Below, piece by piece: positions 1 to 64,000 of a stretch of DNA of 64,000 nucleotides (positions within the stretch are counted from its first letter, which is position 1; the number at the start of each line of letters is the position of its first letter). This stretch comes from Cytophagales bacterium (lineage in GTDB: Bacteria; Bacteroidota; Bacteroidia; Cytophagales; Spirosomataceae). The stretch is taken from positions 1-64,000 of the forward strand of contig JAAFJP010000021.1 in the NCBI GenBank assembly GCA_013298125.1, read 5' to 3'. A model generated the notes under the pieces. It had not been told where the DNA came from and ran no database searches. It saw nothing but the letters and a program-made list of their open reading frames with translations. Made by a program: the position numbers and the translations under genes.

Positions 1-1
1 T

Positions 2-118
2 GAAATATTAACCAATGCAGTAGAAGAAATCTTAAATCAAGTAGGTTCAAAATTCAAAATTGACTTTAACGAAATCAAACATTTTACACAATTCAAAACG
101 TCGTTTAAATTTGAATGA
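2..118 (+). CDS. C-terminal end of an unidentified gene (5' end outside window)
   Basis: An open frame enters from the left edge and runs 38 codons to a TGA at 116-118. The residues are mixed polar and charged (NAVEEILNQVGSKFKIDF and onward), with no motif I recognise. The same-strand carotenoid-type gene starts 67 bases later, so the two could be co-transcribed. No function is assigned. Confidence 0.5.
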   Translation, partial: EILTNAVEEILNQVGSKFKIDFNEIKHFTQFKTSFKFE

Positions 119-185
119 CTACTTATTGACGCATTATCTGATTTTATTAAGACCAAAACTGCCTACTATTTACTAATCTCAATTC

Positions 186-893
186 ATGATTTTTTCCCAA
201 ATACAAACCTCCATAACCGTCCATTATCGCAAAGTCACCTTTTTCGTGATAAGTCTGATGTACCTTTCGGGTACGATTGGTTTAATTATTCCAACGTCTC
301 AGCCTTATTTTCAAGTAATGTCTTCGTTCAATCTTTGGGTTTCTTTAATATTGTTATTATTTTTTCACCAAGATTTTAATCGTTCCTTTATTATTACTTC
401 AATTGTGATAATCTTGGTAGGTTTTTTCGTAGAGGTTGCGGGCGTACATACAGGAATGATTTTTGGAAAATATTGGTACGGATACACCCTCGGCACCCAA
501 TTATTCAATGTTCCTCTGGTGATTGGGGCAAATTGGTTATTATTAGTTTATTGTTCAGTCATTGTTACACAAAACTTTTTTACGTTTTTAGAAAAAAAAA
601 TCTCCTCAAATTTTTCATTACGTTCTACTTTCACGAAGGCGTTTTGCTCTTCGATATTGATGGTTTGCTTAGATATTTTGATAGAACCCGTAGCCATTCG
701 ATTGGATTTTTGGCATTGGAAAAATGAAGAAATCCCTACCCAAAACTTCATAGCGTGGTTTTTGATAGCATTTATTTTAACTTATTTTTTCTTGAAAAGT
801 AAGTTCTTGAAAATCAATTTGTTAGCTCCCCTTCTACTATTTTTACAGTTCCTTTTCTTTCTTTCCATTCATATTTATTACACTTTTTTTTAA
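186..893 (+). CDS. Carotenoid biosynthesis family membrane protein (DUF422 / CruF-like)
   Basis: This 235-residue protein is very hydrophobic, with about seven or eight predicted membrane helices. Two blocks are characteristic of the DUF422/CruF family: EVAGVHTGMIFGKYWYGYTLG near residues 83-103 and the segment LDILIEPVAIRLDFWHW near 160-176. CruF enzymes hydrate the psi end of carotenes, and other members act elsewhere in carotenoid synthesis, so the exact reaction is uncertain. The next gene downstream is a CarH-like MerR regulator, a family that controls light-dependent carotenogenesis, which supports a pigment role. The ATG at 186 is the first in frame and leads straight into the hydrophobic region. 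Confidence 0.8.
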   Translation: MIFSQIQTSITVHYRKVTFFVISLMYLSGTIGLIIPTSQPYFQVMSSFNLWVSLILLLFFHQDFNRSFIITSIVIILVGFFVEVAGVHTGMIFGKYWYGYTLGTQLFNVPLVIGANWLLLVYCSVIVTQNFFTFLEKKISSNFSLRSTFTKAFCSSILMVCLDILIEPVAIRLDFWHWKNEEIPTQNFIAWFLIAFILTYFFLKSKFLKINLLAPLLLFLQFLFFLSIHIYYTFF

Positions 894-906
894 GGGGAAA
901 ATATTT

Positions 907-936
907 TGTTTAATATTTTAAACATTTTCTTAAACA
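907..936. promoter_or_regulatory. Candidate operator: TTAAACA half-sites upstream of the MerR gene
   Basis: A perfect inverted repeat, TGTTTAA at 907-913 and TTAAACA at 918-924 with a 4-base spacer, is followed by a further TTAAACA at 930-936. The sites lie just upstream of a good promoter match. CarH-type regulators bind repeated half-sites that include a TnnACA core, and TAAACA fits it. The palindrome could instead act at the 3' end of the upstream gene, and the DNA here is AT-rich, so this is inference. Confidence 0.4.
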
Positions 937-948
937 TAACGTTGTTCA

Positions 949-976
949 TTGTACAAGATTTGTCAGAATAATTTTG
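949..976 (+). promoter_or_regulatory. Bacteroidota-type promoter for the MerR regulator
   Basis: TTG at 949-951 is followed after 17 bases by TAATTTTG at 969-976. This matches the TTG-N17-23-TAnnTTTG pattern described for Bacteroidota housekeeping promoters. It would give a leader of roughly 125 bases before the ATG at 1110. A TGTACA at 950-955 overlaps the upstream element and could be a further regulator half-site. Confidence 0.5.
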
Positions 977-1109
977 GATATAAAAATGCCATCTGCTATA
1001 TTAGGTGTTGATTTTTCGCAAAACCATTTTTTTATTCCAATAAGTCGGTTTTTATAAGATTTTGATTTTTTTAAAAAGATTGCGGAATAATCTGACGTAA
1101 AAACAAGCC

Positions 1110-1988
1110 ATGAGCAATTATTCAATTAAAGACCTTGAACAACTCTCGGGTATCAAGGCTCATACACTCCGAATCTGGGAACAGCGATACGACATCCTAA
1201 AACCAGATCGTACAGACACAAATATTCGTACTTATGATGATAAAGACTTGAAATTAGTCTTGAATATTTCATTGCTCAAAGACCACGGATACAAGATTTC
1301 GGAGATTTCTAAGATGTCTTCTGAGGAAATGTCAAAAGAAGTCATTTTGATTTCGGATAAACAGTTAAATTATCCAGACCAAATCCATGCACTCACAATT
1401 TCGATGTTGGATTTGGACGAAGAGCGTTTTGAGAAAATTGTTAGCACCAATACGTTACAATTTGGCTTTGAGAATATGATGGTTAATATCATCTATCCTT
1501 TCCTGAGTCGAATTGGTACGCTTTGGATTACGGGTTCAATCGGTCCTGCCCAAGAACATTTTATTTCAAATCTAATTCGTCAGAAATTGATTGTGGCTAT
1601 TGATGGACAGTTACCTTCATTGCGTCAAGGAGCAAAAAAATATTTATTGTATCTACCAGAAGGCGAAATGCACGAAATCAGTTTGCTTTTTGCTAATTAC
1701 ATTGTTCGTTCGAGACAAAATAAGGTGATTTATTTAGGACAGAGTTTACCATTTAATGAATTAAGTTTTGCTTGTGGTGTCCACAAACCTGACTATATTT
1801 TTTCAGTAATTACGTCAGTTCCTGGGCAAAGTGAAATACAGAAATATGTATATAAATTATCCAAAGAATTTCCAGATTCCAAGATATTATTAACTGGTTA
1901 TCAGGTAGTTGGACAAGATATTGATTGCCCCGATAATGTAGAGGTCATTACACAAATTAGGCAGCTAATGGAGATTGCGGCAGAATAA
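1110..1988 (+). CDS. MerR-family regulator with CarH/LitR-like cobalamin-binding region
   Basis: This 292-residue protein has an N-terminal MerR helix-turn-helix (residues 1-75, with IKDLEQLSGIKAHTLRIWEQ) and a C-terminal region like the helical bundle and Rossmann fold of CarH photoreceptors. The W-x9-EH motif that caps adenosylcobalamin is intact (W139, E149, H150). The lower-ligand motif ExHxxG reads E186-M-H188-E-I-S191, so the histidine is kept but the glycine is serine. CarH represses carotenoid genes in the dark and releases DNA in the light. Whether this copy still binds B12 is open. The neighbouring carotenoid-type gene fits such a regulon. A strong terminator follows directly. Confidence 0.85.
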   Translation: MSNYSIKDLEQLSGIKAHTLRIWEQRYDILKPDRTDTNIRTYDDKDLKLVLNISLLKDHGYKISEISKMSSEEMSKEVILISDKQLNYPDQIHALTISMLDLDEERFEKIVSTNTLQFGFENMMVNIIYPFLSRIGTLWITGSIGPAQEHFISNLIRQKLIVAIDGQLPSLRQGAKKYLLYLPEGEMHEISLLFANYIVRSRQNKVIYLGQSLPFNELSFACGVHKPDYIFSVITSVPGQSEIQKYVYKLSKEFPDSKILLTGYQVVGQDIDCPDNVEVITQIRQLMEIAAE

Positions 1989-1990
1989 AA

Positions 1991-2028
1991 AAAGAGCCTT
2001 TGATTTTGAAATCAAAGGCTCTTTTTTT
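1991..2028 (+). terminator. Rho-independent terminator of the MerR gene
   Basis: GAGCCTTTGATTT at 1994-2006 pairs with AAATCAAAGGCTC at 2009-2021, followed by seven T residues. It starts three bases after the stop codon. Confidence 0.9.
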
Positions 2029-2058
2029 ATTTATAATTTGGTTCTATCACGATGAGTA

Positions 2059-2076
2059 GTAGGGGCGTATCGTGTA
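2059..2076 (+). repeat. Degenerate REP-like copy of the GTAGGGGCGTATCG family
   Basis: GTAGGGGCGTATCGTGTACC is a diverged single arm of the palindromic family that surrounds the RAYT gene near 22 kb and also occurs near 39.3 kb. No intact partner arm is present. Confidence 0.5.
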
Positions 2077-2170
2077 CCATAAAAATTGTCAAATAACAAT
2101 CATTCATCATTTTCAAAATTTCAGAATGTTTTATAAATTTGTTATACTCAATTTTTTATAGAGCCACTGT

Positions 2171-3247
2171 ATGAAATCCGTCCTTATTGTTATTTTTTTT
2201 ACCCTTCTCATCTTCTCCTCAACTGCTCAAACAGTTTTCAAAATTGAATTTACGGGATATACAGGTTCAGCCCCTCCCATTGCGGCATCTATCGGTTCGG
2301 CTACATTAACCCAAAATGGACTCAGTAATTTTGCGGAAGACCATTGCACGGGAGATGGTTTCTCTGTAAACAGTTGGAATACAGGTGATTATATCCAAAT
2401 TCAGAGTAGTACCACCAATTTTATCGGACCTTTTACATTTAGTTTTGATTATAGAATGTCGGATATTGCTCTTGGAAATTTTATAATTCAGGTGAGTACA
2501 GATGGCAATAGTTTTAGTACGATTGGTAATCTTAACGCCACAAATCCATCGGCTACTTGTAATTTCTTAGGACCTTTTACTATCGGAACAGCCTATAACA
2601 ATCAGCCCAATATTTATTTCAGAATCAGGAAAAGTGATGAGCCAGCAACGGCTTTGAATCGTTTGAGATTGGACAATATCACCCTTCAAGCCACGGCTGT
2701 ACCCGTAGAAATTAGTTATTTTCAAACAGAAGTATCTGATTATCAAAAAGTTAATTTAGTTTGGGAAACTATTTCGGAAATTAATAGTAGTTATTTTGAG
2801 ATAGAAAGAAGTCGTGATGCAGTCAATTATAAAACCATCGGAAGTATTGAAGCAGCGGGTTCTTCTCGCACGAGAAAAGTGTATCGTTTTACGGACGAGT
2901 CTGCTCTATTTGGTACAAATTATTACCGACTCAAACAGATAGACCAAGACGGAAGCCAACAGGTTTTTCGCCCGCAATCAGTCATTATTGAAGATACGTA
3001 TTTGCCTTTTGGCGTATTTCCAAATCCTTTGGTAGAGCAAGAATTTAACGTAAAAGTGGAAGATTCGGAAGAAGCTGAATTTAAGTTGTTGGATTTTTCG
3101 GGAAAATCTATCGAATTGAAAATCAATAAGTTATCTCAAACTATTTTGGGGATTAAACCCTCAGAAATCTTACGTTTTGGTTCTTATATTTTGGAAGTTA
3201 AAACTTTGGGGAGCTTGAAAAGACATAAGGTTTTGATGTTGAAATAA
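2171..3247 (+). CDS. Secreted protein with type IX secretion C-terminal sorting domain
   Basis: The 358-residue product starts with a signal peptide (about residues 1-20, ending STAQ). Residues 21-175 form a beta-rich module containing FSFDYRMSD and YFRIRKSDEPATALNRLRLD, which suggests a jelly-roll, possibly ligand-binding fold. Residues 178-270 contain VEISYFQTEVSDYQKVNLVWETISE-like and YYRLKQIDQDGSQ-like segments. These are typical of the fibronectin-like region that precedes a type A T9SS domain in cytophagians. The last 80 residues (FGVFPNPLVEQEFNV to the end) match such a CTD. It is probably exported across the outer membrane and anchored or released. The specific activity is unknown. 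Confidence 0.75.
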   Translation: MKSVLIVIFFTLLIFSSTAQTVFKIEFTGYTGSAPPIAASIGSATLTQNGLSNFAEDHCTGDGFSVNSWNTGDYIQIQSSTTNFIGPFTFSFDYRMSDIALGNFIIQVSTDGNSFSTIGNLNATNPSATCNFLGPFTIGTAYNNQPNIYFRIRKSDEPATALNRLRLDNITLQATAVPVEISYFQTEVSDYQKVNLVWETISEINSSYFEIERSRDAVNYKTIGSIEAAGSSRTRKVYRFTDESALFGTNYYRLKQIDQDGSQQVFRPQSVIIEDTYLPFGVFPNPLVEQEFNVKVEDSEEAEFKLLDFSGKSIELKINKLSQTILGIKPSEILRFGSYILEVKTLGSLKRHKVLMLK

Positions 3248-3250
3248 ACC

Positions 3251-3868
3251 TCAAAACATTGATAGCTGATTATTGTCCGTTTTATTATCAAAAATCTTCC
3301 TGTCCCTAATCTGTTTTTTGTGTTGTTCCAAAAAATCTACAAAATTATCCACTTGTTGATAAAGAGGTTTAAAGTCGTAAGAATCAAGCACATACGTTTC
3401 TTGATAGACTTCTTCAAAATCGGTAATGACGTAATCCAGAGATTTAATACCGTATTTTTCTAAACCCAATAAATAAAAATTTTGATGGTTGAAAGCAAAC
3501 CGATTTGGTTCGTACTTTCGAGTAGATTTCAAATCAACGGCACGGTCTGCCCCGACCAAATCCACGTAGCCATAAATCAAGCAATTTTTATATCGTGCCT
3601 CAGAATAAAATTGTGTTTTGTATTTTGGGGGTAATAATAACCTCGCTTTTTCGATAATTCCTTCCTTAAAATCGTCCTCATTTTCACCTGTCACGACTGC
3701 CTTCTCAAAGTCAATACCCCGCTGTTGTGCCTGTGTAGTAGGTTTACGCACACGGTTGATACGATCAAGCATTTCCTGCACATCCACGAGGATATTACCC
3801 TGTGAATCAAGGGTTTGGGTTTCGTAGTAGGCGAAGGAATTTAGTAGTGTTGGGTAAATTCTGTACAT
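3251..3868 (-). CDS. Stand-alone RecB-like PD-(D/E)XK nuclease domain protein
   Basis: From the ATG at 3868 the protein has 205 residues. The RecB/Cas4-like nuclease signature is visible in order: G51-x3-E55, G100-x2-D103, D112-L-K114 and Q129-x2-Y132. There is no helicase, Fe-S cluster or Cas neighbour, so its substrate is unknown. Similar single-domain nucleases occur in phage and repair contexts. A longer start ten codons upstream (3898) is possible. I preferred 3868 because the A-rich TAATAATAAA directly before it resembles initiation regions elsewhere here. The gene converges on the secreted-protein gene with only a 3-base gap. Confidence 0.7.
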   Translation of the reverse strand: MYRIYPTLLNSFAYYETQTLDSQGNILVDVQEMLDRINRVRKPTTQAQQRGIDFEKAVVTGENEDDFKEGIIEKARLLLPPKYKTQFYSEARYKNCLIYGYVDLVGADRAVDLKSTRKYEPNRFAFNHQNFYLLGLEKYGIKSLDYVITDFEEVYQETYVLDSYDFKPLYQQVDNFVDFLEQHKKQIRDRKIFDNKTDNNQLSMF

Positions 3869-3958
3869 TTTATTATTAGTTAGTGATTCTGACCACATCC
3901 TAAAAGTATGATGTAATTAGAAGTATTGCAAACGCCCATGACAATTTTCAAAATTATC

Positions 3959-3971
3959 GGCATTAATTAAT
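3959..3971. promoter_or_regulatory. Palindromic motif shared with the LysR intergenic region
   Basis: GGCATTAATTAAT here is identical over 13 bases to the left of the palindrome at 35610-35624, between the LysR gene and its divergent neighbour. It lies about 140 bases upstream of the acyl-CoA dehydrogenase start. It could be a second binding site for that regulator, or a chance match in AT-rich DNA. Confidence 0.25.
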
Positions 3972-4108
3972 TTTTTCACTTCAAGGAATGATAAAAAAAA
4001 TAACTATCCTGAAAATTCACAAACGGCTTTTAACAAACAAATGTATGTTTTTTGTTCCGTATATTTTATGTTAAATTTACAAAAACAATATCTCAACAAA
4101 CATATCAA

Positions 4109-5362
4109 ATGGAAGAACTATTCGCAACCGACAAAACCCGTGATTTATTACCAAGAATTAAAGAATTTTTGGTGAAAGAAATATACCCACTCGAAACCGC
4201 CAAAAATATAACGGGCAAGTTCTCGGAGTTGGCAGTAATCCTTGACCAAAAACGTGAATTGGTTAAGCAATTAGGGCTTTGGGGATTGCAACATACCGAA
4301 GAAGAAGGCGGACATGGACTGACCCTTTGCGAATTCGGGCAGGTGTCGGAAGTGTTGGCATCTACGCCCTTCGGACATTATACTTTCAATTGCCAAGCAC
4401 CCGACATTGGCAACATGGAATTAATTGGTAAATATGCCTCTCAGGCTATCAAGGACGAATATTTACACCCACTGATTCAGGGAAAAATCCGTTCTTGTTT
4501 CTCGATGACAGAGCCAGATTATGCGGGTTCAAACCCTGTGAATATGGGAACTACTGCCGTGCGTGATGGTGATGAATACGTGATTAATGGTCGTAAATGG
4601 TTTACTTCCTCGGCGGATGGGGCGGCTTTTGCGGTGGTAATGGCGGTAACAAATCCTGATGCTTCACCGCATAAAAGAGCGAGTCAGATTATTGTTCCGA
4701 CTAATACGAAAGGCTTTAAAATTGAAAGAAATATCTGCATCATGGGCGACCACGAAGCTGACCATTGGTCGAGCCATGCGGAGGTGACTTATACGGATGT
4801 GCGTGTACCCGTGAGCAACCTGATTGCGGCGGAGGGCATGGGTTTTATGCTGGCTCAGGAGCGTTTGGGACCAGGCAGAATTCACCACTGTATGCGTTGG
4901 ATTGGCACTTCTGAGCGTTGTCTTGACCTCATGTGTAGGCGTGCAGCAACCCGTGATATGGGCGATGGCACGATGTTGGGCGAAAAGCAAATCGTTCAAT
5001 TTTGGATTGCCGAAAGCCGTGCGGAGATTGATGCTGCCCGTTTGATGGTGTTGAGAACGGCAGATAATATTGATAAATTTGGTGCATCCGCAGTAAGAAA
5101 TCAGATTTCGGAAATCAAGTTTTTCTGTGCTAAAATCATGCTTGATGTCATCGATAGAGCCATTCAGACCTACGGAGCGTATGGAATCACAGACGATTTA
5201 TTGTTATCATTTTGGTATCGCCACGAAAGAGGAGCAAGGATTTACGACGGAGCCGACGAAGTACACAAATCAGCCTTAGCAAGGTCAATTTTGGCGGGTT
5301 ATGGTTTGGAGACGAAGAAGAAAAAGAGTTCGGATGAGGCGGTGGTGGCTTTTAGTCGGTAG
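4109..5362 (+). CDS. Acyl-CoA dehydrogenase family protein (ACAD10/11-like)
   Basis: This 417-residue flavoenzyme should oxidise the alpha-beta bond of an acyl-CoA and pass electrons to ETF. The N-terminal helical domain is followed by the FAD/substrate middle domain (SMTEPDYAGSNPVNM, YVINGRKWFTS) and the C-terminal helical domain. The segment LGPGRIHHCMRWIG is typical of the ACAD10/11-like subgroup, which acts on longer or branched acyl chains. The catalytic base is not obvious by eye. The ATG at 4109 (MEELFATDK) is chosen over an upstream in-frame start because the family begins there. An SDR gene follows after 108 bases, suggesting a two-gene catabolic operon. Confidence 0.88.
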   Translation: MEELFATDKTRDLLPRIKEFLVKEIYPLETAKNITGKFSELAVILDQKRELVKQLGLWGLQHTEEEGGHGLTLCEFGQVSEVLASTPFGHYTFNCQAPDIGNMELIGKYASQAIKDEYLHPLIQGKIRSCFSMTEPDYAGSNPVNMGTTAVRDGDEYVINGRKWFTSSADGAAFAVVMAVTNPDASPHKRASQIIVPTNTKGFKIERNICIMGDHEADHWSSHAEVTYTDVRVPVSNLIAAEGMGFMLAQERLGPGRIHHCMRWIGTSERCLDLMCRRAATRDMGDGTMLGEKQIVQFWIAESRAEIDAARLMVLRTADNIDKFGASAVRNQISEIKFFCAKIMLDVIDRAIQTYGAYGITDDLLLSFWYRHERGARIYDGADEVHKSALARSILAGYGLETKKKKSSDEAVVAFSR

Positions 5363-5470
5363 TAGCATTTGAAAATCCCTCTTGAAAGTCTTTAATTTTC
5401 GAGAGGAGTCGAGTAAGCGAATTTCTTTTTAAAGTGTAATTATACAACGAATACAAATCTAATAATAAAA

Positions 5471-6235
5471 ATGACACAAGATTTTACAGGTAAAGTTGCC
5501 ATGATTACAGGGGCGGCTTCGGGTTTAGGTAGGGCAACAGCACTGTTATTTGCAGAGCGTGGGGCAAAAGTTGTGGTTTCGGATGTAGCCGTTGAAGGCG
5601 GATACGAAACCGTAAAAATGATTCAAGACAAGGGTGGCGATGCCACTTTTATTGAGTGTGATGTAGCCAATGAAGAATCTGTTAATAACCTGATTACCAA
5701 AACAGTAGAAGTCTATGGACGATTGGATTGTGGTATCAACAATGCGGGTATCGGAGGCATTTGGACGGGTACGCACAAGTATCCAACCAATAATTTCGAG
5801 AAGGTGATGGCGGTCAATACGACGGGTGTGTTCATGTGTATGCGTGCGGAGTTAAACGTGATGATAGAACAAGGCTCAGGGGCGATTGTCAATGTGGCAT
5901 CAGTGGCGGGTTTATCGGGTTTTCCTAAAAACGTAGCCTATTGTGCCAGCAAGCACGCCGTAGTAGGCATGACCAAGGCAGCGGGTCTGGAATACGCCAA
6001 AAGGGGTATCAGAGTCAATGCCGCTTGTCCAGTCTTCACGATTACGCCCATGGTAACGGATATGTTTGACGTAATAGGCGATGATATGAAGGATAAATTA
6101 GAAAGCTCAATCCCGATGAAACGCTTTGGACAACCCGAAGAAATAGCTGAGGCAATTGTCTGGTTATGTTCAGATTCGGCTTCGTTTATGACGGGTCATG
6201 CTCTGCCGATTGATGGTGGGATGATGGCGGGTTGA
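5471..6235 (+). CDS. SDR-family oxidoreductase
   Basis: This is a classical short-chain dehydrogenase of 254 residues. The cofactor motif TGAASGLG lies at residues 13-20, NNAG at 90-93 and the catalytic Ser144, Tyr157 and Lys161 are present. The acidic D38 after the second strand suggests NAD preference. The C-terminal PIDGGMMAG ending is typical of the family. It follows the acyl-CoA dehydrogenase gene in the same direction and could oxidise a 3-hydroxyacyl intermediate made by that pathway, but the substrate cannot be read from sequence. No intrinsic terminator is seen before the repeat-filled spacer. Confidence 0.88.
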   Translation: MTQDFTGKVAMITGAASGLGRATALLFAERGAKVVVSDVAVEGGYETVKMIQDKGGDATFIECDVANEESVNNLITKTVEVYGRLDCGINNAGIGGIWTGTHKYPTNNFEKVMAVNTTGVFMCMRAELNVMIEQGSGAIVNVASVAGLSGFPKNVAYCASKHAVVGMTKAAGLEYAKRGIRVNAACPVFTITPMVTDMFDVIGDDMKDKLESSIPMKRFGQPEEIAEAIVWLCSDSASFMTGHALPIDGGMMAG

Positions 6236-6353
6236 AAGTAGTTTGCAGTAGGCAAGTACGCAGTAGGTAGTAAAGTAATATAACTCTCTCATTATTTGAC
6301 AGTTATCCCATTTTACTGCCTACTATTCACTGCCAACTAATAACTGCCTACTC
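6236..6353. repeat. Quasi-tandem palindrome (GCAGTAGG word)
   Basis: The whole spacer between two convergent stop codons is filled. The left arm repeats GCAGTAGGCA-like words (about 6244-6272), and the right arm repeats the complement ACTGCCTACT (about 6313-6352). The stop codon of the following minus-strand gene lies at the arm edge. The same word recurs near 9.6 kb and 55.2 kb. Confidence 0.75.
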
Positions 6354-6950
6354 CTACCTCACCGACCCAAACACATAAAACATCTCCTCCCCTATTTCAA
6401 GGCTTCTTTCGGCATATTTGGCATCCATTAGTTCTGTTCCATCAAAGGCTTTTGGGTCGTTGTATTTGATGGGAAATCTTCGCTCTGCTCCAAAAACTAC
6501 GGGACAATTTTCATCGGCTGAATTGCAAGTTACTACCGCCCCAAAATGACTTTCTGGATTGAATTTATCATTATAAACCTTTGAAAAACAGATAATTGGC
6601 TGTTCGTCTTCGGCATACTTTATGGCATATACTGGATTTTGATTTTCACTTAATTTCAATACATCAAAACCTTGTTTTGTCAAAGTCTCAGCTACCTTTG
6701 GGAACATGGCGGTTGCCTCCGTTCCGCCCGAATAACAGAACACGTTTTTTACTTGAAAATGATACGCCATCGTAGCCGCCCAAATCTGTGATAAATGGCT
6801 TCTGCGTGAATTGTGCGTACAAATAAAGTTCAAACGAATGGTCTCGTTTTGGTCTTTTTTTGCTTGGATATAGTCGATTAAAGGTTGTAAGATCTCTTTC
6901 CTTTCGTTTGAAATGTTGTTGAAAGAGAATTTTGAAATGATGTTTATCAT
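6354..6950 (-). CDS. Low-molecular-weight phosphatase / arsenate reductase-like protein
   Basis: The 198-residue protein has the CX5R phosphatase loop C44-THNSR-R50-S, reading FICTHNSRRS, at the end of the first strand. This is the catalytic signature of LMW tyrosine phosphatases and thioredoxin-linked arsenate reductases. A later cysteine-containing segment (CNSADENCP) could supply the resolving cysteines used in arsenate reduction. The DUF6428 gene just upstream on the same strand belongs to a family commonly seen beside arsenic genes in Bacteroidota. Reduction of arsenate to arsenite is therefore the favoured role. No ArsR regulator or efflux pump is visible in this window. Confidence 0.75.
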   Translation of the reverse strand: MINIISKFSFNNISNERKEILQPLIDYIQAKKDQNETIRLNFICTHNSRRSHLSQIWAATMAYHFQVKNVFCYSGGTEATAMFPKVAETLTKQGFDVLKLSENQNPVYAIKYAEDEQPIICFSKVYNDKFNPESHFGAVVTCNSADENCPVVFGAERRFPIKYNDPKAFDGTELMDAKYAERSLEIGEEMFYVFGSVR

Positions 6951-6975
6951 GGTTTTGAAATTCGTTTTAAAATTG

Positions 6976-7085
6976 AACTTAGAGGTTTAGAGGAATAGAG
7001 TTTTGACCGATATTTTTAAACTTAGAGGTTTAGAAGAATGGAGTTTTGAAGAATGGCTTTCTCTATTTCTCTAAACCTCTAAGTT
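6976..7085. repeat. Quasi-tandem palindrome (AACTTAGAGGTTTAGAG word)
   Basis: AACTTAGAGGTTTAGA begins at 6976 and recurs at 7019 as a direct near-copy. The inverted copy, CTCTAAACCTCTAAGTT, occupies 7069-7085 and abuts the stop codon of the DUF6428 gene at 7086. The element fills the spacer between the two arsenic-linked genes. Confidence 0.8.
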
Positions 7086-7559
7086 TTAACAACACCCACC
7101 CCCAGGCGTACAACAAGCCGTAGTCGTAGCTTGTAAATCCGCTAAACTCACCTTCACTTTCGTAGGCAAAACGCCACAAGCATCTAACGCCAAGCAAGCG
7201 GTTTGTTTTGAGGTCAGCACAAAGGTTTCACCATTAAAATCTAAACCGTATTTTCCAATCGTTTCAGTTTGATATTCGACCTCAATTTCTGAATCTTCTA
7301 TCCCCAAAATCTTTTCTGACATCGAAATAACATTCAGTAATTTTTGAGGTTCTAAACGATGATCGGTGTCGTTGGCATTCCATAATTGGAAATTTACGAC
7401 CTTTTCACTTCTGACTGTTCCACCGCAATCAATAAAATTTTTGGTAATCATTCCCACTTCTGTAACATGGAAATGGGTGGGAACAGACGATCCATTTTGC
7501 AGCTCAAAACGTAAATTATCTACGTTTTCTAAGATATTTTTAACTTCTGATAGTTTCAT
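7086..7559 (-). CDS. DUF6428 family protein with cysteine-rich tail
   Basis: The true start is the ATG at 7559 (MKLSEVKNIL), giving 157 residues. An upstream in-frame extension only translates an inverted repeat. The sequence matches the DUF6428 family (FELQNGSSVPTHFHVTEVG, NFIDCGGTVR, FQLWNANDTDHRL), which is often found in arsenic-resistance loci of Bacteroidota. The last residues read ACCTPGGGCC, two vicinal cysteine pairs separated by a flexible PGGG turn. Such thiols could bind As(III) or another soft metal, which is my inference. The gene sits directly upstream of the CX5R arsenate-reductase-like gene, probably in one operon. Confidence 0.8.
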   Translation of the reverse strand: MKLSEVKNILENVDNLRFELQNGSSVPTHFHVTEVGMITKNFIDCGGTVRSEKVVNFQLWNANDTDHRLEPQKLLNVISMSEKILGIEDSEIEVEYQTETIGKYGLDFNGETFVLTSKQTACLALDACGVLPTKVKVSLADLQATTTACCTPGGGCC

Positions 7560-7592
7560 TTTTTTGATTGATTTATTCCTTTTAAATTGATA

Positions 7593-7664
7593 ATACTGTA
7601 GCTCGAAGTGGCACTTCGAGACGTTAGAGTCCGATTCTCGAAGTGCCACTTCGAGCTACAGTAT
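7593..7664. repeat. 72-bp nested palindrome, copy 1 (CTCGAAGTGGCACTTCGAG)
   Basis: Perfect 29-bp arms (7593-7621 and 7636-7664) surround a 14-base loop. Each arm contains its own palindrome CTCGAAGTGGCACTTCGAG, so the element can fold as one long hairpin or two small ones. A second copy with the same loop length lies at 27373-27442. Both sit just upstream of minus-strand genes. Confidence 0.9.
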
Positions 7665-7673
7665 CACAATAAT

Positions 7674-8543
7674 TTATTTTTTCGCTTTATCAATCTCCAT
7701 TTTTGCCTCAGCCAAATCTTTTTGAAATTGAGGATTTTCTAATAAATAATTCACAAATTGTCTCGCAAAGATACGCCCCGATTCAGAATCTGAGGGATAA
7801 TGAACCCCGATAATTTCACGAGAATATGCCATGTCGTAGGCATTTTTCACAAATAAATTGGTTTGTTCTGGTACTAATTCTTGATAGATATATGCCGCCA
7901 CATAAGAAGCCGAAGAATGCCCCGACGGATAGGCTTGAAAATTAGTATTATTCAAATTTTTTATCCGAGAATCAAGCATATAGGGGCGTGTGCGGTTGTA
8001 TTGGAATTTCAAAGCCCAAAAATAATACGTACAATCTGACCAGATTTTAGTCATCAGTTTAGCAGTAATCGGCAGTTTCTCAGGACTAAAATAGGGCAAT
8101 TGACGACCTATATGAAAAAGATTTTTCTGAAAACGATTATAAGTAGAATCCGTGGGTTTCACGAATACATCATAATACACATTCGCAAATGCCAATGACT
8201 CTTTTACCTTCTCCTCCGAACGTGCCGTTGCTTGTAATTTCAACAAAAACTCAATTTCTGCCTTCGTTTGTGCGGAACTATTGGCAGGGAAATCTGGTAA
8301 CTTGAACTCACTCACAGGATGCAACAAATACGTGGGTTTCAGTATCAATTTCAAGGCATTCTTGGGCGAAAGTCCTTCCAAAGGAAATTGCTTTCTGTCG
8401 GTGGAATCGAGCATGGGTTTGCCACTCAGTTTGGCTAATTCCTTGTAATGTCCACTAATGGGCGTAAGGGGGCGAGTATTTTTTTGAGCAAAAATATTTA
8501 CTGAAATCATCAGTAAAAAGGCAATTTTTAAAATGTACTTCAT
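7674..8543 (-). CDS. Secreted PAP2 / class A acid phosphatase
   Basis: The protein has 289 residues from the ATG at 8543, with a signal peptide (MKYILKIAFLLMISVNIFAQ). The complete vanadate-haloperoxidase/PAP2 signature is present: K179-x6-R186-P187, P206-S-G-H209 and S241-R-x5-H248-x3-D252. The arrangement matches class A non-specific acid phosphatases, which release phosphate from organic monoesters in the periplasm. The SigZ-type sigma gene ends 29 bases upstream on the same strand. The sigma factor may therefore be co-transcribed with, or control, this enzyme. Confidence 0.88.
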   Translation of the reverse strand: MKYILKIAFLLMISVNIFAQKNTRPLTPISGHYKELAKLSGKPMLDSTDRKQFPLEGLSPKNALKLILKPTYLLHPVSEFKLPDFPANSSAQTKAEIEFLLKLQATARSEEKVKESLAFANVYYDVFVKPTDSTYNRFQKNLFHIGRQLPYFSPEKLPITAKLMTKIWSDCTYYFWALKFQYNRTRPYMLDSRIKNLNNTNFQAYPSGHSSASYVAAYIYQELVPEQTNLFVKNAYDMAYSREIIGVHYPSDSESGRIFARQFVNYLLENPQFQKDLAEAKMEIDKAKK

Positions 8544-8572
8544 GGTATTTTTTTGTTTTTGTAATAAGATTT

Positions 8573-9154
8573 TTACACACATACACAGCTTCCATCCTTA
8601 CTTTGTATTTCAATAATATTCCCGTATTGGTCAGTTTTCACGGGACAACAATCGATTAATTTTTGTTTTAATTGCTCACGTCCACGCTGTACTCGAGACT
8701 TTGCTCCTGATATAGAAATACCAAGACGATGGGCTAATTCTACTTGCGTAATTCCTTCAATATCAACCAATTGTAATGCTTCTTGATATTTTGGGTCAAG
8801 GTCTTTTTTGAATTCTTCTAACCAAAGCCCAACCATTTCATTTAGATTATTTTCTTTAAAATGAGATTCTTCTTCGGATTGCTGTTGATGAGATTCTTGA
8901 TTTTCTAATTGTTTTTTTTGAGAGCGAAAATAATTCAAAACCGTATTTCGGGCAATCTGAAAAACCCAACCAGCCACACGTTCTTCGTCTCGCAAAAGAT
9001 GCAAATTTTGATGAATTTTAATGAAAACTTCTTGCAAAATATCATCCGTAACGTCCGCATTATGGGTCTGATTTCGGATAAAATCTTTGACAGGATGGCT
9101 AAATTTTAGCCAAATTTCATTGAAAGTGATGGTATTTTCGAGGGTTTGAATCAT
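8573..9154 (-). CDS. ECF sigma factor of the SigZ type
   Basis: This 193-residue sigma-70 factor (start ATG 9154, MIQTLENTITFNEIW) shows region 2 (DDILQEVFIKIHQNL, VAGWVFQIARNTVLNYFR) and region 4 (YQEALQLVDIEGITQVELAHRLGIS, KSRVQRGREQLK). The C-terminal tail LIDCCPVKTDQYGNIIEI ending SCVCV carries CC and CxC cysteines. SigZ proteins characteristically end with such a cysteine tail, which may sense metal or redox state. The acid phosphatase gene follows after 29 bases. Longer in-frame starts at 9184 or 9214 are less likely because homologues begin near this methionine. Confidence 0.85.
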   Translation of the reverse strand: MIQTLENTITFNEIWLKFSHPVKDFIRNQTHNADVTDDILQEVFIKIHQNLHLLRDEERVAGWVFQIARNTVLNYFRSQKKQLENQESHQQQSEEESHFKENNLNEMVGLWLEEFKKDLDPKYQEALQLVDIEGITQVELAHRLGISISGAKSRVQRGREQLKQKLIDCCPVKTDQYGNIIEIQSKDGSCVCV

Positions 9155-9269
9155 GGTGGAATGCTCTTTTCTGAAAGACGGCATTACTTTGAAAAGGATG
9201 CAAAATATAAACAAAAAGGCATAAAGCTCTGATGCCTTATGCTCTTTTTGCTATTCTTAACTTCGTATT

Positions 9270-9428
9270 TTATGCTCTTTTTATATTTTTATAAAAAAGG
9301 CTGAGGTCTGTTTTTGATAACAATTCATTCATCTTTTTTAGTTTGTCTTGTACCGCCTCTTCTTCTGTTGGGTATCTGGTTACAGATTTAACAGATTTTT
9401 GTGGTAATATTTTCTCTAATGTCTTCAT
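9270..9428 (-). CDS. Small charged protein, 52 residues
   Basis: A complete short frame begins with ATG at 9428 and ends at TAA 9270. The product is lysine- and glutamate-rich, with a central helical stretch (PTEEEAVQDKLKKMNELLS) that could form an amphipathic helix. It has no signal peptide or known domain. It lies between a sigma factor gene and a repeat region. The coding composition looks credible, but there is no independent evidence of expression. Confidence 0.4.
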   Translation of the reverse strand: MKTLEKILPQKSVKSVTRYPTEEEAVQDKLKKMNELLSKTDLSLFYKNIKRA

Positions 9429-9481
9429 AAAATAATATTAAATTAGAAATTGGATTATTCGGCACTGAGCTATTAATCTAT

Positions 9482-9578
9482 AGACTTGTTGTGAATTGAT
9501 TATCAAATAGTTAGCATTAAAATTATCTTTTTGGAAATTTTAATGCTAACTATTTGATAATCAACAGACAACAAGTCT
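9482..9578. repeat. Long interrupted hairpin
   Basis: Inner perfect 27-bp arms (9498-9524 and 9536-9562) enclose an 11-base loop. Outer 11-bp arms (AGACTTGTTGT at 9482 and ACAACAAGTCT at 9568) extend the stem past 5-base bulges. No gene is present, and the element resembles a small non-autonomous palindromic repeat. Confidence 0.85.
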
Positions 9579-9600
9579 TATGTATAGTATATTTGTCATA

Positions 9601-9710
9601 AGTAATAGGCAGTAGGCAGTTTACTAAATTCAAATTTAACTATCTCATTATCAGTTACTTATTTTGATTTTTACTTACTGTTTACTGCAAACTAAATTTT
9701 ACTGCCTACT
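9601..9710. repeat. Quasi-tandem palindrome (GGCAGTAGGCAGT word)
   Basis: The left arm AATAGGCAGTAGGCAGTTTA (9604 onward) is answered by TACTTACTGTTTACTGCAAA and ACTGCCTACT up to 9710. The right end coincides with the truncation point of the ATPase pseudogene that follows. Confidence 0.7.
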
Positions 9711-9712
9711 TA

Positions 9713-10052
9713 AAAGAAATAAAACAGACTTTGGGGGTTAGTATGATACAAACATCAATCAATGCGTGGCAGAATGAAGATACCCAGATTGATTGATTTA
9801 TTGATTGACCGCCGAGACCAAGTGATTAATCTTTGCGAGATAAAATTTTCAATTAACCCTTTCACGATTGATAAAAAATATGCCGAAAATTTAGGTAATA
9901 AAGTCAGTTCTTTCAGAGAAGCCTCACAAACTCGAAAAGCCATTTATCTAACTATGATTACTACCTTTGGACTTACCAAAAATGATTATAGTTCCTCGAT
10001 GGTGCAGAATGAATTGACGATGGATTGTTTGTTTGTGAGATTGACTGTTTAA
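9713..10052 (+). pseudogene. C-terminal remnant of an ATPase-nuclease paralogue
   Basis: The reading starts at 9713 with KEIKQTLGVS, aligning with ESIKKALGIS and EAIKMALGIS in the two intact paralogues (13158 and 18141). It continues to QID and is then thrown out of frame by a 4-base GATT duplication near 9791-9798. After the shift the frame reads LLIDRRDQVINLCEIKF and runs to 10052. Only the last 110 or so codons survive, including the EIK of the nuclease-like domain. The 5' break abuts a quasi-tandem palindrome. Confidence 0.8.
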
Positions 10053-10106
10053 AAATATTTGTTGTTTGACCTCTTTTTACATTTACAAATAAAAATCTAA
10101 CTTTCA

Positions 10107-10304
10107 ATGAATCAATACCTTAGCTATCAAAAATTCGTTACAAACGATGATGCTCTATCATTTATTTACCTTCTGAAAAAACATGAAATTCGTTTTAAAA
10201 TTGAAGATACTACTCAAATTTTTGACCCTTCAATGGCAAATAATTCTCATGAATTGAAGGTAAATGTGATGGTATTTACAACTCAAAGTTCCACATTTTT
10301 ATAG
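10107..10304 (+). CDS. Short protein, probably a 3'-truncated gene (DUF2007-like)
   Basis: The 65-residue product opens like small Bacteroidota proteins that span two ferredoxin-like strands and a helix (YQKFVTNDDALSFIYLLKKHEI, then FDPSMANNSHELKV). After residue 52 the sequence becomes unlike the family (VFTTQSSTFL), which suggests a frameshift or truncation. It sits between two pieces of accessory DNA, downstream of the ATPase remnant. Function unknown. Confidence 0.45.
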   Translation: MNQYLSYQKFVTNDDALSFIYLLKKHEIRFKIEDTTQIFDPSMANNSHELKVNVMVFTTQSSTFL

Positions 10305-10391
10305 TACACTTAGTTATGACTTTATAACGCATTTTGAATCACTCGAAAAAAATATTAACTTTCTATCCTACTAAAAAATCAATGCATACTC

Positions 10392-10904
10392 ATGAAAAAA
10401 ATTATCACTTCTGCCATCACTTTTCTTGTAATCTCTTTTTATTGCAAAGCACAAAAAAATCTTAACGAAAACCCTTTATTTTTTAAGTTAGCAGAGCGAC
10501 ATATCCATTATCCGATAAATGCTATAAAGGTTAGTTTATACGGAAGAATATACACAAAATTTACTGTTAATAAAATTGGAAAAATTGAAAATATTGAAGT
10601 GTTTTTCCCTGTAATGAAGCCCGAATACGATAAATTGATTGGTTTTACAAAATCAATAAAATCTGGATTATCAAAAATTCCTCTTTTGGGGATAGGCTAC
10701 GATGGAGAATATATTGTTCCTATTGCATTTATATTTACAAATCACAGAGATTCTCCCGAAATTGCATATCCTAAAAACAGGCTACCAAATGATTTTGATA
10801 CCGAACATAGGAAATTTCTTCATGAATTGAAAATAACTGCAAAAAGTGATGATTATCCATCAATAATTTCAGCTCCACAGAGCATACAGATAGATGAACA
10901 ATAA
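10392..10904 (+). CDS. Secreted TonB C-terminal-like domain protein
   Basis: The 170-residue protein has a signal peptide (MKKIITSAITFLVISFYCKA). Residues 35-105 resemble a TonB C-terminal fold, HYPINAIKVSLYGRIYTKF followed by VNKIGKIENIEV. In Bacteroidota such free TonB_C modules are common as periplasmic proteins of unknown partner. The tail after residue 115 is polar and unassigned. A strong bidirectional terminator separates it from convergent ispH. Confidence 0.6.
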   Translation: MKKIITSAITFLVISFYCKAQKNLNENPLFFKLAERHIHYPINAIKVSLYGRIYTKFTVNKIGKIENIEVFFPVMKPEYDKLIGFTKSIKSGLSKIPLLGIGYDGEYIVPIAFIFTNHRDSPEIAYPKNRLPNDFDTEHRKFLHELKITAKSDDYPSIISAPQSIQIDEQ

Positions 10905-10938
10905 AAAAACCTTCAAAATTAATTTTTGAAGGTTTTTA
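10905..10938. terminator. Bidirectional terminator between the TonB_C-like gene and ispH
   Basis: AAAACCTTCAAAA pairs with TTTTTGAAGGTTTT, with an A-run on one side and a T-run on the other, placed between two convergent stop codons. Confidence 0.85.
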
Positions 10939-10951
10939 AAATATTTTTTTA

Positions 10952-12247
10952 CTATTTCTCAATTTCAACCGCATCTGGAAAAAACGAATGTAATCTCAAT
11001 AAAATCGACTCAACGACTGCATCTGGACAGGAAGCCCCGCAGGTGAGCATGATGGTTACTTGTTCTTTATTTGGAATAAAATCCTTGGTAGTTTTCTCTT
11101 CCTTATTGTGTAAATCCCAATGACTGATGAGATTATCGGTCAAGATTTTATCTGCCGAGGAAATATAATACGTTGGTAATTTTTGCTCACAAAGTTCAAC
11201 TAAATGTGAGGTATTGGAGGAGTTATAACCACCCGCTACAATCGCCAAATCTGCCTCTTCTTTCAATAAACCATACGTTGCCGCCTGATTATCGTTTGTA
11301 GCATAGCAAAGAGTATCACGAGTATCAGCAAAATAGGCAGTTACATCTGAGCCTTCAATGCCATATTTTTTCACAATTACTTGTTTTAAATAATCGGCAA
11401 TTCCCTGAGTATCAGAGGCTAACATGGTAGTTTGATTTACCACGCCAATTCTTTGTAAATCTTTTTTTACATCAAATCCTTCCGAAAATTGTCCTTCAAA
11501 TTCTTCGTAAAATTGTTCAGAAGGTTTTTCACCTGTTATGTATTTGGCTAACTCGATGGTTTGAGTCATGTTTTTCACTACAATCGTAGGAGCATTTTCT
11601 TTTGAGTGTGAGAACGTTGCTCGTGTCTCCTCATGTGTAGGTTTTCCGTGAACGACAATTGTATAATCCTTTTGCCCAATGGCGGATGCACGATTCCAGA
11701 CTTTTTCTACAAACGGACAAGTCGTATCGTATTGATAAGCATTGATTCCGATTTCGGCAAGGCGATTTTGAATTTCTACCGTAGTGCCAAAAGCGGGAAC
11801 AATCACAACATCGTCAGGAGTCAATGTTTCCCACGCAATTAACTGATTTCCAGCCGTATCCATGATAAATTTCACTCCACGGCTCAACAAATCTTCGTTC
11901 ACATCAGGGTTATGAATCATCTCTGACAATAAGAAAATTCGCTTGCCTTGATTCTCTTCGATAGTTTTGTAGGCAATTTCTACGGCATTTTCTACACCAT
12001 AACAAAAACCAAAATGTCTGGAAATCAGAAACTTAACCGTTCCATAGTCCAGAACCGTTGGCGTGAAGTCTTTTTTGAGCTTGTCTTGTACTCGACGGGA
12101 TTCCTTGATACCGCCAATGATACTACTTTTATATAGGTCGGGTATGTGAAATGACTTCATTTTCTTCATTTTTTTTCGAGTTTCGTCCAATGAAGGAGCA
12201 TCAACTCGAAACCGTTTAATATCAGAAGAACTACTAAATACTTCCAT
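10952..12247 (-). CDS. ispH: 4-hydroxy-3-methylbut-2-enyl diphosphate reductase
   Basis: IspH performs the last step of the MEP isoprenoid pathway, turning HMBPP into IPP and DMAPP with a [4Fe-4S] cluster. The three cluster cysteines are visible: C82 in RHFGFCYGVENA, C177 in DTTCPFV and one in LTCGASCPD near residue 400. The protein has 431 residues, longer than the roughly 310 of the E. coli enzyme. It has an N-terminal extension of about 70 residues and an internal insert (about 240-265), a form also seen in cyanobacteria and plants. The ATG at 12247 (MEVFSSSSD) is preferred over the TTG four codons upstream. IPP feeds the carotenoid and quinone pathways. Confidence 0.95.
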   Translation of the reverse strand: MEVFSSSSDIKRFRVDAPSLDETRKKMKKMKSFHIPDLYKSSIIGGIKESRRVQDKLKKDFTPTVLDYGTVKFLISRHFGFCYGVENAVEIAYKTIEENQGKRIFLLSEMIHNPDVNEDLLSRGVKFIMDTAGNQLIAWETLTPDDVVIVPAFGTTVEIQNRLAEIGINAYQYDTTCPFVEKVWNRASAIGQKDYTIVVHGKPTHEETRATFSHSKENAPTIVVKNMTQTIELAKYITGEKPSEQFYEEFEGQFSEGFDVKKDLQRIGVVNQTTMLASDTQGIADYLKQVIVKKYGIEGSDVTAYFADTRDTLCYATNDNQAATYGLLKEEADLAIVAGGYNSSNTSHLVELCEQKLPTYYISSADKILTDNLISHWDLHNKEEKTTKDFIPNKEQVTIMLTCGASCPDAVVESILLRLHSFFPDAVEIEK

Positions 12248-12380
12248 ATCTTTAAACAACTTTTTTGATTAACAGTTTTGAAATAAAGGTGAAAAACGTT
12301 TTTATATAACTTTTTCCATAAAAAATTTCACAAAAACATTTGATTATCAATATTTTAAATTTTCAGACATCAAATTTAAT

Positions 12381-12548
12381 AATGAGCGATGAGTTATGAG
12401 CTATGAGTGAGAAGATTTTTATTTAAAAATCATTGCTCGCAGTACATTTTGACATAATAGATATAGTATGATTCTTTTTTATTTTCAGGCGTTTCGTTAC
12501 CCGATTACTAATTTTCAAATTTACACATTTTCAAATTCTCAAATTATC
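12381..12548. repeat. Two quasi-tandem repeat patches in a gene-free spacer
   Basis: Between ispH and the flavin reductase there are two patches. One is GATGAGTTATGAGCTATGAG-type 8-9 bp repeats at 12383-12411. The other is TTTTCAAA-type repeats at 12506-12546. They resemble single arms of the quasi-tandem palindromes found elsewhere. No gene is seen. Confidence 0.5.
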
Positions 12549-12550
12549 CC

Positions 12551-13033
12551 ATGCCCCGCAAAGCTGTTCTCAAATACAAAAATTACGATGTACATTCCAT
12601 CACTACTGTTTCGCCTTTGGGCAAAGTCAATGCCAACATTGCTACGTGGGTAATGCAAAGTGCCATGCAAGGCAAATTCTTGACGGTGGCTTTATACAAA
12701 ACCGATTATACGATTCAGTTAGTTCGTGAAAGTATGATACTGAATGTCAATCTGTTAGCCCAAGACCAAGCCAAAAAATTAATTCCAAAATTAGGTAGAA
12801 AAAGCGGTTTGATTTCCAATAAATTTGTCAATCTCCCCTTTGGAATGGACGATAGAGGTTGTCCGTTTTTAACAGAAGCCATCGGGTACGTACAATGCAA
12901 ATGCGTAGGAAGCATAGACTCTGGCGACCATGAATTGTTTGTTTGTGAGGTTTTGAAACAAGTAACGCTGAATCCAGAGAAGGAGGTTTTGACGAATAAT
13001 TATTTGCGGGAGAGTGGGTTGGTGAGAGGGTGA
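12551..13033 (+). CDS. Flavin reductase family protein (FMN-binding split barrel)
   Basis: The 160-residue protein resembles the flavin reductase/flavoredoxin family. TTVSPLGKVNANIATWVMQSA matches the FMN-binding strand-loop, and ECKxVGSIDSGDHELFVCEV (here QCKCVGSIDSGDHELFVCEV) matches the conserved GDH region. Such proteins bind FMN and either reduce free flavin with NAD(P)H or act in electron transfer. No monooxygenase partner is adjacent. The next gene is an ATPase with its own promoter, so this is probably a single-gene unit. Confidence 0.8.
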   Translation: MPRKAVLKYKNYDVHSITTVSPLGKVNANIATWVMQSAMQGKFLTVALYKTDYTIQLVRESMILNVNLLAQDQAKKLIPKLGRKSGLISNKFVNLPFGMDDRGCPFLTEAIGYVQCKCVGSIDSGDHELFVCEVLKQVTLNPEKEVLTNNYLRESGLVRG

Positions 13034-13038
13034 TTGAA

Positions 13039-13144
13039 TTTATTTATTGCTAAATGTATTTGTTTTTACATATATTTAGCAAAGTATATAGTTTTATTTA
13101 TTGCTAAATGTATGTATATTTGTACAGATTTAGCAATAAATAAA
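13039..13144. promoter_or_regulatory. Iterated operator and hairpin in the promoter of ATPase paralogue 1
   Basis: A 21-bp direct repeat starting TTTATTTATTGCTAAATG occurs at 13039-13059 and 13093-13113. An inverted partial copy, ATTTAGCAA, lies between them near 13074. A perfect 17-bp inverted copy of the second repeat occupies 13128-13144. The promoter element TATATTTG (13115-13122) sits in the loop between the last two arms. This looks like an operator for self-regulation, or an attenuating hairpin. Confidence 0.6.
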
Positions 13145-13157
13145 TTTTATTCTGATA

Positions 13158-14585
13158 ATGAACGAACTAATTGGAAGAGAAGAAGAAATAAAGATTTTAC
13201 AGAAAACCCTTCAATCAAAAGAAGCGGAATTGGTGGCAATAACTGGACGAAGGCGTATCGGGAAAACGTTTTTAACGAATAGTGTTTTCCAAGAAAATAT
13301 GGTTTTTGAAGTAATTGGGACACAAAATGCTCCTAACGAAGAACAATTACAAAACTTCATTAATCAATTATCTCAATATCATAATTCAGCATTACCTCTC
13401 AAAAAACCAGATAATTGGACGGAGGCTTTTTCTATGCTCCGTACTTATTTACAAAGCATTCCATTAAAACAAAAAAAAGTCCTTTTCTTTGATGAATTGC
13501 CTTGGTTGGCGGGTCAGAAATCAGGGTTTTTGAGTGCCTTTGGTTATTTTTGGAATAGTTGGGCTTCTAAACAAAACCTTGTCATTGTAATTTGTGGTTC
13601 GGCGGCTTCATGGATGATTCAGAAGGTTGTGAATGACAAAGGCGGACTGCATAATAGAATTACGCAACATCTTCATTTAGAACCATTTACATTAGCTGAA
13701 ACCAAGCAATTTTTAGAATCGAAAGAAGTATTTTATGATTATTATCAAATAGTACAACTCTACATGGCTATTGGTGGAATTCCACATTATTTGAAGGCAA
13801 TAGATGGCTCAAAAAGTGCCATTCAAAATATTAACACGCTTTGTTTTACTAAAAATGGCTTGCTTTATGACGAATTTGACAGGCTATATGCGTCCCTTTT
13901 CACCCATGCAGATATGCACGTGGATATTGTTAGGATTTTAGTACAAAAAAAACAAGGAATGACTCGTAATGAAATTGCTACTTTGAGTAAAACTAAGAAT
14001 GGAGGTGGACTTAGCAATGTGTTGAATGAACTGATTTTGTCTGGATTTATTACTGAAATTTATCCTTTTGGCAAGAAGAAAAAAGATAAACTATTCCGCT
14101 TGACGGATGAATATTCCTTGTTTTATCTTCAATTTATGGAAGCCAATAGACCGCAAGGCAAGGGTATTTGGCAACATCTGAGTCAGACAGCCACTTTTAT
14201 GGCTTGGTCGGGTTATGCTTTTGAAAGTATTTGTTTAAAACATATTGAATCTATCAAAAAAGCATTGGGGATTTCTGGGATTTATTCGACTGCCTCATCT
14301 TTTTACCAAAAAGGAAATGCAGAACAAGAAGGCGTGCAGATTGATTTACTATTAGACCGCAGCGACCATTCTATCAATCTTTTTGAAATAAAATTTTACA
14401 ACAAACCCTATACGCTTACGAAAGAATATGCTGAAAATTTAAGACAAAAGCTATGGAAATTTCAAGCCATTACCAAAACCAATAAACATATTAATTGGGT
14501 CATAATCAGTAGTTTTGGATTAGTGAAAAATCAATATAGTTTGGGATTAATTACTAATGATTTTCGTTTGGAAGATTTGTTTTAG
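13158..14585 (+). CDS. AAA-type ATPase with C-terminal nuclease-like domain, paralogue 1
   Basis: This 475-residue protein belongs to the archaeal-ATPase/DUF234-like family expanded in Bacteroidota. Walker A is GRRRIGKT at 30-37, Walker B is VLFFDE ending at D112-E113, and sensor 1 is ICGSAASWM near 145-153. A winged-helix stretch follows (TRNEIATLSKTKNGGGLSNVL). The C-terminal domain carries a PD-(D/E)XK-like core with D396, E410 and K412 (LFEIKFY). The biological role of the family is unknown, with DNA-linked or defence functions suggested by its architecture. A second copy lies at 18141 and a remnant at 9713. The promoter region is full of ordered repeats. Confidence 0.85.
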   Translation: MNELIGREEEIKILQKTLQSKEAELVAITGRRRIGKTFLTNSVFQENMVFEVIGTQNAPNEEQLQNFINQLSQYHNSALPLKKPDNWTEAFSMLRTYLQSIPLKQKKVLFFDELPWLAGQKSGFLSAFGYFWNSWASKQNLVIVICGSAASWMIQKVVNDKGGLHNRITQHLHLEPFTLAETKQFLESKEVFYDYYQIVQLYMAIGGIPHYLKAIDGSKSAIQNINTLCFTKNGLLYDEFDRLYASLFTHADMHVDIVRILVQKKQGMTRNEIATLSKTKNGGGLSNVLNELILSGFITEIYPFGKKKKDKLFRLTDEYSLFYLQFMEANRPQGKGIWQHLSQTATFMAWSGYAFESICLKHIESIKKALGISGIYSTASSFYQKGNAEQEGVQIDLLLDRSDHSINLFEIKFYNKPYTLTKEYAENLRQKLWKFQAITKTNKHINWVIISSFGLVKNQYSLGLITNDFRLEDLF

Positions 14586-14760
14586 AAACTTATAAATAAA
14601 TTGCTACCTAATTAAATCGCTTTTTTTATAAAAATAATCATATTTAAACCCTCAAAATTGAACTTTTGTAAGAAAACCTACATTTTCCCCTTAAAGTCCA
14701 AGAACGAATTTGTATTTTTACGTCATTATCTAAAAACATGATAAAACTGTAACCAAGCAT

Positions 14761-16236
14761 ATGTCCTTTCAAAGAAAAGCCAAAATTGTAGCCACCGTCG
14801 GTCCAGCCTCCGAATCCAAGGAAATGTTAATCAATTTCGCCAAAGCGGGCGTTAATGTTTTCCGTTTGAATTTCTCGCACGGCACACACGAAGACCACTT
14901 ACAAAGATTAAAAACAATCAGAGAAATATCTGAGGAATTAGACACAAATCTTTCAGTTCTTCAAGACCTTCAAGGACCAAAAATCAGAACGCAATTGGTT
15001 GAAAATAACGGAGTTGAAATCAAAGCGGGCAATAAATTGACCTTCGTAATGGACGAAACACTCCTCGGAAATTCTGAGCGTGTAGGTACAACCTATACCT
15101 CTATGTACTTGGATGTGAACGTGGGCGAACAAATTTTGATGGATGACGGTAATTTAGAAGTTAAGGTTTTAGAAATTGATAAAGTAAAGAAAGAAGTTAT
15201 CACAGAAGTTATCTACGGAGGTATTTTGAAGTCTAAAAAAGGTATCAATTTGCCTGGAACGAAGGTTTCGTTGCCTTGTTTAACGGAGAAAGACCTTAAA
15301 GATTTATACTTCGGTTTGGATAATGGTGTTGATTGGATTGCCCTTTCGTTTGTACGTACTGCCGCTGATATTCACGACATTAAGGACAGAATCAAGGCTT
15401 ACGGAAAGAATAATACGAAGGTAATTGCTAAGATTGAAACCCCTTTTGCCATTGATAATTTAGACGAAATCATCGCTGCAACGGATGCAATTATGGTAGC
15501 TCGTGGAGATTTGGGCGTTGAGATAGATGGGGCAAGAGTACCACATTTACAAAAATTAATGGTTGAGAAATGTACGATGGCGGGCAAACCCGTAATTGTA
15601 GCAACTCAAATGTTGGAGTCGATGATTACGAACCCTGTCCCTACCCGTGCGGAAACTTCTGACGTAGCCAATGCCGTATTGCAAGGGGCATCTGCAACCA
15701 TGTTGAGCGGCGAATCAGCTTCGGGTTCATATCCTTTGAAAGCTGTTCAAACGATGGCACATATTCAGGAAGTCGTTGAACAACAACAAAACGAAATCAA
15801 GATTATAAAAGGCGATGAGGCTTCGATTTACTTCAAAAATCACTCATTAAACCACGGTGATTCTAAGTTGGCATTAAACGATAGAATGATTGCGGGAGCG
15901 TGTCGTTTGGCTCGTGATACAGAAGCAAAAGCAATTTTGTGTATTACCAACAGCGGTTACACAGCCTTCCGTTTGTCAGCACACCGTCCGAAGGCGAGTT
16001 TGTATATTTTTACCTCAAACAAAGCCGTACAACACGAAATGGGCTTATTGTGGGGAGCAAAAGTGTTTTATTATGAATCAAAGGGTAAGGATGTTGAAGC
16101 AACTGTAAAAGGCATGACTGACTTCTTGAAAGCCAAAGGTTTATTGGCAGTTGGAGATACGTTCGTAACGACTTTGAGTGTACCGAATGATAAGAATTTG
16201 AAAACGAATACGGTTCAGTTGGGAGTGGTTGAGTAG
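14761..16236 (+). CDS. pyk: Pyruvate kinase
   Basis: The 491-residue enzyme transfers phosphate from phosphoenolpyruvate to ADP in the last step of glycolysis. The start (RKAKIVATVGPAS), the NFSHG substrate loop near residue 38-42 and the signature IAKIETPFAIDNLDEI are all present. So are MVARGDLGVE and the MLESM helix. Length and domain order (A, B, A, C) are normal. It appears to be a single-gene unit, ended by a strong terminator shared with the convergent carboxylesterase gene. Confidence 0.97.
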   Translation: MSFQRKAKIVATVGPASESKEMLINFAKAGVNVFRLNFSHGTHEDHLQRLKTIREISEELDTNLSVLQDLQGPKIRTQLVENNGVEIKAGNKLTFVMDETLLGNSERVGTTYTSMYLDVNVGEQILMDDGNLEVKVLEIDKVKKEVITEVIYGGILKSKKGINLPGTKVSLPCLTEKDLKDLYFGLDNGVDWIALSFVRTAADIHDIKDRIKAYGKNNTKVIAKIETPFAIDNLDEIIAATDAIMVARGDLGVEIDGARVPHLQKLMVEKCTMAGKPVIVATQMLESMITNPVPTRAETSDVANAVLQGASATMLSGESASGSYPLKAVQTMAHIQEVVEQQQNEIKIIKGDEASIYFKNHSLNHGDSKLALNDRMIAGACRLARDTEAKAILCITNSGYTAFRLSAHRPKASLYIFTSNKAVQHEMGLLWGAKVFYYESKGKDVEATVKGMTDFLKAKGLLAVGDTFVTTLSVPNDKNLKTNTVQLGVVE

Positions 16237-16244
16237 AGACTTGA

Positions 16245-16294
16245 TATATAGAAAAAGCCCTGTGAAATCAATTTTACAGGGCTTTTTCTATATA
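16245..16294. terminator. Bidirectional terminator between pyk and the carboxylesterase
   Basis: TATATAGAAAAAGCCCTGT at 16245-16263 pairs with ACAGGGCTTTTTCTATATA at 16276-16294 around a 12-base loop. It lies between convergent stop codons. Confidence 0.92.
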
Positions 16295-16303
16295 TTGGAT
16301 ATA

Positions 16304-17938
16304 CTACTTATTCTTATAAGCCTTATCCATAAACTCATAACGAGCATCATTTGAGGCTTTTACAGTTTTGGATTCTGTGTCAATAATCATCACGGGAGGG
16401 CTTGCATCGCCCGCTTTTGCGGCTGTCCATTCTGGTAATTTATCACCGTTTGGATTGCCCGTTTTGATGAAATTAGCAAAATAATTCAACATCGTTTCTG
16501 ATACTTTAAAATCATCAGCCGTCCAAGCGTAGTCTTTTACAAGATGGAGATTTCCCATGCAATACTCAATTTCGCAAGCGTGGGGAGCTCCCACGGGGGC
16601 GGGAGGTTTGGGAGCGTTTGCATCTTTCTTAACCGTTCCACCCGCTAAACCCGAAGACACAGAATTGTCCACCAGTTCGGGTCTGATTTTGCTGTATAAA
16701 TAACGGTAAACGGGTTGTGAAGAATTATTACGATGTAAATCAAACCATTTCCAAGTGCTGTACGAAATGAATCTATCCGCTGCCAAAGCCGTTGCCGAAA
16801 GTTCGATTTCTTTTTCAGAACCGTGTGGGTACAATTTCATAACTTCCTCAAAATCAGTTGGATATTCCTGTTTTACTCTTGCGATATAGTTCTCGTCAGT
16901 ATATGGTTTCCCTTGCATAAAAGCCATGCCTGGGATTTCTGCCGAGTTCCAACCTAACAAGAGAGGTACTTGGGCTTGCTCTTTGGCATTGAAAATTTGA
17001 GGAATGGTTTTGGGTAAAAAATAGCCGTCTAACACCACAGGAAAGCCAAAACGTTTTGATTCGACATACATTTCGTAAACTTCTCGGGTTGATAAAGCTC
17101 TCAATTGTTTCAAGGTCGGCACACCCGCATTTTTGGCAAATTCTAAGCCTTGCTTTTCCGCTTCTGCCAATGTTACGGGCGACATCGTTGGGTTAATACC
17201 CGCACCACTTTCACCAATTGCCCCTGCGATTAAGCCTTTTGCCAAAGGTGAAGCCATCTGATAGCTCACCGCAATTGACCCCGCTGATTCTCCTGCGATG
17301 GTTACTTTTTTAGGGTTGCCCCCAAACTTGGTGATGTTTTTCTGTACCCATTTCATTGCCGCAATTTGGTCGTAATAACCATAATTCCCTGAGCCTTTGT
17401 AAGAGGTTTCTGCACTCAATTCTGGGTGGGCAAAGTTTCCAAAAACGTTCAAACGATAATTGCAGGTGATTACTACAATTCCTTTTTTTGCCATGCTTTC
17501 ACCGTCATAACGTGGTTCAGAGGCATCTCCTGCCACATTTCCACCTCCGTAGAAATACAACAGCACAGGTAAATCTTTGGTATTTCTTTTGGCAGGAGTC
17601 CAAACGTTGAGATAAAGACAATCTTCACTCAGTCCATTTGAACGAGAATTCATATCCCCAAAAACAACGGGTTGAACGGGTCTTGGACCAAACTTTTTCG
17701 TCTCCTTCACACCCGACCAATTATCAAGAGCTTGTGGGGCTTTCCAGCGTAATTCACCCACGGGCGGTTTAGCGAACGGAATGCCGAAATAGGTTTGAAT
17801 ACCTGTTTTGGTATCGTAATTTCCTTCAATTACGCCATTTTCGATGGTGGCTTGTACTGAAATCATATTGTTTGTCTGTGCTAATCCTGAGAAATTGATG
17901 AGGCAAAGCAAACTGAATAAATAGACTAATTTTTTCAT
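16304..17938 (-). CDS. Secreted type B carboxylesterase
   Basis: The 544-residue protein has a signal peptide (MKKLVYLFSLLCLINFSGLA) and is an alpha/beta-hydrolase of the type B carboxylesterase family. The nucleophile elbow is G216-E-S218-A-G, the oxyanion hole lies in YFYGGGN near 128-134 and SEDCLYLNVWTP near 104-115 is the family signature. The histidine of the triad is probably in the APHACEIEY segment near residue 460. It should hydrolyse carboxylic esters in the periplasm or outside. It lies about 1.7 kb from the pectin cluster, so removal of esters from plant material is possible but unproven. Confidence 0.88.
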   Translation of the reverse strand: MKKLVYLFSLLCLINFSGLAQTNNMISVQATIENGVIEGNYDTKTGIQTYFGIPFAKPPVGELRWKAPQALDNWSGVKETKKFGPRPVQPVVFGDMNSRSNGLSEDCLYLNVWTPAKRNTKDLPVLLYFYGGGNVAGDASEPRYDGESMAKKGIVVITCNYRLNVFGNFAHPELSAETSYKGSGNYGYYDQIAAMKWVQKNITKFGGNPKKVTIAGESAGSIAVSYQMASPLAKGLIAGAIGESGAGINPTMSPVTLAEAEKQGLEFAKNAGVPTLKQLRALSTREVYEMYVESKRFGFPVVLDGYFLPKTIPQIFNAKEQAQVPLLLGWNSAEIPGMAFMQGKPYTDENYIARVKQEYPTDFEEVMKLYPHGSEKEIELSATALAADRFISYSTWKWFDLHRNNSSQPVYRYLYSKIRPELVDNSVSSGLAGGTVKKDANAPKPPAPVGAPHACEIEYCMGNLHLVKDYAWTADDFKVSETMLNYFANFIKTGNPNGDKLPEWTAAKAGDASPPVMIIDTESKTVKASNDARYEFMDKAYKNK

Positions 17939-18037
17939 TTTTGGTTGGTTACGAATGAATTTAAAAACATAAAGGGAAAAAATTCCGTAATACTACTTGA
18001 AAATTGTTGGATTACCGTTGTTACGAGGTTATTTTTT

Positions 18038-18121
18038 AAAATATAAGTTGCTTAAACTCATTATTTTTTATAGTTTAAGCAACTTATATTTTATAATTCG
18101 CTTAAACTTGTTATTTTTGTG
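18038..18121. promoter_or_regulatory. Iterated operator and hairpin in the promoter of ATPase paralogue 2
   Basis: Perfect 21-bp inverted arms (18038-18058 and 18072-18092) surround a 13-base loop. The arm end GCTTAAACT recurs as a direct copy at 18100-18108, exactly 50 bases after its first occurrence. The promoter element TATTTTTG follows at 18112-18119. The layout (repeat, inverted repeat, repeat with promoter) parallels that of paralogue 1, but the sequence is different. Confidence 0.6.
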
Positions 18122-18140
18122 TGATTCAGCGAGGTATAAA

Positions 18141-19586
18141 ATGAAAATGATAGGCAGAGAACACGAAATTCAAATAATGTTGGACTTATTGAATAGTCCC
18201 AGAGCCGAGATGTTAGTTGTCTATGGTAGAAGGCGTGTAGGTAAAACTTATCTTATAAAAAATGCTTATCAGGCAAATTTGTGTTTTGATTTTACAGGTA
18301 CACAAAATGCCACAATGGCGAACCAACTATTCAAATTTTATGAAAAACTAAAAGAGTTTTTTCCTAAATATCTGTTTCCTGATAAAATAAATTCTTGGCA
18401 AGAGGGCTTTCAAGTCTTAAAAAAGTGCCTAATCAAAACTGACATTCCAAACCAAAAGCGAGTGGTATTTTTTGATGAACTGCCTTGGTTAGCCTCAGCA
18501 AGGTCTAATTTTTTGGAAGAGTTGGGGTATTGGTGGAATGATTGGGCTTCACAACAAAACTTAGTTGTAGTACTTTGCGGTTCAGCGGCTTCGTGGATGC
18601 TCAAAAAGGTGATTCATCATACGGGAGGGTTACATAATCGAGTTACCAAAAAAATTAATCTCAAACCTTTTACGCTTTCAGAAACTCGTCAGTTTTTGGA
18701 GAGTATCAATGTGCTATGGGATGATTATCAAATTATTCAATTTTATATGGCAGTTGGCGGGATTCCTACTTATTTGCAAGAAGCCCAACAAGGTGAAACC
18801 GTCACTCAAACAATCAATAGGACACTTTTTTCAAAAGATGGGGCTTTGAATAATGAGTTTAATAATCTTTATGAGGCTCTTTTTGACAATCATCAAAATC
18901 ATATTCAAGTCATTAAAACCTTAGCTGAAAAATGGTCAGGAATGTCTCGAACGGAAATCATCAATAAATCAGGACTAAATAATGGGGGAGGGCTTACCAA
19001 AATTTTGGAAGAATTGGAAGCCTGTTCTTTTATTACACAAATTCCTGCCTTTCAGAAAAAACATAAAGATTTTGTATATCGCTTATCCGATGAATACTCG
19101 CTCTTTTATCTGAAATTTATGGAAGGCAGAGTTTTTACTGGGAAGAATGAATGGCAAAAAGCATCTACCGAAAATAGGTATAAAATATGGGCGGGCTATG
19201 CTTTTGAAAGTATTTGTATAAAACACGTAGAGGCAATCAAAATGGCTTTGGGTATATCAGGAATTTATACGGAAACGTCCAGTTATTTTCATAAAGGAAA
19301 TGAAAATACCGAAGGTTTGCAAGTTGATTTAGTGATTGACCGTGCTGACAGAGCCATTAATTTGTGTGAAATTAAATTTTATAATGATGATTTTGTAATG
19401 ACAGACAGTTTGGCAACTTCTTTGAGACAACGAAGACAACGATTTAAAGACTTAACTAATACTCGAAAGGTAGTCTTCAATACCCTCATTACAACTTACG
19501 GCGTAAAACATAGCCGAGAAAGTTTAGGACAAATAGATCATACTATTACGATGAATAAACTGTTTGTTTTAGAGAATTTTCAATAA
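18141..19586 (+). CDS. AAA-type ATPase with C-terminal nuclease-like domain, paralogue 2
   Basis: From the ATG at 18141 (MKMIGREHEIQ) the protein has 481 residues and aligns along its whole length with paralogue 1. Walker A is GRRRVGKT, Walker B is VVFFDELPW and sensor 1 is LCGSAASWM. The winged-helix part contains TEIINKSGLNNGGGLTKIL, and the nuclease-like core VDLVIDRADRAINLCEIKF keeps D, E and K. A longer in-frame start upstream would translate the operator hairpin and is rejected. The gene is flanked by its own promoter and terminator, so it behaves as an independent cassette. Confidence 0.85.
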   Translation: MKMIGREHEIQIMLDLLNSPRAEMLVVYGRRRVGKTYLIKNAYQANLCFDFTGTQNATMANQLFKFYEKLKEFFPKYLFPDKINSWQEGFQVLKKCLIKTDIPNQKRVVFFDELPWLASARSNFLEELGYWWNDWASQQNLVVVLCGSAASWMLKKVIHHTGGLHNRVTKKINLKPFTLSETRQFLESINVLWDDYQIIQFYMAVGGIPTYLQEAQQGETVTQTINRTLFSKDGALNNEFNNLYEALFDNHQNHIQVIKTLAEKWSGMSRTEIINKSGLNNGGGLTKILEELEACSFITQIPAFQKKHKDFVYRLSDEYSLFYLKFMEGRVFTGKNEWQKASTENRYKIWAGYAFESICIKHVEAIKMALGISGIYTETSSYFHKGNENTEGLQVDLVIDRADRAINLCEIKFYNDDFVMTDSLATSLRQRRQRFKDLTNTRKVVFNTLITTYGVKHSRESLGQIDHTITMNKLFVLENFQ

Positions 19587-19622
19587 AAAATGCTCAATAT
19601 TTTTGATATTGAGCATTTTTAA
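19586..19622. terminator. Terminator after ATPase paralogue 2
   Basis: AAAAATGCTCAATAT at 19586-19600 pairs with ATATTGAGCATTTTT at 19606-19620 around a 5-base loop. It can serve both this gene and the convergent pectinase gene. Confidence 0.9.
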
Positions 19623-19634
19623 AACCTAATATTA

Positions 19635-21992
19635 TTACTTCCTCACCACCACCCCAGTCCCAACTTTCTCCCCCAAAACCATTCCATTTTTCACCGCTGA
19701 AATATCCGTATTAATCAAACGAATGGCTTTTGAACGTGTGCCTTGAACCTTCAAAAAGATATCAGTATTGTTGCTAAATTTGATATTATCAAGTGTTACG
19801 TTTTGACTGTTTTGGATTTGTCCGATGGTTCTGTCTTGGGTCAAAAGCGTAATGTTTTTGAGGTTGATATTTTCGGCTTCTACGCACAGTAAACCTTTAT
19901 TACATTCAATTAGGGCATTTTCTATGTTGATATTTTTGATAGACATTTCGGGTAAACCTCTTATCAAAATGCCTGTTTCTGCCCCTTTGCAGACGATGTT
20001 TTTGATGTAAAAATCCTTGAATTGGGGCGTACCTTCGTTTAATGGTTCGGCTTTGATGATGGGTAATTCTGCATTTTCGCCAGAAGCTGAAACGGGGTCT
20101 TTGGCGGCGTAGTACATATCAAACAAAATGGCTTCCCCTGGGATTTCGGTCATGTTGATGTTATTGACATAAATCTTCTCGACCACACCCCCACGTCCAC
20201 GGGCGGTTTTGAAGCGTAAACCCACATCCGAACCCATGAAAGTACAGTCCGAAATGAACATATTTCTGACTCCGCCCGACATCTCCGAACCAATCACAAA
20301 TCCGCCGTGTGCATGATACACGATGTTGTTTTTGATGATAAAATTCTCCGTCGGTACGCCTCTTTTACGTCCTTGTTCGTCTCTGCCCGATTTTATCGTG
20401 ATACCATCGTCACCCGTATCAAAATTACAACCTTCTACGATACCATTTCGACACGATTCTAAATCCAAAGCATCGCTGTTTTGGGCGTACCAAGGGTTTT
20501 TTACGGTTACGTTTTTGATGGAAATATGGTCGCACAAAAGTGGGTGCATTGTCCATGCGGGGGAGTTTTGGAGGGTAAATCCTTCGAGAATGATGTTTTT
20601 ACAACGAGTCAAACTCAGCATATTGGGTCGAAGAAAATCTTTGTAGGAATTTAATTCTTCCATACTTGGACGTATGCTATATGTCCCTACGGAATCTTGT
20701 TTTAGTCTTCCTGCATTTGGAAATTGATTGCCTTTTAATGATTTTTCGGAAGGATACCACGTGTCTTTTTTCTCATTGGTCATGCCCGTTTTTATCAACT
20801 TAGACCATTGCCCTGCCGTCATTTTTTCTTTCTTGATAGCTCGCCAAACATCTCCGCCACCGTCAATAATTCCACCGCCTGTTATGGCAATATTTTCTAA
20901 GTCCACACCACCGATGGGAGCTTGACAACGGAAGGACTCTTGACCTTCCCAAGTGGTGAGAACGATTGGGAAATCATCATAATTTCTACTGAATTGCAAC
21001 AGAGAGCCTTTTTCGATATGCAGATTTACGTTTGATTTCATCACGATTGGACCAGTTAGCCACATTCCCTTCGGAATCAAAACCGTTCCGCCACCTGCCG
21101 CATGGCATAATTCAATGGCTTGATTGATGGCTTTTGTATTGACCGTAATTCCATCAGCTTTTGCTCCGTAACGTGCAATATTAAAAGTGTCTTTTCTAAA
21201 AGCTGGACGATAAGTTATGGGTAATTCGTACTCGTATTTATCGTTAAATTCTGTCTTTTTTAAGTAAACTCTCAACGGATTGCCTTGTTTTACCATTTCG
21301 TCCGCCACCATATTTGCCATTAGCCTTGCTCCGTAGGGCGTGAAGTGCGTATTATCGTCAAGTCCTTTTGGGAATTTTTTGTAAATGTCCCCTCCAAAAA
21401 TCATAAACATCTTTTTAGAACCATCAACTCCATGTTGTTCAATGATTTTTTGACTTTCCTTGTGAGCATCAATTACGTATAAATGAAACTGTTGTGCCAC
21501 TTCACGGACAACTTTTGGATAATCGCCGTGTTGGTCAATGAATTTTCCAGACTCATCAAATTTTCTACGCATTACAGGCGTAAGCAAAATAGGCGTTGCA
21601 CCTTTGGCTTGCACGTCTTCGATATAACGAATCAAATTTTTACGATAATCCGTTTGTGCGGGGGCATAACGAGCCGTGTCAGATTCCTTTTGGTCGTTGT
21701 GTCCGAATTGAATAAAAACGTAATCCCCTTTGTGGAGTTGGTCGTTTACTTTTTTCCAATGCCCCAATGTTCTGAAACTTCTGGTACTACGTCCGTTTAC
21801 AGCATGATTTTGTATTTCGATGGCATCCGTAAATAGCTGTGGGAATACTTGCCCCCAACCTGTTTCGGGTTCATCATAAGGGTTTTTATTAGCACAAGTA
21901 GAATCTCCGATTAAGAAAATATGAGGTTTGTCCTCTGCCGATTTGAAGGCGAGAAATAGTGTTAGGGTGATGATTGAGAGTATTTTTTTCAT
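19635..21992 (-). CDS. Bifunctional CE12 acetylesterase - GH28 polygalacturonase
   Basis: This 785-residue secreted enzyme joins two pectin-active domains. Residues about 22-250 are an SGNH hydrolase like rhamnogalacturonan acetylesterase: G29-D-S31, then NGRSTRSF, FGHNDQ and DDNTHFTPYGA supply the catalytic blocks. From about residue 268 (NIARYGAKADGITVNTKAIN) a right-handed beta-helix of GH28 follows, with NSDALDLES, DDGITIKSG, HGGFVIGSE and RFKTARGRGG as the conserved catalytic motifs. A signal peptide is present. The fusion would couple de-acetylation to cleavage of the galacturonan or rhamnogalacturonan backbone. A CE8 pectinesterase and a GH105 lie nearby. Confidence 0.9.
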   Translation of the reverse strand: MKKILSIITLTLFLAFKSAEDKPHIFLIGDSTCANKNPYDEPETGWGQVFPQLFTDAIEIQNHAVNGRSTRSFRTLGHWKKVNDQLHKGDYVFIQFGHNDQKESDTARYAPAQTDYRKNLIRYIEDVQAKGATPILLTPVMRRKFDESGKFIDQHGDYPKVVREVAQQFHLYVIDAHKESQKIIEQHGVDGSKKMFMIFGGDIYKKFPKGLDDNTHFTPYGARLMANMVADEMVKQGNPLRVYLKKTEFNDKYEYELPITYRPAFRKDTFNIARYGAKADGITVNTKAINQAIELCHAAGGGTVLIPKGMWLTGPIVMKSNVNLHIEKGSLLQFSRNYDDFPIVLTTWEGQESFRCQAPIGGVDLENIAITGGGIIDGGGDVWRAIKKEKMTAGQWSKLIKTGMTNEKKDTWYPSEKSLKGNQFPNAGRLKQDSVGTYSIRPSMEELNSYKDFLRPNMLSLTRCKNIILEGFTLQNSPAWTMHPLLCDHISIKNVTVKNPWYAQNSDALDLESCRNGIVEGCNFDTGDDGITIKSGRDEQGRKRGVPTENFIIKNNIVYHAHGGFVIGSEMSGGVRNMFISDCTFMGSDVGLRFKTARGRGGVVEKIYVNNINMTEIPGEAILFDMYYAAKDPVSASGENAELPIIKAEPLNEGTPQFKDFYIKNIVCKGAETGILIRGLPEMSIKNINIENALIECNKGLLCVEAENINLKNITLLTQDRTIGQIQNSQNVTLDNIKFSNNTDIFLKVQGTRSKAIRLINTDISAVKNGMVLGEKVGTGVVVRK

Positions 21993-22001
21993 TTTTTATT
22001 G

Positions 22002-22194
22002 GTAGGGGCGTATCGCATACGCCTGTTGGTGTTTGTATGATGGTCGTATGCGATACGCCCCTACATTATTTGTTGTGATACATGGTCGTATGCGATACGC
22101 CCCTACATTATTTGTTATGATACATGGTCGTATGCGATACGCCCCTACATTGTTTGTTGTGATACATGGGCGGGCGTATGCGATACGCCCCTAC
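22002..22194. repeat. REP cluster: palindrome plus 42-bp tandem array, downstream side of RAYT
   Basis: One left arm, GTAGGGGCGTATCGCATACG at 22002, faces four right arms (CGTATGCGATACGCCCCTAC) ending at 22064, 22106, 22148 and 22194. The right arms recur every 42 bases, then 46, with nearly identical linkers (ATTATTTGTTGTGATACAT type). The array ends about 45 bases from the stop codon of the transposase gene. Confidence 0.9.
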
Positions 22195-22238
22195 ATTATC
22201 TCTTAACCATTCTTTCTAATAGTTTTTTGAAAAACTCT

Positions 22239-22763
22239 TTATCTTCTTGCCATTTTTTTGGGATTCCGTTGGATGTACTTTCGTATTCGATATAGTTCTT
22301 GTTCATCCCTTATTATTCGTTCGTAATAGTTACGTTGCCACAATCTGAGGTCATCAACATTTTCTAATTTTTGGATTTTACTGGTAACGCTTGATTTGAA
22401 ACCTCTCGCTATTGCCCCCACTGTTTTGGAGGGAGATTTGAATATAGATTTCTCTGACTTGGTGTCAGGAAACCCCGCAATCATGGGTGGTTTATTCTTA
22501 TCTCCAATGATAATAATTGCATGAAAATGATTTGGCATTATTTGAAAAAAATCTATTGACACATCTCCTTTACGAAGTTCTACGGTTTCATTCCAGCAAT
22601 TTTCTACTACTTCACCCCATTTACTGGTAATAAATTTTCCTTCTTTTATTTCTCCAAAAAACTCTTGAAATCCATTTACACAAATCGTTATAAAATACCA
22701 TCCATCTTGCGAATAATCATAGCCTTGAAGTCGTATAGATTGGCGATCTTTTTGTTGGTTCAT
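22239..22763 (-). CDS. REP-associated tyrosine transposase (RAYT, Y1/HUH family)
   Basis: The 174-residue protein starts at ATG 22763 (MNQQKDRQSIRL); upstream in-frame codons only translate REP sequence. It shows the TnpA-REP pattern: RLQGYDYSQDGWYFITICV near the N-terminus, the HUH motif H79-F-H81 in MPNHFHAIIII and a C-terminal helix with WQRNYYERIIRDEQELYRIRKYI containing the candidate catalytic tyrosine. RAYTs are single-copy, domesticated IS200/IS605 relatives thought to mobilise REP palindromes. Here both sides of the gene carry palindromes of one family, as expected for such a pair. It splits the pectin gene cluster. Confidence 0.9.
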   Translation of the reverse strand: MNQQKDRQSIRLQGYDYSQDGWYFITICVNGFQEFFGEIKEGKFITSKWGEVVENCWNETVELRKGDVSIDFFQIMPNHFHAIIIIGDKNKPPMIAGFPDTKSEKSIFKSPSKTVGAIARGFKSSVTSKIQKLENVDDLRLWQRNYYERIIRDEQELYRIRKYIQRNPKKMARR

Positions 22764-22792
22764 TTTATAAATTTTTTTAGATATTTTTACAC

Positions 22793-22912
22793 GTAGGGGC
22801 GTATCGCATACGCCCCTACGCATACGCCCGTTGGTATTTATTTGTATAATTGTAGGGGCGTATCGCATACGCCCTTGTATCGTAATAACGGGCGTATGCG
22901 ATACGCTCCTAC
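22793..22912. repeat. REP cluster on the upstream side of RAYT
   Basis: There is a perfect collapsed palindrome at 22793-22819 (11-bp arms GTAGGGGCGTA). It is followed by an intact pair with 23-bp arms at 22852-22874 and 22890-22912 and a 15-base loop. One arm of the pair has a single change (GCTCCTAC). The family is the same as at 22002-22194 and 39319-39378. Confidence 0.9.
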
Positions 22913-22933
22913 CAAATTTATCGAACACCCAAA

Positions 22934-23983
22934 TCAAAACGGCTTCCATTTCCCTTCAAAAACCCAATCAACCGTAATGATTTTAGAATCAATTTTTAAA
23001 TTATTAGCGTGCCAAGCATAATCCCCACCTTTTCTATGACAATTTTGATAATAAACCCGATGTCCCCATTTTGAGTCTGGACCATTGGCTACGTGATAAA
23101 TATCCGCATCTGCCATGTTTTCATCGAAATTACAATCTATCAAATAAAACTGTGCAGGTCTATGATAACGACCTAATTTATAACCCTTATCCCCCTCAAA
23201 AGTACAGTTTTTCAAGACCGTCTTTGATGATTCGTAATTTGTACCATCGTGCCAGATGGCGGCGTTCATGTTGTGGCAAATAAAATGACAATCTTCTGCC
23301 CAAGCCCAACCTCGTGGACAATAGAAATCCACACCACCTTCCATCCTGCAGTTTTTGAAATAATACATTCCACTTTCTACGTCCCACGGACTGACCGTAT
23401 CACCACCACCCGCACGGAAAGTGCAGTTCAAAAATGTCAAGCGAGTAGCCCCAGGCATGGAACGAAAGGCAAATTGATGTCCATCTTTCCTGACGATTTT
23501 TTTGCCAATTTCCTCACCCTTTTCACGTGGGAGGGCATAACGGTCTTTATTTGTGGTACTATTACCACTTGATTCGTTGGTGCAAATGATGGTTGTATCT
23601 CCTTTGGCTTCAAAACCGTAGCTGTTAATTACCGTCAGATTTTCAAAGGCTAAATCATGTCCTTTTACGTTGATGGTTGCCGCTCCGTAGTCGTCTGGAT
23701 TGGCACAACGCCATACATCACGGGCTAATGAAATTTTGATAATTACGCCTTTTTCACTCTCTCCACACAGTCTGAAATACGATTTTGCAATCATTAATTT
23801 CTCAAGATAGATTCCGTTTTTAATGAAAATAGTACGAGTTTTTGTCGTTACTGTGTCCAAACTATTTATGGCTTCTTGGATAGTTTTATAATTACCCGAA
23901 CCATCTTTTGCCACGGTTATTTTTTGAGCGAAAAGCGTAAAAGTATTTGCGAGAATGAATAAAATCAGAAAGATATGTTTCAT
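22934..23983 (-). CDS. Pectinesterase (CE8)
   Basis: This 349-residue secreted protein (signal peptide MKHIFLILFILANTFTLFAQ) is a beta-helix pectin methylesterase that removes methyl esters from homogalacturonan. The opening VAKDGSGNYKTIQEAINS and the HQFAFRSMPGATRLTFLNC and GGVDFYCPRGWAWAEDC segments align with the family's catalytic blocks. The usual GxVDFIFG is changed around its second half, so the subfamily is atypical. The ATG at 23983 directly precedes the signal peptide. It is grouped with the CE12-GH28 fusion and the divergent GH105 gene, with the RAYT cassette inserted in between. Confidence 0.85.
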   Translation of the reverse strand: MKHIFLILFILANTFTLFAQKITVAKDGSGNYKTIQEAINSLDTVTTKTRTIFIKNGIYLEKLMIAKSYFRLCGESEKGVIIKISLARDVWRCANPDDYGAATINVKGHDLAFENLTVINSYGFEAKGDTTIICTNESSGNSTTNKDRYALPREKGEEIGKKIVRKDGHQFAFRSMPGATRLTFLNCTFRAGGGDTVSPWDVESGMYYFKNCRMEGGVDFYCPRGWAWAEDCHFICHNMNAAIWHDGTNYESSKTVLKNCTFEGDKGYKLGRYHRPAQFYLIDCNFDENMADADIYHVANGPDSKWGHRVYYQNCHRKGGDYAWHANNLKIDSKIITVDWVFEGKWKPF

Positions 23984-24051
23984 TTTATGGGTCATTTTTT
24001 AAATAAAGCCATCAACTCAGTTTTGTTACCCAAATAATTAAAATAAGTAGT

Positions 24052-24110
24052 CGTTAAGTTTTAAGTCTATAAGTCAATAAGTTAAAAAAACTCATAAATC
24101 ATTAATTATC
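24052..24110. repeat. Quasi-tandem repeat patch (TAAGTC word)
   Basis: TCGTTAAGTTTTAAGTCTAT followed by AAGTCAATAAGTTAAAA is an 8-bp quasi-tandem run, facing the complementary ACTCATAAATC. It lies in the 256-base divergent spacer between the pectinesterase and GH105 genes. That spacer must also hold their promoters, although I could not place these confidently. Confidence 0.5.
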
Positions 24111-24239
24111 AGATAGGTATATCCTAAAATTAGATTTCAAGTAATATAAACTATCTCTCAACGAATACTTAGGATTCATTAGATTTTTGAAGAAAAACCC
24201 TTTGACAATAAAGTATCATTCTTTTCAAAGCCATTGCAA

Positions 24240-25595
24240 ATGAAAAATATAGCCATCATATTCCTTCTCATAACCATAAATTCAGAGGCATTTGCCCAAC
24301 GAAACGTAACCAACGCCAACGACTCAAATACGCCCCTGCATCTCCTAAAACCCGATTATCCTATTCCCTACGGCATTCCGAAAACAGAAGAAATAAAGGT
24401 TGTTTTAGATAAAATTCATAACTATCTCAATGAAGTTACACCCACTGAATTTGTCAATACCAAAACGGGCGAAATCCTAACAGATTTATCAAAAATTGAT
24501 GAAAATACTGCCTTGAAAAAAGGTGATTTTAGATTGGTAAGCTACGAATGGGGCGTTACTTACGGAGCGATGCTTTTGGCAAGTCAAGCTACGGGCGATG
24601 TTCGTTTCAAAGATTATGCTGAAAAAAGGCTACAATTTATCGCTAATTCAGCTCCATTTTTTCAGAGAACCAACGAAGCCCACGCAGATTGGGGGACAAA
24701 AAGCCCCCTGAAAGGATTAATCACCCCACACGCTTTGGATGATTGTGGTGCCATGTGTGCCGCCATGATAAAAGCTACTCGTGAAGGCAGTAAAGCCAAT
24801 CTTCGCCCTTTGATTGACGTTCATATCGACTATATTCTACACAAAGAACATCGTCTGAAAGATAGTACTTTGGCTCGTAATCGTCCGCAACCCAATACGC
24901 TTTGGTTGGATGATTTGTTTATGGGAATTCCCGCATTGGCTCAAATGGGCAAGCTCACAGGCGAACAAAAATATTATGATGAAGCCACCAAACAGGTTTT
25001 GTTATATGCTAAAAGAATGTTCAACAAAGACAAGGGCGTATATATGCACGGATGGGTCGAAGGCATGAGCGAACACCCACAATTTCACTGGGCGAGAGCC
25101 AACGGTTGGGCGGTTATGACTGAGGTAGAATTATTGGAAGTTTTACCAGAAAATCACCCCGCTCGCCCTGAGATTTTAGCATTATTGAAAGCCCATGTAA
25201 AAGGCTTGGCGAGTTATCAATCTGGTTCGGGATTTTGGTATCAATTATTGGATAGAGAAGATTCGTATTTAGAAACTTCGGCAACGGCAATTTATACTTT
25301 CGCCATTGCCAGAGCCGTCAATCGTGGGTGGATAGATGGGCTTGCGTACGCTCCAATGGCACTTTTGGGTTGGAATGCAGTTTCCACAAAAGTAAATGCA
25401 AAAGGACAAGTTGAAGGTACGTGCGTAGGTACAGGTATGGCTTTTGACCCTGCATTTTATTATCATCGCCCCATCAGCCCATTTGCTGCACATGGCTATG
25501 GACCTACGATTTTAGCAGGTTCAGAAATTATTAACCTACTGAAAACCAATAAGTTTGAGATAAATGATAGCTCGGTTCAGTTGTTGCAGAAATGA
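24240..25595 (+). CDS. GH105 unsaturated rhamnogalacturonyl hydrolase
   Basis: The 451-residue protein (ATG 24240, with signal peptide MKNIAIIFLLITINSEAFAQ) is an (alpha/alpha)6-barrel of the GH88/GH105 type. Recognisable blocks are HADWGTKSPLKGLITPHALDDCGAM, TLWLDDLFMGIPALAQMG, GWVEGMSEHPQFHWARANGW and the C-terminal GTGMAFDPAFYYHRP. These enzymes hydrate the unsaturated uronic acid left at the end of pectin fragments by lyases. With CE12-GH28 and CE8 it completes a small pectin/rhamnogalacturonan set. No SusC/SusD pair or regulator is visible in this window. Confidence 0.88.
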   Translation: MKNIAIIFLLITINSEAFAQRNVTNANDSNTPLHLLKPDYPIPYGIPKTEEIKVVLDKIHNYLNEVTPTEFVNTKTGEILTDLSKIDENTALKKGDFRLVSYEWGVTYGAMLLASQATGDVRFKDYAEKRLQFIANSAPFFQRTNEAHADWGTKSPLKGLITPHALDDCGAMCAAMIKATREGSKANLRPLIDVHIDYILHKEHRLKDSTLARNRPQPNTLWLDDLFMGIPALAQMGKLTGEQKYYDEATKQVLLYAKRMFNKDKGVYMHGWVEGMSEHPQFHWARANGWAVMTEVELLEVLPENHPARPEILALLKAHVKGLASYQSGSGFWYQLLDREDSYLETSATAIYTFAIARAVNRGWIDGLAYAPMALLGWNAVSTKVNAKGQVEGTCVGTGMAFDPAFYYHRPISPFAAHGYGPTILAGSEIINLLKTNKFEINDSSVQLLQK

Positions 25596-25596
25596 T

Positions 25597-25722
25597 GATT
25601 GGTTGATTGGTTACTGGTTGATTGGGGAATTGGTTGATTGGTTTACAGAGACATTATAATCATACTTTAATTTTGTTCCTAATAACCAATAAACCAATTC
25701 TCCAATAAACCAGTAACTAATT
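25597..25722. repeat. Quasi-tandem palindrome (GGTTGATTGG word)
   Basis: The left arm is a run of 8-bp words (GATTGGTTGATTGGTTACTG at 25597 onward). The right arm, AATAACCAATAAACCAATTC and CCAATAAACCAGTAACTAAT, is its degenerate complement. It fills almost all of the spacer between the GH105 and pseudouridine synthase genes. Confidence 0.8.
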
Positions 25723-25747
25723 TCCTCCTATCTTTGCAAGAAAAAAA

Positions 25748-26452
25748 ATGCTCGAAAATCCCCTCCAAATTCTCTACCAAGACGAACATATCGTTGCTAT
25801 CAATAAACCTCATAATCTCTTAGTGCATCGCTCACCGATTGCGGCGGAGGAAAGTGTTTTTGCCCTTCAAATTTTGCGTGACCAGCTTAACTGTTGGGTG
25901 AATCCTTGCCATCGGATTGATAGAAAAACGGGGGGCGTTTTATTGTTTTCATTATCAAAAGAAGCCGATAGGGCGATGCAAATGAAGTTTGAAAACCGTG
26001 AAATGGATAAAAAATACATGGCTTTGGTTAGGGGATTTTTACCCGAAGAAGGTACAACAGAACGCCCTCTTGAAAATGCAAATGGCGTTTTTCAAGAAGC
26101 TATTACGCATTACCGATGTTTGCAACAAGTAGAATTGGATATTGAAGTAAGTCGCTACCCAAAATCAAGGTATTCATTGGCAGAGATTATTCCCGAAACA
26201 GGGCGAACGCATCAAATCAGAAGGCATTTTGCTCAAATGCGACATTATTTAATTGGCGATAAAACCCACGGAGATTGCAAACATAACAAGATGTTTGAAG
26301 AACGTTTTGAACTTAATACCATGCTCCTTCATGCACAAGAGCTATCCTTTGAACATCCTTTTACCAAACAAAAAATAAGGATTATAGCTCCCCTTCAAAA
26401 AGAGTTTTCAGAGACTTTAGAAAAGATTGGAATAGTTCTAAGCAAATCTTAA
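25748..26452 (+). CDS. RluA/TruC-family pseudouridine synthase
   Basis: The 234-residue protein is a single-domain RluA-type pseudouridine synthase without an S4 domain. The catalytic aspartate lies in the block CHRIDRKTGGVLLFSLS near residues 57-72. A second family block, GRTHQIRRHFAQMRHYLIGD, lies near 152-171. The size and the lack of S4 are like TruC, which modifies U65 of tRNA. Assignment to tRNA rather than rRNA is inferred from this similarity only. It is followed by a small XRE regulator in the same direction. Confidence 0.85.
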   Translation: MLENPLQILYQDEHIVAINKPHNLLVHRSPIAAEESVFALQILRDQLNCWVNPCHRIDRKTGGVLLFSLSKEADRAMQMKFENREMDKKYMALVRGFLPEEGTTERPLENANGVFQEAITHYRCLQQVELDIEVSRYPKSRYSLAEIIPETGRTHQIRRHFAQMRHYLIGDKTHGDCKHNKMFEERFELNTMLLHAQELSFEHPFTKQKIRIIAPLQKEFSETLEKIGIVLSKS

Positions 26453-26525
26453 TGTTTAAAGTTCAACTATTTTATGTATATTCATGTTATAGAAAAGTAA
26501 ATTATCAAAATTTTATGTATCCAAT

Positions 26526-26798
26526 ATGGAAGAAGTAGCCACAAAGTTGAGAAGAATTCGAGAGATATTTGGATATAGTCAGGACTATGTGGCTGAACGT
26601 ATGGGTATTTCTCAACCAGCCTATTGGCAAAAAGAAAACGGTAAAAGAATGCCCTCAGAAGAACGTTTTGAGCAAATTGCTGAACTTTATAACCTGACTG
26701 TCGAAGATTTAAAATACGAAGAACTCAATACTGTTCTCATCAAAGTTCATCAAATGCAAATTGAGATTTTGAAGAGGAGAGTCCCTATGTTAGTTTAA
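26526..26798 (+). CDS. XRE-family HTH transcriptional regulator
   Basis: The 90-residue protein consists of an N-terminal Cro/CI-type helix-turn-helix (LRRIREIFGYSQDYVAERMG followed by ISQPAYWQKENGKRMPSEERF) and a short C-terminal helix. It has no sensor or enzyme domain. It stands alone between the pseudouridine synthase and the convergent histidine phosphatase gene, whose stop codon is directly adjacent. Its targets are not indicated by context. Confidence 0.85.
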   Translation: MEEVATKLRRIREIFGYSQDYVAERMGISQPAYWQKENGKRMPSEERFEQIAELYNLTVEDLKYEELNTVLIKVHQMQIEILKRRVPMLV

Positions 26799-27368
26799 TT
26801 AACCATTTATAAACTTCACATTCCAAAAGCCTTTTTTGTAGGTAATTTTTGAAATAGAGCCATAATCTATCTCCATCCGAAAGGCATTTTTTAGGTCTAA
26901 ATTCAAGGCTCTGCAAATGATAGTTCTAATCGTGGCGGAATGATTTACCAAGACCACTTGTTCAAAATCTTGACTAATTATTTCATCCAAAAATTCATTA
27001 GCACGAGCCGCTAAGTCCTTGAAACTCTCACCGTTGGGTGTACAGATATTTACAAAGTCTAACATCCAAGGGTCAGAATCCTCTCTTTTAATATCTGTCC
27101 AAGCCTGCATTTCCCAATCGCCAAAATTCATTTCCCAAAGACGTTCTTCTGTTTGAAAATTCTTTGTAATATTCTCAGTTAATTGTACGCATCTTTGAGC
27201 TGGACTACTCCAAATTTGTGCTTTCGTAAAATCACAATGTTTAGATAATCTTTGGACGGTATTACCGATTTCTTCTGATGCTGTTTCACTCAAAGCCACG
27301 TCAGATTTACCATAGCAAATGCCTTTGGGAACCGCAACAGAAGTATGTCGAATTAAGAAAATTTCCAT
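26799..27368 (-). CDS. cobC: Histidine phosphatase, probable alpha-ribazole phosphatase
   Basis: The 189-residue protein belongs to the phosphoglycerate-mutase-like histidine phosphatases, with the phosphorylated R7-H8 motif in LIRHTSV and the later VNHSATIR histidine. The residues GICYGKSDVALSE match CobC, which removes the 5'-phosphate during assembly of the lower cobalamin ligand. It lies directly downstream of cobS on the same strand, which supports this identity over other phosphatases of the superfamily. A nested palindrome separates the two genes. Confidence 0.85.
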   Translation of the reverse strand: MEIFLIRHTSVAVPKGICYGKSDVALSETASEEIGNTVQRLSKHCDFTKAQIWSSPAQRCVQLTENITKNFQTEERLWEMNFGDWEMQAWTDIKREDSDPWMLDFVNICTPNGESFKDLAARANEFLDEIISQDFEQVVLVNHSATIRTIICRALNLDLKNAFRMEIDYGSISKITYKKGFWNVKFING

Positions 27369-27372
27369 GAAT

Positions 27373-27442
27373 TACTGTAGCTCGAAGTGGCACTTCGAGA
27401 CGTTGTAGTAAGATTCTCGAAGTGCCACTTCGAGCTACAGTA
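27373..27442. repeat. 72-bp nested palindrome, copy 2
   Basis: Perfect 28-bp arms (27373-27400 and 27415-27442) flank a 14-base loop. The arms match copy 1 at 7593-7664, and the loop shares its first four bases (CGTT) and its last three (GAT). It is placed in the cobS-cobC spacer. Confidence 0.9.
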
Positions 27443-27456
27443 TAAAAACTGATTAT

Positions 27457-28224
27457 CTAAGCACTAATAGCCACAAAAACCAAATAAATCACCACCTCAG
27501 CCACTTGTTGCGTAGCCCCCAAACAGTCGCCCGTGTAGCCCCCAATCCACTTTTTGAAATAATATCCCAAATATAAATGTACTAAAATCAAGGGAGGAAA
27601 TACCAAGAATAGGAAGAAATTATGGGTAATGATAACGTAAACGAAAAATGGTAAAAATGCGAAGAGAAAAGCCGTCAATAAATCGTTGAGCGGTAATTGT
27701 TTGGCAATGGGTTTTGCTTTGCTTAGAGCATCCTCACGGACGTATTCGTGGGTATAAATAAAACTCAAAGCTACAAACCTACTCAATGGATGCGATACCA
27801 TCAAAGCCCAAATAAGTGTCTGATTATCAAGAGTTTCGAGGCTAAAAAATTTTAATCCTAATATCAAAATCAAGCCCACAGAGCCATACGTACCTACTCG
27901 TGAATCCTTCATGATTTCAAGGATTTTTTCTTTCGTCCAACCTCCCCCAAAGCCATCACAGACATCCGCAAAACCGTCTTCATGAAATGCCCCAGTGGTC
28001 AGAATACTGGCTACCACACTCAATAAAATAGCAATATCAGGATTGAAAATAAAGGAAAAAGTATAGAAAATAAGGGCAGAAATTCCCCCCACAATCCACC
28101 CAATGACGGGGAAATAAATAGTGGCTTTATTCAACATTTCGTCATCGTGTTTCATCCATGCAGGTACAGGTATGCGGGTATAAAACATGAGGGCGTTTAA
28201 GAAAATGTGTAATTGTTGCTGCAT
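27457..28224 (-). CDS. cobS: Adenosylcobinamide-GDP ribazoletransferase
   Basis: The 255-residue integral membrane protein joins alpha-ribazole to adenosylcobinamide-GDP, the step that forms cobalamin or its 5'-phosphate. The family block GAFHEDGFADVCDGFGGGW near residues 78-96 and the nearby MKDSRVGTYGSVGLILILG are diagnostic. Several further hydrophobic helices follow. It lies between cobC downstream and, across a toxin-antitoxin pair, cobT upstream. Together they make the nucleotide-loop assembly set. CobU was not seen in this window. Confidence 0.95.
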   Translation of the reverse strand: MQQQLHIFLNALMFYTRIPVPAWMKHDDEMLNKATIYFPVIGWIVGGISALIFYTFSFIFNPDIAILLSVVASILTTGAFHEDGFADVCDGFGGGWTKEKILEIMKDSRVGTYGSVGLILILGLKFFSLETLDNQTLIWALMVSHPLSRFVALSFIYTHEYVREDALSKAKPIAKQLPLNDLLTAFLFAFLPFFVYVIITHNFFLFLVFPPLILVHLYLGYYFKKWIGGYTGDCLGATQQVAEVVIYLVFVAISA

Positions 28225-28278
28225 AAATTATTTGGGTAAATTTTACTAAATTGCATAAAATTAAAAAATTGTATAAAA

Positions 28279-28566
28279 ATGGATATTCAAATCAGCGTCC
28301 AAAATCCTCAGAAGGCAATTGCCTTATTAGAATTCCTAAAATCTATTGAGATAGTTGATACATTTAAAATACTTGGAAATTCTTTTGTTAAGGTTAAACC
28401 AGAACATACTGAGATTTTGTCTGAATCAGAAAGTGGTGAAAACAAGGATATTATCACTACAAATCGTTTTAATAAATATAATGGTATCTGGAAAAATAAA
28501 CAATCAATAGAAAAAATTGATGAACAATTAAATGCTATGAGAAGCGAATGGGAGAGAACTTTTTAA
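28279..28566 (+). CDS. Antitoxin-like partner of the PIN toxin
   Basis: The 95-residue protein is charged and precedes a PIN-domain gene that it overlaps by 19 bases, the usual layout of a VapBC pair. The N-terminal half is ferredoxin- or beta-alpha-like (ISVQNPQKAIALLEFLKSIE). The C-terminal half (KYNGIWKNKQSIEKIDEQLNAMRSEWERTF) is helical and probably the toxin-binding segment. No standard DNA-binding motif is obvious. Both genes are opposite in direction to the flanking cob genes. Confidence 0.7.
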   Translation: MDIQISVQNPQKAIALLEFLKSIEIVDTFKILGNSFVKVKPEHTEILSESESGENKDIITTNRFNKYNGIWKNKQSIEKIDEQLNAMRSEWERTF

Positions 28567-28937
28567 TTGATACAAATATTGGAATTTATTTGATGAATGG
28601 GTCATTAAATGCCAATGGACTAACTTATATTGAGCCAATTATAAACTCTGATTATCACTTATCGGTTATCACTAAAATTGAACTATTAGGGTTTGAGTTC
28701 AAAGATCCACAAGATTTGATAGATACTGAAAATTTTGTTGAGGATGGAATTATTATTCCTCTTGATGATGAAATTGTTGAGAAAACCATTGAGATAAGAC
28801 GTACTTACAAGATCAAATTACCAGATGCTCTCATTGCTGCAACTGCCATTGTTTTTGACTTGACGTTAATTTCTCGAAATGATAAAGATTTCACACAAAT
28901 TCCAGGATTAAAATACATCAATCCATTTTCCCTCTGA
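28548..28937 (+). CDS. VapC-like PIN-domain ribonuclease toxin
   Basis: The 129-residue protein has the acidic residues of a PIN nuclease: D8 in LIDTNIGIYL, E45 in TKIELLGF, D93 in LPDALIAATA and D112/D114 in ISRNDKDF. PIN toxins cleave tRNA or rRNA and are neutralised by the co-expressed antitoxin. The start ATG lies inside the antitoxin frame, giving translational coupling. The pair is inserted between cobS and cobT, which are normally neighbours, so it is probably a recent arrival. Confidence 0.88.
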   Translation: MGENFLIDTNIGIYLMNGSLNANGLTYIEPIINSDYHLSVITKIELLGFEFKDPQDLIDTENFVEDGIIIPLDDEIVEKTIEIRRTYKIKLPDALIAATAIVFDLTLISRNDKDFTQIPGLKYINPFSL

Positions 28938-28949
28938 CCTGTCCGATTT

Positions 28950-29984
28950 TTACACTCTGTTACTAACCCCTGCACTCTCAAAACTCGCCATTTCGTTCAA
29001 AAAATTAACGGCAGATTGTATAATTGGGTACGCCAAAGCACAACCCGTTCCTTCGCCCAAACGAAGATTTAGCTTCAAAATAGCCTCAACTTTTAGGTAT
29101 TCCAACATTCGTTTATGACCACTTTCATCTGATTGATGGCAGAAAATAGCATAGTCCAAAACGTTAGGTTCAAGAGCATGAGCTACTAAAACTGCTGAGG
29201 TGGCTATAAAACCGTCTACCAAGATAATCATTTGATTTTGAGCGGCTTGTAATATTGCTCCAACCATTTGAGCAATTTCAAAACCTCCCAAATTTGCCAA
29301 GATTTCAAGCAGATTATTGGGTTTATGTTTTGTTAAAACTTGTTCTAAAATCGAAATTTTATGTTTCAGTCCTTCGTCATCTACGCCAGTGCCTCTGCCT
29401 ACGCAATTGAGGAGCGGAACATGACAAATTTTTGACATCAATAAACTGGCTGACGAAGTATTGCCAATACCCATTTCACCAAAACCAATGACGTTACAAC
29501 CCTTCTCAAAAATATCCTGCACAACCTTTGCCCCTGATTCAATCGCTTTTTCAGCCTCCAATATAGTCATGGCAGATTCATGCAGAGAGCTTTTTGTTCC
29601 ATGTCCAATTTTTTGATGAATAATCGGTAGGGTAAGAGGGAAGTCACCCATTACGCCCGCATCAACTACTTGGAGATTGATTCCGTGTTGTTTAGAAAAA
29701 ACATTGATTGCCGCCCCACCGCCTACAAAATTCAAAACCATTTGATAAGTTACTTCGGGTGGGTATTTGCTCACGCCCTCACGAGCGAGTCCATGGTCGG
29801 CGGCGAAGACTACCAAATGTGGGTTCAGAAGGGCAGGTGAGAGATTTTGTTGAATATTAGCAATCTGTAAAGCTATTTTTTCTAACGTTCCCAAAGCCCC
29901 CGTGGGCTTGGTTTTGAAATCAATTTTGTGTTGAGCTTCGGCGGATATTTGGTTAGAGACTTTTTGGATTTGGAAGGCTTGCAT
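28950..29984 (-). CDS. cobT: Nicotinate-nucleotide-dimethylbenzimidazole phosphoribosyltransferase
   Basis: The 344-residue CobT activates the lower-ligand base (usually dimethylbenzimidazole) by transfer of phosphoribose from nicotinate mononucleotide. The blocks DHGLAREGVSKYPPEVTYQMV, GFGEMGIGNTSSASLL, CVGRGTGVDDEGL and HQSDESGHKRML are typical. It is complete. It is transcribed towards cobS, but the VapBC pair lies in between on the other strand. No cobalamin riboswitch was recognised upstream, where a large hairpin lies instead. Confidence 0.95.
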   Translation of the reverse strand: MQAFQIQKVSNQISAEAQHKIDFKTKPTGALGTLEKIALQIANIQQNLSPALLNPHLVVFAADHGLAREGVSKYPPEVTYQMVLNFVGGGAAINVFSKQHGINLQVVDAGVMGDFPLTLPIIHQKIGHGTKSSLHESAMTILEAEKAIESGAKVVQDIFEKGCNVIGFGEMGIGNTSSASLLMSKICHVPLLNCVGRGTGVDDEGLKHKISILEQVLTKHKPNNLLEILANLGGFEIAQMVGAILQAAQNQMIILVDGFIATSAVLVAHALEPNVLDYAIFCHQSDESGHKRMLEYLKVEAILKLNLRLGEGTGCALAYPIIQSAVNFLNEMASFESAGVSNRV

Positions 29985-30003
29985 TGAAAAGGGGAAATTA
30001 AAT

Positions 30004-30167
30004 AGCCTTTAAGGTTGGGCTTCTCCGAAGCTAATTATCTTCCACTTTTCTTTCTACAAAGGTTTAACTTCTCCGAAGTAATATGATAAAATACTTCGGA
30101 GAAGTTAAACCTTTGTAGAGAAAAAACAGTGAAAAATTAGCTTCGGAGAAGCTCAACCTTAAAGGCT
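30004..30167. repeat. Nested double hairpin of 164 bp upstream of cobT
   Basis: Outer 33-bp arms (30004-30036 and 30135-30167) differ at one position. Inner 27-bp arms (30054-30080 and 30092-30118) are perfect, with an 11-base loop. Both stems contain the same core, CTTCTCCGAAG. The element fills much of the 328-base gap between cobT and the dioxygenase gene. No gene is seen in that gap. Confidence 0.9.
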
Positions 30168-30312
30168 CAGTAAAGTAAATAATACACAAATTTACATCAA
30201 ATTTACTAAAAAATAGAATCGTAATATTTATGTCGTGTCGGTGTTACAATTTCAGGAATTATTTTCCAACATAATCCGTTTTCAAATCAACCAACTACTA
30301 TTTCTCAAAATC

Positions 30313-31203
30313 ATGAAAAGAACTGATTTTATCAAAACATTATCGCTGTTACCACTGTCAGCACATTCCATGAATATTTCAGCATTCAATTCTTTTACAT
30401 CGGCTTTGCCTCTCACTGAACGTATGCCCGTACTTTTTGTGGGTCATGGCTCGCCGATGAATGCCATCGAAACCAATGGATTTACTAAAAAATGGGAAGA
30501 TTTAGGTAAACGTTTACCGACACCCAAAGCCGTTTTAGTGGTGTCTGCCCACTGGCTCACACGAGGTACGCACGTAACAGCGATGGAATCTCCCAAAAAA
30601 ATAAACGATTTTGGCGGTTTCCCAAGACCCTTGTTTGAATCAACCTATCCAGCCAAAGGAAATCCACAATTAGCAACGGAAATCAAAGACTTGATAACCA
30701 GTACCAACGTAGGTCTCGACCACGACTGGGGTTTAGACCACGGAGCATGGTCTGTCTTGAAACAAATGTACCCCGATGCTCATATTCCAGTGCTTCAATT
30801 GAGTATAGATTTCTATAAACCAGGGGCTTATCATTATGATTTAGCGAAACAATTAAGTGCCTTGCGAGATAAAGGAGTTTTGATTTTGGGAAGTGGAAAT
30901 ATGGTTCACAATCTCAGAATGGCAAGTTTTGAAAGAATGAATGAACCCAATTATGGTTTTGATTGGGCAAAAGAAGCCAATGATATTTTCAAAAAATACA
31001 TCTCAGACGGTAATCATCAAGCCTTGTTCGACTATCAAAAATTAGGAGAGGCAGTTCAATTGGCAGTCCCTACGCCCGACCATTATTATCCATTGTTGTA
31101 CAATTTGGCTTTGCAAGGTAAAAATGATAAGATGAGTTTTTTTAATGACCAATTGCAAGCGGGTTCGCTCTCAATGACAAGCGTTTTGATTGAAGCAACA
31201 TAA
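30313..31203 (+). CDS. 4,5-DOPA extradiol dioxygenase-like protein (YgiD family)
   Basis: From the ATG at 30313 the protein has 296 residues. The metal site of LigB-type extradiol dioxygenases is visible: VGHGSPMNAIE at the start of the core, VSAHWLTRG, the DHDWGLDHGAWSVL block and the PTPDHYYPLLY ending. YgiD proteins open catechol rings of DOPA-like compounds or bind zinc. The N-terminal 35 residues (MKRTDFIKTLSLLPLSAHS) look like an export or twin-arginine-like leader, but with a single Lys-Arg. The true physiological substrate is not known from context. Confidence 0.85.
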   Translation: MKRTDFIKTLSLLPLSAHSMNISAFNSFTSALPLTERMPVLFVGHGSPMNAIETNGFTKKWEDLGKRLPTPKAVLVVSAHWLTRGTHVTAMESPKKINDFGGFPRPLFESTYPAKGNPQLATEIKDLITSTNVGLDHDWGLDHGAWSVLKQMYPDAHIPVLQLSIDFYKPGAYHYDLAKQLSALRDKGVLILGSGNMVHNLRMASFERMNEPNYGFDWAKEANDIFKKYISDGNHQALFDYQKLGEAVQLAVPTPDHYYPLLYNLALQGKNDKMSFFNDQLQAGSLSMTSVLIEAT

Positions 31204-31207
31204 AAAA

Positions 31208-31235
31208 ACACGAAGCAAAATTAATTGCTACGTGT
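31208..31235 (-). terminator. Possible terminator for the LOV-like gene
   Basis: ACACGAAGCAA pairs imperfectly with TTGCTACGTGT. Read on the minus strand the hairpin is followed by seven T residues. It overlaps the end of the convergent dioxygenase gene. Confidence 0.5.
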
Positions 31236-31298
31236 CGTGTGCCTGTAAGAAGGCGGGTCTGCACAGTATTTTTAAAATCAACAGAAGAAGGTAATGTT

Positions 31299-31808
31299 TT
31301 ATGCTTCTACTTCATGTTCAAAAGCAATGAAGTTTACTAAATTTGCTTGCGTGTCATACACAGGAAGAATATCTACTTTACAAAGATAGGTCTCACCATT
31401 TTTACGGTAATTAACAATTCTACCAGAATATTTTTCTCTCGAATCAACCTTACCTCTAATTTTACTTTTGGCTTCTTGTGTGGTTTGAGCACCTTGCAAA
31501 AATCTTGGAAATTGTCCGATAGCTTCGTATTGATTATAACCCGTCATGCGAGTAAAACCTTTGCTTACCCATTCAATTTGCTCATCTTTACAAGTAACTA
31601 CAATCGTATTTTTACGATCTTGTAGAAATCTTTTAATTTTATCTAAATCAAAATTCCAATTTTTCGATTCAGCGAATAATTCGATTAAATCAAATTCGGA
31701 TACGTCAGTTCTGGAAATCTCCATAAACTCGTATGCAGCCGACAGGGGAGTAACAGGGCGAAACTCATTGAAGGTATCACAATTGGTATTCGGAGATAGA
31801 TTTATCAT
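31299..31808 (-). CDS. PAS protein of LOV type lacking the photoactive cysteine
   Basis: The 169-residue protein (ATG 31808) has an N-terminal helical cap (1-60) and a single PAS domain at about 62-169. The PAS core is strongly LOV-like: FTRMTGYNQYEAIG, then GQFPRFLQG (98-106), VDSREKYSGRIVNYRKNGETY and the final beta strand. In LOV photoreceptors the motif is GxNCRFLQ, and here the cysteine position is proline (P101). Flavin could still bind and be photoreduced, or the domain may sense redox state. There is no output domain, so it probably acts by protein contact. It is a single gene. Confidence 0.75.
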   Translation of the reverse strand: MINLSPNTNCDTFNEFRPVTPLSAAYEFMEISRTDVSEFDLIELFAESKNWNFDLDKIKRFLQDRKNTIVVTCKDEQIEWVSKGFTRMTGYNQYEAIGQFPRFLQGAQTTQEAKSKIRGKVDSREKYSGRIVNYRKNGETYLCKVDILPVYDTQANLVNFIAFEHEVEA

Positions 31809-31908
31809 ATTTTGTTTAAAATGGATAATGATGCAATAGTGCAACTAATTACATAAAAATTTGTACCACTATTTTGTTTAAAAAAAAATGTAATTTCTTG
31901 AAAATAAA

Positions 31909-31958
31909 AAAAGTATCAATTCTGATGAGTGTTTAGAAACGTCAGAATTGATACTTTT
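31909..31958 (-). terminator. Terminator of the ddl-like operon
   Basis: AAAAGTATCAATTCTGA at 31909-31925 and TCAGAATTGATACTTTT at 31942-31958 form a perfect 17-bp stem. It lies 20 bases past the stop codon of the minus-strand ligase gene and is followed, in that direction, by T-rich sequence. Confidence 0.8.
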
Positions 31959-31978
31959 CAAATAGATTTTTATGAAAA

Positions 31979-33823
31979 TTAAATCTCCAAAATCGGCAAA
32001 TCCGCCCCAACATTAGGCACGCAAACCACCGAATACGTACAACCTTCATGCGACTCTTCACGACTCACTTCTTTGATTTCTTCCATCAATTTTCCTGTAA
32101 AATGTAGCGTAATTTTCTCCGCATTTTTACGAGTCTGAACGATGAGCGGATGTACGGGTTGCTCAATTAATTTAGCCACATCTTCCGCAAATTCTTTAAA
32201 CATCAAATTGACTGGCAAACGATGTAAACGATAATTTTCAGGTGTTCCCGACAAAAAGATTGGTACAGGTCTATACTCAGATGAAGCTGCCAACTTTCCA
32301 AAAGCCTTGCGAGCCTTCACGTAGCTATCTTCTTGAATTTCAGGAGAATAACCGCCAAAAATAATGGCTACGCCTTTGCGATTTGGTATTTCTTCAATGC
32401 GTTTGGCAATGGCAGCATCCAATTTATCCAACAATTTCTGAAACTTAAATGTATTCTTACTCGCACGAATACGCTCACGGATAGACTGACGGATAAAGTA
32501 GGTGATAGCATCTGTAACATTCATGCCAATTTCCGCCATTTGCTTGAAAATCAGCGAAGTAGGCGACATCCCTGGAATAGTATTTGGGTCATGCAAAATT
32601 ACTCTGCCATCGGGCGTTAGGAATCCGTCGATGCGGGTACAAACCCCAAATTTCAAGGCATCAAAAATGGCTTTGACATCGTGCTGAATTTGCTGATTAT
32701 TTTCCAAAGAAGTATCCACAGGAATTTTCTTACGTGTTGCCGAAGATTGATATTTTGCTTTAAAATCAAAAACCTCAACGGCAGCAATAATCTCCGTTGG
32801 TGGCAATGCAACTGACTCACAATCAGGCGTTTGGATAACCCCACAACTGAACTCTTGCCCCTTCACAAAGCCCTCAATCAAAACTGCATCTTCCGAATTC
32901 ATTGAAATAAGAGTAGCCCCCCTACCCCCATAGGGGGAGTTAAAATGAGACGAAGAAGTCCCCCCTCTGGGGGCGGAGGGGGCTATTATCTCGTCCAATT
33001 TCTCTAACAACTCAGTCGGATGATAAATCACTTCCCCATTCATCGAAACGGGCAAACCAATACCTTCATCCAAGTTCGCCATGCGTTGTACAAACTCATG
33101 TTTATCAACGCTATTCCATTCATTTTCAGATACTTCTCTGATAAAAAGGCATTGTTTTACAGCTTTCTCAAAATCATCAACCGAATCTTTTTTCATAAAA
33201 GAAACCCCAATCGAAGAACCTTGATGCGGTGCTTTTACCACAAACGGCAAACCTACTTTTTCTTTTATTTCTTCAAAAACTTTTGTCGAATCATTCGCCT
33301 CAAAATAAGCACGAGTTAGTGTAGTCGTTTTTTTATCTAAACCAATGGCAAGTTTTATTAAATCATTCTGAGCGATTTTATCAATCCCAATCGAAGACCC
33401 CAACAAACTTGGTCCCGAATACGGAATTCCGTACCATTCTAAAAGCCCTTGAATACTCCCGTCCTCACAGGCAGGTCCGTGCATGGCGATAAAAGCAAAC
33501 TTGAAATGTTCAGAAAATTTATCAGGAGAAATCTTTGTACCTACCGTCGAAATCATCGTAAGTAGTTCATCATCAGACATTTGCCCTAATGATTCAGAAT
33601 AAATACGATAGTCGCCTTGATAAGATTGTGGGGGATAAAAATCCCGAATCGAAGGAGCATAAACCAATTCAGGATTCAATAAAATGAAGTTCCCACAACC
33701 GTCCACAAAGACAGGGATGGGTTCAAAAAGAGACTTATCGATGTTCTCCATGGCGGTTTTGCCACCTGCAAAACTAATCTCACGTTCACGGGCGGGACCC
33801 CCAAAAAAAATGCCTATTTTCAT
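31979..33823 (-). CDS. D-Ala-D-Ala ligase-like ATP-grasp protein with extra C-terminal domain
   Basis: The 614-residue protein begins as a Ddl (MKIGIFFGGPAREREISFAGG) and continues through an ATP-grasp fold (PFVVKAPHQGSSIGVSF). It keeps the substrate block RIDGFLTPDGRVILHDPNTIPGMSPTS, in which the usual glutamate before NT is shifted to Asp-Pro. After about residue 445 a second FGG-type start appears (KGVAIIFGGYSPEIQEDSYV), like the N-terminal domain of another ligase but without its ATP-grasp part. Residues 281-304 are encoded by an in-frame palindromic repeat. It is probably a paralogue rather than the essential Ddl. It is last in the nifU operon. Confidence 0.75.
   Translation of the reverse strand: MKIGIFFGGPAREREISFAGGKTAMENIDKSLFEPIPVFVDGCGNFILLNPELVYAPSIRDFYPPQSYQGDYRIYSESLGQMSDDELLTMISTVGTKISPDKFSEHFKFAFIAMHGPACEDGSIQGLLEWYGIPYSGPSLLGSSIGIDKIAQNDLIKLAIGLDKKTTTLTRAYFEANDSTKVFEEIKEKVGLPFVVKAPHQGSSIGVSFMKKDSVDDFEKAVKQCLFIREVSENEWNSVDKHEFVQRMANLDEGIGLPVSMNGEVIYHPTELLEKLDEIIAPSAPRGGTSSSHFNSPYGGRGATLISMNSEDAVLIEGFVKGQEFSCGVIQTPDCESVALPPTEIIAAVEVFDFKAKYQSSATRKKIPVDTSLENNQQIQHDVKAIFDALKFGVCTRIDGFLTPDGRVILHDPNTIPGMSPTSLIFKQMAEIGMNVTDAITYFIRQSIRERIRASKNTFKFQKLLDKLDAAIAKRIEEIPNRKGVAIIFGGYSPEIQEDSYVKARKAFGKLAASSEYRPVPIFLSGTPENYRLHRLPVNLMFKEFAEDVAKLIEQPVHPLIVQTRKNAEKITLHFTGKLMEEIKEVSREESHEGCTYSVVCVPNVGADLPILEI
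32914..32985. repeat. In-frame 72-bp palindromic repeat inside the ddl-like gene
   Basis: TAGCCCCCCTACCCCC and GGGGGCGGAGGGGGCTA form the ends, with internal CCCCCATAGGGGG and CCCCCTCTGGGGG palindromes. At 72 bp it equals 24 codons and adds the Pro/Gly/Ser-rich residues 281-304 without shifting the frame. Its base composition is far richer in G and C than the gene. Confidence 0.85.
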
Positions 33824-33838
33824 TAAATTTATTCTTAT

Positions 33839-34069
33839 TTATGCAAAATTCAAACGGTCTTCTCGGACAGCCTCAAAAGTCTCAAAGAGTTTTTCGATAA
33901 CTGTTAATTTAGACTTTACTCTTGCTTTTACATCTTCTTTAAAAGCTGTTTGTTCGTCTTCTGGAAGTGTTTTCAAAAAAGCGTGTAATTGATTAGCAAT
34001 CAATTGAGCTTCTTCTTTTGAAGCTGCCGACTGCATTTTATTTCGGAAATCAATTATTTCTTGTCTCAT
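33839..34069 (-). CDS. Small helical protein of unknown function (76 residues)
   Basis: The product is highly charged and helical (MRQEIIDFRNKMQSAASKEE and onward), with no signal peptide or known domain. Its start overlaps the stop of the preceding 60-residue gene by ATGA, and its stop lies 15 bases before the ddl-like start. It is therefore a genuine member of a tightly packed operon. Translational coupling with the upstream gene suggests that the two small proteins act together. No function is assigned. Confidence 0.7.
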   Translation of the reverse strand: MRQEIIDFRNKMQSAASKEEAQLIANQLHAFLKTLPEDEQTAFKEDVKARVKSKLTVIEKLFETFEAVREDRLNFA

Positions 34070-34248
34070 TGTTCCATTTCTTTTTTAATTCGTTCAAGTA
34101 AACCTCTGTAATTGATGGCTTTTTTTATCAAAAAATCAAATTCATCATTTCTTTCATTAGGTGGAAACTCCATGATTTCGATTTCTAACGATAATAATTC
34201 TGATTCAAGCCAGTTTTTGAGAAACAGCGTTTCTTCATCTAATTGCAT
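34066..34248 (-). CDS. Small acidic protein of unknown function (60 residues)
   Basis: The product is acidic and helical (LDEETLFLKNWLESELLSLE, then FLIKKAINYRGLLERIKKEMEQ) without recognised motifs. It lies 19 bases downstream of the NifU-domain gene and overlaps the next small gene by four bases. The packing argues that it is real. It could form a complex with the 76-residue protein, since both look like helical hairpins. Confidence 0.65.
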   Translation of the reverse strand: MQLDEETLFLKNWLESELLSLEIEIMEFPPNERNDEFDFLIKKAINYRGLLERIKKEMEQ

Positions 34249-34267
34249 ATAAAAAGTGGTTATATTT

Positions 34268-34522
34268 TTAGTTTACGTTTGAAGCCTCAACCTTCAAAAT
34301 CTCAGGCACTTCACGACGGATTGTGTCTTCAATACCACCCTTGAAAGTCATTGCCGACATCGAACACGAACCACACGCCCCTACCAATTCCAAACGTAGC
34401 GTATTTTCATTCGTAATTTCGAGTACACGCACATTACCACCATCCGCCACTAAATAAGGACGAATTTTATCCAAAGCTATTTCTACTTTCTCTTGAAGAG
34501 GATGCTCAAATATTGCTTCCAT
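34268..34522 (-). CDS. NifU C-terminal domain Fe-S scaffold protein
   Basis: The 84-residue protein starts at ATG 34522 (MEAIFEHPLQEKVEIALD). It contains the NfuA/NifU C-terminal domain with its cluster-binding CxxC in GACGSCSMSAMTFKGGIE and the preceding YLVADGGNVRVLEI strand. Such proteins carry [4Fe-4S] or [2Fe-2S] clusters to target enzymes. It heads an operon with two small genes and the ddl-like gene. A non-ATG start ten codons upstream is possible but less likely. Confidence 0.92.
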   Translation of the reverse strand: MEAIFEHPLQEKVEIALDKIRPYLVADGGNVRVLEITNENTLRLELVGACGSCSMSAMTFKGGIEDTIRREVPEILKVEASNVN

Positions 34523-34580
34523 GTTGTTTTCAGACGTTTTAAATTTACTCAAAGATAATTGGTTTTATTGGTTTTTAAGG

Positions 34581-34674
34581 TCACTGAGTTTCACAAAGTT
34601 TACCACTGAGTTTCACAATGTATTTTATGTTTTTCTTCGTGATACTTTGTGGCTAACTCAGCGAAACTCAGTGT
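34581..34674. repeat. Quasi-tandem palindrome (CACTGAGTTTCAC word)
   Basis: CACTGAGTTTCACAAAGTTT is followed by a second CACTGAGTTTCACAATG. The opposing arm reads ACTTTGTGGCTAACTCAGCG and GAAACTCAGTG. It lies between the nifU operon and the LysR gene. Confidence 0.75.
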
Positions 34675-34702
34675 CCATAAAATTGCTGAGAATCAACCTC
34701 TT

Positions 34703-35596
34703 CTAATTTTCTTCGTGAAACGTTGTGTCCAAAGCGACTTTCAAAAAATTCTGTAAAACAGGGTTTTTATCATCTTTTCGCCAAGCAATTGATAAATGTG
34801 TACGTTCTGGAACATCTTTCAATTCAATAAATTTCAATCGCATCGCCGAACTATATTTATACGAAATAGGCATTAGTGAAACCCCCAAATTATGTTCTAC
34901 CAAACGCAAAATCGTTGCTCCATAATTAGACTCATGGGCAATATTGGGCGAAAACCCCTCACGCTCACACATCCGCACGATGAGGTCATAATACACCGAA
35001 CCCGTATAGCGTGGGGGCAATACAAAAGGCTCATATTTCACTTGGGCTAAACTGGTGAAATTCTCTTCCGAAATCCAATGATTTTCGGGTAAAATCAGAG
35101 CAAAAGATTCCTCAAAAAGTACCTTCGTGGCTACATTTTTATCCACAAAAGGCTCACGAATAAATCCAACATCGACCTGATAATTTTTAAGGTCTTCAAA
35201 TAAATTATCCTCCAAAACCTCCGATAATTTAGCTTTTATCTCAGGAAAATACTTTCGTAAGCTCGTCAAAATGGGTGGAATTACTGAATAAATCGCTGAA
35301 CCAGGATGTCCAATTCTTATCTCTCCGTCTTCGCCTTTGTGTATTTGTTGCGTTCGCTTACTGATATTTTCTAATTGCGAAAGTACTTGTTTAGCTTCGT
35401 CACGGAGGTATTCGCCCGCAGTAGTCAGTTTGACGTTGCGTTTATCTCTCTCAAAAAGCATGACTCCTAAATTCTCTTCTAATTGCTGAATTTGCCGACT
35501 CAGTGCAGGTTGGGCAATAAAAAGTTTATCGGCGGCTCTCGAAAAATGTAATTCAGAAGCAACGCCCAAGAAATATTCTAACTGTCGAAATTCCAT
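34703..35596 (-). CDS. LysR-family transcriptional regulator
   Basis: The 297-residue protein has the N-terminal winged helix typical of the family (MEFRQLEYFLGVASELHFSR, AADKLFIAQPALSRQIQQLE) and a periplasmic-binding-like effector domain from about residue 90. The N-terminal part is close to the BenM/CatM subgroup, which responds to aromatic acids. It is divergent from a NIPSNAP-family gene across a 114-base spacer with a perfect palindrome. This is the usual layout for regulation of the neighbour and itself. Confidence 0.92.
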   Translation of the reverse strand: MEFRQLEYFLGVASELHFSRAADKLFIAQPALSRQIQQLEENLGVMLFERDKRNVKLTTAGEYLRDEAKQVLSQLENISKRTQQIHKGEDGEIRIGHPGSAIYSVIPPILTSLRKYFPEIKAKLSEVLEDNLFEDLKNYQVDVGFIREPFVDKNVATKVLFEESFALILPENHWISEENFTSLAQVKYEPFVLPPRYTGSVYYDLIVRMCEREGFSPNIAHESNYGATILRLVEHNLGVSLMPISYKYSSAMRLKFIELKDVPERTHLSIAWRKDDKNPVLQNFLKVALDTTFHEEN

Positions 35597-35609
35597 TTAA
35601 TGTGATTTT

Positions 35610-35624
35610 GGCATTAATTAATGC
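35610..35624. promoter_or_regulatory. Palindromic LysR-type operator candidate
   Basis: GCATTAATTAATGC at 35611-35624 is a perfect 14-bp palindrome within the divergent LysR/NIPSNAP spacer, close to the LysR start. Its flank GGCATTAATTAAT also occurs at 3959-3971. Confidence 0.5.
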
Positions 35625-35710
35625 AAATTAAGTATTTTTTATTATAAATAGAAATGCCTTTTTTTGTATGGTAATCTTACCAATAATACCTTTTCTAAAT
35701 AAAAACTACC

Positions 35711-36016
35711 ATGATAACTTGTTACCTAAAATACACAATTGACCCTTTCAAAGTCAAAGAATTTGAGGCGTATGGTAGAATGTGGATTCCATTAGTCAAT
35801 GAAATGGGCGGAATCCATCATGGATATTTTTTGCCACACGAAGGAGCAAATAATATTGGGTATGCACTTTTCAGTTTCCCGAGTTTAGCTACCTACGAAG
35901 AGTACAGAGCTAAAATACCAACCTGTAAGAAATGTATGGAAGCAATGGATTACGCAGAGAAAACTCGTTGTATTTTGAGTTTTGAGAGGAGTTTTGTGAA
36001 ACCTGTTTTTGAGTAA
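35711..36016 (+). CDS. NIPSNAP family protein
   Basis: The 101-residue protein is a dimeric alpha-beta barrel of the NIPSNAP type (ITCYLKYTIDPFKVKEFEAY, HHGYFLPHEGANNIGYALF and the SFERSFVKPVFE ending). Members bind or turn over small molecules and are often regulated by a divergent LysR protein, as here. The CKKCMEAMDYAEK segment carries two cysteines that are not general to the family. The substrate is unknown. Confidence 0.85.
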   Translation: MITCYLKYTIDPFKVKEFEAYGRMWIPLVNEMGGIHHGYFLPHEGANNIGYALFSFPSLATYEEYRAKIPTCKKCMEAMDYAEKTRCILSFERSFVKPVFE

Positions 36017-36028
36017 ATATATTAATTT

Positions 36029-36544
36029 ATGAATATAAGAATAGCCACAATCAATGACATTGATTCCCTTTGTGAAATCGGAGCAAAGACCTTCGTTGAA
36101 ACTTACGCCCATGAGAATACGCCCGAAAATATAGAAAATTATCTTTCGGAAAAATTCAATAAAAAGCAAATTTCAGATGAAATCCAGACTCCGAAGACCA
36201 TATTTTTGTTGGTAGAATTGGAAAATGAAGCCATAGGTTACGCAAAAATGAGGGTTAATTTAGAAGAAAATCCAGATGAGAAGTCTCTGGAAATAGAGAG
36301 AATTTATATCTGTAAACAATATCACGGACAAAAATACGGAGCATCATTAATGCAAAAATGTATTGATGTAGCCCAAGAAAATCATTACGAAAGCATCTGG
36401 TTGGGCGTGTGGGAACACAACCCCAAGGCAATCAATTTCTATCAAAAATGGGGTTTTGAAATAGTTGGAGAACATATTTTCCACTTAGGCGATGAAGCCC
36501 AAACCGATTTTTTGATGAAAAAGACATTTACACAGCTTGTGTGA
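36029..36544 (+). CDS. GNAT-family N-acetyltransferase
   Basis: The 171-residue protein has the GNAT fold, with the acetyl-CoA pyrophosphate loop in ICKQYHGQKYGASLMQKCID and the conserved NPKAINFYQKWGFEIVGEH region near the C-terminus. The acceptor is unknown. It follows the NIPSNAP gene after 12 bases and is probably co-transcribed with it under the LysR regulator. The stop codon is followed by a hairpin-rich spacer. Confidence 0.88.
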   Translation: MNIRIATINDIDSLCEIGAKTFVETYAHENTPENIENYLSEKFNKKQISDEIQTPKTIFLLVELENEAIGYAKMRVNLEENPDEKSLEIERIYICKQYHGQKYGASLMQKCIDVAQENHYESIWLGVWEHNPKAINFYQKWGFEIVGEHIFHLGDEAQTDFLMKKTFTQLV

Positions 36545-36642
36545 ATTTTTAGAAAAGGTTAATTCATAAAATCCCTGCCGATGGCGGGGATTTTTGTTTG
36601 CAACCATATAGAAATCAAAGGGAATATAGGAAAGATAGTTTA

Positions 36643-36766
36643 GACGTGCCACGGTTTGCGAGGGGTATGTGCGGAGACCGTGGCACGTCGGATTTGAGAT
36701 TAACGGTAGGAACGAATAGCACTCGTCCACTTTACGAACGATGGACGAATGCTATTCGTCCCTACC
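36643..36766. repeat. Two adjacent unrelated hairpins
   Basis: The first has 12-bp arms, GACGTGCCACGG at 36643 and CCGTGGCACGTC ending at 36689. The second has 25-bp arms at 36705-36729 and 36742-36766 with two mismatches, built on ACGAATAGCA. Together they fill the middle of the GNAT-mscL spacer. A short ORF across them only translates the repeats. Confidence 0.85.
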
Positions 36767-36838
36767 ACCCAACAAAAAAGCCCAAAGGCTACGAACTTTT
36801 GGGCTAAACTATTTATCAAGTATTTGATAATAAATTGA

Positions 36839-37153
36839 TTACGCTTTTTCGTCAGCTTTCTTTGCTGTCAAACCAGCTTTATTAGCCGCTTTCACAATCC
36901 AGAAAATAACCATTGCAATCACTAAGAAATTGATAACAACTTGAATGAAGTTACCATATTTCACAACGGCAGTTCCTACTGTTACTGATAATGTAGTAAA
37001 ATCAATACCACCAAGTAAAATACCTACGATTGGCATTATAATATCATCTACTAACGAACCTGTAATCTTTCCAAATGCACCACCGATGATTACACCGACA
37101 GCCAAATCAAGGACATTGCCTTGTGCGATAAACGCTTTAAATTCTTTTAACAT
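36839..37153 (-). CDS. mscL: Large-conductance mechanosensitive channel
   Basis: The 104-residue protein is a short MscL. It has the N-terminal amphipathic helix, TM1 with [19 protein letters not shown], a brief periplasmic loop, and TM2 ([20 protein letters not shown]) before a lysine-rich tail. MscL opens in response to membrane tension and relieves hypo-osmotic shock. The protein is shorter than the 136 residues of E. coli because the loop and C-terminal bundle are reduced, which is usual in this phylum. An MscS-type channel lies 1.3 kb further on. Confidence 0.95.
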
Positions 37154-37226
37154 TGCTTAGTTTGGGGGGTTAAAATTAATTAGTTTGATTTATTGATTAG
37201 GAGATAAATAGTTTTCGTATTCAGTT

Positions 37227-37269
37227 TTGATTGAGTGATTGTTTTTTATTTCAACATTCACTCAATCAA
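37227..37269 (-). terminator. Terminator-like hairpin after the DUF3078 gene
   Basis: TTGATTGAGTGA at 37227-37238 pairs perfectly with TCACTCAATCAA at 37258-37269 around a 19-base loop. It lies just past the DUF3078 stop codon. Confidence 0.6.
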
Positions 37270-37282
37270 TTATTTAGGATTT

Positions 37283-38161
37283 TTAAAATGTATAAAGGAA
37301 ACCAAGACCTAAGTTACGAGCCTGTTGAATTTTAAAACTTTGGTCATCATCATATAACAAGATTAAGTCAAAAGTCGCACTAAAATATTTATTAATTTTT
37401 GCGGCTAATTTAGCATCCAAACGATTATCCATACTTCCTATTTTGTTGGCATCCACAAATAACTGGTAACGCAATTTCAAGTTTACATTTTTGGCAACAT
37501 CTTTATCAAACGTGGCAACAATTTGCATAATACCAACATCATTTTTGAAAGAATCTCCTACGGGAACGCCATATGCGGGTTGCAAAACACCTTTGTCATT
37601 TTTTTGGAATACATCCGCATCAGATACAAATGTCTGACGCATTGCACCAGGGGCAAAAACAACATTAAAATGTGGCTTTGGCTTCCATTCGAGACCAATG
37701 TATTCTGTAATGAACGCAGGAGCAAAAAGACTTGAAATCTTAATGTCTTTGTCAGAAGTAGCACCATATTTAAAACCTGATGTAAACTGCGTTTGGAAGT
37801 TTAAACCACCTACAAATGACCAAGTTTTTGAAAATTTACGACCCACTTTTGTATCAAAGAAGATACGGTCAATACTCTTTTTTATGCCTGTGCCATTATC
37901 TAAAATACCGTACTGCAACTGTAAGTCATTGACCCAAGTAGTTTTATCTTTGGCATATTCTCCTTTGGTATTAAAGAAAACATTGAAACCTGTGGCATTT
38001 TGTCCACCCGCTACCCAATCACTAAATCCAGCATTACTAAAATTTGCTCCAAATTGAGATGATTTCTTCCAATACGAAGTGTCTTTTTTTGCTTCTTGTG
38101 CAAACAAATTAGAGGTAATAAACAACGCCAAGACGATTAATAAGGAAATGTTCTTTTTCAT
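37283..38161 (-). CDS. DUF3078 outer-membrane beta-barrel protein
   Basis: The 292-residue protein has a signal peptide (MKKNISLLIVLALFITSNLFAQ). The conserved DUF3078 blocks follow: YWKKSSQFGANFSNAGFSDW, VAGGQNATGF, then TTWVNDLQLQYGI. Alternating hydrophobic residues and a C-terminal aromatic residue (GLGFLYTF) indicate an outer-membrane barrel. The function of the family is unknown. The gene is preceded by a leader of more than 100 bases that contains a GC-rich stem. Confidence 0.88.
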   Translation of the reverse strand: MKKNISLLIVLALFITSNLFAQEAKKDTSYWKKSSQFGANFSNAGFSDWVAGGQNATGFNVFFNTKGEYAKDKTTWVNDLQLQYGILDNGTGIKKSIDRIFFDTKVGRKFSKTWSFVGGLNFQTQFTSGFKYGATSDKDIKISSLFAPAFITEYIGLEWKPKPHFNVVFAPGAMRQTFVSDADVFQKNDKGVLQPAYGVPVGDSFKNDVGIMQIVATFDKDVAKNVNLKLRYQLFVDANKIGSMDNRLDAKLAAKINKYFSATFDLILLYDDDQSFKIQQARNLGLGFLYTF

Positions 38162-38195
38162 AAACAGCTATTTTATTTTTTGCAAGGCACAACAT

Positions 38196-38255
38196 AACAG
38201 AGACGGACGGCGGTGTCCCTCGCAATGGTTCTAAGATTAAGTGAATGTCCGTCAG
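38196..38255 (-). promoter_or_regulatory. Structured leader candidate upstream of the DUF3078 gene
   Basis: In an AT-rich spacer, a GC-rich block is bounded by complementary GACGGAC and GTCCGTC (+ strand about 38202-38208 and 38248-38254) and contains a run reading GGCGGTGTCCCTCGC. It would fold as a stem in the mRNA leader. The rest of the 286-base spacer shows nothing clear. Confidence 0.35.
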
Positions 38256-38447
38256 ATGACGTTTATTTTGATGTGATGATTAGTTAACTAAAACTTATAA
38301 TTTAAGGCACTATATACTTTTTAGAAACTGCAATAGAAGATAATATTTTCGTAAATGTATCAAATTTTTGATATGTTCAAACAAAATTCATAAAAAATAT
38401 TGCCTTTTTATGGACTTGAAAGAGTATTTGGTAAGAAAATGAAGATT

Positions 38448-39263
38448 TTAATCAAAAATTTCTACGGTTTTGTTTTGTAGCATACTCAAGGGAAGAATCG
38501 TTTTGGTATCGCCCGTAGTGAGGGTTAGTGAGGTTGTGTCAATGGCAATAATTTCGCCTTTCACACCATCAACTGCGATGGTTTGACCCTCTTTATATTT
38601 GTTTTTGGAATAGAAACTTGACAGAATATTTGACAGTACATCTCTCGAAGCCATGCCATAGCCCACGGCAAAAGCAAAGATGATTCCTCCGATGATAAGG
38701 TTAAAACTTGACTCCAACAAACTGGTTTCGATACCCGCTTGTTTCAAAGCTGCAATAATAACAATGATTAAGAAAAATGAAAATACAATACTTCCCAATA
38801 ATTTCCCAGATTCTATCTTTAATGACTTACAGATATTGACAACGGCATTTTTCAGGGCTTCTGCAATCATGATACCTGCAAAAGTCATAATAGCCGCTAC
38901 GATTAACTTAGGAATCAAAATCATTACCGAAGCAATCATATCCGACAGGGCTTTTATACCCATCAAAGTCGTTGCGATGGTAATAAACATCAACAGGATA
39001 TAATAATAGAGAATTGATGGAATCAATGAGCTGAATTTTATTTCGCCCATTTTTTTCACTATATCAATTTCGTTGAGTTTATCGCCCAATTTATCCACAC
39101 CAGCTTTTTCAAGTCCTTTTTGAAGTAATTTTCTGATAAGTTTAGCCACAAAAGACCCAATCACCAATACGATAATGGCGGGAATAAAACTCGAAATAAA
39201 ACCTGTGAGTTGTTCTAAAAGTTTACGAAAAGTGTCAATGAGGATGTCTTGAATATTTGGCAT
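38448..39263 (-). CDS. MscS-family mechanosensitive channel
   Basis: The 271-residue protein has about five hydrophobic segments and a C-terminal MscS beta domain with GQTIAVDGVKGEIIAIDTTSLTL. The sequence GYGMASRDVLSNILSSFY before it corresponds to the pore-lining region and its exit. The length and the extra N-terminal helices resemble CmpX-like members rather than E. coli MscS. It should gate in response to membrane tension. It is downstream of a small gene and an ECF sigma factor on the same strand, with a REP pair in between. Confidence 0.88.
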   Translation of the reverse strand: MPNIQDILIDTFRKLLEQLTGFISSFIPAIIVLVIGSFVAKLIRKLLQKGLEKAGVDKLGDKLNEIDIVKKMGEIKFSSLIPSILYYYILLMFITIATTLMGIKALSDMIASVMILIPKLIVAAIMTFAGIMIAEALKNAVVNICKSLKIESGKLLGSIVFSFFLIIVIIAALKQAGIETSLLESSFNLIIGGIIFAFAVGYGMASRDVLSNILSSFYSKNKYKEGQTIAVDGVKGEIIAIDTTSLTLTTGDTKTILPLSMLQNKTVEIFD

Positions 39264-39318
39264 GACTTAGAAGTAAATGTTTGCGTTAAAATGGTCTTTT
39301 TATTTGGTAATTTTTGCA

Positions 39319-39378
39319 GTAGGGGCGTATCGCATACGCCCTCTTCGGACAAAACGGGCGTATGCGATACGCCCCTAC
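39319..39378. repeat. Intact REP pair (GTAGGGGCGTATCG family) away from RAYT
   Basis: Perfect complementary 23-bp arms at 39319-39341 and 39356-39378 enclose a 14-base loop. The family is that of the palindromes flanking the RAYT gene at 22.2-22.8 kb, so this is probably a mobilised copy in the 5' region of the MscS gene. Confidence 0.9.
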
Positions 39379-39381
39379 AAT

Positions 39382-39576
39382 TTATTTCTCTACAACCTCA
39401 CCGTTTCCATTTGAGAATGAGGCAGTTAAGGCATTGATAAAATTACCAACGAATAGTTCAATCACAGTTGAAGTATTCCTGATAGTATCTATTTCAGAGA
39501 CTAATGCCTTTTTCAAGTTTTCTGGCACTTGTCCGTTAGGTTCAATGAGTTTAAAAGGATTTTCGTTATCTGGCAT
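39382..39576 (-). CDS. Small conserved-looking protein downstream of the ECF sigma gene
   Basis: The 64-residue product starts MPDNENPFKLIEPNGQVPEN and continues with a long amphipathic segment (LKKALVSEIDTIRNTSTVIEL). It lies between an ECF sigma gene and the MscS gene, all on the same strand. Small proteins in this position in Bacteroidota can act as partners of the sigma factor, but no anti-sigma motif is visible. The frame ends directly at the REP pair. Confidence 0.6.
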   Translation of the reverse strand: MPDNENPFKLIEPNGQVPENLKKALVSEIDTIRNTSTVIELFVGNFINALTASFSNGNGEVVEK

Positions 39577-39591
39577 TTGTGTTAGTATTTT

Positions 39592-39711
39592 GAGTCGTAG
39601 GTCGTAAGTCTGTAAGTCGTAAGGTTAAAATAGATTTGAACTACGACAAAAGCCATAGAAAACAACAGTATCAAATTCTTACGACTTATAGACCTACGAC
39701 CTACGACTTGT
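39592..39711. repeat. Quasi-tandem palindrome (GTCGTAGGTCGTAAG word)
   Basis: AGTCGTAGGTCGTAAGTCTG is followed by TAAGTCGTAAGG. The opposing arm is TTCTTACGACTTATAGACCT and ACGACCTACGACTT. It fills the spacer between the ECF sigma gene and the small gene, ending next to the sigma stop codon. Confidence 0.8.
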
Positions 39712-40311
39712 TTAATCTTGACTAAAAAATAAACTCGCAACTTTGGCAATAATCACACCCCAGAACAGTACACCTTCGAGATATACCTTGCGTAGTTTTT
39801 CTTTGGCACGTAACAATCTCATTTTCACGGCACTTTCCGAAATATCCAAAGAATCCGAAATCTCTTTGATGCTCAAATCATCCTGATACTTCATCATCAA
39901 AATGGACTTCTCTTCTGGCAAAATTTGTTTCAGTGCCTTATTCAATTGCTGTGCTTCGAGTTCGGCAATTTCTGCGTCGTCGTCGTCGTCGGCTAAGTCA
40001 TAATTTTCGTCTAAGCCCACTTCTGAGTATTTTTTAGACACCCGAGTTTGGTCTATGCAATAATTATATGTGATTGAATATAACCAAGTTGAGAACTTGG
40101 CAGTTTCTTTATATGAAGAGAGATTGAGGACTAACTTCATGAAAATATCATGCGTAAAGTCCTCGGCTTTGGCATCGTCTTTCACGAACGATAAACACTT
40201 CCGATACACTTTATCGGAATAGCGGTCATACAATTGCTCGAAATACAGATTTTTCTGTGTTTCAATAAAATGAGCTACTAATTGTTCGTCTGTAAGTTTT
40301 TTTACGTTCAT
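39712..40311 (-). CDS. ECF-type sigma-70 factor with hydrophobic C-terminus
   Basis: The 199-residue protein has region 2 (EDFTHDIFMKLVLNLSSYKE, KFSTWLYSITYNYCIDQTR) and region 4 (DDLSIKEISDSLDISESAVK, MRLLRAKEKLRKVY). An acidic linker (DDDDDAEIAELE) joins them. The last 20 residues (GVLFWGVIIAKVASLFF) are strongly hydrophobic and could bind the membrane, which is unusual for a sigma factor. The small 64-residue gene and the MscS gene follow on the same strand, so a link with envelope or osmotic stress is possible. Confidence 0.88.
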   Translation of the reverse strand: MNVKKLTDEQLVAHFIETQKNLYFEQLYDRYSDKVYRKCLSFVKDDAKAEDFTHDIFMKLVLNLSSYKETAKFSTWLYSITYNYCIDQTRVSKKYSEVGLDENYDLADDDDDAEIAELEAQQLNKALKQILPEEKSILMMKYQDDLSIKEISDSLDISESAVKMRLLRAKEKLRKVYLEGVLFWGVIIAKVASLFFSQD

Positions 40312-40510
40312 AATTTTAATGCAAAAGCTAATACAAAGGGCAAAATAACGAAAATATTTTGTTTAGCCCTATCTTTCACCCTAATAAAATCAGTAAAGTG
40401 CCTTGTTTTTAAGGATTTAGATACTATTTTGAGTAAATTATCCGTTGAGATAATAGAATAAACTGAGATTTTTAGTAGAAAAGGGTGGGTTTTGGCTTAG
40501 TGATTCATCG

Positions 40511-40601
40511 CAACCTCACCCCCAGCCCCTCTCCTGCTGAGAGGGGAGTATTCGTCTGAGTAGCTCCCCTCTCAGCAGGAGAGGGGTCGGGGGTGAGGTT
40601 G
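40511..40601. repeat. Long GC-rich hairpin with 38-bp arms
   Basis: The arms at 40511-40548 and 40564-40601 differ at two positions, and the core is CCCCTCTCCTGCTGAGAGG. It stands in the 412-base divergent spacer between the sigma factor and ppk1 genes. Sequences of this CCTCACCCCC type are widespread intergenic repeats. Apart from presumed promoters, the spacer shows nothing else. Confidence 0.9.
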
Positions 40602-40723
40602 TCAAACTTATTAAATGGCATGATTTTTTAGGACTATTCAGTGTAATTTTGTAATTTAATCTAACATAATCTTAATCTCAAAATTGATGTAAGACAATTG
40701 ATTATCCCGTAAATTTGTAGGCT

Positions 40724-43027
40724 ATGAGTGGAATGATTCCAAAATATACTAAACGTAATAGAGCAAAAGATTCTCTCGTAGGGAATCTTTTTTCCTTTTT
40801 GAATAACTTTATGAATACTAAACAAACGCCAGAAGAAAAACGCCGTCTTGAAAAAGTGATAAATAAGTCGTACGATGTAATTGAAAAATCTGATTATATA
40901 AGTCGAGATTTGAGTTGGTTGAAATTTGATGAAAGAGTCCTCGACCAAGCTCGTGATACCCGTCGAAATATTTTTGAAAGACTCAAATTTTTAGCCATTA
41001 CAGCCTCAAATTTAGATGAATTTTTTACGATTAGGGTAGCTTCACTTTATAACTACATTGATTTTGGAAAAGAACGGACAGATTATTCTGGTCTGAGAGA
41101 AATTCCATTCAAAAAAACCTTAATGGCTGCTGCACAGGCATTTGTAGAAGAAAAACATAGACTTTTTAGAGAGGAACTTACCCCAGAATTTGCAGAAAAT
41201 GGTTTCAGAATTGTGAATATTTCGGAATTGAATAATGAAGAAACTGAACACATTATTGACTATTTTAGCCGCACGATTTATCCGATGCTTACGCCAATGG
41301 TTTTTGACCAGACGCACACTTTTCCGAGTCTTCTGGCTAAAACTTTAATCTTTGGAGTCGTTACTAAAAGTGAAAATGAATGGACAGAAGCGGGGAAAAT
41401 TGAAAATCGAAAAATTAGTTTTGTGCAAATTCCCCAAAACCTAAAACGCTTCTATATTTTTGAAAGAGAAGACGAAACGCTCTTCGTTCCCATTGAAGAA
41501 ATCATCCGTCACGAAATCTGGAAATTATATAAAAATGTAGAAATCGAATCAGTTTCATTGTTCAGAATTACTCGAAATGGCGACTTTGACGTGGTCGAAC
41601 ATGAAGATTCGGAGACCGATTTTATTGATGAAATCAGAAAAAAAATCAAAGATAGACGCTTAGGACGGGTAACTCGAGTGGAGATTGAGTCAGGCTATTC
41701 GGAGTGGATGGTCGAGATGATGTTGAAACGTTGGAAAATTGATAAAAACGGCATTTTTGCAAGTGATAACCTCTTGGATTTTACGGCTTTCTGGCAAATT
41801 ATCAAGCATCCAGAATTCAAAGCCAAGCAAGCTCCTCAAAAGCCTTCCGTTCCCGCTTTGGGGCTGACTACGCAAACGCCCGACAATATTTTTGATACCA
41901 TGAAGGAAGGAGATATTCTCCTGCATCATCCCTACAACAATTTTGAGCCTGTTTTACAACTTTTGGAACAAGCTGCCGAAGACCCGCAGGTATTGGCAAT
42001 CAAAATTACTTTGTACAGAATTTCCAAAAATTCACGCATTGCCGAGGCATTACTTCATGCGGCAGAAAACGGCAAACACGTTTCGGTTTTATTTGAAGTA
42101 AAAGCTCGTTTTGATGAAGAAAATAACATCCGTGAAGCCCAAAGACTATCGAAGGCAGGTTGTTTTGTGATATATGGTATTCCAGGCTTGAAAACACACA
42201 CAAAATTATTGCAAGTAATTAGAAATGAGGGAGATAGAGTAAGAAGTTACGCTCATCTTTCTTCTGGAAATTATAACGAAGATACCGCAAAACTCTATAC
42301 CGACATCGGGCTTTTGACGACGGATGAGGTTTTGACCAGAGATATTTCAGAGTTTTTTAACGTTATCACAGGACACTCACAACCGCATTCGTACGAACGC
42401 CTCATCACCGCCCCACGTGACATGCGGAAGCGTTTGGTTGAGATGATTCGCCATGAGGCAGAGAATGCCCGTGATGGATTGCCAAGTGGTATTTGCTTGA
42501 AAATCAATTCATTACAAGATAAAATTACGATTGACGAACTCTATAAAGCCTCACAGGCGGGCGTACCCGTGCGGTTGATTGTGAGAGGAATTTGTTGCCT
42601 CAGACCACAACGCAAGGGGCTTTCGGAAAATATTACGGTTCGGTCATTGGTGGGCGATTTCTTGGAACATACTCGTATCTATTATTTCCACAACAACAAC
42701 GACCCAAAAGTGTATGGCGGTTCAGCGGATATTATGGTTAGGAGTTTTGACAGACGAATTGAGTCGCTTTTTGAGATTCATGCCGAGAACGTAAAACAAC
42801 AAACCATTCACATCCTCGACTGGAATTTGAAGGATAACGTCAATGCCTACGAAATGCAAGAAGACGGCTCATTTAAGCACTGTGCCAGCCCAGCCGAATG
42901 CGGTACAGAACCCTTTGACATTCATAAAAAATTCTTTAAAGTTAATCTTAAAGAAGTGATGGAAGCCAAGTTGTTTGAGGAAGAAGAGGTTTTTGTAGAA
43001 GAGGAAATGGAGGGGGTTTTGGAGTAG
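40724..43027 (+). CDS. ppk1: Polyphosphate kinase 1
   Basis: PPK1 reversibly polymerises the gamma-phosphate of ATP into polyphosphate. The 767-residue protein has the N-terminal domain (YISRDLSWLKFDERVLDQAR, LKFLAITASNLDEFFTIRVA), the head domain, and two PLD-like catalytic domains. The autophosphorylated histidine lies in RSYAHLSSGNYNEDTAKLY, where the usual HLGTGN reads HLSSGN. Arg and Asp blocks such as GICCLRPQRKG and IRSLVGDFLEHTRIYYF-like segments follow. The extra 28 N-terminal residues before MNTKQTP may be untranslated. An Rpn-like nuclease gene follows 24 bases later. Confidence 0.95.
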   Translation: MSGMIPKYTKRNRAKDSLVGNLFSFLNNFMNTKQTPEEKRRLEKVINKSYDVIEKSDYISRDLSWLKFDERVLDQARDTRRNIFERLKFLAITASNLDEFFTIRVASLYNYIDFGKERTDYSGLREIPFKKTLMAAAQAFVEEKHRLFREELTPEFAENGFRIVNISELNNEETEHIIDYFSRTIYPMLTPMVFDQTHTFPSLLAKTLIFGVVTKSENEWTEAGKIENRKISFVQIPQNLKRFYIFEREDETLFVPIEEIIRHEIWKLYKNVEIESVSLFRITRNGDFDVVEHEDSETDFIDEIRKKIKDRRLGRVTRVEIESGYSEWMVEMMLKRWKIDKNGIFASDNLLDFTAFWQIIKHPEFKAKQAPQKPSVPALGLTTQTPDNIFDTMKEGDILLHHPYNNFEPVLQLLEQAAEDPQVLAIKITLYRISKNSRIAEALLHAAENGKHVSVLFEVKARFDEENNIREAQRLSKAGCFVIYGIPGLKTHTKLLQVIRNEGDRVRSYAHLSSGNYNEDTAKLYTDIGLLTTDEVLTRDISEFFNVITGHSQPHSYERLITAPRDMRKRLVEMIRHEAENARDGLPSGICLKINSLQDKITIDELYKASQAGVPVRLIVRGICCLRPQRKGLSENITVRSLVGDFLEHTRIYYFHNNNDPKVYGGSADIMVRSFDRRIESLFEIHAENVKQQTIHILDWNLKDNVNAYEMQEDGSFKHCASPAECGTEPFDIHKKFFKVNLKEVMEAKLFEEEEVFVEEEMEGVLE

Positions 43028-43051
43028 AATTTGAAAAATAACCACTATAAA

Positions 43052-43888
43052 ATGAGTAAAGAGTCGATTAAAAAAGAAGCAAACCAGTACGACAAAATCT
43101 TTAAGGAAAACATTGATGCGGTCATAGAAAACTTCATTCATAAAATCTTGAAAATTGATTTTGTCAAATCAGAAAAAATTACTTTCAAACTCCAAAGAAC
43201 ACGAGAAAGAGAAGCTGATTTTTTGAAGAAAATTACGGATAAAAAGGGCAATAATTTTATCTTACACATTGAATATCAGACTCAAAATGAGACTGATATG
43301 GTAAATAGGATGTTGGATTATTGCTCATTACTGTTGCATAAATATGGTTTGCCCGTCGAGCAATATGTACTCTATTTAGGGAAAGATAAACTGACAATGC
43401 CCTCTAAATTGAAGTACAAAAATCTTCAATTTCATTACCATATTATTGACATCAAAAAGGTTGATTATCAGACGTTTATTGATTCTGATGTTCCAGAGGA
43501 AATACTTTTAGCTATTTTAGGAAATTTTCAAAGTCAGAATGTTGAAACCGTTGTACAAAACATCGTTTCTAAATTAGAAAAAACCATTGACCTATCACTT
43601 GAAAGTGAAAAGTTATTCCAACAATTGCTAATTTTAGGAAGACTTCGTAACTTAGAAGACCAAATACAAAATATCATGAATAGCATTTCAAAATACATAG
43701 ACATTAAGGAGGACTTTCTTTATAAACGTGGGCAAAAAGAAGGTTTAGATGAAGGCATTGAGAAAGGAATTGAAAAAATAATTGTTAATTTCTTAATGAA
43801 TTCAAAACTTACGCTTGAACAAATTGCTGAATATGCAGAAGTTTCATTGACGTATGTGATTGCGATAAAACAGAAAAATAATCTGTAA
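43052..43888 (+). CDS. Rpn-like PD-(D/E)XK nuclease (transposase_31-type family)
   Basis: From the ATG at 43052 the protein has 278 residues. The N-terminal half matches recombination-promoting nuclease/Rpn-like proteins: REREADFLKKI with D56, then FILHIEYQTQNETDMVNRML with E74 and Q76, the usual E-x-Q variant of the nuclease core. The C-terminal part contains the GQKEGLDEGIEKGIEK repeat region common in this family and a small helical end. Rpn proteins of E. coli are DNA endonucleases that affect recombination and phage growth. It directly follows ppk1 and is probably co-transcribed. A good terminator follows. Confidence 0.8.
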   Translation: MSKESIKKEANQYDKIFKENIDAVIENFIHKILKIDFVKSEKITFKLQRTREREADFLKKITDKKGNNFILHIEYQTQNETDMVNRMLDYCSLLLHKYGLPVEQYVLYLGKDKLTMPSKLKYKNLQFHYHIIDIKKVDYQTFIDSDVPEEILLAILGNFQSQNVETVVQNIVSKLEKTIDLSLESEKLFQQLLILGRLRNLEDQIQNIMNSISKYIDIKEDFLYKRGQKEGLDEGIEKGIEKIIVNFLMNSKLTLEQIAEYAEVSLTYVIAIKQKNNL

Positions 43889-43913
43889 AAAATATTTGTT
43901 TCAGTATATTTAC

Positions 43914-43948
43914 ACGGCATAAGGCACACCGCTTTATGCCGTTTTATT
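43914..43948 (+). terminator. Terminator after the Rpn-like gene
   Basis: ACGGCATAAGGC pairs with GCTTTATGCCGT around a 5-base loop (43914-43941), followed by a T-rich run. It lies directly before the GDPD start. Confidence 0.75.
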
Positions 43949-43956
43949 TGTAGCAC

Positions 43957-44847
43957 ATGAAAATCATCATTTTCTCAATCATAACATTCTTTATGATAAA
44001 CTCCATAACCGCCCAAACGCTCGACCTCGAAGGACATCGTGGTTGCCGTGGATTGATGCCCGAGAATACTATTCTTGCATTCAAAAAAGCCCTTGATTTA
44101 GGTGTAACTACCTTAGAATTAGACGTTTGTGTCTCGAAAGACAATCAAGTAGTCGTCTCGCATGAGCCGTATATGAATGCACTTTTTTGCTCAAAACCCG
44201 ATGGTACACCCGTAACAAAGGCAGATGAGAAGACTTTGAATCTTTATACGATGACTTATGACGAAATCAAAAAATATGATTCAGGGATTCGTGGTAATGT
44301 TTTGTTTCCAGAACAACAAAAAATAGCGACTTTCAAACCTCTTTTGAAGGATATGATTAAGGCTTGTGAGGCATACATCAAAGAGAAAAAATTGAAGCCC
44401 GTCAAGTATAATATTGAGATAAAATCAGAAGAGCAAGAATATGGTATTTCTCAGCCAAAGACCGTTGAGGAATTTTCGGATTTAGTTTATAAAGAAATCA
44501 TCAAACAACTCTCTCCTGAGCGTGTGATTTTGCAAAGTTTTGATTTTAACGTATTGAAATACTGGCATTTGCAGATTAATAACAAAAAATTCAAGAAGGT
44601 AACTTTATCAGCTTTAGTTGAAAATGAAATGGTTGATTCGACCTTAGAGAAATTGGGATTTAATCCTGACATTTTTAGTCCTTCTTATAAAAATTTAATA
44701 AAAAGAAGAGTTGATATGTGCCATGATAAAGGGATAAAAGTTGTGCCGTGGACAGTCAATAAAATTGAAGATATGAAAGCTATGATAGCCATCGGAGTAG
44801 ATGGTTTGATTAGTGATTATCCTGATAGGTTTAAAGAGTTGAAATAG
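43957..44847 (+). CDS. Secreted glycerophosphodiester phosphodiesterase
   Basis: The 296-residue protein has a signal peptide (MKIIIFSIITFFMINSITAQ) and a GDPD TIM barrel. The catalytic blocks are EGHRGCRGLMPENT near residues 24-37, LELDVCVSKDNQVVVSHEP near 51-69 and the C-terminal VVPWTVNKIEDMKAMIAIGV with GLISDYPD. It should hydrolyse glycerophosphodiesters to glycerol-3-phosphate and an alcohol in the periplasm. It is a single gene, ending convergent with ftsW. Confidence 0.93.
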   Translation: MKIIIFSIITFFMINSITAQTLDLEGHRGCRGLMPENTILAFKKALDLGVTTLELDVCVSKDNQVVVSHEPYMNALFCSKPDGTPVTKADEKTLNLYTMTYDEIKKYDSGIRGNVLFPEQQKIATFKPLLKDMIKACEAYIKEKKLKPVKYNIEIKSEEQEYGISQPKTVEEFSDLVYKEIIKQLSPERVILQSFDFNVLKYWHLQINNKKFKKVTLSALVENEMVDSTLEKLGFNPDIFSPSYKNLIKRRVDMCHDKGIKVVPWTVNKIEDMKAMIAIGVDGLISDYPDRFKELK

Positions 44848-44936
44848 GTGGCAGGTGTAAAAGAAAGTGAAAGGAGGTGAAAACGTAAAGATAACCTTCT
44901 CCCCTCCTTTCATCTACTCTACTTCACTCAGCCAAC

Positions 44937-46088
44937 TCACAAAGCCGCATCCCGAACTTTATCTTTACTAACTGAAATAATAATTCCAATCATTGCTCCT
45001 GTGAATAAAAGCGAACTTCCACCCATACTTAGGAGTGGGAGGGGTTGCCCCGTTACGGGTCCCAGACCCGTGGCTACGCCCATGTGTACCATCGCCTGAA
45101 TGACCAAACTGAATGTGAGTCCAGCCGAGAGTAAGCCTCCGAAGGCTCGTCCAGAACTATCCACTGCCTTCATACCTCGATACAAAAGCCAGAGGTAGAG
45201 AATCAAGACAAAAATGCCGCCAATCATGCCCCATTCTTCTATGATGATGGCATAAATAAAATCAGATTCGGATTCACTCAAAAAATATCGTTGCTGACTT
45301 TTTCCAGGACCTCTGCCCGTAAGACCTCCGTTGGCGATGGCATAATAACTCCTATCTATCTGATAATCAACGTCTCGCTTTTTCTTATCATCCTTTTTCT
45401 TTTTATTACTACCAATATTATCGACAAAATTAGCAATACGATTTCGGGCAGTTTCAATACGAGAACCCACGCCGAACATCACTAAGAGTGAACCCGCCAT
45501 AAAAATCCCAATGAAAGTCATGGTCAGATATTTCAAAGGCACACGCCCGATAATCATCAATAAAAAGCAAGTCCCAAAGAGTAATAAGGCTGTCGAAACG
45601 TTGGAGAGCGTAATGCACGCACAAACCACAATGATTTTTGCAGCCATCGGCACGACATCCACGAAGCGATATTCGAGGTGTTGGCGTTTGGCGAGCATAG
45701 ATGCCAGATTGGTAATGAGGGATAATTTGGCAATATCCGAAGGCATAAAAGTCAACCCCCCAGGTACGTGAATCCAGCGGTGGGCGTTGTTGATACCTCG
45801 CTCGAACATAAAGGCATAAATCAACAAAACAACCGACAAAACAACCCCAATATTAGAAAAAAGGGATATTCTGTGATAATCAATTCTATGAAAGACAAAC
45901 ATTGCCCCCAAGCCAACCGACAGAAAGACGATGTGTTTTATCACGGTAAAAAAGATGCTTCCTTCGCCCTGCACGGCAAGTCGCCCAGAGGCACTCGAAA
46001 CTACCACGATACTGATGAGCGAAAGGGCTGCAATAACTGTCCAGATTTGGTAGTCACCTTCCAAGTTTTTTTTAAGCCAAGTAGTCAT
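44937..46088 (-). CDS. ftsW: FtsW/RodA/SpoVE-family peptidoglycan polymerase
   Basis: The 383-residue SEDS protein starts at ATG 46088 (MTTWLKKNLEGDYQIW) and has about ten membrane helices. Conserved SEDS blocks are seen: RWIHVPGGLTFMPSDIAKLS, where many homologues read QPSE, and the C-terminal LGPVTGQPLPLLSMGGSSLL. SEDS proteins polymerise lipid II with a cognate class B PBP. FtsW is favoured over RodA because of this ending, but the gene is not in a division cluster here, so RodA is not excluded. It is followed by no obvious terminator. Confidence 0.85.
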   Translation of the reverse strand: MTTWLKKNLEGDYQIWTVIAALSLISIVVVSSASGRLAVQGEGSIFFTVIKHIVFLSVGLGAMFVFHRIDYHRISLFSNIGVVLSVVLLIYAFMFERGINNAHRWIHVPGGLTFMPSDIAKLSLITNLASMLAKRQHLEYRFVDVVPMAAKIIVVCACITLSNVSTALLLFGTCFLLMIIGRVPLKYLTMTFIGIFMAGSLLVMFGVGSRIETARNRIANFVDNIGSNKKKKDDKKKRDVDYQIDRSYYAIANGGLTGRGPGKSQQRYFLSESESDFIYAIIIEEWGMIGGIFVLILYLWLLYRGMKAVDSSGRAFGGLLSAGLTFSLVIQAMVHMGVATGLGPVTGQPLPLLSMGGSSLLFTGAMIGIIISVSKDKVRDAAL

Positions 46089-46136
46089 TTTTAAGTTTTT
46101 AAGTAAGGGAATTTTAAGGTAATATTTTAAATAATT

Positions 46137-46224
46137 TTCAATGCTCAATGTTCAATACACAATATTCAAGTGTTTAACTGTCAATTACTTGAACATTGTG
46201 TATTGAAAATTGGATATTGAAAAT
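46137..46224. repeat. Quasi-tandem palindrome (TTCAATGCTCAATG word)
   Basis: TTTCAATGCTCAATGTTCAA and TACACAATATTCAAG face TACTTGAACATTGTGTATTG and AAAATTGGATATTGAAAAT. It occupies much of the ftsW-moaE spacer. A related word is used near 56.2 kb. Confidence 0.75.
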
Positions 46225-46244
46225 TTAAAAATTTATTTTGTAAC

Positions 46245-46655
46245 TCACGCATGAGCCTCCAACCACTCTTCCCCATCACCATAAATCTCTTTCTTCCAAA
46301 TCGGGACAACGGTTTTTAGCGTATCAATCAACCATTGACAAGCCTCAAAAGATGCTACACGGTGTGGAGTCGAAACGGCAATCACCACTGCCACATCGCC
46401 AATTTGAAGCACACCTTTACGATGAATCATCACGATTTTTTCAATTTCCCAACGCTCACGGGCTTGTTGGGCGAGTTCTTCCATCTTTTTGACCGCCATC
46501 ACATCATACGTCTCAAACTCTAAACGCACTACGTCTTTAGATTTATTATGATTGCGGACAGTACCAATGAAAACATCAATTGCCCCCGCACGGTCAGACT
46601 GGGCAGCATCTATACACGCCTGAATATCAATGGTTTGGTCGGATATTTTTATCAT
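46245..46655 (-). CDS. moaE: Molybdopterin synthase catalytic subunit
   Basis: MoaE (136 residues) inserts sulfur carried by MoaD into precursor Z to make molybdopterin. The family blocks GAIDVFIGTVRNHNKSKDVV, MIHRKGVLQIGDVAVVIAVS, the HR of TPHRVASFEAC and the catalytic lysine region VPIWKKEIYGDGEEWLEAHA are present. MoaD and the other cofactor genes are not in the window. It is co-directional with folA across a repeat-filled spacer. Confidence 0.95.
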   Translation of the reverse strand: MIKISDQTIDIQACIDAAQSDRAGAIDVFIGTVRNHNKSKDVVRLEFETYDVMAVKKMEELAQQARERWEIEKIVMIHRKGVLQIGDVAVVIAVSTPHRVASFEACQWLIDTLKTVVPIWKKEIYGDGEEWLEAHA

Positions 46656-46659
46656 TATT

Positions 46660-46748
46660 TTTAGGGGTGTTAGGTGTTAGGTGTTAGGTGTTAGGGTCGA
46701 AAAACTAAAACCTAACCGAGCGACGGTCGCACCCAAAACCTAACACCT
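46660..46748. repeat. Quasi-tandem palindrome (TTAGGTG octamer) reaching into folA
   Basis: The left arm is almost pure 8-bp tandem repeat (GGTGTTAGGTGTTAGGTG). The right arm has CCTAACCGAGCG, then AAAACCTAACACCT, with a GCGACGGTCGC palindrome in between. The right arm covers the stop codon and last two codons (Arg-Cys) of folA. It fills the whole moaE-folA spacer. Confidence 0.85.
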
Positions 46749-47231
46749 CTCCAACTCCACAAACGAATATTTATACGAATGTTTCTCGTCTGTTTCAAAA
46801 TCCTCACGATGGATTTCTTGCCAAATACTTTTATCAATTTCAGGAAAAAAAGTATCTCCTTCAAAGGCATGATGCACCTCGGTCAGATAGATTTTATCAA
46901 CCAAAGATAAGGATAATCTGTAAATCTCAGCCCCTCCGATGATAAATGCTTCGGTCTCGCCAAGTTCCTGAGCCAATTTGATAGCATTTTCTAATGAACT
47001 GACCGTATGGCAATTATCTATCTGAAAATCAGGATTTCTGGAAATAATGATGGAAGTGCGGTTGGGCAAGGGCTTACCGATAGAGTCAAAAGTCTTACGC
47101 CCCATGATGATACAATGACCCGTCGTGAGGCGTTTGAATTGTTTTAAATCATTAGGTAAATGCCAGATTAACTGATTGTTATGTCCGATTACGTTGTTTT
47201 GTGCAACGGCTACGATTAAAGATAGTTTCAA
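46740..47231 (-). CDS. folA: Dihydrofolate reductase
   Basis: The 163-residue enzyme reduces dihydrofolate to tetrahydrofolate with NADPH. The start SLIVAVAQNNVIGHNNQLIW, HLPNDLKQFKRLTTG with the catalytic acid D27-like position, IIMGRKTFDSIG and the AFIIGGAEIYRL block are all present and complete. The last two codons and the stop are formed by an octamer repeat that fills the downstream spacer, so the tail ELERC may have been altered by repeat expansion. Confidence 0.95.
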   Translation of the reverse strand: MKLSLIVAVAQNNVIGHNNQLIWHLPNDLKQFKRLTTGHCIIMGRKTFDSIGKPLPNRTSIIISRNPDFQIDNCHTVSSLENAIKLAQELGETEAFIIGGAEIYRLSLSLVDKIYLTEVHHAFEGDTFFPEIDKSIWQEIHREDFETDEKHSYKYSFVELERC

Positions 47232-47262
47232 AATGTGGGGGATATGAGAACTACCTCTACTT

Positions 47263-47357
47263 TACCCCATCCTAAATCCTTCCCCTTGAAGGGAAGGACT
47301 TTCTCTACAAGGGTATAAAGCCCTTTCCCTTCAAGGGGAAAGGGTTGGGATAGGGGT
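47263..47357. repeat. Hairpin repeat of the CCTTCCCCTTGAAGGG type
   Basis: TACCCCATCCTAAATCCTTC with CCCTTGAAGGG faces CCCTTTCCCTTCAAGGGG, then AAAGGGTTGGGATAGGGGT. Each arm holds its own small palindrome, TTCCCCTTGAAGGGAA-like. It fills half of the folA-GNAT spacer. Confidence 0.85.
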
Positions 47358-47416
47358 TCGTCAAAGTCGTTCCAAGTTTCTTTCTCGTAAAATTAAAGAT
47401 TTTCAACCTAAAAACT

Positions 47417-47824
47417 TCATAACGCCCGCTCCATTTTCACATATTCAATCCCATTATCCATCCAAGTTTCAGAAACAGCCTCAAAACCAAATTTTTGATA
47501 AAATCCCAAAGCCGACACACGAGCATTACACCAAAGGTTTTCTACGTTCTTATGGATAGACTCTTCAATAATATGTTTCAACAAAATAGAACCATAGCCC
47601 TTACCTTGTTCAGAAATTTCGGTAGCAAATTTTCTAAACTGAGCCGTTTTGTCATCCACAAAAAACGAAATAACAGAGATAAGTTTCTCTTCTTGAAAAA
47701 GCCCAAAATGTAGTCCATCTTCATCTTTTGGCAATTTTATAGCATCAAAAGGACGGTTTGGGGACATTACTCTATGACGTAAACCCCATGTTTCCGAGGC
47801 TTGTATGTTTTTGATTTTGAGCAT
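47417..47824 (-). CDS. GNAT-family N-acetyltransferase
   Basis: The 135-residue protein (ATG 47824, MLKIKNIQASETWGLRHRVM) has the GNAT core with FRKFATEISEQGKGYGSILL as acetyl-CoA loop and NARVSALGFYQKFGFEAVSE as the last conserved block. The family includes the small ElaA-like acetyltransferases, but the acceptor cannot be told from sequence. It stands alone on the minus strand, divergent from a lipoprotein gene. Confidence 0.88.
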   Translation of the reverse strand: MLKIKNIQASETWGLRHRVMSPNRPFDAIKLPKDEDGLHFGLFQEEKLISVISFFVDDKTAQFRKFATEISEQGKGYGSILLKHIIEESIHKNVENLWCNARVSALGFYQKFGFEAVSETWMDNGIEYVKMERAL

Positions 47825-47992
47825 ATTATTTATTTTTTGTAAAATTACCGAAGACTCATTTATCAAAATAAAAACGACTCATAAATTTTGATTAATCCCT
47901 TAATTTACTGAATTTTACAGTCAATTCCTTTCTAATCATAATTCCGCAACCGCCCGTTTATCCATTCATTTTTTCTTGTTAAACTTAAAGAT

Positions 47993-49048
47993 ATGAAAAC
48001 ATTTCAAATCTTGTCTGTTTTGGGTTTTTGGAGTCTCAGCATCATGGCGTGTTCTGAGAAAAAGGACGATATAAAAATTGTGCCTGCCACCCCCACTACG
48101 AGCGTAACTCCACCCATTACAAACGTTCCCGAACCTGAGAAAATCCCTTTTTTCAACGACCCTGTGATGAAAAAGGCAAATCTCAATTCACTAACTTTTG
48201 CGACTGACCAAACCCTTTTTGCCTTCGGGAACGATGCTGCACGGGGTTATCTTTTCAAAAGTATGGACTTAGGGAAAACCTGGACAGAAGTAAAATACAG
48301 TGAATTGAACCCTACGATGAACACCGTAGAATTTCATGATGAAAAAGTCGGAATCATAGGTGGAGCGTCTATTTTAGGTACAAAAGATGGTGGTGCAACT
48401 TGGGAAACATTGCCTCGACTGTCCTCTGCCATTAATCGAGTTTCGTATTCTAAAAATCAGTTTGGTTTTTTAGTGAAGCTGATTTTCGATAATTTCCATG
48501 CTCGAAAATATACAGAATTATACTCCGTAAATACCCCAAATTTGACCACAAACAAGGATTATGTAACCTTGGATGGCTACACAAACGATGTTCATTTCTT
48601 GAAAAATAAAATTGGAATCTTAGTTGGAGATTTGGGAAATGTATATGTCGTAACGGTAAAATCTGACGGAACATTTGATTATAGCGATAGGCTCAGACCA
48701 GTAGATAAAGATTTATTATCAGTCTTTCTGACGAGTGAAAAAACAGCTTTTGCAGGTGGAAAAGAAGGTACATTTTTGAAAACTACCGATGGAGGTGAAA
48801 ATTGGACAACCTTGAAAACATCTGTAACGGGTTCAATCAAAAAGTTAGTTTTTCAGAACGAAAATTTAGGCTATGGAATCGTCATAGAAATAGAAGGTAG
48901 AACGTCTCTCTACAAAATCGAAGAAGGCGGGCAAAAATGGACAAAACTCAACACGCCAGAATCGGCTACTTTTAATGATATGAAAATAAATGCTCAGGGC
49001 AAGGCAGTTGCGATTGGGCAAGAAGGTGGAGTTTATTTGTTTCCGTAG
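47993..49048 (+). CDS. Lipoprotein with YCF48/BNR-type beta-propeller
   Basis: The 351-residue protein has a lipobox (SLSIMAC, cysteine near residue 20) and a Pro/Thr-rich linker (residues 30-48). The remaining sequence contains repeated sialidase-like turns, for example MDLGKTWTEV, KDGGATWETL, TDGGENWTTL and EEGGQKWTKL. These indicate a seven-bladed propeller like the YCF48/Hcf136 assembly factors. Such lipoproteins in Bacteroidota have unknown partners. A perfect hairpin lies just after the stop codon. Confidence 0.8.
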   Translation: MKTFQILSVLGFWSLSIMACSEKKDDIKIVPATPTTSVTPPITNVPEPEKIPFFNDPVMKKANLNSLTFATDQTLFAFGNDAARGYLFKSMDLGKTWTEVKYSELNPTMNTVEFHDEKVGIIGGASILGTKDGGATWETLPRLSSAINRVSYSKNQFGFLVKLIFDNFHARKYTELYSVNTPNLTTNKDYVTLDGYTNDVHFLKNKIGILVGDLGNVYVVTVKSDGTFDYSDRLRPVDKDLLSVFLTSEKTAFAGGKEGTFLKTTDGGENWTTLKTSVTGSIKKLVFQNENLGYGIVIEIEGRTSLYKIEEGGQKWTKLNTPESATFNDMKINAQGKAVAIGQEGGVYLFP

Positions 49049-49070
49049 AATTTGCTCATTAATCATTTTT

Positions 49071-49129
49071 GTACCACAGACTTTAGTCTGTAATGAATTC
49101 TCTAATGAACAGACTAAAGTCTGTGGTAC
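49071..49129. repeat. Perfect 20-bp-arm hairpin (GTACCACAGACTTTAGTCTG)
   Basis: GTACCACAGACTTTAGTCTG at 49071-49090 is perfectly complementary to 49110-49129, with a 19-base loop. Each arm contains the near-palindrome AGACTTTAGTCT. It lies between two convergent genes and may double as a terminator. Confidence 0.9.
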
Positions 49130-49151
49130 GAAGTAAAAATTTACGATTTTC

Positions 49152-49625
49152 CTATTCCTTCACCCCTCTGAACATCAAAAAACGCTTCTCGTCAAGGTCT
49201 TCTACTCTGATATTCAGGATTTTACCTTTATTATATTTTGAATTATCCGTTTCGCTCGCATAAACTTTGTCTAATCTATAATCTCCCACAACTTTGTCTT
49301 TGTAAGTCAAATCCACGTGATCTTCATGCGTTTTCAAAGTCAAACTTGTTGCCAATTCAGTTTCAATAGATTTTTGAAAATTTGAGTCCCAAGTATAAAC
49401 CTTTGAGAATAATTTAATCTCCGTATCAGAGACTTTTTCTAACCTAATCTTAGCACCACCAAACGAAGCATTTGGATTGGCAACACAAGAAAGTGACGCT
49501 GATAAATCAAACGTAGCATTTGGCTTAAAAACACCCGTCAATTCATCTGGCGAATACTCAAACTTATCTGATTGACAGGACATTACCGTAATCAGAAGCA
49601 ACAAACAAGCGATAATTCTTTTCAT
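49152..49625 (-). CDS. Small lipoprotein of unknown function
   Basis: From the ATG at 49625 the product has 157 residues with a lipobox (LLITVMSC, cysteine near residue 17). The rest is predicted to be a beta-rich domain (GGAKIRLEKVSDTEIKLFSK, then VDLTYKDKVVGDYRLDKVYA) that resembles small lipocalin-like or copper-resistance-like folds, but no family is recognised. It is on the same strand as the M28 peptidase gene 77 bases upstream. Confidence 0.65.
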   Translation of the reverse strand: MKRIIACLLLLITVMSCQSDKFEYSPDELTGVFKPNATFDLSASLSCVANPNASFGGAKIRLEKVSDTEIKLFSKVYTWDSNFQKSIETELATSLTLKTHEDHVDLTYKDKVVGDYRLDKVYASETDNSKYNKGKILNIRVEDLDEKRFLMFRGVKE

Positions 49626-49702
49626 GGCATTTTGGAGTTTAATGTTATGATTAGAAGGACGTAATTGAACCCAAAATGGTTGCACTAAGATTCTATTTAT
49701 TT

Positions 49703-50704
49703 TTACTCTTGATACAAAACTGATAAAACCGTCTGCCCAACCGCTTTGAGGGTGTTTTTATCAATGACACTCATATTGTCAGCTTTTGTGTGATGATAAT
49801 ATCCAAAGGTTTTGGGGTCGTTGGGATGAAGTTCGATAATATCAATCATTTGAATTTTGGCAACGTCATTTACTGCTACATGGTCATCAATTAGCCCTCC
49901 CCCTTGTGCATCCAAAAACATCTTATCATAACCCAAACGACGGGCAATATCCCAAACGTTTCTGACAATCATCGGGGCATATTGCATAGAGCCACCTTCG
50001 TAAGGAAATACCGCTCCCTTTGCTCCTACCATATCCAATAATATACCATAATAAGCTGAATAGTCCTTTTTGTGTTTGTTTGCCGCCCAATATTGCGAAC
50101 CCAAACACCATGAATTTTCTTGAGTTTTTCCTTTAAAACCTTCTGGTTCGCCAAACTCTTCTACATCAAAAAAAATGATGTCGATACCAACATTTGGCTT
50201 TTGTGTTGCTTGTTGAATAGAACGTGCCAATTCCAACAAAACTCCTACGCCACTACCCCCGTCATTGGCTCCGTCAAAGGTTGAGGTTGAGTCTTTGGGG
50301 TCTTTGTCGGCTATCCAACGAGTGTCCCAGTGGGCGGTCAATAAAATACGTTTTGTAGCATTTGGATTAATACTTCCGATAATATTGCGAGCATCGAATT
50401 TCTTACCGTCAAAGCGAGTAGCCACAAAGTCCTGCGAGATAACTTCACAACCAAATTGCTTCAATTTTGCGATGAGATAATTTCCACAATCTTTATGTGC
50501 TTTCGTATTCGGAACTCTTGGACCGAAATCTACTTGTGCCTTTACGTACGCATACGCAGAATCAGCCTTGAAATCTGGTGAAGGGAGTAGAGAAACGTCT
50601 TCTGTGGGTGTTTCAGTAGGTTTTTGGCAAGATTTAAAATAAACCGCCACGCCCGATAGGACGAAGATTGATAGGAGTATTAGGGCTGTTCTTTGTGTTT
50701 TCAT
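49703..50704 (-). CDS. M28-family peptidase / glutaminyl cyclase-like protein
   Basis: The 333-residue protein has a hydrophobic N-terminal segment (residues 7-22) followed by a cysteine in FKSCQKP, possibly a lipobox. The zinc-hydrolase core shows LLTAHWDTRW, DGANDGGSGVGVLLELAR, FFDVEEFGEP and the final HTKADNMSVIDKNTL. This set fits M28 and especially glutaminyl-peptide cyclotransferases, which cyclise N-terminal glutamine and are common in Bacteroidota periplasms. The choice between peptidase and cyclase cannot be settled from sequence alone. Confidence 0.85.
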   Translation of the reverse strand: MKTQRTALILLSIFVLSGVAVYFKSCQKPTETPTEDVSLLPSPDFKADSAYAYVKAQVDFGPRVPNTKAHKDCGNYLIAKLKQFGCEVISQDFVATRFDGKKFDARNIIGSINPNATKRILLTAHWDTRWIADKDPKDSTSTFDGANDGGSGVGVLLELARSIQQATQKPNVGIDIIFFDVEEFGEPEGFKGKTQENSWCLGSQYWAANKHKKDYSAYYGILLDMVGAKGAVFPYEGGSMQYAPMIVRNVWDIARRLGYDKMFLDAQGGGLIDDHVAVNDVAKIQMIDIIELHPNDPKTFGYYHHTKADNMSVIDKNTLKAVGQTVLSVLYQE

Positions 50705-50718
50705 TTGTGTTTATTCTA

Positions 50719-50831
50719 TTACCACAAAGGAGCAAAGAAAACAAAGTTTTAGTTAATACATTCTTTGTGTCTTTATGGTACTGAATTTTGATAAATAATT
50801 CTTTGTGATACTTTATGCCTTTGTGGTAAAG
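50719..50831. repeat. Quasi-tandem palindrome (ACCACAAAGG / CCTTTGTGGT)
   Basis: TTACCACAAAGGAGCAAAGA and AAACAAAG face TTCTTTGTGTCTTTATGGTA and CTTTGTGATACTTTATGCCT plus TTGTGGTAA. It fills most of the spacer between the M28 and GH3 genes. A related word occurs near 34.6 kb. Confidence 0.8.
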
Positions 50832-50837
50832 TAATTT

Positions 50838-53800
50838 TTACTCCAATGATTTATAAACAACATCCATCACCTTCCGCCTGATTTTCAAGGTGTTAATCTT
50901 GTTATTCGCTGCCGATGGATTTACTCTGTTTGATAGAAAAACGAACACTAATTCCTTCTCTGGGTCAATCCATACGAGTGTGCCTGTGTAGCCCGAGTGT
51001 CCGTAGGAGTTTGGAGAAACTTTATTGGAAACGAAATTACTGTCACCATCGGAAGGTAATTTGTCCCAACCCAAAGCTCTATGACTTCTTGTCGAACGAC
51101 TATTGATGAAGAGATTTACGGTGGCTTCGCTCAAAAATTGTTTATCACCCACTTTCCCTTTGTTGAGGTTCATTTGTAATAATTTTACCAAGTCAGAAGC
51201 GGAACTGAACAAACCCGCATGACCCGAAACCCCACCCAACATGGCGGCGGTTTGGTCTTGTACTGTTCCTTGTAATAGTCTCTCTCTGAACAGGTTATCA
51301 TTTTCTGTCGGAGCAATTTGAGGTTTTGAGATTCGTTTCAAAGGACTAAATCCTGTGGTATTCATTGCCAAAGGTTCGTAGAAGTTTTTGGACGTAAAAA
51401 CATCCAAAGGTTGATTCGTTAATCGCTCAACGATATGATGCAAAATCATCAATCCCAAATCGCTATACACAAACGGATATGCCCCGTCTTTGTCTTTTTT
51501 ATTCATCAATGGCGACTTAATAACCCAACGCCAAACTGAATCCCTGATGGCAGTTTTGGCAAACATTCCGTCCGTAACTTCCAAAGGATATTCCGCAGAT
51601 TGTTTTGAGCTATAATATTCGGTTTTCCAACCCAAAGGAATGCGGGTTTTTTCCCAAAATGGAATGTACGCCACCAAGCCCGCTTGATGCCAAAGGATGT
51701 CTTTGATGGTCAGATTTTCCTTGTTCGTTCCTTTCAATTCGGGCAGATAATGAGAAGCCTTTTCATCTAAATTCAATTTCTTTTGGTCGTACAAAAGCAT
51801 CAAGGCTTGAAGCGTTGCCGTTACCTTCGTTACAGAGGCTAAATCATAAACCGTATTGGCATTAACAGGCTGACTATTAGCATCATACGATAGTTTTCCA
51901 AAGTTTTTTTCGTAAATAATTTTACCCTTACGAGCCACCAAAACCTGACAACCTGGGAATATTTTTTGAGCAATAGACGACTGAATTAATGGTTCAATGG
52001 CAGTCAGTTCTGTGCCTTTCATGCCTACGCTTTCGGGTGAGGCGGTGCTTAATTTACCGACTGTCGAAAGACTAATTCCATCGCCCGCTTTGAAGAGATT
52101 TTCTACTGAAACAGGCAATTTTCCAACGGCAGGAATTTCTCCAAAAAGCACTCTCGCCATCGCCTGATAAGCCGTTGCATCGTCTTCGTAGCCACAAATT
52201 AAGGCATTTGGTTCTGGAAAATATTTCAGACTATACGGATTTCCAAATACACAAACCACCACTTTTTGAGCCTTTTGTTCCAAACGTTTTACAAAATTCT
52301 GAACGTTGTAACCGACCTCTAATTTACTGGCAGATTTTTTATTAATATCATGCACACTCAACACAACCGTCGTGGTCGAATCTATACTTTGAAGGACAGA
52401 ATTAAAGAAGTTTTCGTCCGTTTTTGTGGCACTCGCAAAGTGTTGAAATGCCGTGATTTTACTTAATTCTTGTTGAAAACGATTACCCACAGGCACATCC
52501 AAACCTATCGAAACGTACTTGCTTTCATCGGCAGTAAAAGGCAAAATATTCTTCGCATCCTTCACAACCGTAATGGCATTATTGTACAATTCTTGCTTGA
52601 TTTGGGTAGCTTCGGGCGTATTCAAATCTTGGTATAAATTATTGCTATCAATGTACTTAAATTGACTCAATCCAACCCAATATTTTGCATGAAGAATCTT
52701 GCGGACACGAGCATCAATATCCGCCTGTTGCACCAAACCAGCGGTGATGCCTTCCTTGATTTTACGGATGCCTTCGGGGATATTTTCAGAGTATAAAAGA
52801 ATATCATTCCCAGCGATAAATGCCTGTAAATCAACCTCTCCCGAGGTAATTCCTTGTCCGTGACGTACGCCTCTCATGTTCAAAGCATCGGTAATCACCA
52901 AGCCTTTGAAACCCATTTCATTTTTCAATAAACTGGTAATAATATTCTGAGAAAGTGTTGCAGGTCTCCAGTCATAAAAAGGCACTTGAAGGTGACCGAC
53001 GATAACCGTTTTTATCGAATCATTAATCAATTGTTGGAACGGATAAAGCTCTACATTCTTCAAGCGTTCAGCCGTGTATGATACCTGCGGGAGCGTAAAA
53101 TGCGAGTCGCCTTGGGTGTCGCCGTGTCCAGGGAAATGCTTTGCACACGCCAGTAACTGGTTATTTTGCATTCCTTTCATGTAGGCACTACTTTTCAGAG
53201 CCACATTTTCACGCAATTCACCAAAAGAACGGTAGCCAATAACGGGATTGTGAGGATTAGAATTTATATCAACCACAGGGGCAAAATTGAGGTGAATCCC
53301 CAAGCGTTTGCATTGGCGAGCAATTTCGCCTCCCATTTTATAAATCAAAGAATTATCTTGAATTGCTCCGAGCGTAATTTGTTTCGGAAATGCCATCGTC
53401 GAGTTCACCCGCATTGCCAAACCCCACTCGCCATCAATGCCCACCAACAAAGGAATTTTAGTAGTTGATTGAAAACGATTATTGAGAGAAGCATAAGCAT
53501 AAGGCTCACCTTGAAAGAAAATTAAGCCTCCGATATGATTGGTAGAAATGAGCGTTTCGATGCGTTTGTAATGAGCCTCCCCGTGCGTAGGATTGATGGC
53601 AACCATGAAGAATTGTCCAATCTTTTGATCCACATCCATCGAAGCAAAAACGCTATCAACCCATTGATCCTCAGCGAGTAAACTGTTAGTCGTAAATGCG
53701 GGTGGAGGAGGAAAAACACTATGAAGATTTGTTTTAGTATCCGTTTTTAAGGGCTTAAACAAACGTAAAAGCGTGTTATTGAACTCACCTATCACGGGAG

Positions 53801-53864
53801 TGCGAAAGGCTACCCAAAGGAGAATAAGTGTTAGAAAAAACAAGGATAAACGCTTCAACATCAA
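50838..53864 (-). CDS. GH3 beta-N-acetylglucosaminidase fused to a serine hydrolase
   Basis: This 1008-residue exported protein has an N-terminal hydrophobic leader. A GH3 domain (about residues 70-420) shows the NagZ-like KHFPGHGDT motif at 242-250 and the nucleophile D326 in VITDALNM. A GH3 C-terminal sandwich lies at about 430-620. A beta-lactamase-like domain fills the last 380 residues, with SxxK in DLASVTKVTATLQALM and a YxN-like tyrosine block. Such fusions in Bacteroidota act in peptidoglycan recycling, removing GlcNAc and cleaving or transferring peptide or ester groups. The specificity of the second domain is inferred. Confidence 0.9.
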   Translation of the reverse strand: MMLKRLSLFFLTLILLWVAFRTPVIGEFNNTLLRLFKPLKTDTKTNLHSVFPPPPAFTTNSLLAEDQWVDSVFASMDVDQKIGQFFMVAINPTHGEAHYKRIETLISTNHIGGLIFFQGEPYAYASLNNRFQSTTKIPLLVGIDGEWGLAMRVNSTMAFPKQITLGAIQDNSLIYKMGGEIARQCKRLGIHLNFAPVVDINSNPHNPVIGYRSFGELRENVALKSSAYMKGMQNNQLLACAKHFPGHGDTQGDSHFTLPQVSYTAERLKNVELYPFQQLINDSIKTVIVGHLQVPFYDWRPATLSQNIITSLLKNEMGFKGLVITDALNMRGVRHGQGITSGEVDLQAFIAGNDILLYSENIPEGIRKIKEGITAGLVQQADIDARVRKILHAKYWVGLSQFKYIDSNNLYQDLNTPEATQIKQELYNNAITVVKDAKNILPFTADESKYVSIGLDVPVGNRFQQELSKITAFQHFASATKTDENFFNSVLQSIDSTTTVVLSVHDINKKSASKLEVGYNVQNFVKRLEQKAQKVVVCVFGNPYSLKYFPEPNALICGYEDDATAYQAMARVLFGEIPAVGKLPVSVENLFKAGDGISLSTVGKLSTASPESVGMKGTELTAIEPLIQSSIAQKIFPGCQVLVARKGKIIYEKNFGKLSYDANSQPVNANTVYDLASVTKVTATLQALMLLYDQKKLNLDEKASHYLPELKGTNKENLTIKDILWHQAGLVAYIPFWEKTRIPLGWKTEYYSSKQSAEYPLEVTDGMFAKTAIRDSVWRWVIKSPLMNKKDKDGAYPFVYSDLGLMILHHIVERLTNQPLDVFTSKNFYEPLAMNTTGFSPLKRISKPQIAPTENDNLFRERLLQGTVQDQTAAMLGGVSGHAGLFSSASDLVKLLQMNLNKGKVGDKQFLSEATVNLFINSRSTRSHRALGWDKLPSDGDSNFVSNKVSPNSYGHSGYTGTLVWIDPEKELVFVFLSNRVNPSAANNKINTLKIRRKVMDVVYKSLE

Positions 53865-53941
53865 AACAATTTTTGGGTTACTTCAACAACGAAAAAGATT
53901 ACAAATTTAGTACAAATTGAGTGCCAATGAAAGGCTAACCT

Positions 53942-55141
53942 CTAAAACCGCCTCAAAGCCATCTCCGAGATTGTCTGACCAATTGATAATGAGGCAGTTG
54001 CGGCGGGTGATGGAGCATTCAAAATGTTGATTACTTTTTCGTCTTCAATGATGGCAAAATCGTCTAAAAGTCCTCCTGTACGGTCACAGGCTTGGGCTCT
54101 TACACCCGCTCCACCTTCGATGAGGTCAGATTCTTGAATCTCTGGAATCAACTCTTGCAAGGCTTTTGTAAAGGCTGATTTAGAGAAACTTCTGTACATT
54201 TCGCCCAATCCCATTTCCCAATATTTGGTTGCCACTTTCTGGAATCCTCCCCACGTGAGGGTTTCCCACAATTCTTTGGCGTTGATGTCCATTTTTTTGT
54301 AGCCTTCTTTTCTGAATGCCAAAACCGCATTCGGACCCGCTTCTACACCACCTTTCATCATTCGAGTAAAATGCACGCCCAAAAATGGAAAATTAGGGTC
54401 TGGTACAGGATAAATAAGGTTTTTAACCAAATAATGTTTCTCAGGGCGAATTTTAAAATACTCACCTCTGAACGGAACAATCCTGACATCAATCAGACTA
54501 TCTTGCGACATCTGAGCTACTTTGTCTGAATATAATCCTGCACAATTTATGACCAATTTCGTCTCGTAAGTATTGTGTTCGGTTTTCACAATTGAGAGCG
54601 ACTGTCCCTTTGTGATACCTGTTACCTTTTCATTAAATTGTAGGTCAGAACCCAAATTACGTAGTTTTTCTGCCATTTTCTGACACACTACTTTATAGTC
54701 CACAATACCTGTCTGAGGCACAAACAAACCTTCCAAACAACTCACATAAGGCTCATATTCCTTTACTTCCGAAGCCGAGATTTTACGGACTCCTTCCAAG
54801 CCATTTTGTTGTCCACGAACATAAAGCGTATCTAATTGTGGGATTTGTTCTTGTTTGGTTGCTACCACCACCTTCCCCGTGATTTCGTAGGGAATATTCT
54901 CTTGTTCACAAAATTCTATTAATTGATGATAGCCTTTGATACAATTGGTTGCTTTCAATGAGCCAGGTTTATAATAAAGCCCAGAGTGAATCACCCCAGA
55001 GTTATTACCCGTTTGGTGAACAGCTACTTCTCGCTCTTTTTCAAGAACCAAAATCTTCATATCAGGGCGTTGTTCCTTGATTCTGAGGGCAGTAGCCAAC
55101 CCCACAATTCCCCCACCGATGACGATAATATCGTGTTGCAT
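53942..55141 (-). CDS. lhgO: L-2-hydroxyglutarate oxidase
   Basis: The 399-residue FAD enzyme of the DAO family oxidises L-2-hydroxyglutarate to 2-oxoglutarate. The dinucleotide motif IIVIGGGIVGLATALRI starts at residue 5. The conserved HQTGNNSGVIHSGLYYKPGS is diagnostic of LhgO. The C-terminal part has GAGVRAQACDRTGGLLDDFA and the last FAD-contacting segment NAPSPAATASLSIG. Length is normal. The upstream spacer is occupied by a quasi-tandem palindrome. Confidence 0.93.
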   Translation of the reverse strand: MQHDIIVIGGGIVGLATALRIKEQRPDMKILVLEKEREVAVHQTGNNSGVIHSGLYYKPGSLKATNCIKGYHQLIEFCEQENIPYEITGKVVVATKQEQIPQLDTLYVRGQQNGLEGVRKISASEVKEYEPYVSCLEGLFVPQTGIVDYKVVCQKMAEKLRNLGSDLQFNEKVTGITKGQSLSIVKTEHNTYETKLVINCAGLYSDKVAQMSQDSLIDVRIVPFRGEYFKIRPEKHYLVKNLIYPVPDPNFPFLGVHFTRMMKGGVEAGPNAVLAFRKEGYKKMDINAKELWETLTWGGFQKVATKYWEMGLGEMYRSFSKSAFTKALQELIPEIQESDLIEGGAGVRAQACDRTGGLLDDFAIIEDEKVINILNAPSPAATASLSIGQTISEMALRRF

Positions 55142-55150
55142 ATCTTTTTG

Positions 55151-55233
55151 AGTAGGCAGTTATATAGTTTGCAGTAGGCAGAAAAAAATTAGCAACTTTT
55201 TTACTGCCTACTGATAAACTGATAACTGACCAC
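55151..55233. repeat. Quasi-tandem palindrome (AGTAGGCAGT word)
   Basis: AGTAGGCAGTTATATAGTTT and GCAGTAGGCAG face ACTGCCTACTGATAAACTGA and TAACTGACCAC. The word is the same as near 6.2 and 9.6 kb. It follows the lhgO start on the upstream side. Confidence 0.75.
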
Positions 55234-55373
55234 TATTTTATGGTTAAATTTCTGACACAAAGATAATCAAAAAGCCTCGCATGAGTCAAACTAATCTTGT
55301 AAGATGCAAGGGTATTTGATACGATTTTCCTTATGCGATATTCATCTCAAAAAATTAAAAATGATTAACTCTC

Positions 55374-55387
55374 TTGACATTTATCAA
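55374..55387. promoter_or_regulatory. FNR-like box upstream of the Crp/Fnr gene
   Basis: TTGACATTTATCAA reads TTGAC-N4-ATCAA, one base from the FNR/CRP-family consensus TTGAT-N4-ATCAA. It lies 53 bases before the start of the Crp/Fnr gene, in position for autoregulation. Confidence 0.5.
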
Positions 55388-55440
55388 TTTTTTTAATAGT
55401 TTCAAATATCAAATGATAATCAAGTAACCTCTCATTCACT

Positions 55441-56004
55441 ATGAACACACAACTCAAAGAGTTTTTTCGTTTCCTTGTAGATTTTTCGGATGAAGAATTA
55501 GAAGAGGTATGGACGTTTTTTCATCCAAGAAAAATAAAGAAAGGAGAGTTTTTGACAATACCAGGAGAGACTGCCTACGAATGTGGATTTGTTCTCAAAG
55601 GATGTTTCAGAGTCTATTACTTGGTAGATGGCAAAGAAAGTACCCGTTTTATTGGCTGCGAAAATATCTTCATGTCTTCCGTCCCAAGTTTTACGACACA
55701 AAAGCCTTCTGTTGAGTATGTAGAAGCATTAGAAAATTTGGATTTATTGATGCTGTCTTACAATGACTTACAAAAAATGTATGAGCTTTCGCCCAAGTGG
55801 GAGCGTATGGTCAGGATTTTGGCGGAATATTCTTATAATGAACAACAAAAAAGGATTTACTCATTGATTGCCCACTCAGCCCAACAGCGTTATGAGGATT
55901 TGACAAAATCTCGCCCAGATTTGATTCAACGAGTGCCTCAGTACATCATTGCCAACTATCTTGGTATCTCTCCCGAAACCCTCAGTAGGATTAGAAAACT
56001 GTAA
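55441..56004 (+). CDS. Crp/Fnr-family transcriptional regulator
   Basis: The 187-residue protein has an N-terminal cyclic-nucleotide-binding fold (FHPRKIKKGEFLTIPGETAY, GFVLKGCFRVYYLVDGKEST) and a compact C-terminal helix-turn-helix (RVPQYIIANYLGISPETLSRIR). No N-terminal cysteine cluster like that of FNR is present, so it is unlikely to sense oxygen through Fe-S. The effector is unknown. TTGAC-N4-ATCAA palindromes occur upstream and again twice just downstream, where a compact transcript-like unit begins. The gene probably regulates itself and that unit. Confidence 0.9.
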   Translation: MNTQLKEFFRFLVDFSDEELEEVWTFFHPRKIKKGEFLTIPGETAYECGFVLKGCFRVYYLVDGKESTRFIGCENIFMSSVPSFTTQKPSVEYVEALENLDLLMLSYNDLQKMYELSPKWERMVRILAEYSYNEQQKRIYSLIAHSAQQRYEDLTKSRPDLIQRVPQYIIANYLGISPETLSRIRKL

Positions 56005-56026
56005 AAAATGACGGTTTTTATATTTA

Positions 56027-56074
56027 TTGACAAATATCAATGCACGCTTGCTCAAAAGTCCTGACATTTGTCAA
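56027..56074. promoter_or_regulatory. Two FNR-like boxes downstream of the Crp/Fnr gene
   Basis: TTGACAAATATCAA (56027-56040) and CTGACATTTGTCAA (56061-56074) match the TTGAC-N4-RTCAA pattern of the upstream box, the second with one change at its first base. They are 34 bases apart, start to start. The second lies about 14 bases before a TATTTAG sequence that could be a -7 element. Confidence 0.5.
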
Positions 56075-56100
56075 AGTATTTAACCACTATTTAGTTAACC

Positions 56101-56191
56101 AAAACAAATACCAACCATTTTTTTTAAGTTTCATACAGATACCGCCATGTCTGTCAAGTGCAAAGACCCGCCAGTGTTTGCACTTTTTTTT
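56101..56191 (+). ncRNA. Candidate small RNA with C-rich loops, downstream of two FNR-like boxes
   Basis: No frame of useful length is present. The sequence can fold into a small hairpin (CAGA-TACCGCCATG-TCTG) and a terminator stem, CAAGTGCAAA with TTTGCACTT, followed by T residues. Both loops expose a C-rich CCGCC. The position after two Crp/Fnr-type boxes recalls FnrS, an FNR-controlled sRNA of E. coli, but there is no sequence similarity claimed. The start is estimated from the box positions. Confidence 0.4.
56155..56191 (+). terminator. Rho-independent terminator
   Basis: AAGTGCAAA pairs with TTTGCACTT across a loop containing GACCCGCCAG, followed by at least seven T residues. It ends the candidate small RNA, or the Crp/Fnr transcript if that reads through. 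Confidence 0.8.
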
Positions 56192-56198
56192 AGAGTAA

Positions 56199-56286
56199 AA
56201 TTTTCAATGTACAGTATTCAAGGTCTTAAATTTTTACTTTTTCTACTTGAAAATTGTACATTGAGTATTGCACATTGAAAATTTCC
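56199..56286. repeat. Quasi-tandem palindrome (TTCAATGTACAGTATTC word)
   Basis: AAATTTTCAATGTACAGTAT and TCAAGG face CTTGAAAATTGTACATTGAG and TATTGCACATTGAAAATTT. It lies between the candidate small RNA and the purH stop codon. Confidence 0.75.
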
Positions 56287-56294
56287 TTCAAAAA

Positions 56295-57815
56295 TTAATG
56301 CTTAAAGTGCCTCACCCCCGTCATCACCATTGCCACACCATTGGCATCACAATAAGCAATCGAATCTTTATCTTTAATTGAACCTCCTGGTTGTGTCACG
56401 GCAGTTATTCCCGCTTTGTGAGCAATTTCTACACAGTCTGGGAAAGGGAAAAACGCATCCGAAGCCATAACTGAACCTTGTAAATCAAACCCAAATTCCC
56501 CTGCCTTTTCGATAGCTTGTTTCAGAGCATCAACTCTTGAAGTTTGACCCACACCCGAAGCCAATAATTGACCTTCTTTGGCTAAAATAATGGTGTTTGA
56601 TTTGGTATGTTTACAGATTTTCAAAGCAAATTCCAATGCCTTCAATTCTGAATCAGTTGGGGCTTTTTCTGTAACCATTTTGAAGTCCGCAACTTTCTCA
56701 GTTGATAAGTCTTTATCTTGTTCTAAAACACCATTTAACAATGTCTTGAACATCATTTTTGAAACTTGTAATTGCTTACGTTTCAACAAGATACGGTTCT
56801 TTTTAGATTTCAAAACCTCCAAAGCCTCTTCTGTAAAATCTGGGGCGATAAGTATCTCAAAAAACAAAGAATTCATCTCTTCTGCAGAGGCTTTATCAAT
56901 TGTTCCGTTGGTGGCTAAAACACCTCCAAAAGCTGAAATCGTATCGCAAGCGAAGGCATTTTTGTACGCCTCATGTACGGTAGGGGCAGATGCTACACCA
57001 CAGGCGTTGGTGTGCTTGATGATAACGAAAGATGTTTCTTCAAATTCATCCAAAAGCGTGATACAAGCATCAACGTCCACCAAGTTATTGTATGACAATT
57101 CTTTACCGTGCAATTTATCAAAAAGTGAGTCTAAATCTCCGTAAAAAGTAGCCGCTTGGTGAGGGTTTTCACCGTAACGTAAACCGCTTTGGGGTAAAGA
57201 TTTGAAATCGTAAATATCGGTTTTATTGCCATTGAAATAGGCATGAATGGCAGTATCATAATGCGAAGACGTACCAAACGCCAACATCGCAAAACGCTTA
57301 CGGTCTGAAAGGTCAGTGCCACAGTTTTTATTTTCTAAAATCGAAAGTACCTCAGCGTATTGCTTACGTGAAGAAACGATAAGCACATCATTGAAATTCT
57401 TAGCTGCCCCACGGATGAGTGAAATACCACCAATATCAATTTTTTCAATAATGTCATCTTCCGAAGCACCACTCGCCACGGTTTCCTCGAAAGGATACAA
57501 ATCAACAATAACTAAATCAATCGAAGGGATTTCGTACTGAGCGGCAGTGTCCACATCTCCTTGATTATCACGACGATACAAGATACCACCGAATACTTTT
57601 GGGTGAAGGGTTTTTACTCTTCCGCCAAAAATTGAAGGATAACTTGTCAGGTCTTCCACCGTCGTAACGGGAATTCCTAAGTCTTCGATAAAAGTTTGAG
57701 TGCCACCCGTTGAGTAGAGTTTTACGCCATTTTTGTGGAGCAATTCAACAATCGGAGCGAGTCCGTCTTTGTAATAAACTGAAATGAGAGCTGATTGGAT
57801 TTTTTTGGATTCCAT
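56295..57815 (-). CDS. purH: Bifunctional AICAR formyltransferase / IMP cyclohydrolase
   Basis: PurH (506 residues) performs the last two steps of purine synthesis. The N-terminal cyclohydrolase domain (residues 1-190) has LISVYYKDGLAPIVELLHKN, STGGTQTFIEDLGIPVT and GRVKTLHPKVFGGILYRRD. The C-terminal transformylase domain has LRYGENPHQAATFYG, VIIKHTNACGVASA with the catalytic Lys-His, and the ending QPGGSIKDKDSIAYCDANG. The complete length is normal. Its promoter region is overlapped by a quasi-tandem palindrome. Confidence 0.97.
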   Translation of the reverse strand: MESKKIQSALISVYYKDGLAPIVELLHKNGVKLYSTGGTQTFIEDLGIPVTTVEDLTSYPSIFGGRVKTLHPKVFGGILYRRDNQGDVDTAAQYEIPSIDLVIVDLYPFEETVASGASEDDIIEKIDIGGISLIRGAAKNFNDVLIVSSRKQYAEVLSILENKNCGTDLSDRKRFAMLAFGTSSHYDTAIHAYFNGNKTDIYDFKSLPQSGLRYGENPHQAATFYGDLDSLFDKLHGKELSYNNLVDVDACITLLDEFEETSFVIIKHTNACGVASAPTVHEAYKNAFACDTISAFGGVLATNGTIDKASAEEMNSLFFEILIAPDFTEEALEVLKSKKNRILLKRKQLQVSKMMFKTLLNGVLEQDKDLSTEKVADFKMVTEKAPTDSELKALEFALKICKHTKSNTIILAKEGQLLASGVGQTSRVDALKQAIEKAGEFGFDLQGSVMASDAFFPFPDCVEIAHKAGITAVTQPGGSIKDKDSIAYCDANGVAMVMTGVRHFKH

Positions 57816-57822
57816 TGGTCTT

Positions 57823-57919
57823 TGTTATCAGTTATTGGTTACTGGTTTATTGGTTACTGGTTAATAATGAGTAACATAGGTACTATTAACTGATAACTAA
57901 TAACTGATAACTAATAACT
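57823..57919. repeat. Quasi-tandem palindrome (TTATTGGTTACTGG word)
   Basis: TTATCAGTTATTGGTTACTG and GTTTATTGGTTACTGGTTAA face CTATTAACTGATAACTAATA and ACTGATAACTAATAAC. It begins eight bases upstream of the purH start codon, so it must lie in the purH leader or promoter. Confidence 0.8.
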
Positions 57920-58154
57920 ATCTTGAAAATGAAGGTGCAAAATTAATATAAATTCATCATAGCCGTATCATAGTTTAGATTGAGTAGGTAAATCTTTCAA
58001 GTATATCTCATTTTTAGCCTAAAAAATAACCGAAAGTTCATAAAAAATGCTCCGTTTCTTTCTCTGTAAAAAATATTCCCTCGAAAATTATTATCTTTGC
58101 TGACATTTTTCGTGAAACGAACATCTTGAACCTGTTAAGACTTATTCCTTTTGT

Positions 58155-58265
58155 TGAAAACAGGCTCATTTTCAACCTGATAGTCTAAAATTTAATCAAC
58201 ATAGCGTTGCTATGCTTCATAAATTTTAAACTACCAGATTAAAAATGAACTCAGTTTTCATTCAA
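58155..58265. repeat. Imperfect 110-bp hairpin upstream of ompH
   Basis: The left side (GAAAACAGGCTCATTTTCAA at about 58159, then CTAAAATTTAATCAACATAG) is about 80 percent complementary to the right side (CTATGCTTCATAAATTTTAA and ATGAACTCAGTTTTC). The tip is GCGTTGC. It lies in the 498-base gap before ompH, whose other contents are the purH-side palindrome and AT-rich DNA. Confidence 0.8.
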
Positions 58266-58313
58266 AACGAAAAGTATTAACAGATTCATTATCAATATTT
58301 TAACAAATCAGAA

Positions 58314-58925
58314 ATGAAAAAATTATCCCTAATCGTGTGCGGCGGTTTGTTGGCAATCGGTACTTTATCATGCGACAAAGCTGGAAATAAATCAACAGCA
58401 ACGGCTTCAACAGCAACCACTAAGACAGAAGTAGTAAAGAAAACAGTTTATGTAAATACGGATTCGTTATTGGCGGGTTATCAGTTTTACAAAGACGCTC
58501 AAAAAGAATTTGAAAACAAAGGATACCGTTTACAGGTGGACTTGGGACAACGTGAAAAAGCTCTTCAAGGTGAATTAGGAGCAATTCAACAAAGAGCTCA
58601 AACAATGACTCAGGCGGAATTGCAAGGTGCGGATATGATGTTGAAGAAAAAAGGTGCTGAATTACAACAATACAGCCAACAACGTCAGCAAGCATTGGCG
58701 GGAGAACAAGCCAAAAAAATGCAAGAATTGTACGCAAACATCCGTGAGTATGTGAAGAAACACAACGCTGAAAACAACTTTGAGTTTGTGTTGGGATATA
58801 CCACAGCGGGCGGAGGAATTTTATTTGCTGACGAATCAGCCGATAGAACTAAGCAAATTGTGGATGGATTGAATGCTGAATATGCAGAAAAGAAAAAATC
58901 AGCACCAGCCCCTGCGAAGAAATAA
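58314..58925 (+). CDS. OmpH/Skp-family periplasmic lipoprotein
   Basis: The 203-residue protein has a lipobox (AIGTLSC, cysteine near residue 20) followed by a Thr/Ala-rich linker. The OmpH/Skp core (residues 42-190) has VYVNTDSLLAGYQFYKDAQK, a long helical hairpin rich in Gln and Lys, and the closing EFVLGYTTAGGGILFADESA with the family's beta strands. Skp proteins are chaperones for outer-membrane proteins. The lipid anchor is a Bacteroidota variation. A strong terminator follows about 100 bases later. Confidence 0.9.
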   Translation: MKKLSLIVCGGLLAIGTLSCDKAGNKSTATASTATTKTEVVKKTVYVNTDSLLAGYQFYKDAQKEFENKGYRLQVDLGQREKALQGELGAIQQRAQTMTQAELQGADMMLKKKGAELQQYSQQRQQALAGEQAKKMQELYANIREYVKKHNAENNFEFVLGYTTAGGGILFADESADRTKQIVDGLNAEYAEKKKSAPAPAKK

Positions 58926-59227
58926 GTAGCTGTCGGCAGTTAGCTGTTAGCTTTCGGCTTAAAACAGACAACTTTCTTGACGATTATTTATTTTCGATTG
59001 CTCAATTAGAGCCTTAATTATGAAAAAGCCTTCTCAAATCATTTGGGAAGGCTTTTTTGATTATTACAAAAGAAAAAATCTTTACAGGTTTTTAAAACCT
59101 ATAAAGATTTAATGGTCTCTTTTCATTAAACCTATCGGAAGTAGCCTATAATTTATAATCGATAATTTTAACCAACTAAATTTTTGATTTTAAAGCTGAT
59201 TGCCGACTGCCAAATGCTAACAGCTTT
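58926..59227. repeat. Split repeat pair enclosing two further hairpins, ompH to Fe-S gene
   Basis: AGCTGTCGGCAGTTAGCTGT (58929 onward) and the complementary TTGCCGACTGCCAAATGCTA, ending AACAGCT (to about 59226), bound the 301-base spacer. Inside are the ompH terminator (59023-59058) and a second hairpin, AATCTTTACAGGTTTT with AAAACCTATAAAGATT (59077-59109). No gene is seen. Confidence 0.7.
59023..59058 (+). terminator. Terminator downstream of ompH
   Basis: AAAAAGCCTTCTCAAAT pairs with ATTTGGGAAGGCTTTTTT with a very short loop and a T-run. It can act in both directions. Confidence 0.88.
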
Positions 59228-60555
59228 TATTTAACCCCATCCACCCAATTAAACCTATCAGTTGGAGAGAATTTCCAAGGAGCTTGATTATTTTCTAAGT
59301 TCGAGAACATGGCATTCCAAGAAGCTGGGGCATCCGATTCTTCCATGATTTGATAACGACGCATTTGCAAAATAATATCCAAAGGCGAAATATTGATTGG
59401 GCATTCCTGCACACAGGCATTACAAGTTGTACAAGCCCGTAATTCTTCGGCAGAAATATGGTCGCCGTAAAGTGACTTGCCATCGTCCACAAAATTTCCT
59501 CCATTGGCAGCCATATTTGCCCCCACGATTTCGAGACGGTCACGGGTGTCCATCATGATTTTTCTTGGTGAAAGTTGCTTACCCGTCATGTTTGCAGGAC
59601 AGGCAGAGGTACAACGCCCACATTCTGTACATGAATACGCATCCATGAGGTTTTTCCAAGTTAAATCTTTGACATCTTTTGCTCCAAAACGGGCTATTTC
59701 GGTAGATGCGTTGGCATCTGGTTGAGCCATACCCAACATAATCTGAACTTCTTTCGTCACGTCAGGCATATTCGGAATTTCCCCTTTTGAGTTAAGATTC
59801 GAGAAATAAGTATTTGGAAATGCCAAGAAAATATGAAGATGTTTTGAATAAGTAACGTATAAAGCAAAGCCCAAAATACCCAAAATATGCACCCACCAAG
59901 TAATACGCTCATAAGCCACCAAAGCTCCCTCTGACCAAGAAGTAAACAATGGTTTCAGAAATCCTGAGAAAGCAAACGTACCAGCTTGGTGATAATGTTC
60001 GTTGCCTCGGTCTTGCAAAACGCTATCGGCAGCATTCATGGTCAAAAGAGCCGTCATCAAAATGATTTCTGCAAAAAGAATGGTGTTAGCATCAATGACT
60101 GGAAAACCGTTGAGTTCACGGTGGCGAGTGGGTTGTAGTCTTTCTACTTTGGTAATATTTCTACGAGTCAAGAAAATTACGCAAACGACAAGCACGCCGA
60201 AGGCTAAAAATTCAAAAAAGTTGATTAATAGACGGTAAACATCCCCTAAGAAAGGAGCAAAAAGACGGTGAGTCCCGAGGATTCCGTCCAAGAGAATTTC
60301 TAAGACTTCAACATTAATCAAGATAAAACCCGCATAAATGACAAAGTGCATAATGCCTACCACAGGGCGGTCAAACATCTTTTTTTGTCCAAAAGCAATC
60401 CGAAGCATCGTCCCCCATCGTTCGGAAGGATTATCAGAACGGTCTTCGGCACGACCTAATTGGATGGTTTTTTTGATGATATTAACTCGTTTGCTAATCA
60501 AGAAACCAGCCCCACCCAGAGCCAATACAAAGAGAATTTGTTGAAGAATGTGCAT
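59227..60555 (-). CDS. Membrane-bound [4Fe-4S] oxidoreductase (heterodisulfide-reductase-like)
   Basis: The 442-residue protein has about six membrane helices in the N-terminal 260 residues and two ferredoxin-type [4Fe-4S] motifs, CTECGRCTSACP near 312-323 and CTTCNACVQECP near 377-388. This is the architecture of the Bacteroidota (Fe-S)-binding protein that usually precedes a CoB-CoM heterodisulfide-reductase-like subunit B gene. That partner is not adjacent here, since ompH lies next to it on the opposite strand. It probably moves electrons between a quinone pool or cytochrome and a soluble partner. The donor is unknown. Confidence 0.85.
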   Translation of the reverse strand: MHILQQILFVLALGGAGFLISKRVNIIKKTIQLGRAEDRSDNPSERWGTMLRIAFGQKKMFDRPVVGIMHFVIYAGFILINVEVLEILLDGILGTHRLFAPFLGDVYRLLINFFEFLAFGVLVVCVIFLTRRNITKVERLQPTRHRELNGFPVIDANTILFAEIILMTALLTMNAADSVLQDRGNEHYHQAGTFAFSGFLKPLFTSWSEGALVAYERITWWVHILGILGFALYVTYSKHLHIFLAFPNTYFSNLNSKGEIPNMPDVTKEVQIMLGMAQPDANASTEIARFGAKDVKDLTWKNLMDAYSCTECGRCTSACPANMTGKQLSPRKIMMDTRDRLEIVGANMAANGGNFVDDGKSLYGDHISAEELRACTTCNACVQECPINISPLDIILQMRRYQIMEESDAPASWNAMFSNLENNQAPWKFSPTDRFNWVDGVK

Positions 60556-60560
60556 ATTTT

Positions 60561-60643
60561 GTTGAGTTACTAAGTTATTAAGTTGCTAAGTTATCAAGTT
60601 ACTGATTATTAACAACTTAATAACTTAGCAACTTAATAACTTT
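60561..60643. repeat. Quasi-tandem palindrome (TAAGTTATTAAGTTGC word)
   Basis: GTTGAGTTACTAAGTTATTA and AGTTGCTAAGTTATCAAGTT face AACAACTTAATAACTTAGCA and ACTTAATAAC. It starts six bases upstream of the Fe-S gene start codon, so its promoter must overlap or lie beyond it. Confidence 0.8.
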
Positions 60644-60781
60644 CAATGGTCTCACAATTTACAGAGAAAACCAAATCTTACAAAGTTTGTTGTTTGAAAA
60701 TATTATGCAAGCATACTAAGTAAAGAAAATCTGTTTACAATTTCTTAACATTCCGTTCATAAATAGTTGATGTTGCCATCG

Positions 60782-60789
60782 TAATTTTG
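60782..60789 (+). promoter_or_regulatory. Promoter -7 element very close to a small gene
   Basis: TAATTTTG fits the TAnnTTTG element and ends 10 bases before an ATG at 60800. Transcription from it would start only a few bases before the start codon, giving a very short leader. No good TTG is seen at the usual -33 spacing. Confidence 0.4.
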
Positions 60790-60799
60790 AAACAAAAAC

Positions 60800-60931
60800 A
60801 TGAAGCAACACAGAGCAATTTTTCAACAAAACGGTTGGAGAGATTTTCAGAAAAAGAGAAGAGTATCAACAAATCAATATGACAAAATAAACCAAGATTA
60901 CGATAAGGTTTCGTTTGACTGGATTCAATAA
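60800..60931 (+). CDS. Small basic protein, 43 residues, in a compact transcription unit
   Basis: A complete frame runs from ATG 60800 to TAA 60929-60931. The product, beginning MKQHRAIFQQNGWRDFQKKR, is basic in its first half, and the second half is Asp/Tyr/Gln-rich (NQYDKINQDYDKVSFDWIQ). It has no signal peptide, membrane segment or known domain. A promoter element lies just upstream and a strong terminator overlaps the stop codon, so the unit is bounded on both sides. It could alternatively be an sRNA. Confidence 0.5.
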   Translation: MKQHRAIFQQNGWRDFQKKRRVSTNQYDKINQDYDKVSFDWIQ

Positions 60932-60966
60932 AAAAGCCGTTTCAAATTGATTGAGACGGCTTTTTT
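60930..60966 (+). terminator. Terminator of the 43-residue small gene
   Basis: AAAAAAGCCGTTTCAA pairs with TTGAGACGGCTTTTTT and overlaps the last bases of the small gene's stop codon. It can also serve the convergent nuo operon. Confidence 0.88.
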
Positions 60967-61044
60967 ATTGATATTAACTTGGTAAAACACTTTTAATAAA
61001 ATCCGAGATTTTGCCCTATACGAAGTATTTTTCTTCTACCCCAC

Positions 61045-61554
61045 TTAAAAATTCCTCTCCCCAGCCTCACGTTTTCCCAACATCACTGCACCCACCATTG
61101 CCACAAAGAATAGGATTGAAATTAACTCAAAAGGAAGTACGTAATCACGATAAAGGATTCTTCCGAGTCCTTCCACCATACCCGTTTGTGAGCTAAATGA
61201 CTTAACATCAACTACTTCCGTTAAATTCATCTTGCGAGATGCTGCCACTACGATAACTAATAATGTTCCACCCAAAACTGCACCTGCCAATTTGGTCATG
61301 GTCGTTTTGGAGTCTGGCATATTGGTTCGTAAATCCATCATCATAATCACGAAGAGGAAAAGTACCATGATTGCCCCTGCATATACCACAATGTTCACGA
61401 CCATCAAAAACTGAGCGTTCAAAAGCACATAATGCCCTGATATACAGAAGAATGTGAACACTAAATATAATACGCTATGAATAGGGTTTTTAGACAAAAC
61501 CACCATCAATGCACTCAGAAGCGTTAAAGCTGTTAAAAAATACCAAAAATTCAT
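61045..61554 (-). CDS. nuoJ: NADH-quinone oxidoreductase subunit J
   Basis: The 169-residue membrane subunit of complex I starts at ATG 61554 (MNFWYFLTALTLLSALMVVL). It has five predicted helices, with the conserved FFCISGHYVLLNAQFLMVVN and IVVYAGAIMVLFLFVIMMMD that form the redox-coupled TM3 region in NuoJ. A longer upstream frame only translates the repeats in the spacer. It follows nuoI on the same strand. The usual next subunit, nuoK, is not seen downstream: the operon ends here against a convergent small gene. Confidence 0.93.
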   Translation of the reverse strand: MNFWYFLTALTLLSALMVVLSKNPIHSVLYLVFTFFCISGHYVLLNAQFLMVVNIVVYAGAIMVLFLFVIMMMDLRTNMPDSKTTMTKLAGAVLGGTLLVIVVAASRKMNLTEVVDVKSFSSQTGMVEGLGRILYRDYVLPFELISILFFVAMVGAVMLGKREAGERNF

Positions 61555-61560
61555 GTTTTT

Positions 61561-61600
61561 TAAGGTATTAGGTATTAGGTATGAGGTATGAGGTATTATG
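61561..61600. repeat. Heptamer-octamer tandem repeat in the nuoI-nuoJ spacer
   Basis: The run TAAGGTATTAGGTATTAGGT and ATGAGGTATGAGGTATTATG consists of 7-bp words without a clear opposing arm here. The rest of the spacer (to 61673) has TGATAATTGTTAATTGATAA-type repeats. The word GGTATGA recurs in the nuoG-nuoH spacer. Confidence 0.75.
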
Positions 61601-61673
61601 CTCATTATTCATTCTTAACCCTAAATTTAATTTCATTTATTGTTTACTGATAATTGTTAATTGATAACTGAAA

Positions 61674-62192
61674 CTACTTCCACCCGTCTCTCAAATAACG
61701 ATTATCCATTTTTTCAACCAATTTATCTTTTCCAAAAATTACTTCCGAACGATCTTCAAATACAGGTACCATTTTGTCATGTTGTAGGTAAATAGCTTGT
61801 TTTGGACAGGCTTCTTCGCATAGTCCACAGAAGATGCAACGAAGCATATTTATTTCGTAAACACTCGCATATTTTTCTTCACGGTATAAATGTTCTTCGC
61901 CTTTTTTACGCTCATCTGCCACCATCGAAATTGCCTCCGCAGGACACGCCACTGCACATAATCCGCAGGCAGTACAACGTTCTGCCCCTTCTTCGTCACG
62001 TTTTAGGATATGATGTCCACGAAAAACAGGACCTAAATAACGTTTTTCTTCTGGATAACGAATGGTAACTTTTTTAGAGAAGAAGTGCTTTAAAGTCGTA
62101 CCCATACCACCCAAAATTGCTGGTAAATAAATACGTTCCGAAAAGGTTAATTCTCTTTGTTCTAAGACTTTGGTTTTATTACTTAATTTCAT
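61674..62192 (-). CDS. nuoI: NADH-quinone oxidoreductase subunit I
   Basis: The 172-residue subunit carries two [4Fe-4S] clusters (N6a, N6b) through CTACGLCAVACPAEAIS near residues 72-88 and CIFCGLCEEACPKQAIY near 118-134. RYPEEKRYLGPVFRGHHILK precedes them, as in other NuoI proteins. It passes electrons towards the quinone-binding interface formed with NuoH and others. It lies between nuoH and nuoJ, both on the same strand. Confidence 0.96.
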   Translation of the reverse strand: MKLSNKTKVLEQRELTFSERIYLPAILGGMGTTLKHFFSKKVTIRYPEEKRYLGPVFRGHHILKRDEEGAERCTACGLCAVACPAEAISMVADERKKGEEHLYREEKYASVYEINMLRCIFCGLCEEACPKQAIYLQHDKMVPVFEDRSEVIFGKDKLVEKMDNRYLRDGWK

Positions 62193-62197
62193 GTTCT

Positions 62198-62295
62198 AAT
62201 TTGAAAATTTGGCAATTTGAAGATTTGAAAATGAGAGAAAAAATAGAATTTGAAATCATTTTCAAATTCACACATTCTCAAATCTTCAAATTAAT
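62198..62295. repeat. Quasi-tandem palindrome filling the nuoH-nuoI spacer
   Basis: AATTTGAAAATTTGGCAATT and TGAAGATTTGAAAATGAG face TTTTCAAATTCACACATTCT and CAAATCTTCAAATTAAT. The element spans the spacer from one base before the nuoH stop codon complement to five bases from the nuoI start. Confidence 0.85.
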
Positions 62296-62296
62296 G

Positions 62297-63457
62297 TCAC
62301 GCTGTTGCGAGTTTTTTCTTTTTGTATTGAGCCTGACTGTACAAAGCTGAAACGATAATCATAATGGCAACACCTGCCCATGAAGCCGCTACTGTGTACC
62401 AGTTTGAACCACCATCATTTACGGTAAATAACATCGTTGCACCTGTCAAAACTACATTAAACATCGAAAGTGGAATTAAACCTGTCCAACCTAAGCCCAT
62501 CAATTGGTCATAACGGAAGCGTGGGAGTGTCCAACGTACCCACATGAATACGAAAACGAAGAATAATGCTTTTCCGATTAATGCTCCTACGCCTAAAAGT
62601 ACCGCAATGTTATTTCCGAATTTCTCAAAGATGAAATTATAGCCTGGATAATCATAACCTCCAAAATATAAAGTTGCCATCACAGCCCCTGAAATAAACA
62701 TATTGATATATTCAGAGAACAAATAAAAGCCCAATTTCATCGAAGAGTATTCTGTGTGATAACCACCGATAAGTTCAGTCTCACACTCAGGTAAATCGAA
62801 AGGAGTACGATTACATTCTGCAAAAGCACACACAATAAAAATCACGAATCCTAATGGTTGATAAAGGATATTCCAATGTCCACCTTGTTGTGTCTCTACG
62901 ATTGATTTTGTTGAAAGTGAACCCGACAACATCAAAATTGCGATGATTGAAAGTCCCATCGCTAATTCATAAGAAATATTTTGAGAAGCCGCACGAATTG
63001 CTCCTAACAATGAATATTTGTTATTCGATGCCCAACCGCCAATTAACACACCATAAACTCCCAAAGACACAATTCCAAATACCCAAAGAATACCGATATT
63101 TACGTCAATGCCTTGTAAATCAAGCATTACGCCTCCGCCCAAGTCTAATTTATCGCCAAAAGGCACAACTACCGAAGTCATCAAAGCCGTGAACATCGAG
63201 ATACAAGGACCTGCGATAAATAACCATTTGTTGGAATGTGCAGGAATAAAATCTTCCTTCATGAACATCTTAACGGCATCCGCAAGTGGTTGTAAAATCC
63301 CGAAAGGACCTGCACGGTCTGGACCGACACGGTCTTGCATAAAAGCCGCAATGACACGCTCAAAGTAAGTTGAATAAGCCGCAACACCCAAAGTGATGAC
63401 AAAAATCAAACCTACATAGATGGCTTTTGCGGTAAATAATGTTGATGTAATTTCCAT
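62297..63457 (-). CDS. nuoH: NADH-quinone oxidoreductase subunit H
   Basis: The 386-residue membrane subunit starts at ATG 63457 (MEITSTLFTAKAIYVGLIFV). It contains the NuoH blocks RVGPDRAGPFGILQPLADAV, KMFMKEDFIPAHSNKWLF, ECNRTPFDLPECETELIGGY and WVRWTLPRFRYDQLM. NuoH forms the quinone cavity at the junction with the peripheral arm. The gene is complete and flanked on both sides by repeat-filled spacers. Confidence 0.96.
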   Translation of the reverse strand: MEITSTLFTAKAIYVGLIFVITLGVAAYSTYFERVIAAFMQDRVGPDRAGPFGILQPLADAVKMFMKEDFIPAHSNKWLFIAGPCISMFTALMTSVVVPFGDKLDLGGGVMLDLQGIDVNIGILWVFGIVSLGVYGVLIGGWASNNKYSLLGAIRAASQNISYELAMGLSIIAILMLSGSLSTKSIVETQQGGHWNILYQPLGFVIFIVCAFAECNRTPFDLPECETELIGGYHTEYSSMKLGFYLFSEYINMFISGAVMATLYFGGYDYPGYNFIFEKFGNNIAVLLGVGALIGKALFFVFVFMWVRWTLPRFRYDQLMGLGWTGLIPLSMFNVVLTGATMLFTVNDGGSNWYTVAASWAGVAIMIIVSALYSQAQYKKKKLATA

Positions 63458-63464
63458 ATGTTTC

Positions 63465-63546
63465 GAGGTATGAGGTATGAGGTATAAGTTATAAGGTTTT
63501 ATGTATTTCCCATACCTCATAATTCATACCTCATACCTCATACCTT
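63465..63546. repeat. Quasi-tandem palindrome filling the nuoG-nuoH spacer
   Basis: GAGGTATGAGGTATGAGGTA faces CATACCTCATAATTCATACC and TCATACCTCATACCTTT. It extends from eight bases before the nuoH start to the first base of the nuoG stop codon. Confidence 0.88.
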
Positions 63547-64000
63547 TAATTTAACTGTTTCTGTGGTACTAAAAACGAAGTATCACGACTGTCGTCAATT
63601 TGTTTGTATTGTGCTGCCGCTTGTTTTAGTGGGAATGCAGGAGTGATGGTATTTGCTCCGTATTTATTGGCTGATATTACTGATTTACCTGCAATTTTGG
63701 TTGGTCCTTCTAATGTCCACTCAGAAGTCTTCTTACGCTCGAAACGACAAGTGTTACAAATAAATTCTTTTACCTCACCCCACTCATTTTTGCGGGCTGT
63801 TACTCTGATAACTTCGTCTCCTCTGTACCAAAGTGTTACTTTGCCAGAACATTTACCACAACTGCAACTCGCATCTTCTGGTTTCGAGAACCATACACGG
63901 CTTTTGAAACGGTAAGTTTTATCGGTCAAAGCTCCCACTGGACAAACGTCAATTACGTTTCCAGAGAAATCATTATCAATGGCTTTTTCAATATACGTAC
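63546..64000 (-). CDS. nuoG: NADH-quinone oxidoreductase subunit G, C-terminal part (5' end outside window)
   Basis: The frame enters from the right edge at TYIEKAIDNDFSGNVIDVCP and runs to a stop at 63546, giving 151 codons. VIDVCPVGALTDKTYRFKSR is the conserved block after the [4Fe-4S] ligands of NuoG. The following CSCGKCSGKV and FICNTCRFERK carry further cysteines. The protein ends soon after (LVPQKQLN), without the molybdopterin-like domain of E. coli NuoG, which is the short form found in Bacteroidota. nuoH follows on the same strand. Confidence 0.9.
   Translation of the reverse strand, partial: TYIEKAIDNDFSGNVIDVCPVGALTDKTYRFKSRVWFSKPEDASCSCGKCSGKVTLWYRGDEVIRVTARKNEWGEVKEFICNTCRFERKKTSEWTLEGPTKIAGKSVISANKYGANTITPAFPLKQAAAQYKQIDDSRDTSFLVPQKQLN

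Follow-up and report, generated by a model that had tools for sequence, protein, structure and literature searches.

Intergenic tandem-repeat hairpins in Arcicella and their possible making and remaking by DNA copying

The window, the whole 64,000-nt stretch of DNA analyzed here, comes from a freshwater Arcicella bacterium. A first-pass annotation had listed 15 intergenic sites in it as imperfect hairpins whose arms are near-tandem repeats of a short word. A 130-base segment at each of the 15 sites was compared with 300 dinucleotide-preserving shuffles, using cut-offs of p ≤ 0.01 for the hairpin and p ≤ 0.05 for tandem repetition. The hairpin was significant at 14/15 sites, tandem repetition at 12/15, and both at 11/15, which bears out the description; the hairpin failed at 9601 (p = 0.19) and tandem repetition at 34581, 50719, and 55151. 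The shuffle test and the period of the left arm together identify hairpins at 6976..7085 (TTAGAGGT word), 25596..25721 (TGATTGGT and ACTGGTT words), 39593..39708 (GTCGTAGG and GTCGTAA words), 56188..56294 (3' of the purH stop, CAATGTACAATATTC-type word), 57830..57919 (in the purH leader, GTTATTGGTTACTGG word), 60572..60642 (AAGTTATTAAGTTGCT word), 62197..62293 (AATTTGAA word), and 63466..63545 (GGTATGA word). The array at 25596..25721 begins immediately 3' of the upstream stop codon. The 300-shuffle test identifies the hairpins at 46133..46225, which has a TTCAATGTTCAATA word and is a member of a family scattered through the genome, and at 46663..46750, with about four copies of GTTAGGT. In the convergent spacer at 6262..6324, hairpin and tandem repetition of a AGTAGGCAGT-type word exceed 300 shuffles; judged by the z measure, the best stem has no tandem arms. 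The hairpins at 34576..34679 (CACTGAGTTT word; tandem p = 0.14 over 130 nt, left-arm period z 3.2), 50719..50829 (CACAAAG-type arms; tandem p = 0.78, not significant), and 55151..55234 (AGTAGGCAGT word; tandem p = 0.07) each have a hairpin p = 0. At 9601..9710, the weakest listed site, AGTAGGCAGT words lie close together (tandem p = 0.04). Reading of the sequence added a weakly pairing GGTATTA/GGTATGA tandem array at 61563..61671, outside the original list. The window also contains multi-copy palindromes without tandem arms at 7586, 27373, 30004, 39319, 40511, and 58127; these are REP/MITE-like and are to be kept apart from the tandem-arm class.

The genome sample consisted of 464 kb (the window and 20 further stretches) with 290 spacers of at least 40 nt. 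At a score of at least 36, there were 103 real hairpins compared to 0, 1, 0, 0, and 1 across five shuffles, and hairpins with tandem arms numbered 40 compared to 0 in each shuffle. Shuffled spacers, the check named in the first-pass annotation, thus did not match the real number. Tandem repetition was scored on left arms of at least 20 nt (z ≥ 3.5) in hairpins scoring at least 30; 43/121 left arms were tandem against a mean of 3.0 and a maximum of 8 after arm shuffling. The period was 7, 8, 14, 15, or 16 in 39/43, meaning that the words are chiefly 7–8 bp and doubles of these rather than the 7–13 bp originally given. The notion that each element has a different word also gave way, as words recur: 56/1081 pairs among 47 elements have a common 11-mer compared to 4.7 (maximum 10) in a column-permuted null. 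Single linkage on 11-mer sharing divides the 47 elements into 19 components, the largest holding 19 elements with mixed words.

Placement was examined in 30 same-strand spacers. The hairpin starts no more than 6 nt after the upstream stop codon in 19/30, compared to 9.2 with random placement (0/5000 as high). The looser form first claimed, a start no farther than some 20 bases from a stop, is found in 23/30 against 18.5 and is partly a short-spacer effect, but the tighter form holds. Eight listed starts (39592, 46660, 50719, 55151, 57823, 60561, 62198, and 63465) do not fit the claim; what lies 4–15 bases away is the start codon of a predicted minus-strand gene, not a stop. The 5' arm is G-rich (G > C) in 65/72 elements. 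Where a word occurs on both strands no more than 300 bases apart, the order is word then complement in 11/11 pairs; three of these pairs represent a single orthologous spacer sampled in three species. Seeding of the words by the stop codon itself was rejected: stop trinucleotides in the 5' arms number 473, with dinucleotide shuffles giving 447 and reverse-complement stops 443. Self-match at the period climbs 3–5 nt downstream of where the stop codon begins, which also counts against it.

Orthologous spacers were compared in other Arcicella species (G2–G7), which include the sister species G3 and G6 (93% identity across 4,062 aligned bases) and the sister species G5 and G7. A hairpin persisted in the same spacer of the congeners in 20/46 cases (12 spacers) compared to 3/40 (17 spacers) in the contrasting set. 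Arm-to-arm similarity within a species is 0.66, compared to 0.32 when the same arm is matched across species, 0.30 for unrelated spacers, and 0.23 for the shuffle baseline. Within-species similarity exceeds between-species similarity in 47/50 orthologous pairs, with the sister pair G3–G6 excluded. Congeners keep the hairpin with a word scarcely more alike than at unrelated spacers, and the new word is shared by both arms. At L202:13829-13972, 7/8 species have a tandem-arm hairpin with GGTATGA-like, AGTTATRA, or TTAGGGR words, and the sisters G5 and G7 differ. The hairpins of G7, G5, and G2 equivalent to 63466..63545 use three other words, and the G3 spacer is 6 nt. A different hairpin occupies the place of 50719..50829 in G7, G2, and G5, the purH leader hairpins of other species have different words from 57830..57919, and the A. 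aurantiaca equivalent of 56188..56294 is a plain stem-loop with a T-tail. Two of five internal divergent blocks between the L044 and L045 genomes (90.5% identity over 20 kb) hold tandem-arm hairpins with different words; a third such hairpin, L044:1695-1788, lies outside any divergent block. Spacers lacking tandem-arm hairpins diverged just as fast (excess identity 0.060, n = 166, versus 0.048, n = 127; p = 0.33), and no faster divergence of the hairpin spacers was found overall. Stem changes between G3 and G6 are mostly single (36, compared to 4 compensated double changes, with both directions counted so that spacers enter twice), and arm-to-arm copying is therefore not frequent at this scale.

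Spacer length also varies between species. Spacer 62193-62296 is 104 nt in the window genome, 132 nt in G2, and 19–20 nt in G3, G5, G6, and G7, and the spacer of 39593..39708 is 32 nt in G7. In a local-seed comparison of 39 pairs from seven spacers, words scored 7.86 against the short orthologous spacer and 6.45 against other short spacers of like length (0/300), with spacers 39577 and 63458 falling below the control mean. A short spacer in this comparison could be a deletion remnant. The first-pass annotation had proposed the orthologous comparison as a check; persistence with joint word change is seen, and unrelated single insertions stay compatible with the filled and near-empty versions of 62193-62296. 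Word match counts differ strongly among species, as does genome completeness, and reversal of TTAGGG yields a rotated form of it and hence no control. A similarity test for species-specific word repertoires was not significant (117/500 permutations).

Such a hairpin often recurs in the same gap of related species with both arms spelled in another word, a pattern that favors copying of DNA over a fixed mobile element or a conserved RNA structure. We tentatively propose, at slightly less than an even chance, that DNA copying both builds and rebuilds intergenic tandem-repeat hairpins. A 7–8-base word of local origin, in the gap just past a stop codon, would be multiplied by slippage. The strand would fold back or switch template and copy the array in reverse to give the second arm. 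The inner part of the resulting quasi-palindrome would occasionally be rewritten in both arms, presumably at the DNA and not the RNA level and perhaps with the hairpin as the trigger, and point mutations would erode it between rewritings. Template switching homogenizes the arms of inverted repeats, according to the portions of PMC7202029 and PMC8604942 available to us. A copying process whose output is a tandem word plus an inverted copy of it had been suggested earlier and fits best, given the arm similarity in 47/50 pairs, with single insertions again compatible. Dispersal may contribute to hairpin origin, and would be needed beside local origin because words recur at unrelated spacers. Purely local slippage leaves the G-rich 5' arm unexplained. 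A dedicated writing enzyme in Arcicella, for example a repeat-making polymerase, a reverse transcriptase, or an HUH nuclease acting on single strands, is quite improbable. Such an enzyme would lay a G-rich short word after the stop codon and a fold-back copy before the next gene, and its word set would be species-specific and changing, so that the position would persist while the text was replaced.

The other explanations differ in what they make of the same data. Non-autonomous REPIN/MITE-like hairpins, inserted after stop codons by a transposase (perhaps HUH-type) with old copies lost and words representing families, are somewhat unlikely. Insertion is consistent with the filled and empty versions of 62193-62296, the recurrence of words at unrelated loci, the fixed arm polarity, a TTCAA-word family with outer and inner parts in common, the five Y1_Tnp matches in the genome, and the uneven GGTATGA ×2 counts (overlapping matches, not loci: 13 in the window genome, 35 in G7, 22 in G4, and 0 in G2). 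However, at thresholds of 70% coverage and 72% identity 33/48 elements stand alone among the hairpins of the 464 kb, no constant ends were seen by eye, and an AATTTG word common to two species at a spacer short in four others is visible in the short site. Known Y1 transposases were rejected as carriers: none of nine Y1_Tnp loci (L232–L235 and L216–L223 left out) is flanked by a tandem-arm hairpin at z ≥ 3.5, and two flanks reach 3.1 (L224 right and L226 left). RNA hairpins under selection with free sequence, acting as terminators, 3'-end protectors, or leader structures, are unlikely. The position directly past stop codons suits them, as do the purH leader hairpins of several species, with a paired outer-stem change noted by eye (TTAGG/CCTAA versus TGAGG/CCTCA), and the twofold excess of T-tails (0.16 versus 0.08 at randomly chosen positions of those spacers). 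Selection for RNA pairing does not require tandem words, however, and T-tails follow 8/50 tandem-arm hairpins compared to 17/29 ordinary short stem-loops and 24/86 of all hairpins without tandem arms, which is not the pattern of intrinsic terminators. The single stem changes between G3 and G6 comprise 29 broken pairs and 7 G-U pairs. Sense-strand mismatches in the tandem-arm class (A-C 86, G-T 77) reveal no G-U preference, compared to G-T 92 and A-C 61 in hairpins without tandem arms; this test is weak because, in convergent and divergent spacers, the tandem-arm class gives G-T 39 and A-C 19 on the arbitrarily chosen top strand, which should show no bias, indicating that counts cluster by element.

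Plain heptamer microsatellites, with two slippage arrays of like C-poor words arising separately on the two strands, pairing by composition, and being called hairpins, are very unlikely. Heptamers favor polymerase slippage in the view of Mrazek as cited in the accessible part of PMC4679880, and in other Bacteroidota 12/15 TAACTGA loci are direct arrays without a spanning hairpin of score at least 28. Against this, an inverted partner lies within the same spacer for 19/27 strict Arcicella arrays, compared to 6/27 with the remainder of another array-bearing spacer and 0 with a shuffled remainder. Arm identity is 0.84 in register and 0.72 when shifted one unit (26/28, with the best register chosen, which favors the result), and the word changes jointly in both arms. 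These results already weaken the microsatellite explanation. TAACTGA ×3 occurs in 12/296 Bacteroidota genomes, compared to 1/296 for a scrambled word and 2/296 for a reversed control, and is absent from the window genome. Sharing of 11-mer words with other genera is not significant (13/1316 pairs versus 7.5, maximum 15), and the G-rich 5' arm is weaker there (21 to 7).

STRR of cyanobacteria are reportedly the subject of work by Mazel, with Costa 2002 and Elhai 2008 said to be further related work, and hairpin elongation is reportedly treated by Ogata. Pairing alone is no ground for annotating such hairpins as conserved RNA structures or terminators. As far as the available portions of the cited papers go, the class is not without parallel: the convergent heptamer arrays of Xanthomonas (PMC4692102) and the trnL P6b stem of Nostoc (PMC4476775) are precedents. 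REPINs, the GTAG palindromes mobilized by RAYTs, are likewise intergenic, palindromic, polar, and multi-family (PMC3733652, PMC3116915). Their fixed short stems, GTAG end, high copy number, and RAYT flanked by the element (PMC3733652) were not seen with the Arcicella hairpins, and no high-copy family with a constant hairpin and a GTAG-type end was found in the 464 kb. MITEs have terminal inverted repeats, target-site duplications, and full-length copies; for Arcicella, short spacer versions exist and the element ends are variable. Quasipalindrome template-switch mutation does not alone create tandem words (PMC7202029, PMC3820800, PMC8604942). TAACTGA direct repeats lie between genes, at gene edges, in Beggiatoaceae, Cyanobacteria, and some Bacteroidetes (PMC4679880), and TCAGTTA/TAACTGA makes the arms of a G7 hairpin at L202:18500. 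The studied genome has one inverted example (PMC4679880), whereas the Arcicella arms are paired (19/27 arrays) and not unpaired direct arrays.

The spacers of Xanthomonas hold degenerate G-rich GGGAATC heptamer arrays, and the Nostoc word is GGGGA(C/T)T; 70 and 75 cases of paired convergent Xanthomonas arrays form inverted repeats, and arrays lie on average 28 nt from the 5' neighboring gene; most have the same flanking genes in two species but differ there in length and sequence (PMC4692102, available portion). Arcicella shares the degenerate heptamers in spacers, with the G-rich arm 5' and the complement 3'. It differs in having many words rather than one GGGANTN-type word per genome, paired arrays are few in Nostoc, and G-quadruplex capacity is emphasized for the Xanthomonas and Nostoc repeats (PMC4692102). 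Word change in both arms at the same spacer was not reported in that portion. In the Nostoc/Calothrix trnL intron, the P6b stem-loop has a stem assembled from degenerate 7-nt repeats (TDNGATT or NNTGAGT); the motif class has shifted repeatedly and the copy number has changed (PMC4476775, available portion). Both stem sides are 7-nt repeats and the motif class switches between relatives, as in Arcicella; P6b is a single intron locus with two motif classes, whereas Arcicella has many intergenic loci and words, and the word-switching locus is not trnL. Titles and the beginnings of abstracts, in a coverage outside which most subscription journals lie, gave no description of many-word tandem-arm hairpins in Bacteroidota. 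What is new here is many words per genome together with joint word replacement. The origin of intergenic heptamer repeats and their siting at gene edges is a question raised in the available portions of the Xanthomonas, Nostoc, and Beggiatoaceae papers, and Arcicella offers a natural experiment in which the position is kept and the text is replaced, with the same new text in both arms.

Gene calls were made with a simple codon-usage script in the window genome (5.85 Mb, 72 contigs), whose nearest named relatives by purH are Arcicella (the purH protein is 96% identical to that of A. aurantiaca). Hairpins were found with a stem-scoring routine and tandem arms by self-match at lags 6–18; element edges are best-stem edges and are therefore approximate. 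The first-pass annotation had described 15 intergenic sites as hairpins with arms built from a tandemly repeated short word. Judged against 300 dinucleotide shuffles per site, the hairpin held at 14 of these sites and the tandem repeat at 12, leaving 11 that showed both. A 464-kb sample of the genome (the window and 20 further stretches) contained 40 tandem-arm hairpins with a score of at least 36, and each of five sets of shuffled spacers contained 0, so the proposed class withstands the shuffle control. Of 121 arms, 43 were tandem versus 3.0 expected from arm shuffles, so pairing does not bring the tandem property with it. Units are mostly 7 or 8 nt long, and alternating doubles occur. Spacers are enriched in strict arrays: 53 kb of spacer held 27, whereas 405 kb of coding sequence held 12. 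At least one element (score ≥36) was found at 13 of 80 purH-centred loci from other genomes, and no element reached this score in one shuffle of each locus.

The class shows regularities of position, polarity, and, with the reservation that the best register was picked, agreement of the arms in register. Between same-strand genes, the element begins no more than 6 nt from the upstream stop codon in 19 of 30 cases (random, 9.2), and a median of 20 nt separates it from the following start codon; hairpins without tandem arms begin this close to the stop in 10 of 50 cases (random, 6.9). Six of 10 elements in convergent spacers reach from stop to stop, with 12 nt or less at either end. The 5′ arm contains more G than C in 65 of 72 elements; of the six exceptions that come from the window genome, five have TTCAA or TTAAC words. 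The 5′ arms of the other hairpins divide 68 to 51 with 13 ties, and the G-rich 5′ arm is weaker in other genera (21 to 7). Arm identity was 0.84 in the register picked as best compared to 0.72 after a shift of one unit, and it was higher in register in 26 of 28 cases.

Spacers of the window and of two other stretches, picked as element-rich, were compared with their orthologues in seven congeners (G1–G7). Both spacers had to be at least 60 nt long, and elements were called at a score of 26 and a z of 3.3. Where the window genome had an element, the relative also had one in 20 of 46 comparisons (12 spacers); where the window genome had none, the relative had one in 3 of 40 (17 spacers). The words differ between species. 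Across 50 pairs, same-arm similarity between species was 0.32, hardly above unrelated spacers (0.30; mean rank 0.55; shuffles, 0.23), and the two arms inside one species had a similarity of 0.66. The clearest case is 13829–13972 of stretch L202, where seven of eight species carry elements and the words fall into three classes. The sisters G5 and G7 have different words in this spacer and at 63458–63545. The spacer orthologous to 62193–62296 is nearly empty (19–20 nt) in four species. Element spacers did not diverge faster than other spacers, and stem changes between sisters G3 and G6 were mostly uncompensated (36 single and 4 compensated double changes, both directions counted). These data suggest that joint rewriting of the arms is episodic rather than continual, or that elements are replaced whole.

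Pairing that serves an RNA would be expected to tolerate G-U above A-C on the sense strand. G-U did not exceed A-C in the tandem-arm class (77 versus 86; 92 versus 61 in hairpins without tandem arms), although the test is weak because convergent and divergent spacers, read on an unoriented strand that should show no bias, gave 39 versus 19. T-tails followed 8 of 50 element ends (random, 0.08) compared to 17 of 29 short ordinary stem-loops. We lean toward regarding the pairing as chiefly a relic of the process that made the DNA; individual genes, purH for example, may have a hairpin that acts in their leader.

Local copying with template switching is our first-ranked explanation, held tentatively at a little under an even chance. 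The element's word is more similar to the short orthologous spacers than to other short spacers (7.86 versus 6.45; 0/300; seven spacers only), which speaks for a local origin. The first-pass annotation had words differing between loci with a few recurring; many words per genome were indeed seen, and words recurred far more often than in a permuted null, with 56 word-sharing pairs versus 4.7. This recurrence speaks for dispersal. We rank dispersal as a REPIN-like element second and consider it rather unlikely. The flanks of nine Y1 transposase loci held no hairpin above the tandem cut. Local copying may also be mixed with dispersal, arrays elsewhere serving as templates.

The genome carries other palindrome families. 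The near-perfect, high-copy palindrome AACCTCACCCC..GGGGTGAGGTT at 40511–40601 (~90 bp) has more than 30 other genomic places among the matches listed, mostly 82–95% identical, and is an ordinary REP/MITE-like family separate from the tandem-word class. A second family, at 30004–30167 (164 bp, 77-nt arms), resembles by eye the sequence flanking a Y1 transposase gene in an A. aurantiaca stretch (L227), and the two are a candidate RAYT–REPIN pair. The GTAG-ended family GTAGGGGCGTATCGCATACGCCC occupies 22002–22194 and 39319–39378 and forms a 42-bp tandem array at 22040–22199. The TACTGTAGCTCGAAGTGGCACTTCGAG palindromes at 7586–7670 and 27373–27442 (70–85 bp) have copies of 93–96% identity elsewhere in the genome. 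Palindromes of AACGAGGGGTTTAAACCCCTCGTT lie on both flanks of a Y1 transposase ORF at L201:9684–10400 (G000:C4) in a RAYT-like arrangement.

In other Bacteroidota, TAACTGA occurs mostly in direct arrays, and a spanning hairpin (score ≥28) was found at 3 of 15 loci examined. The TAACTGA arrays of two such stretches, L271 and L275, start right at the TGA that terminates the called gene. As described in parts of the respective reports, the Xanthomonas GGGAATC arrays have convergent architecture, polarity, and closeness to the upstream gene in common with the Arcicella elements (PMC4692102), and the Nostoc trnL P6b stem has heptamer arms and class switching in common with them (PMC4476775). Compared with what those parts describe, Arcicella differs in having many words per genome and in the joint change measured for its two arms.
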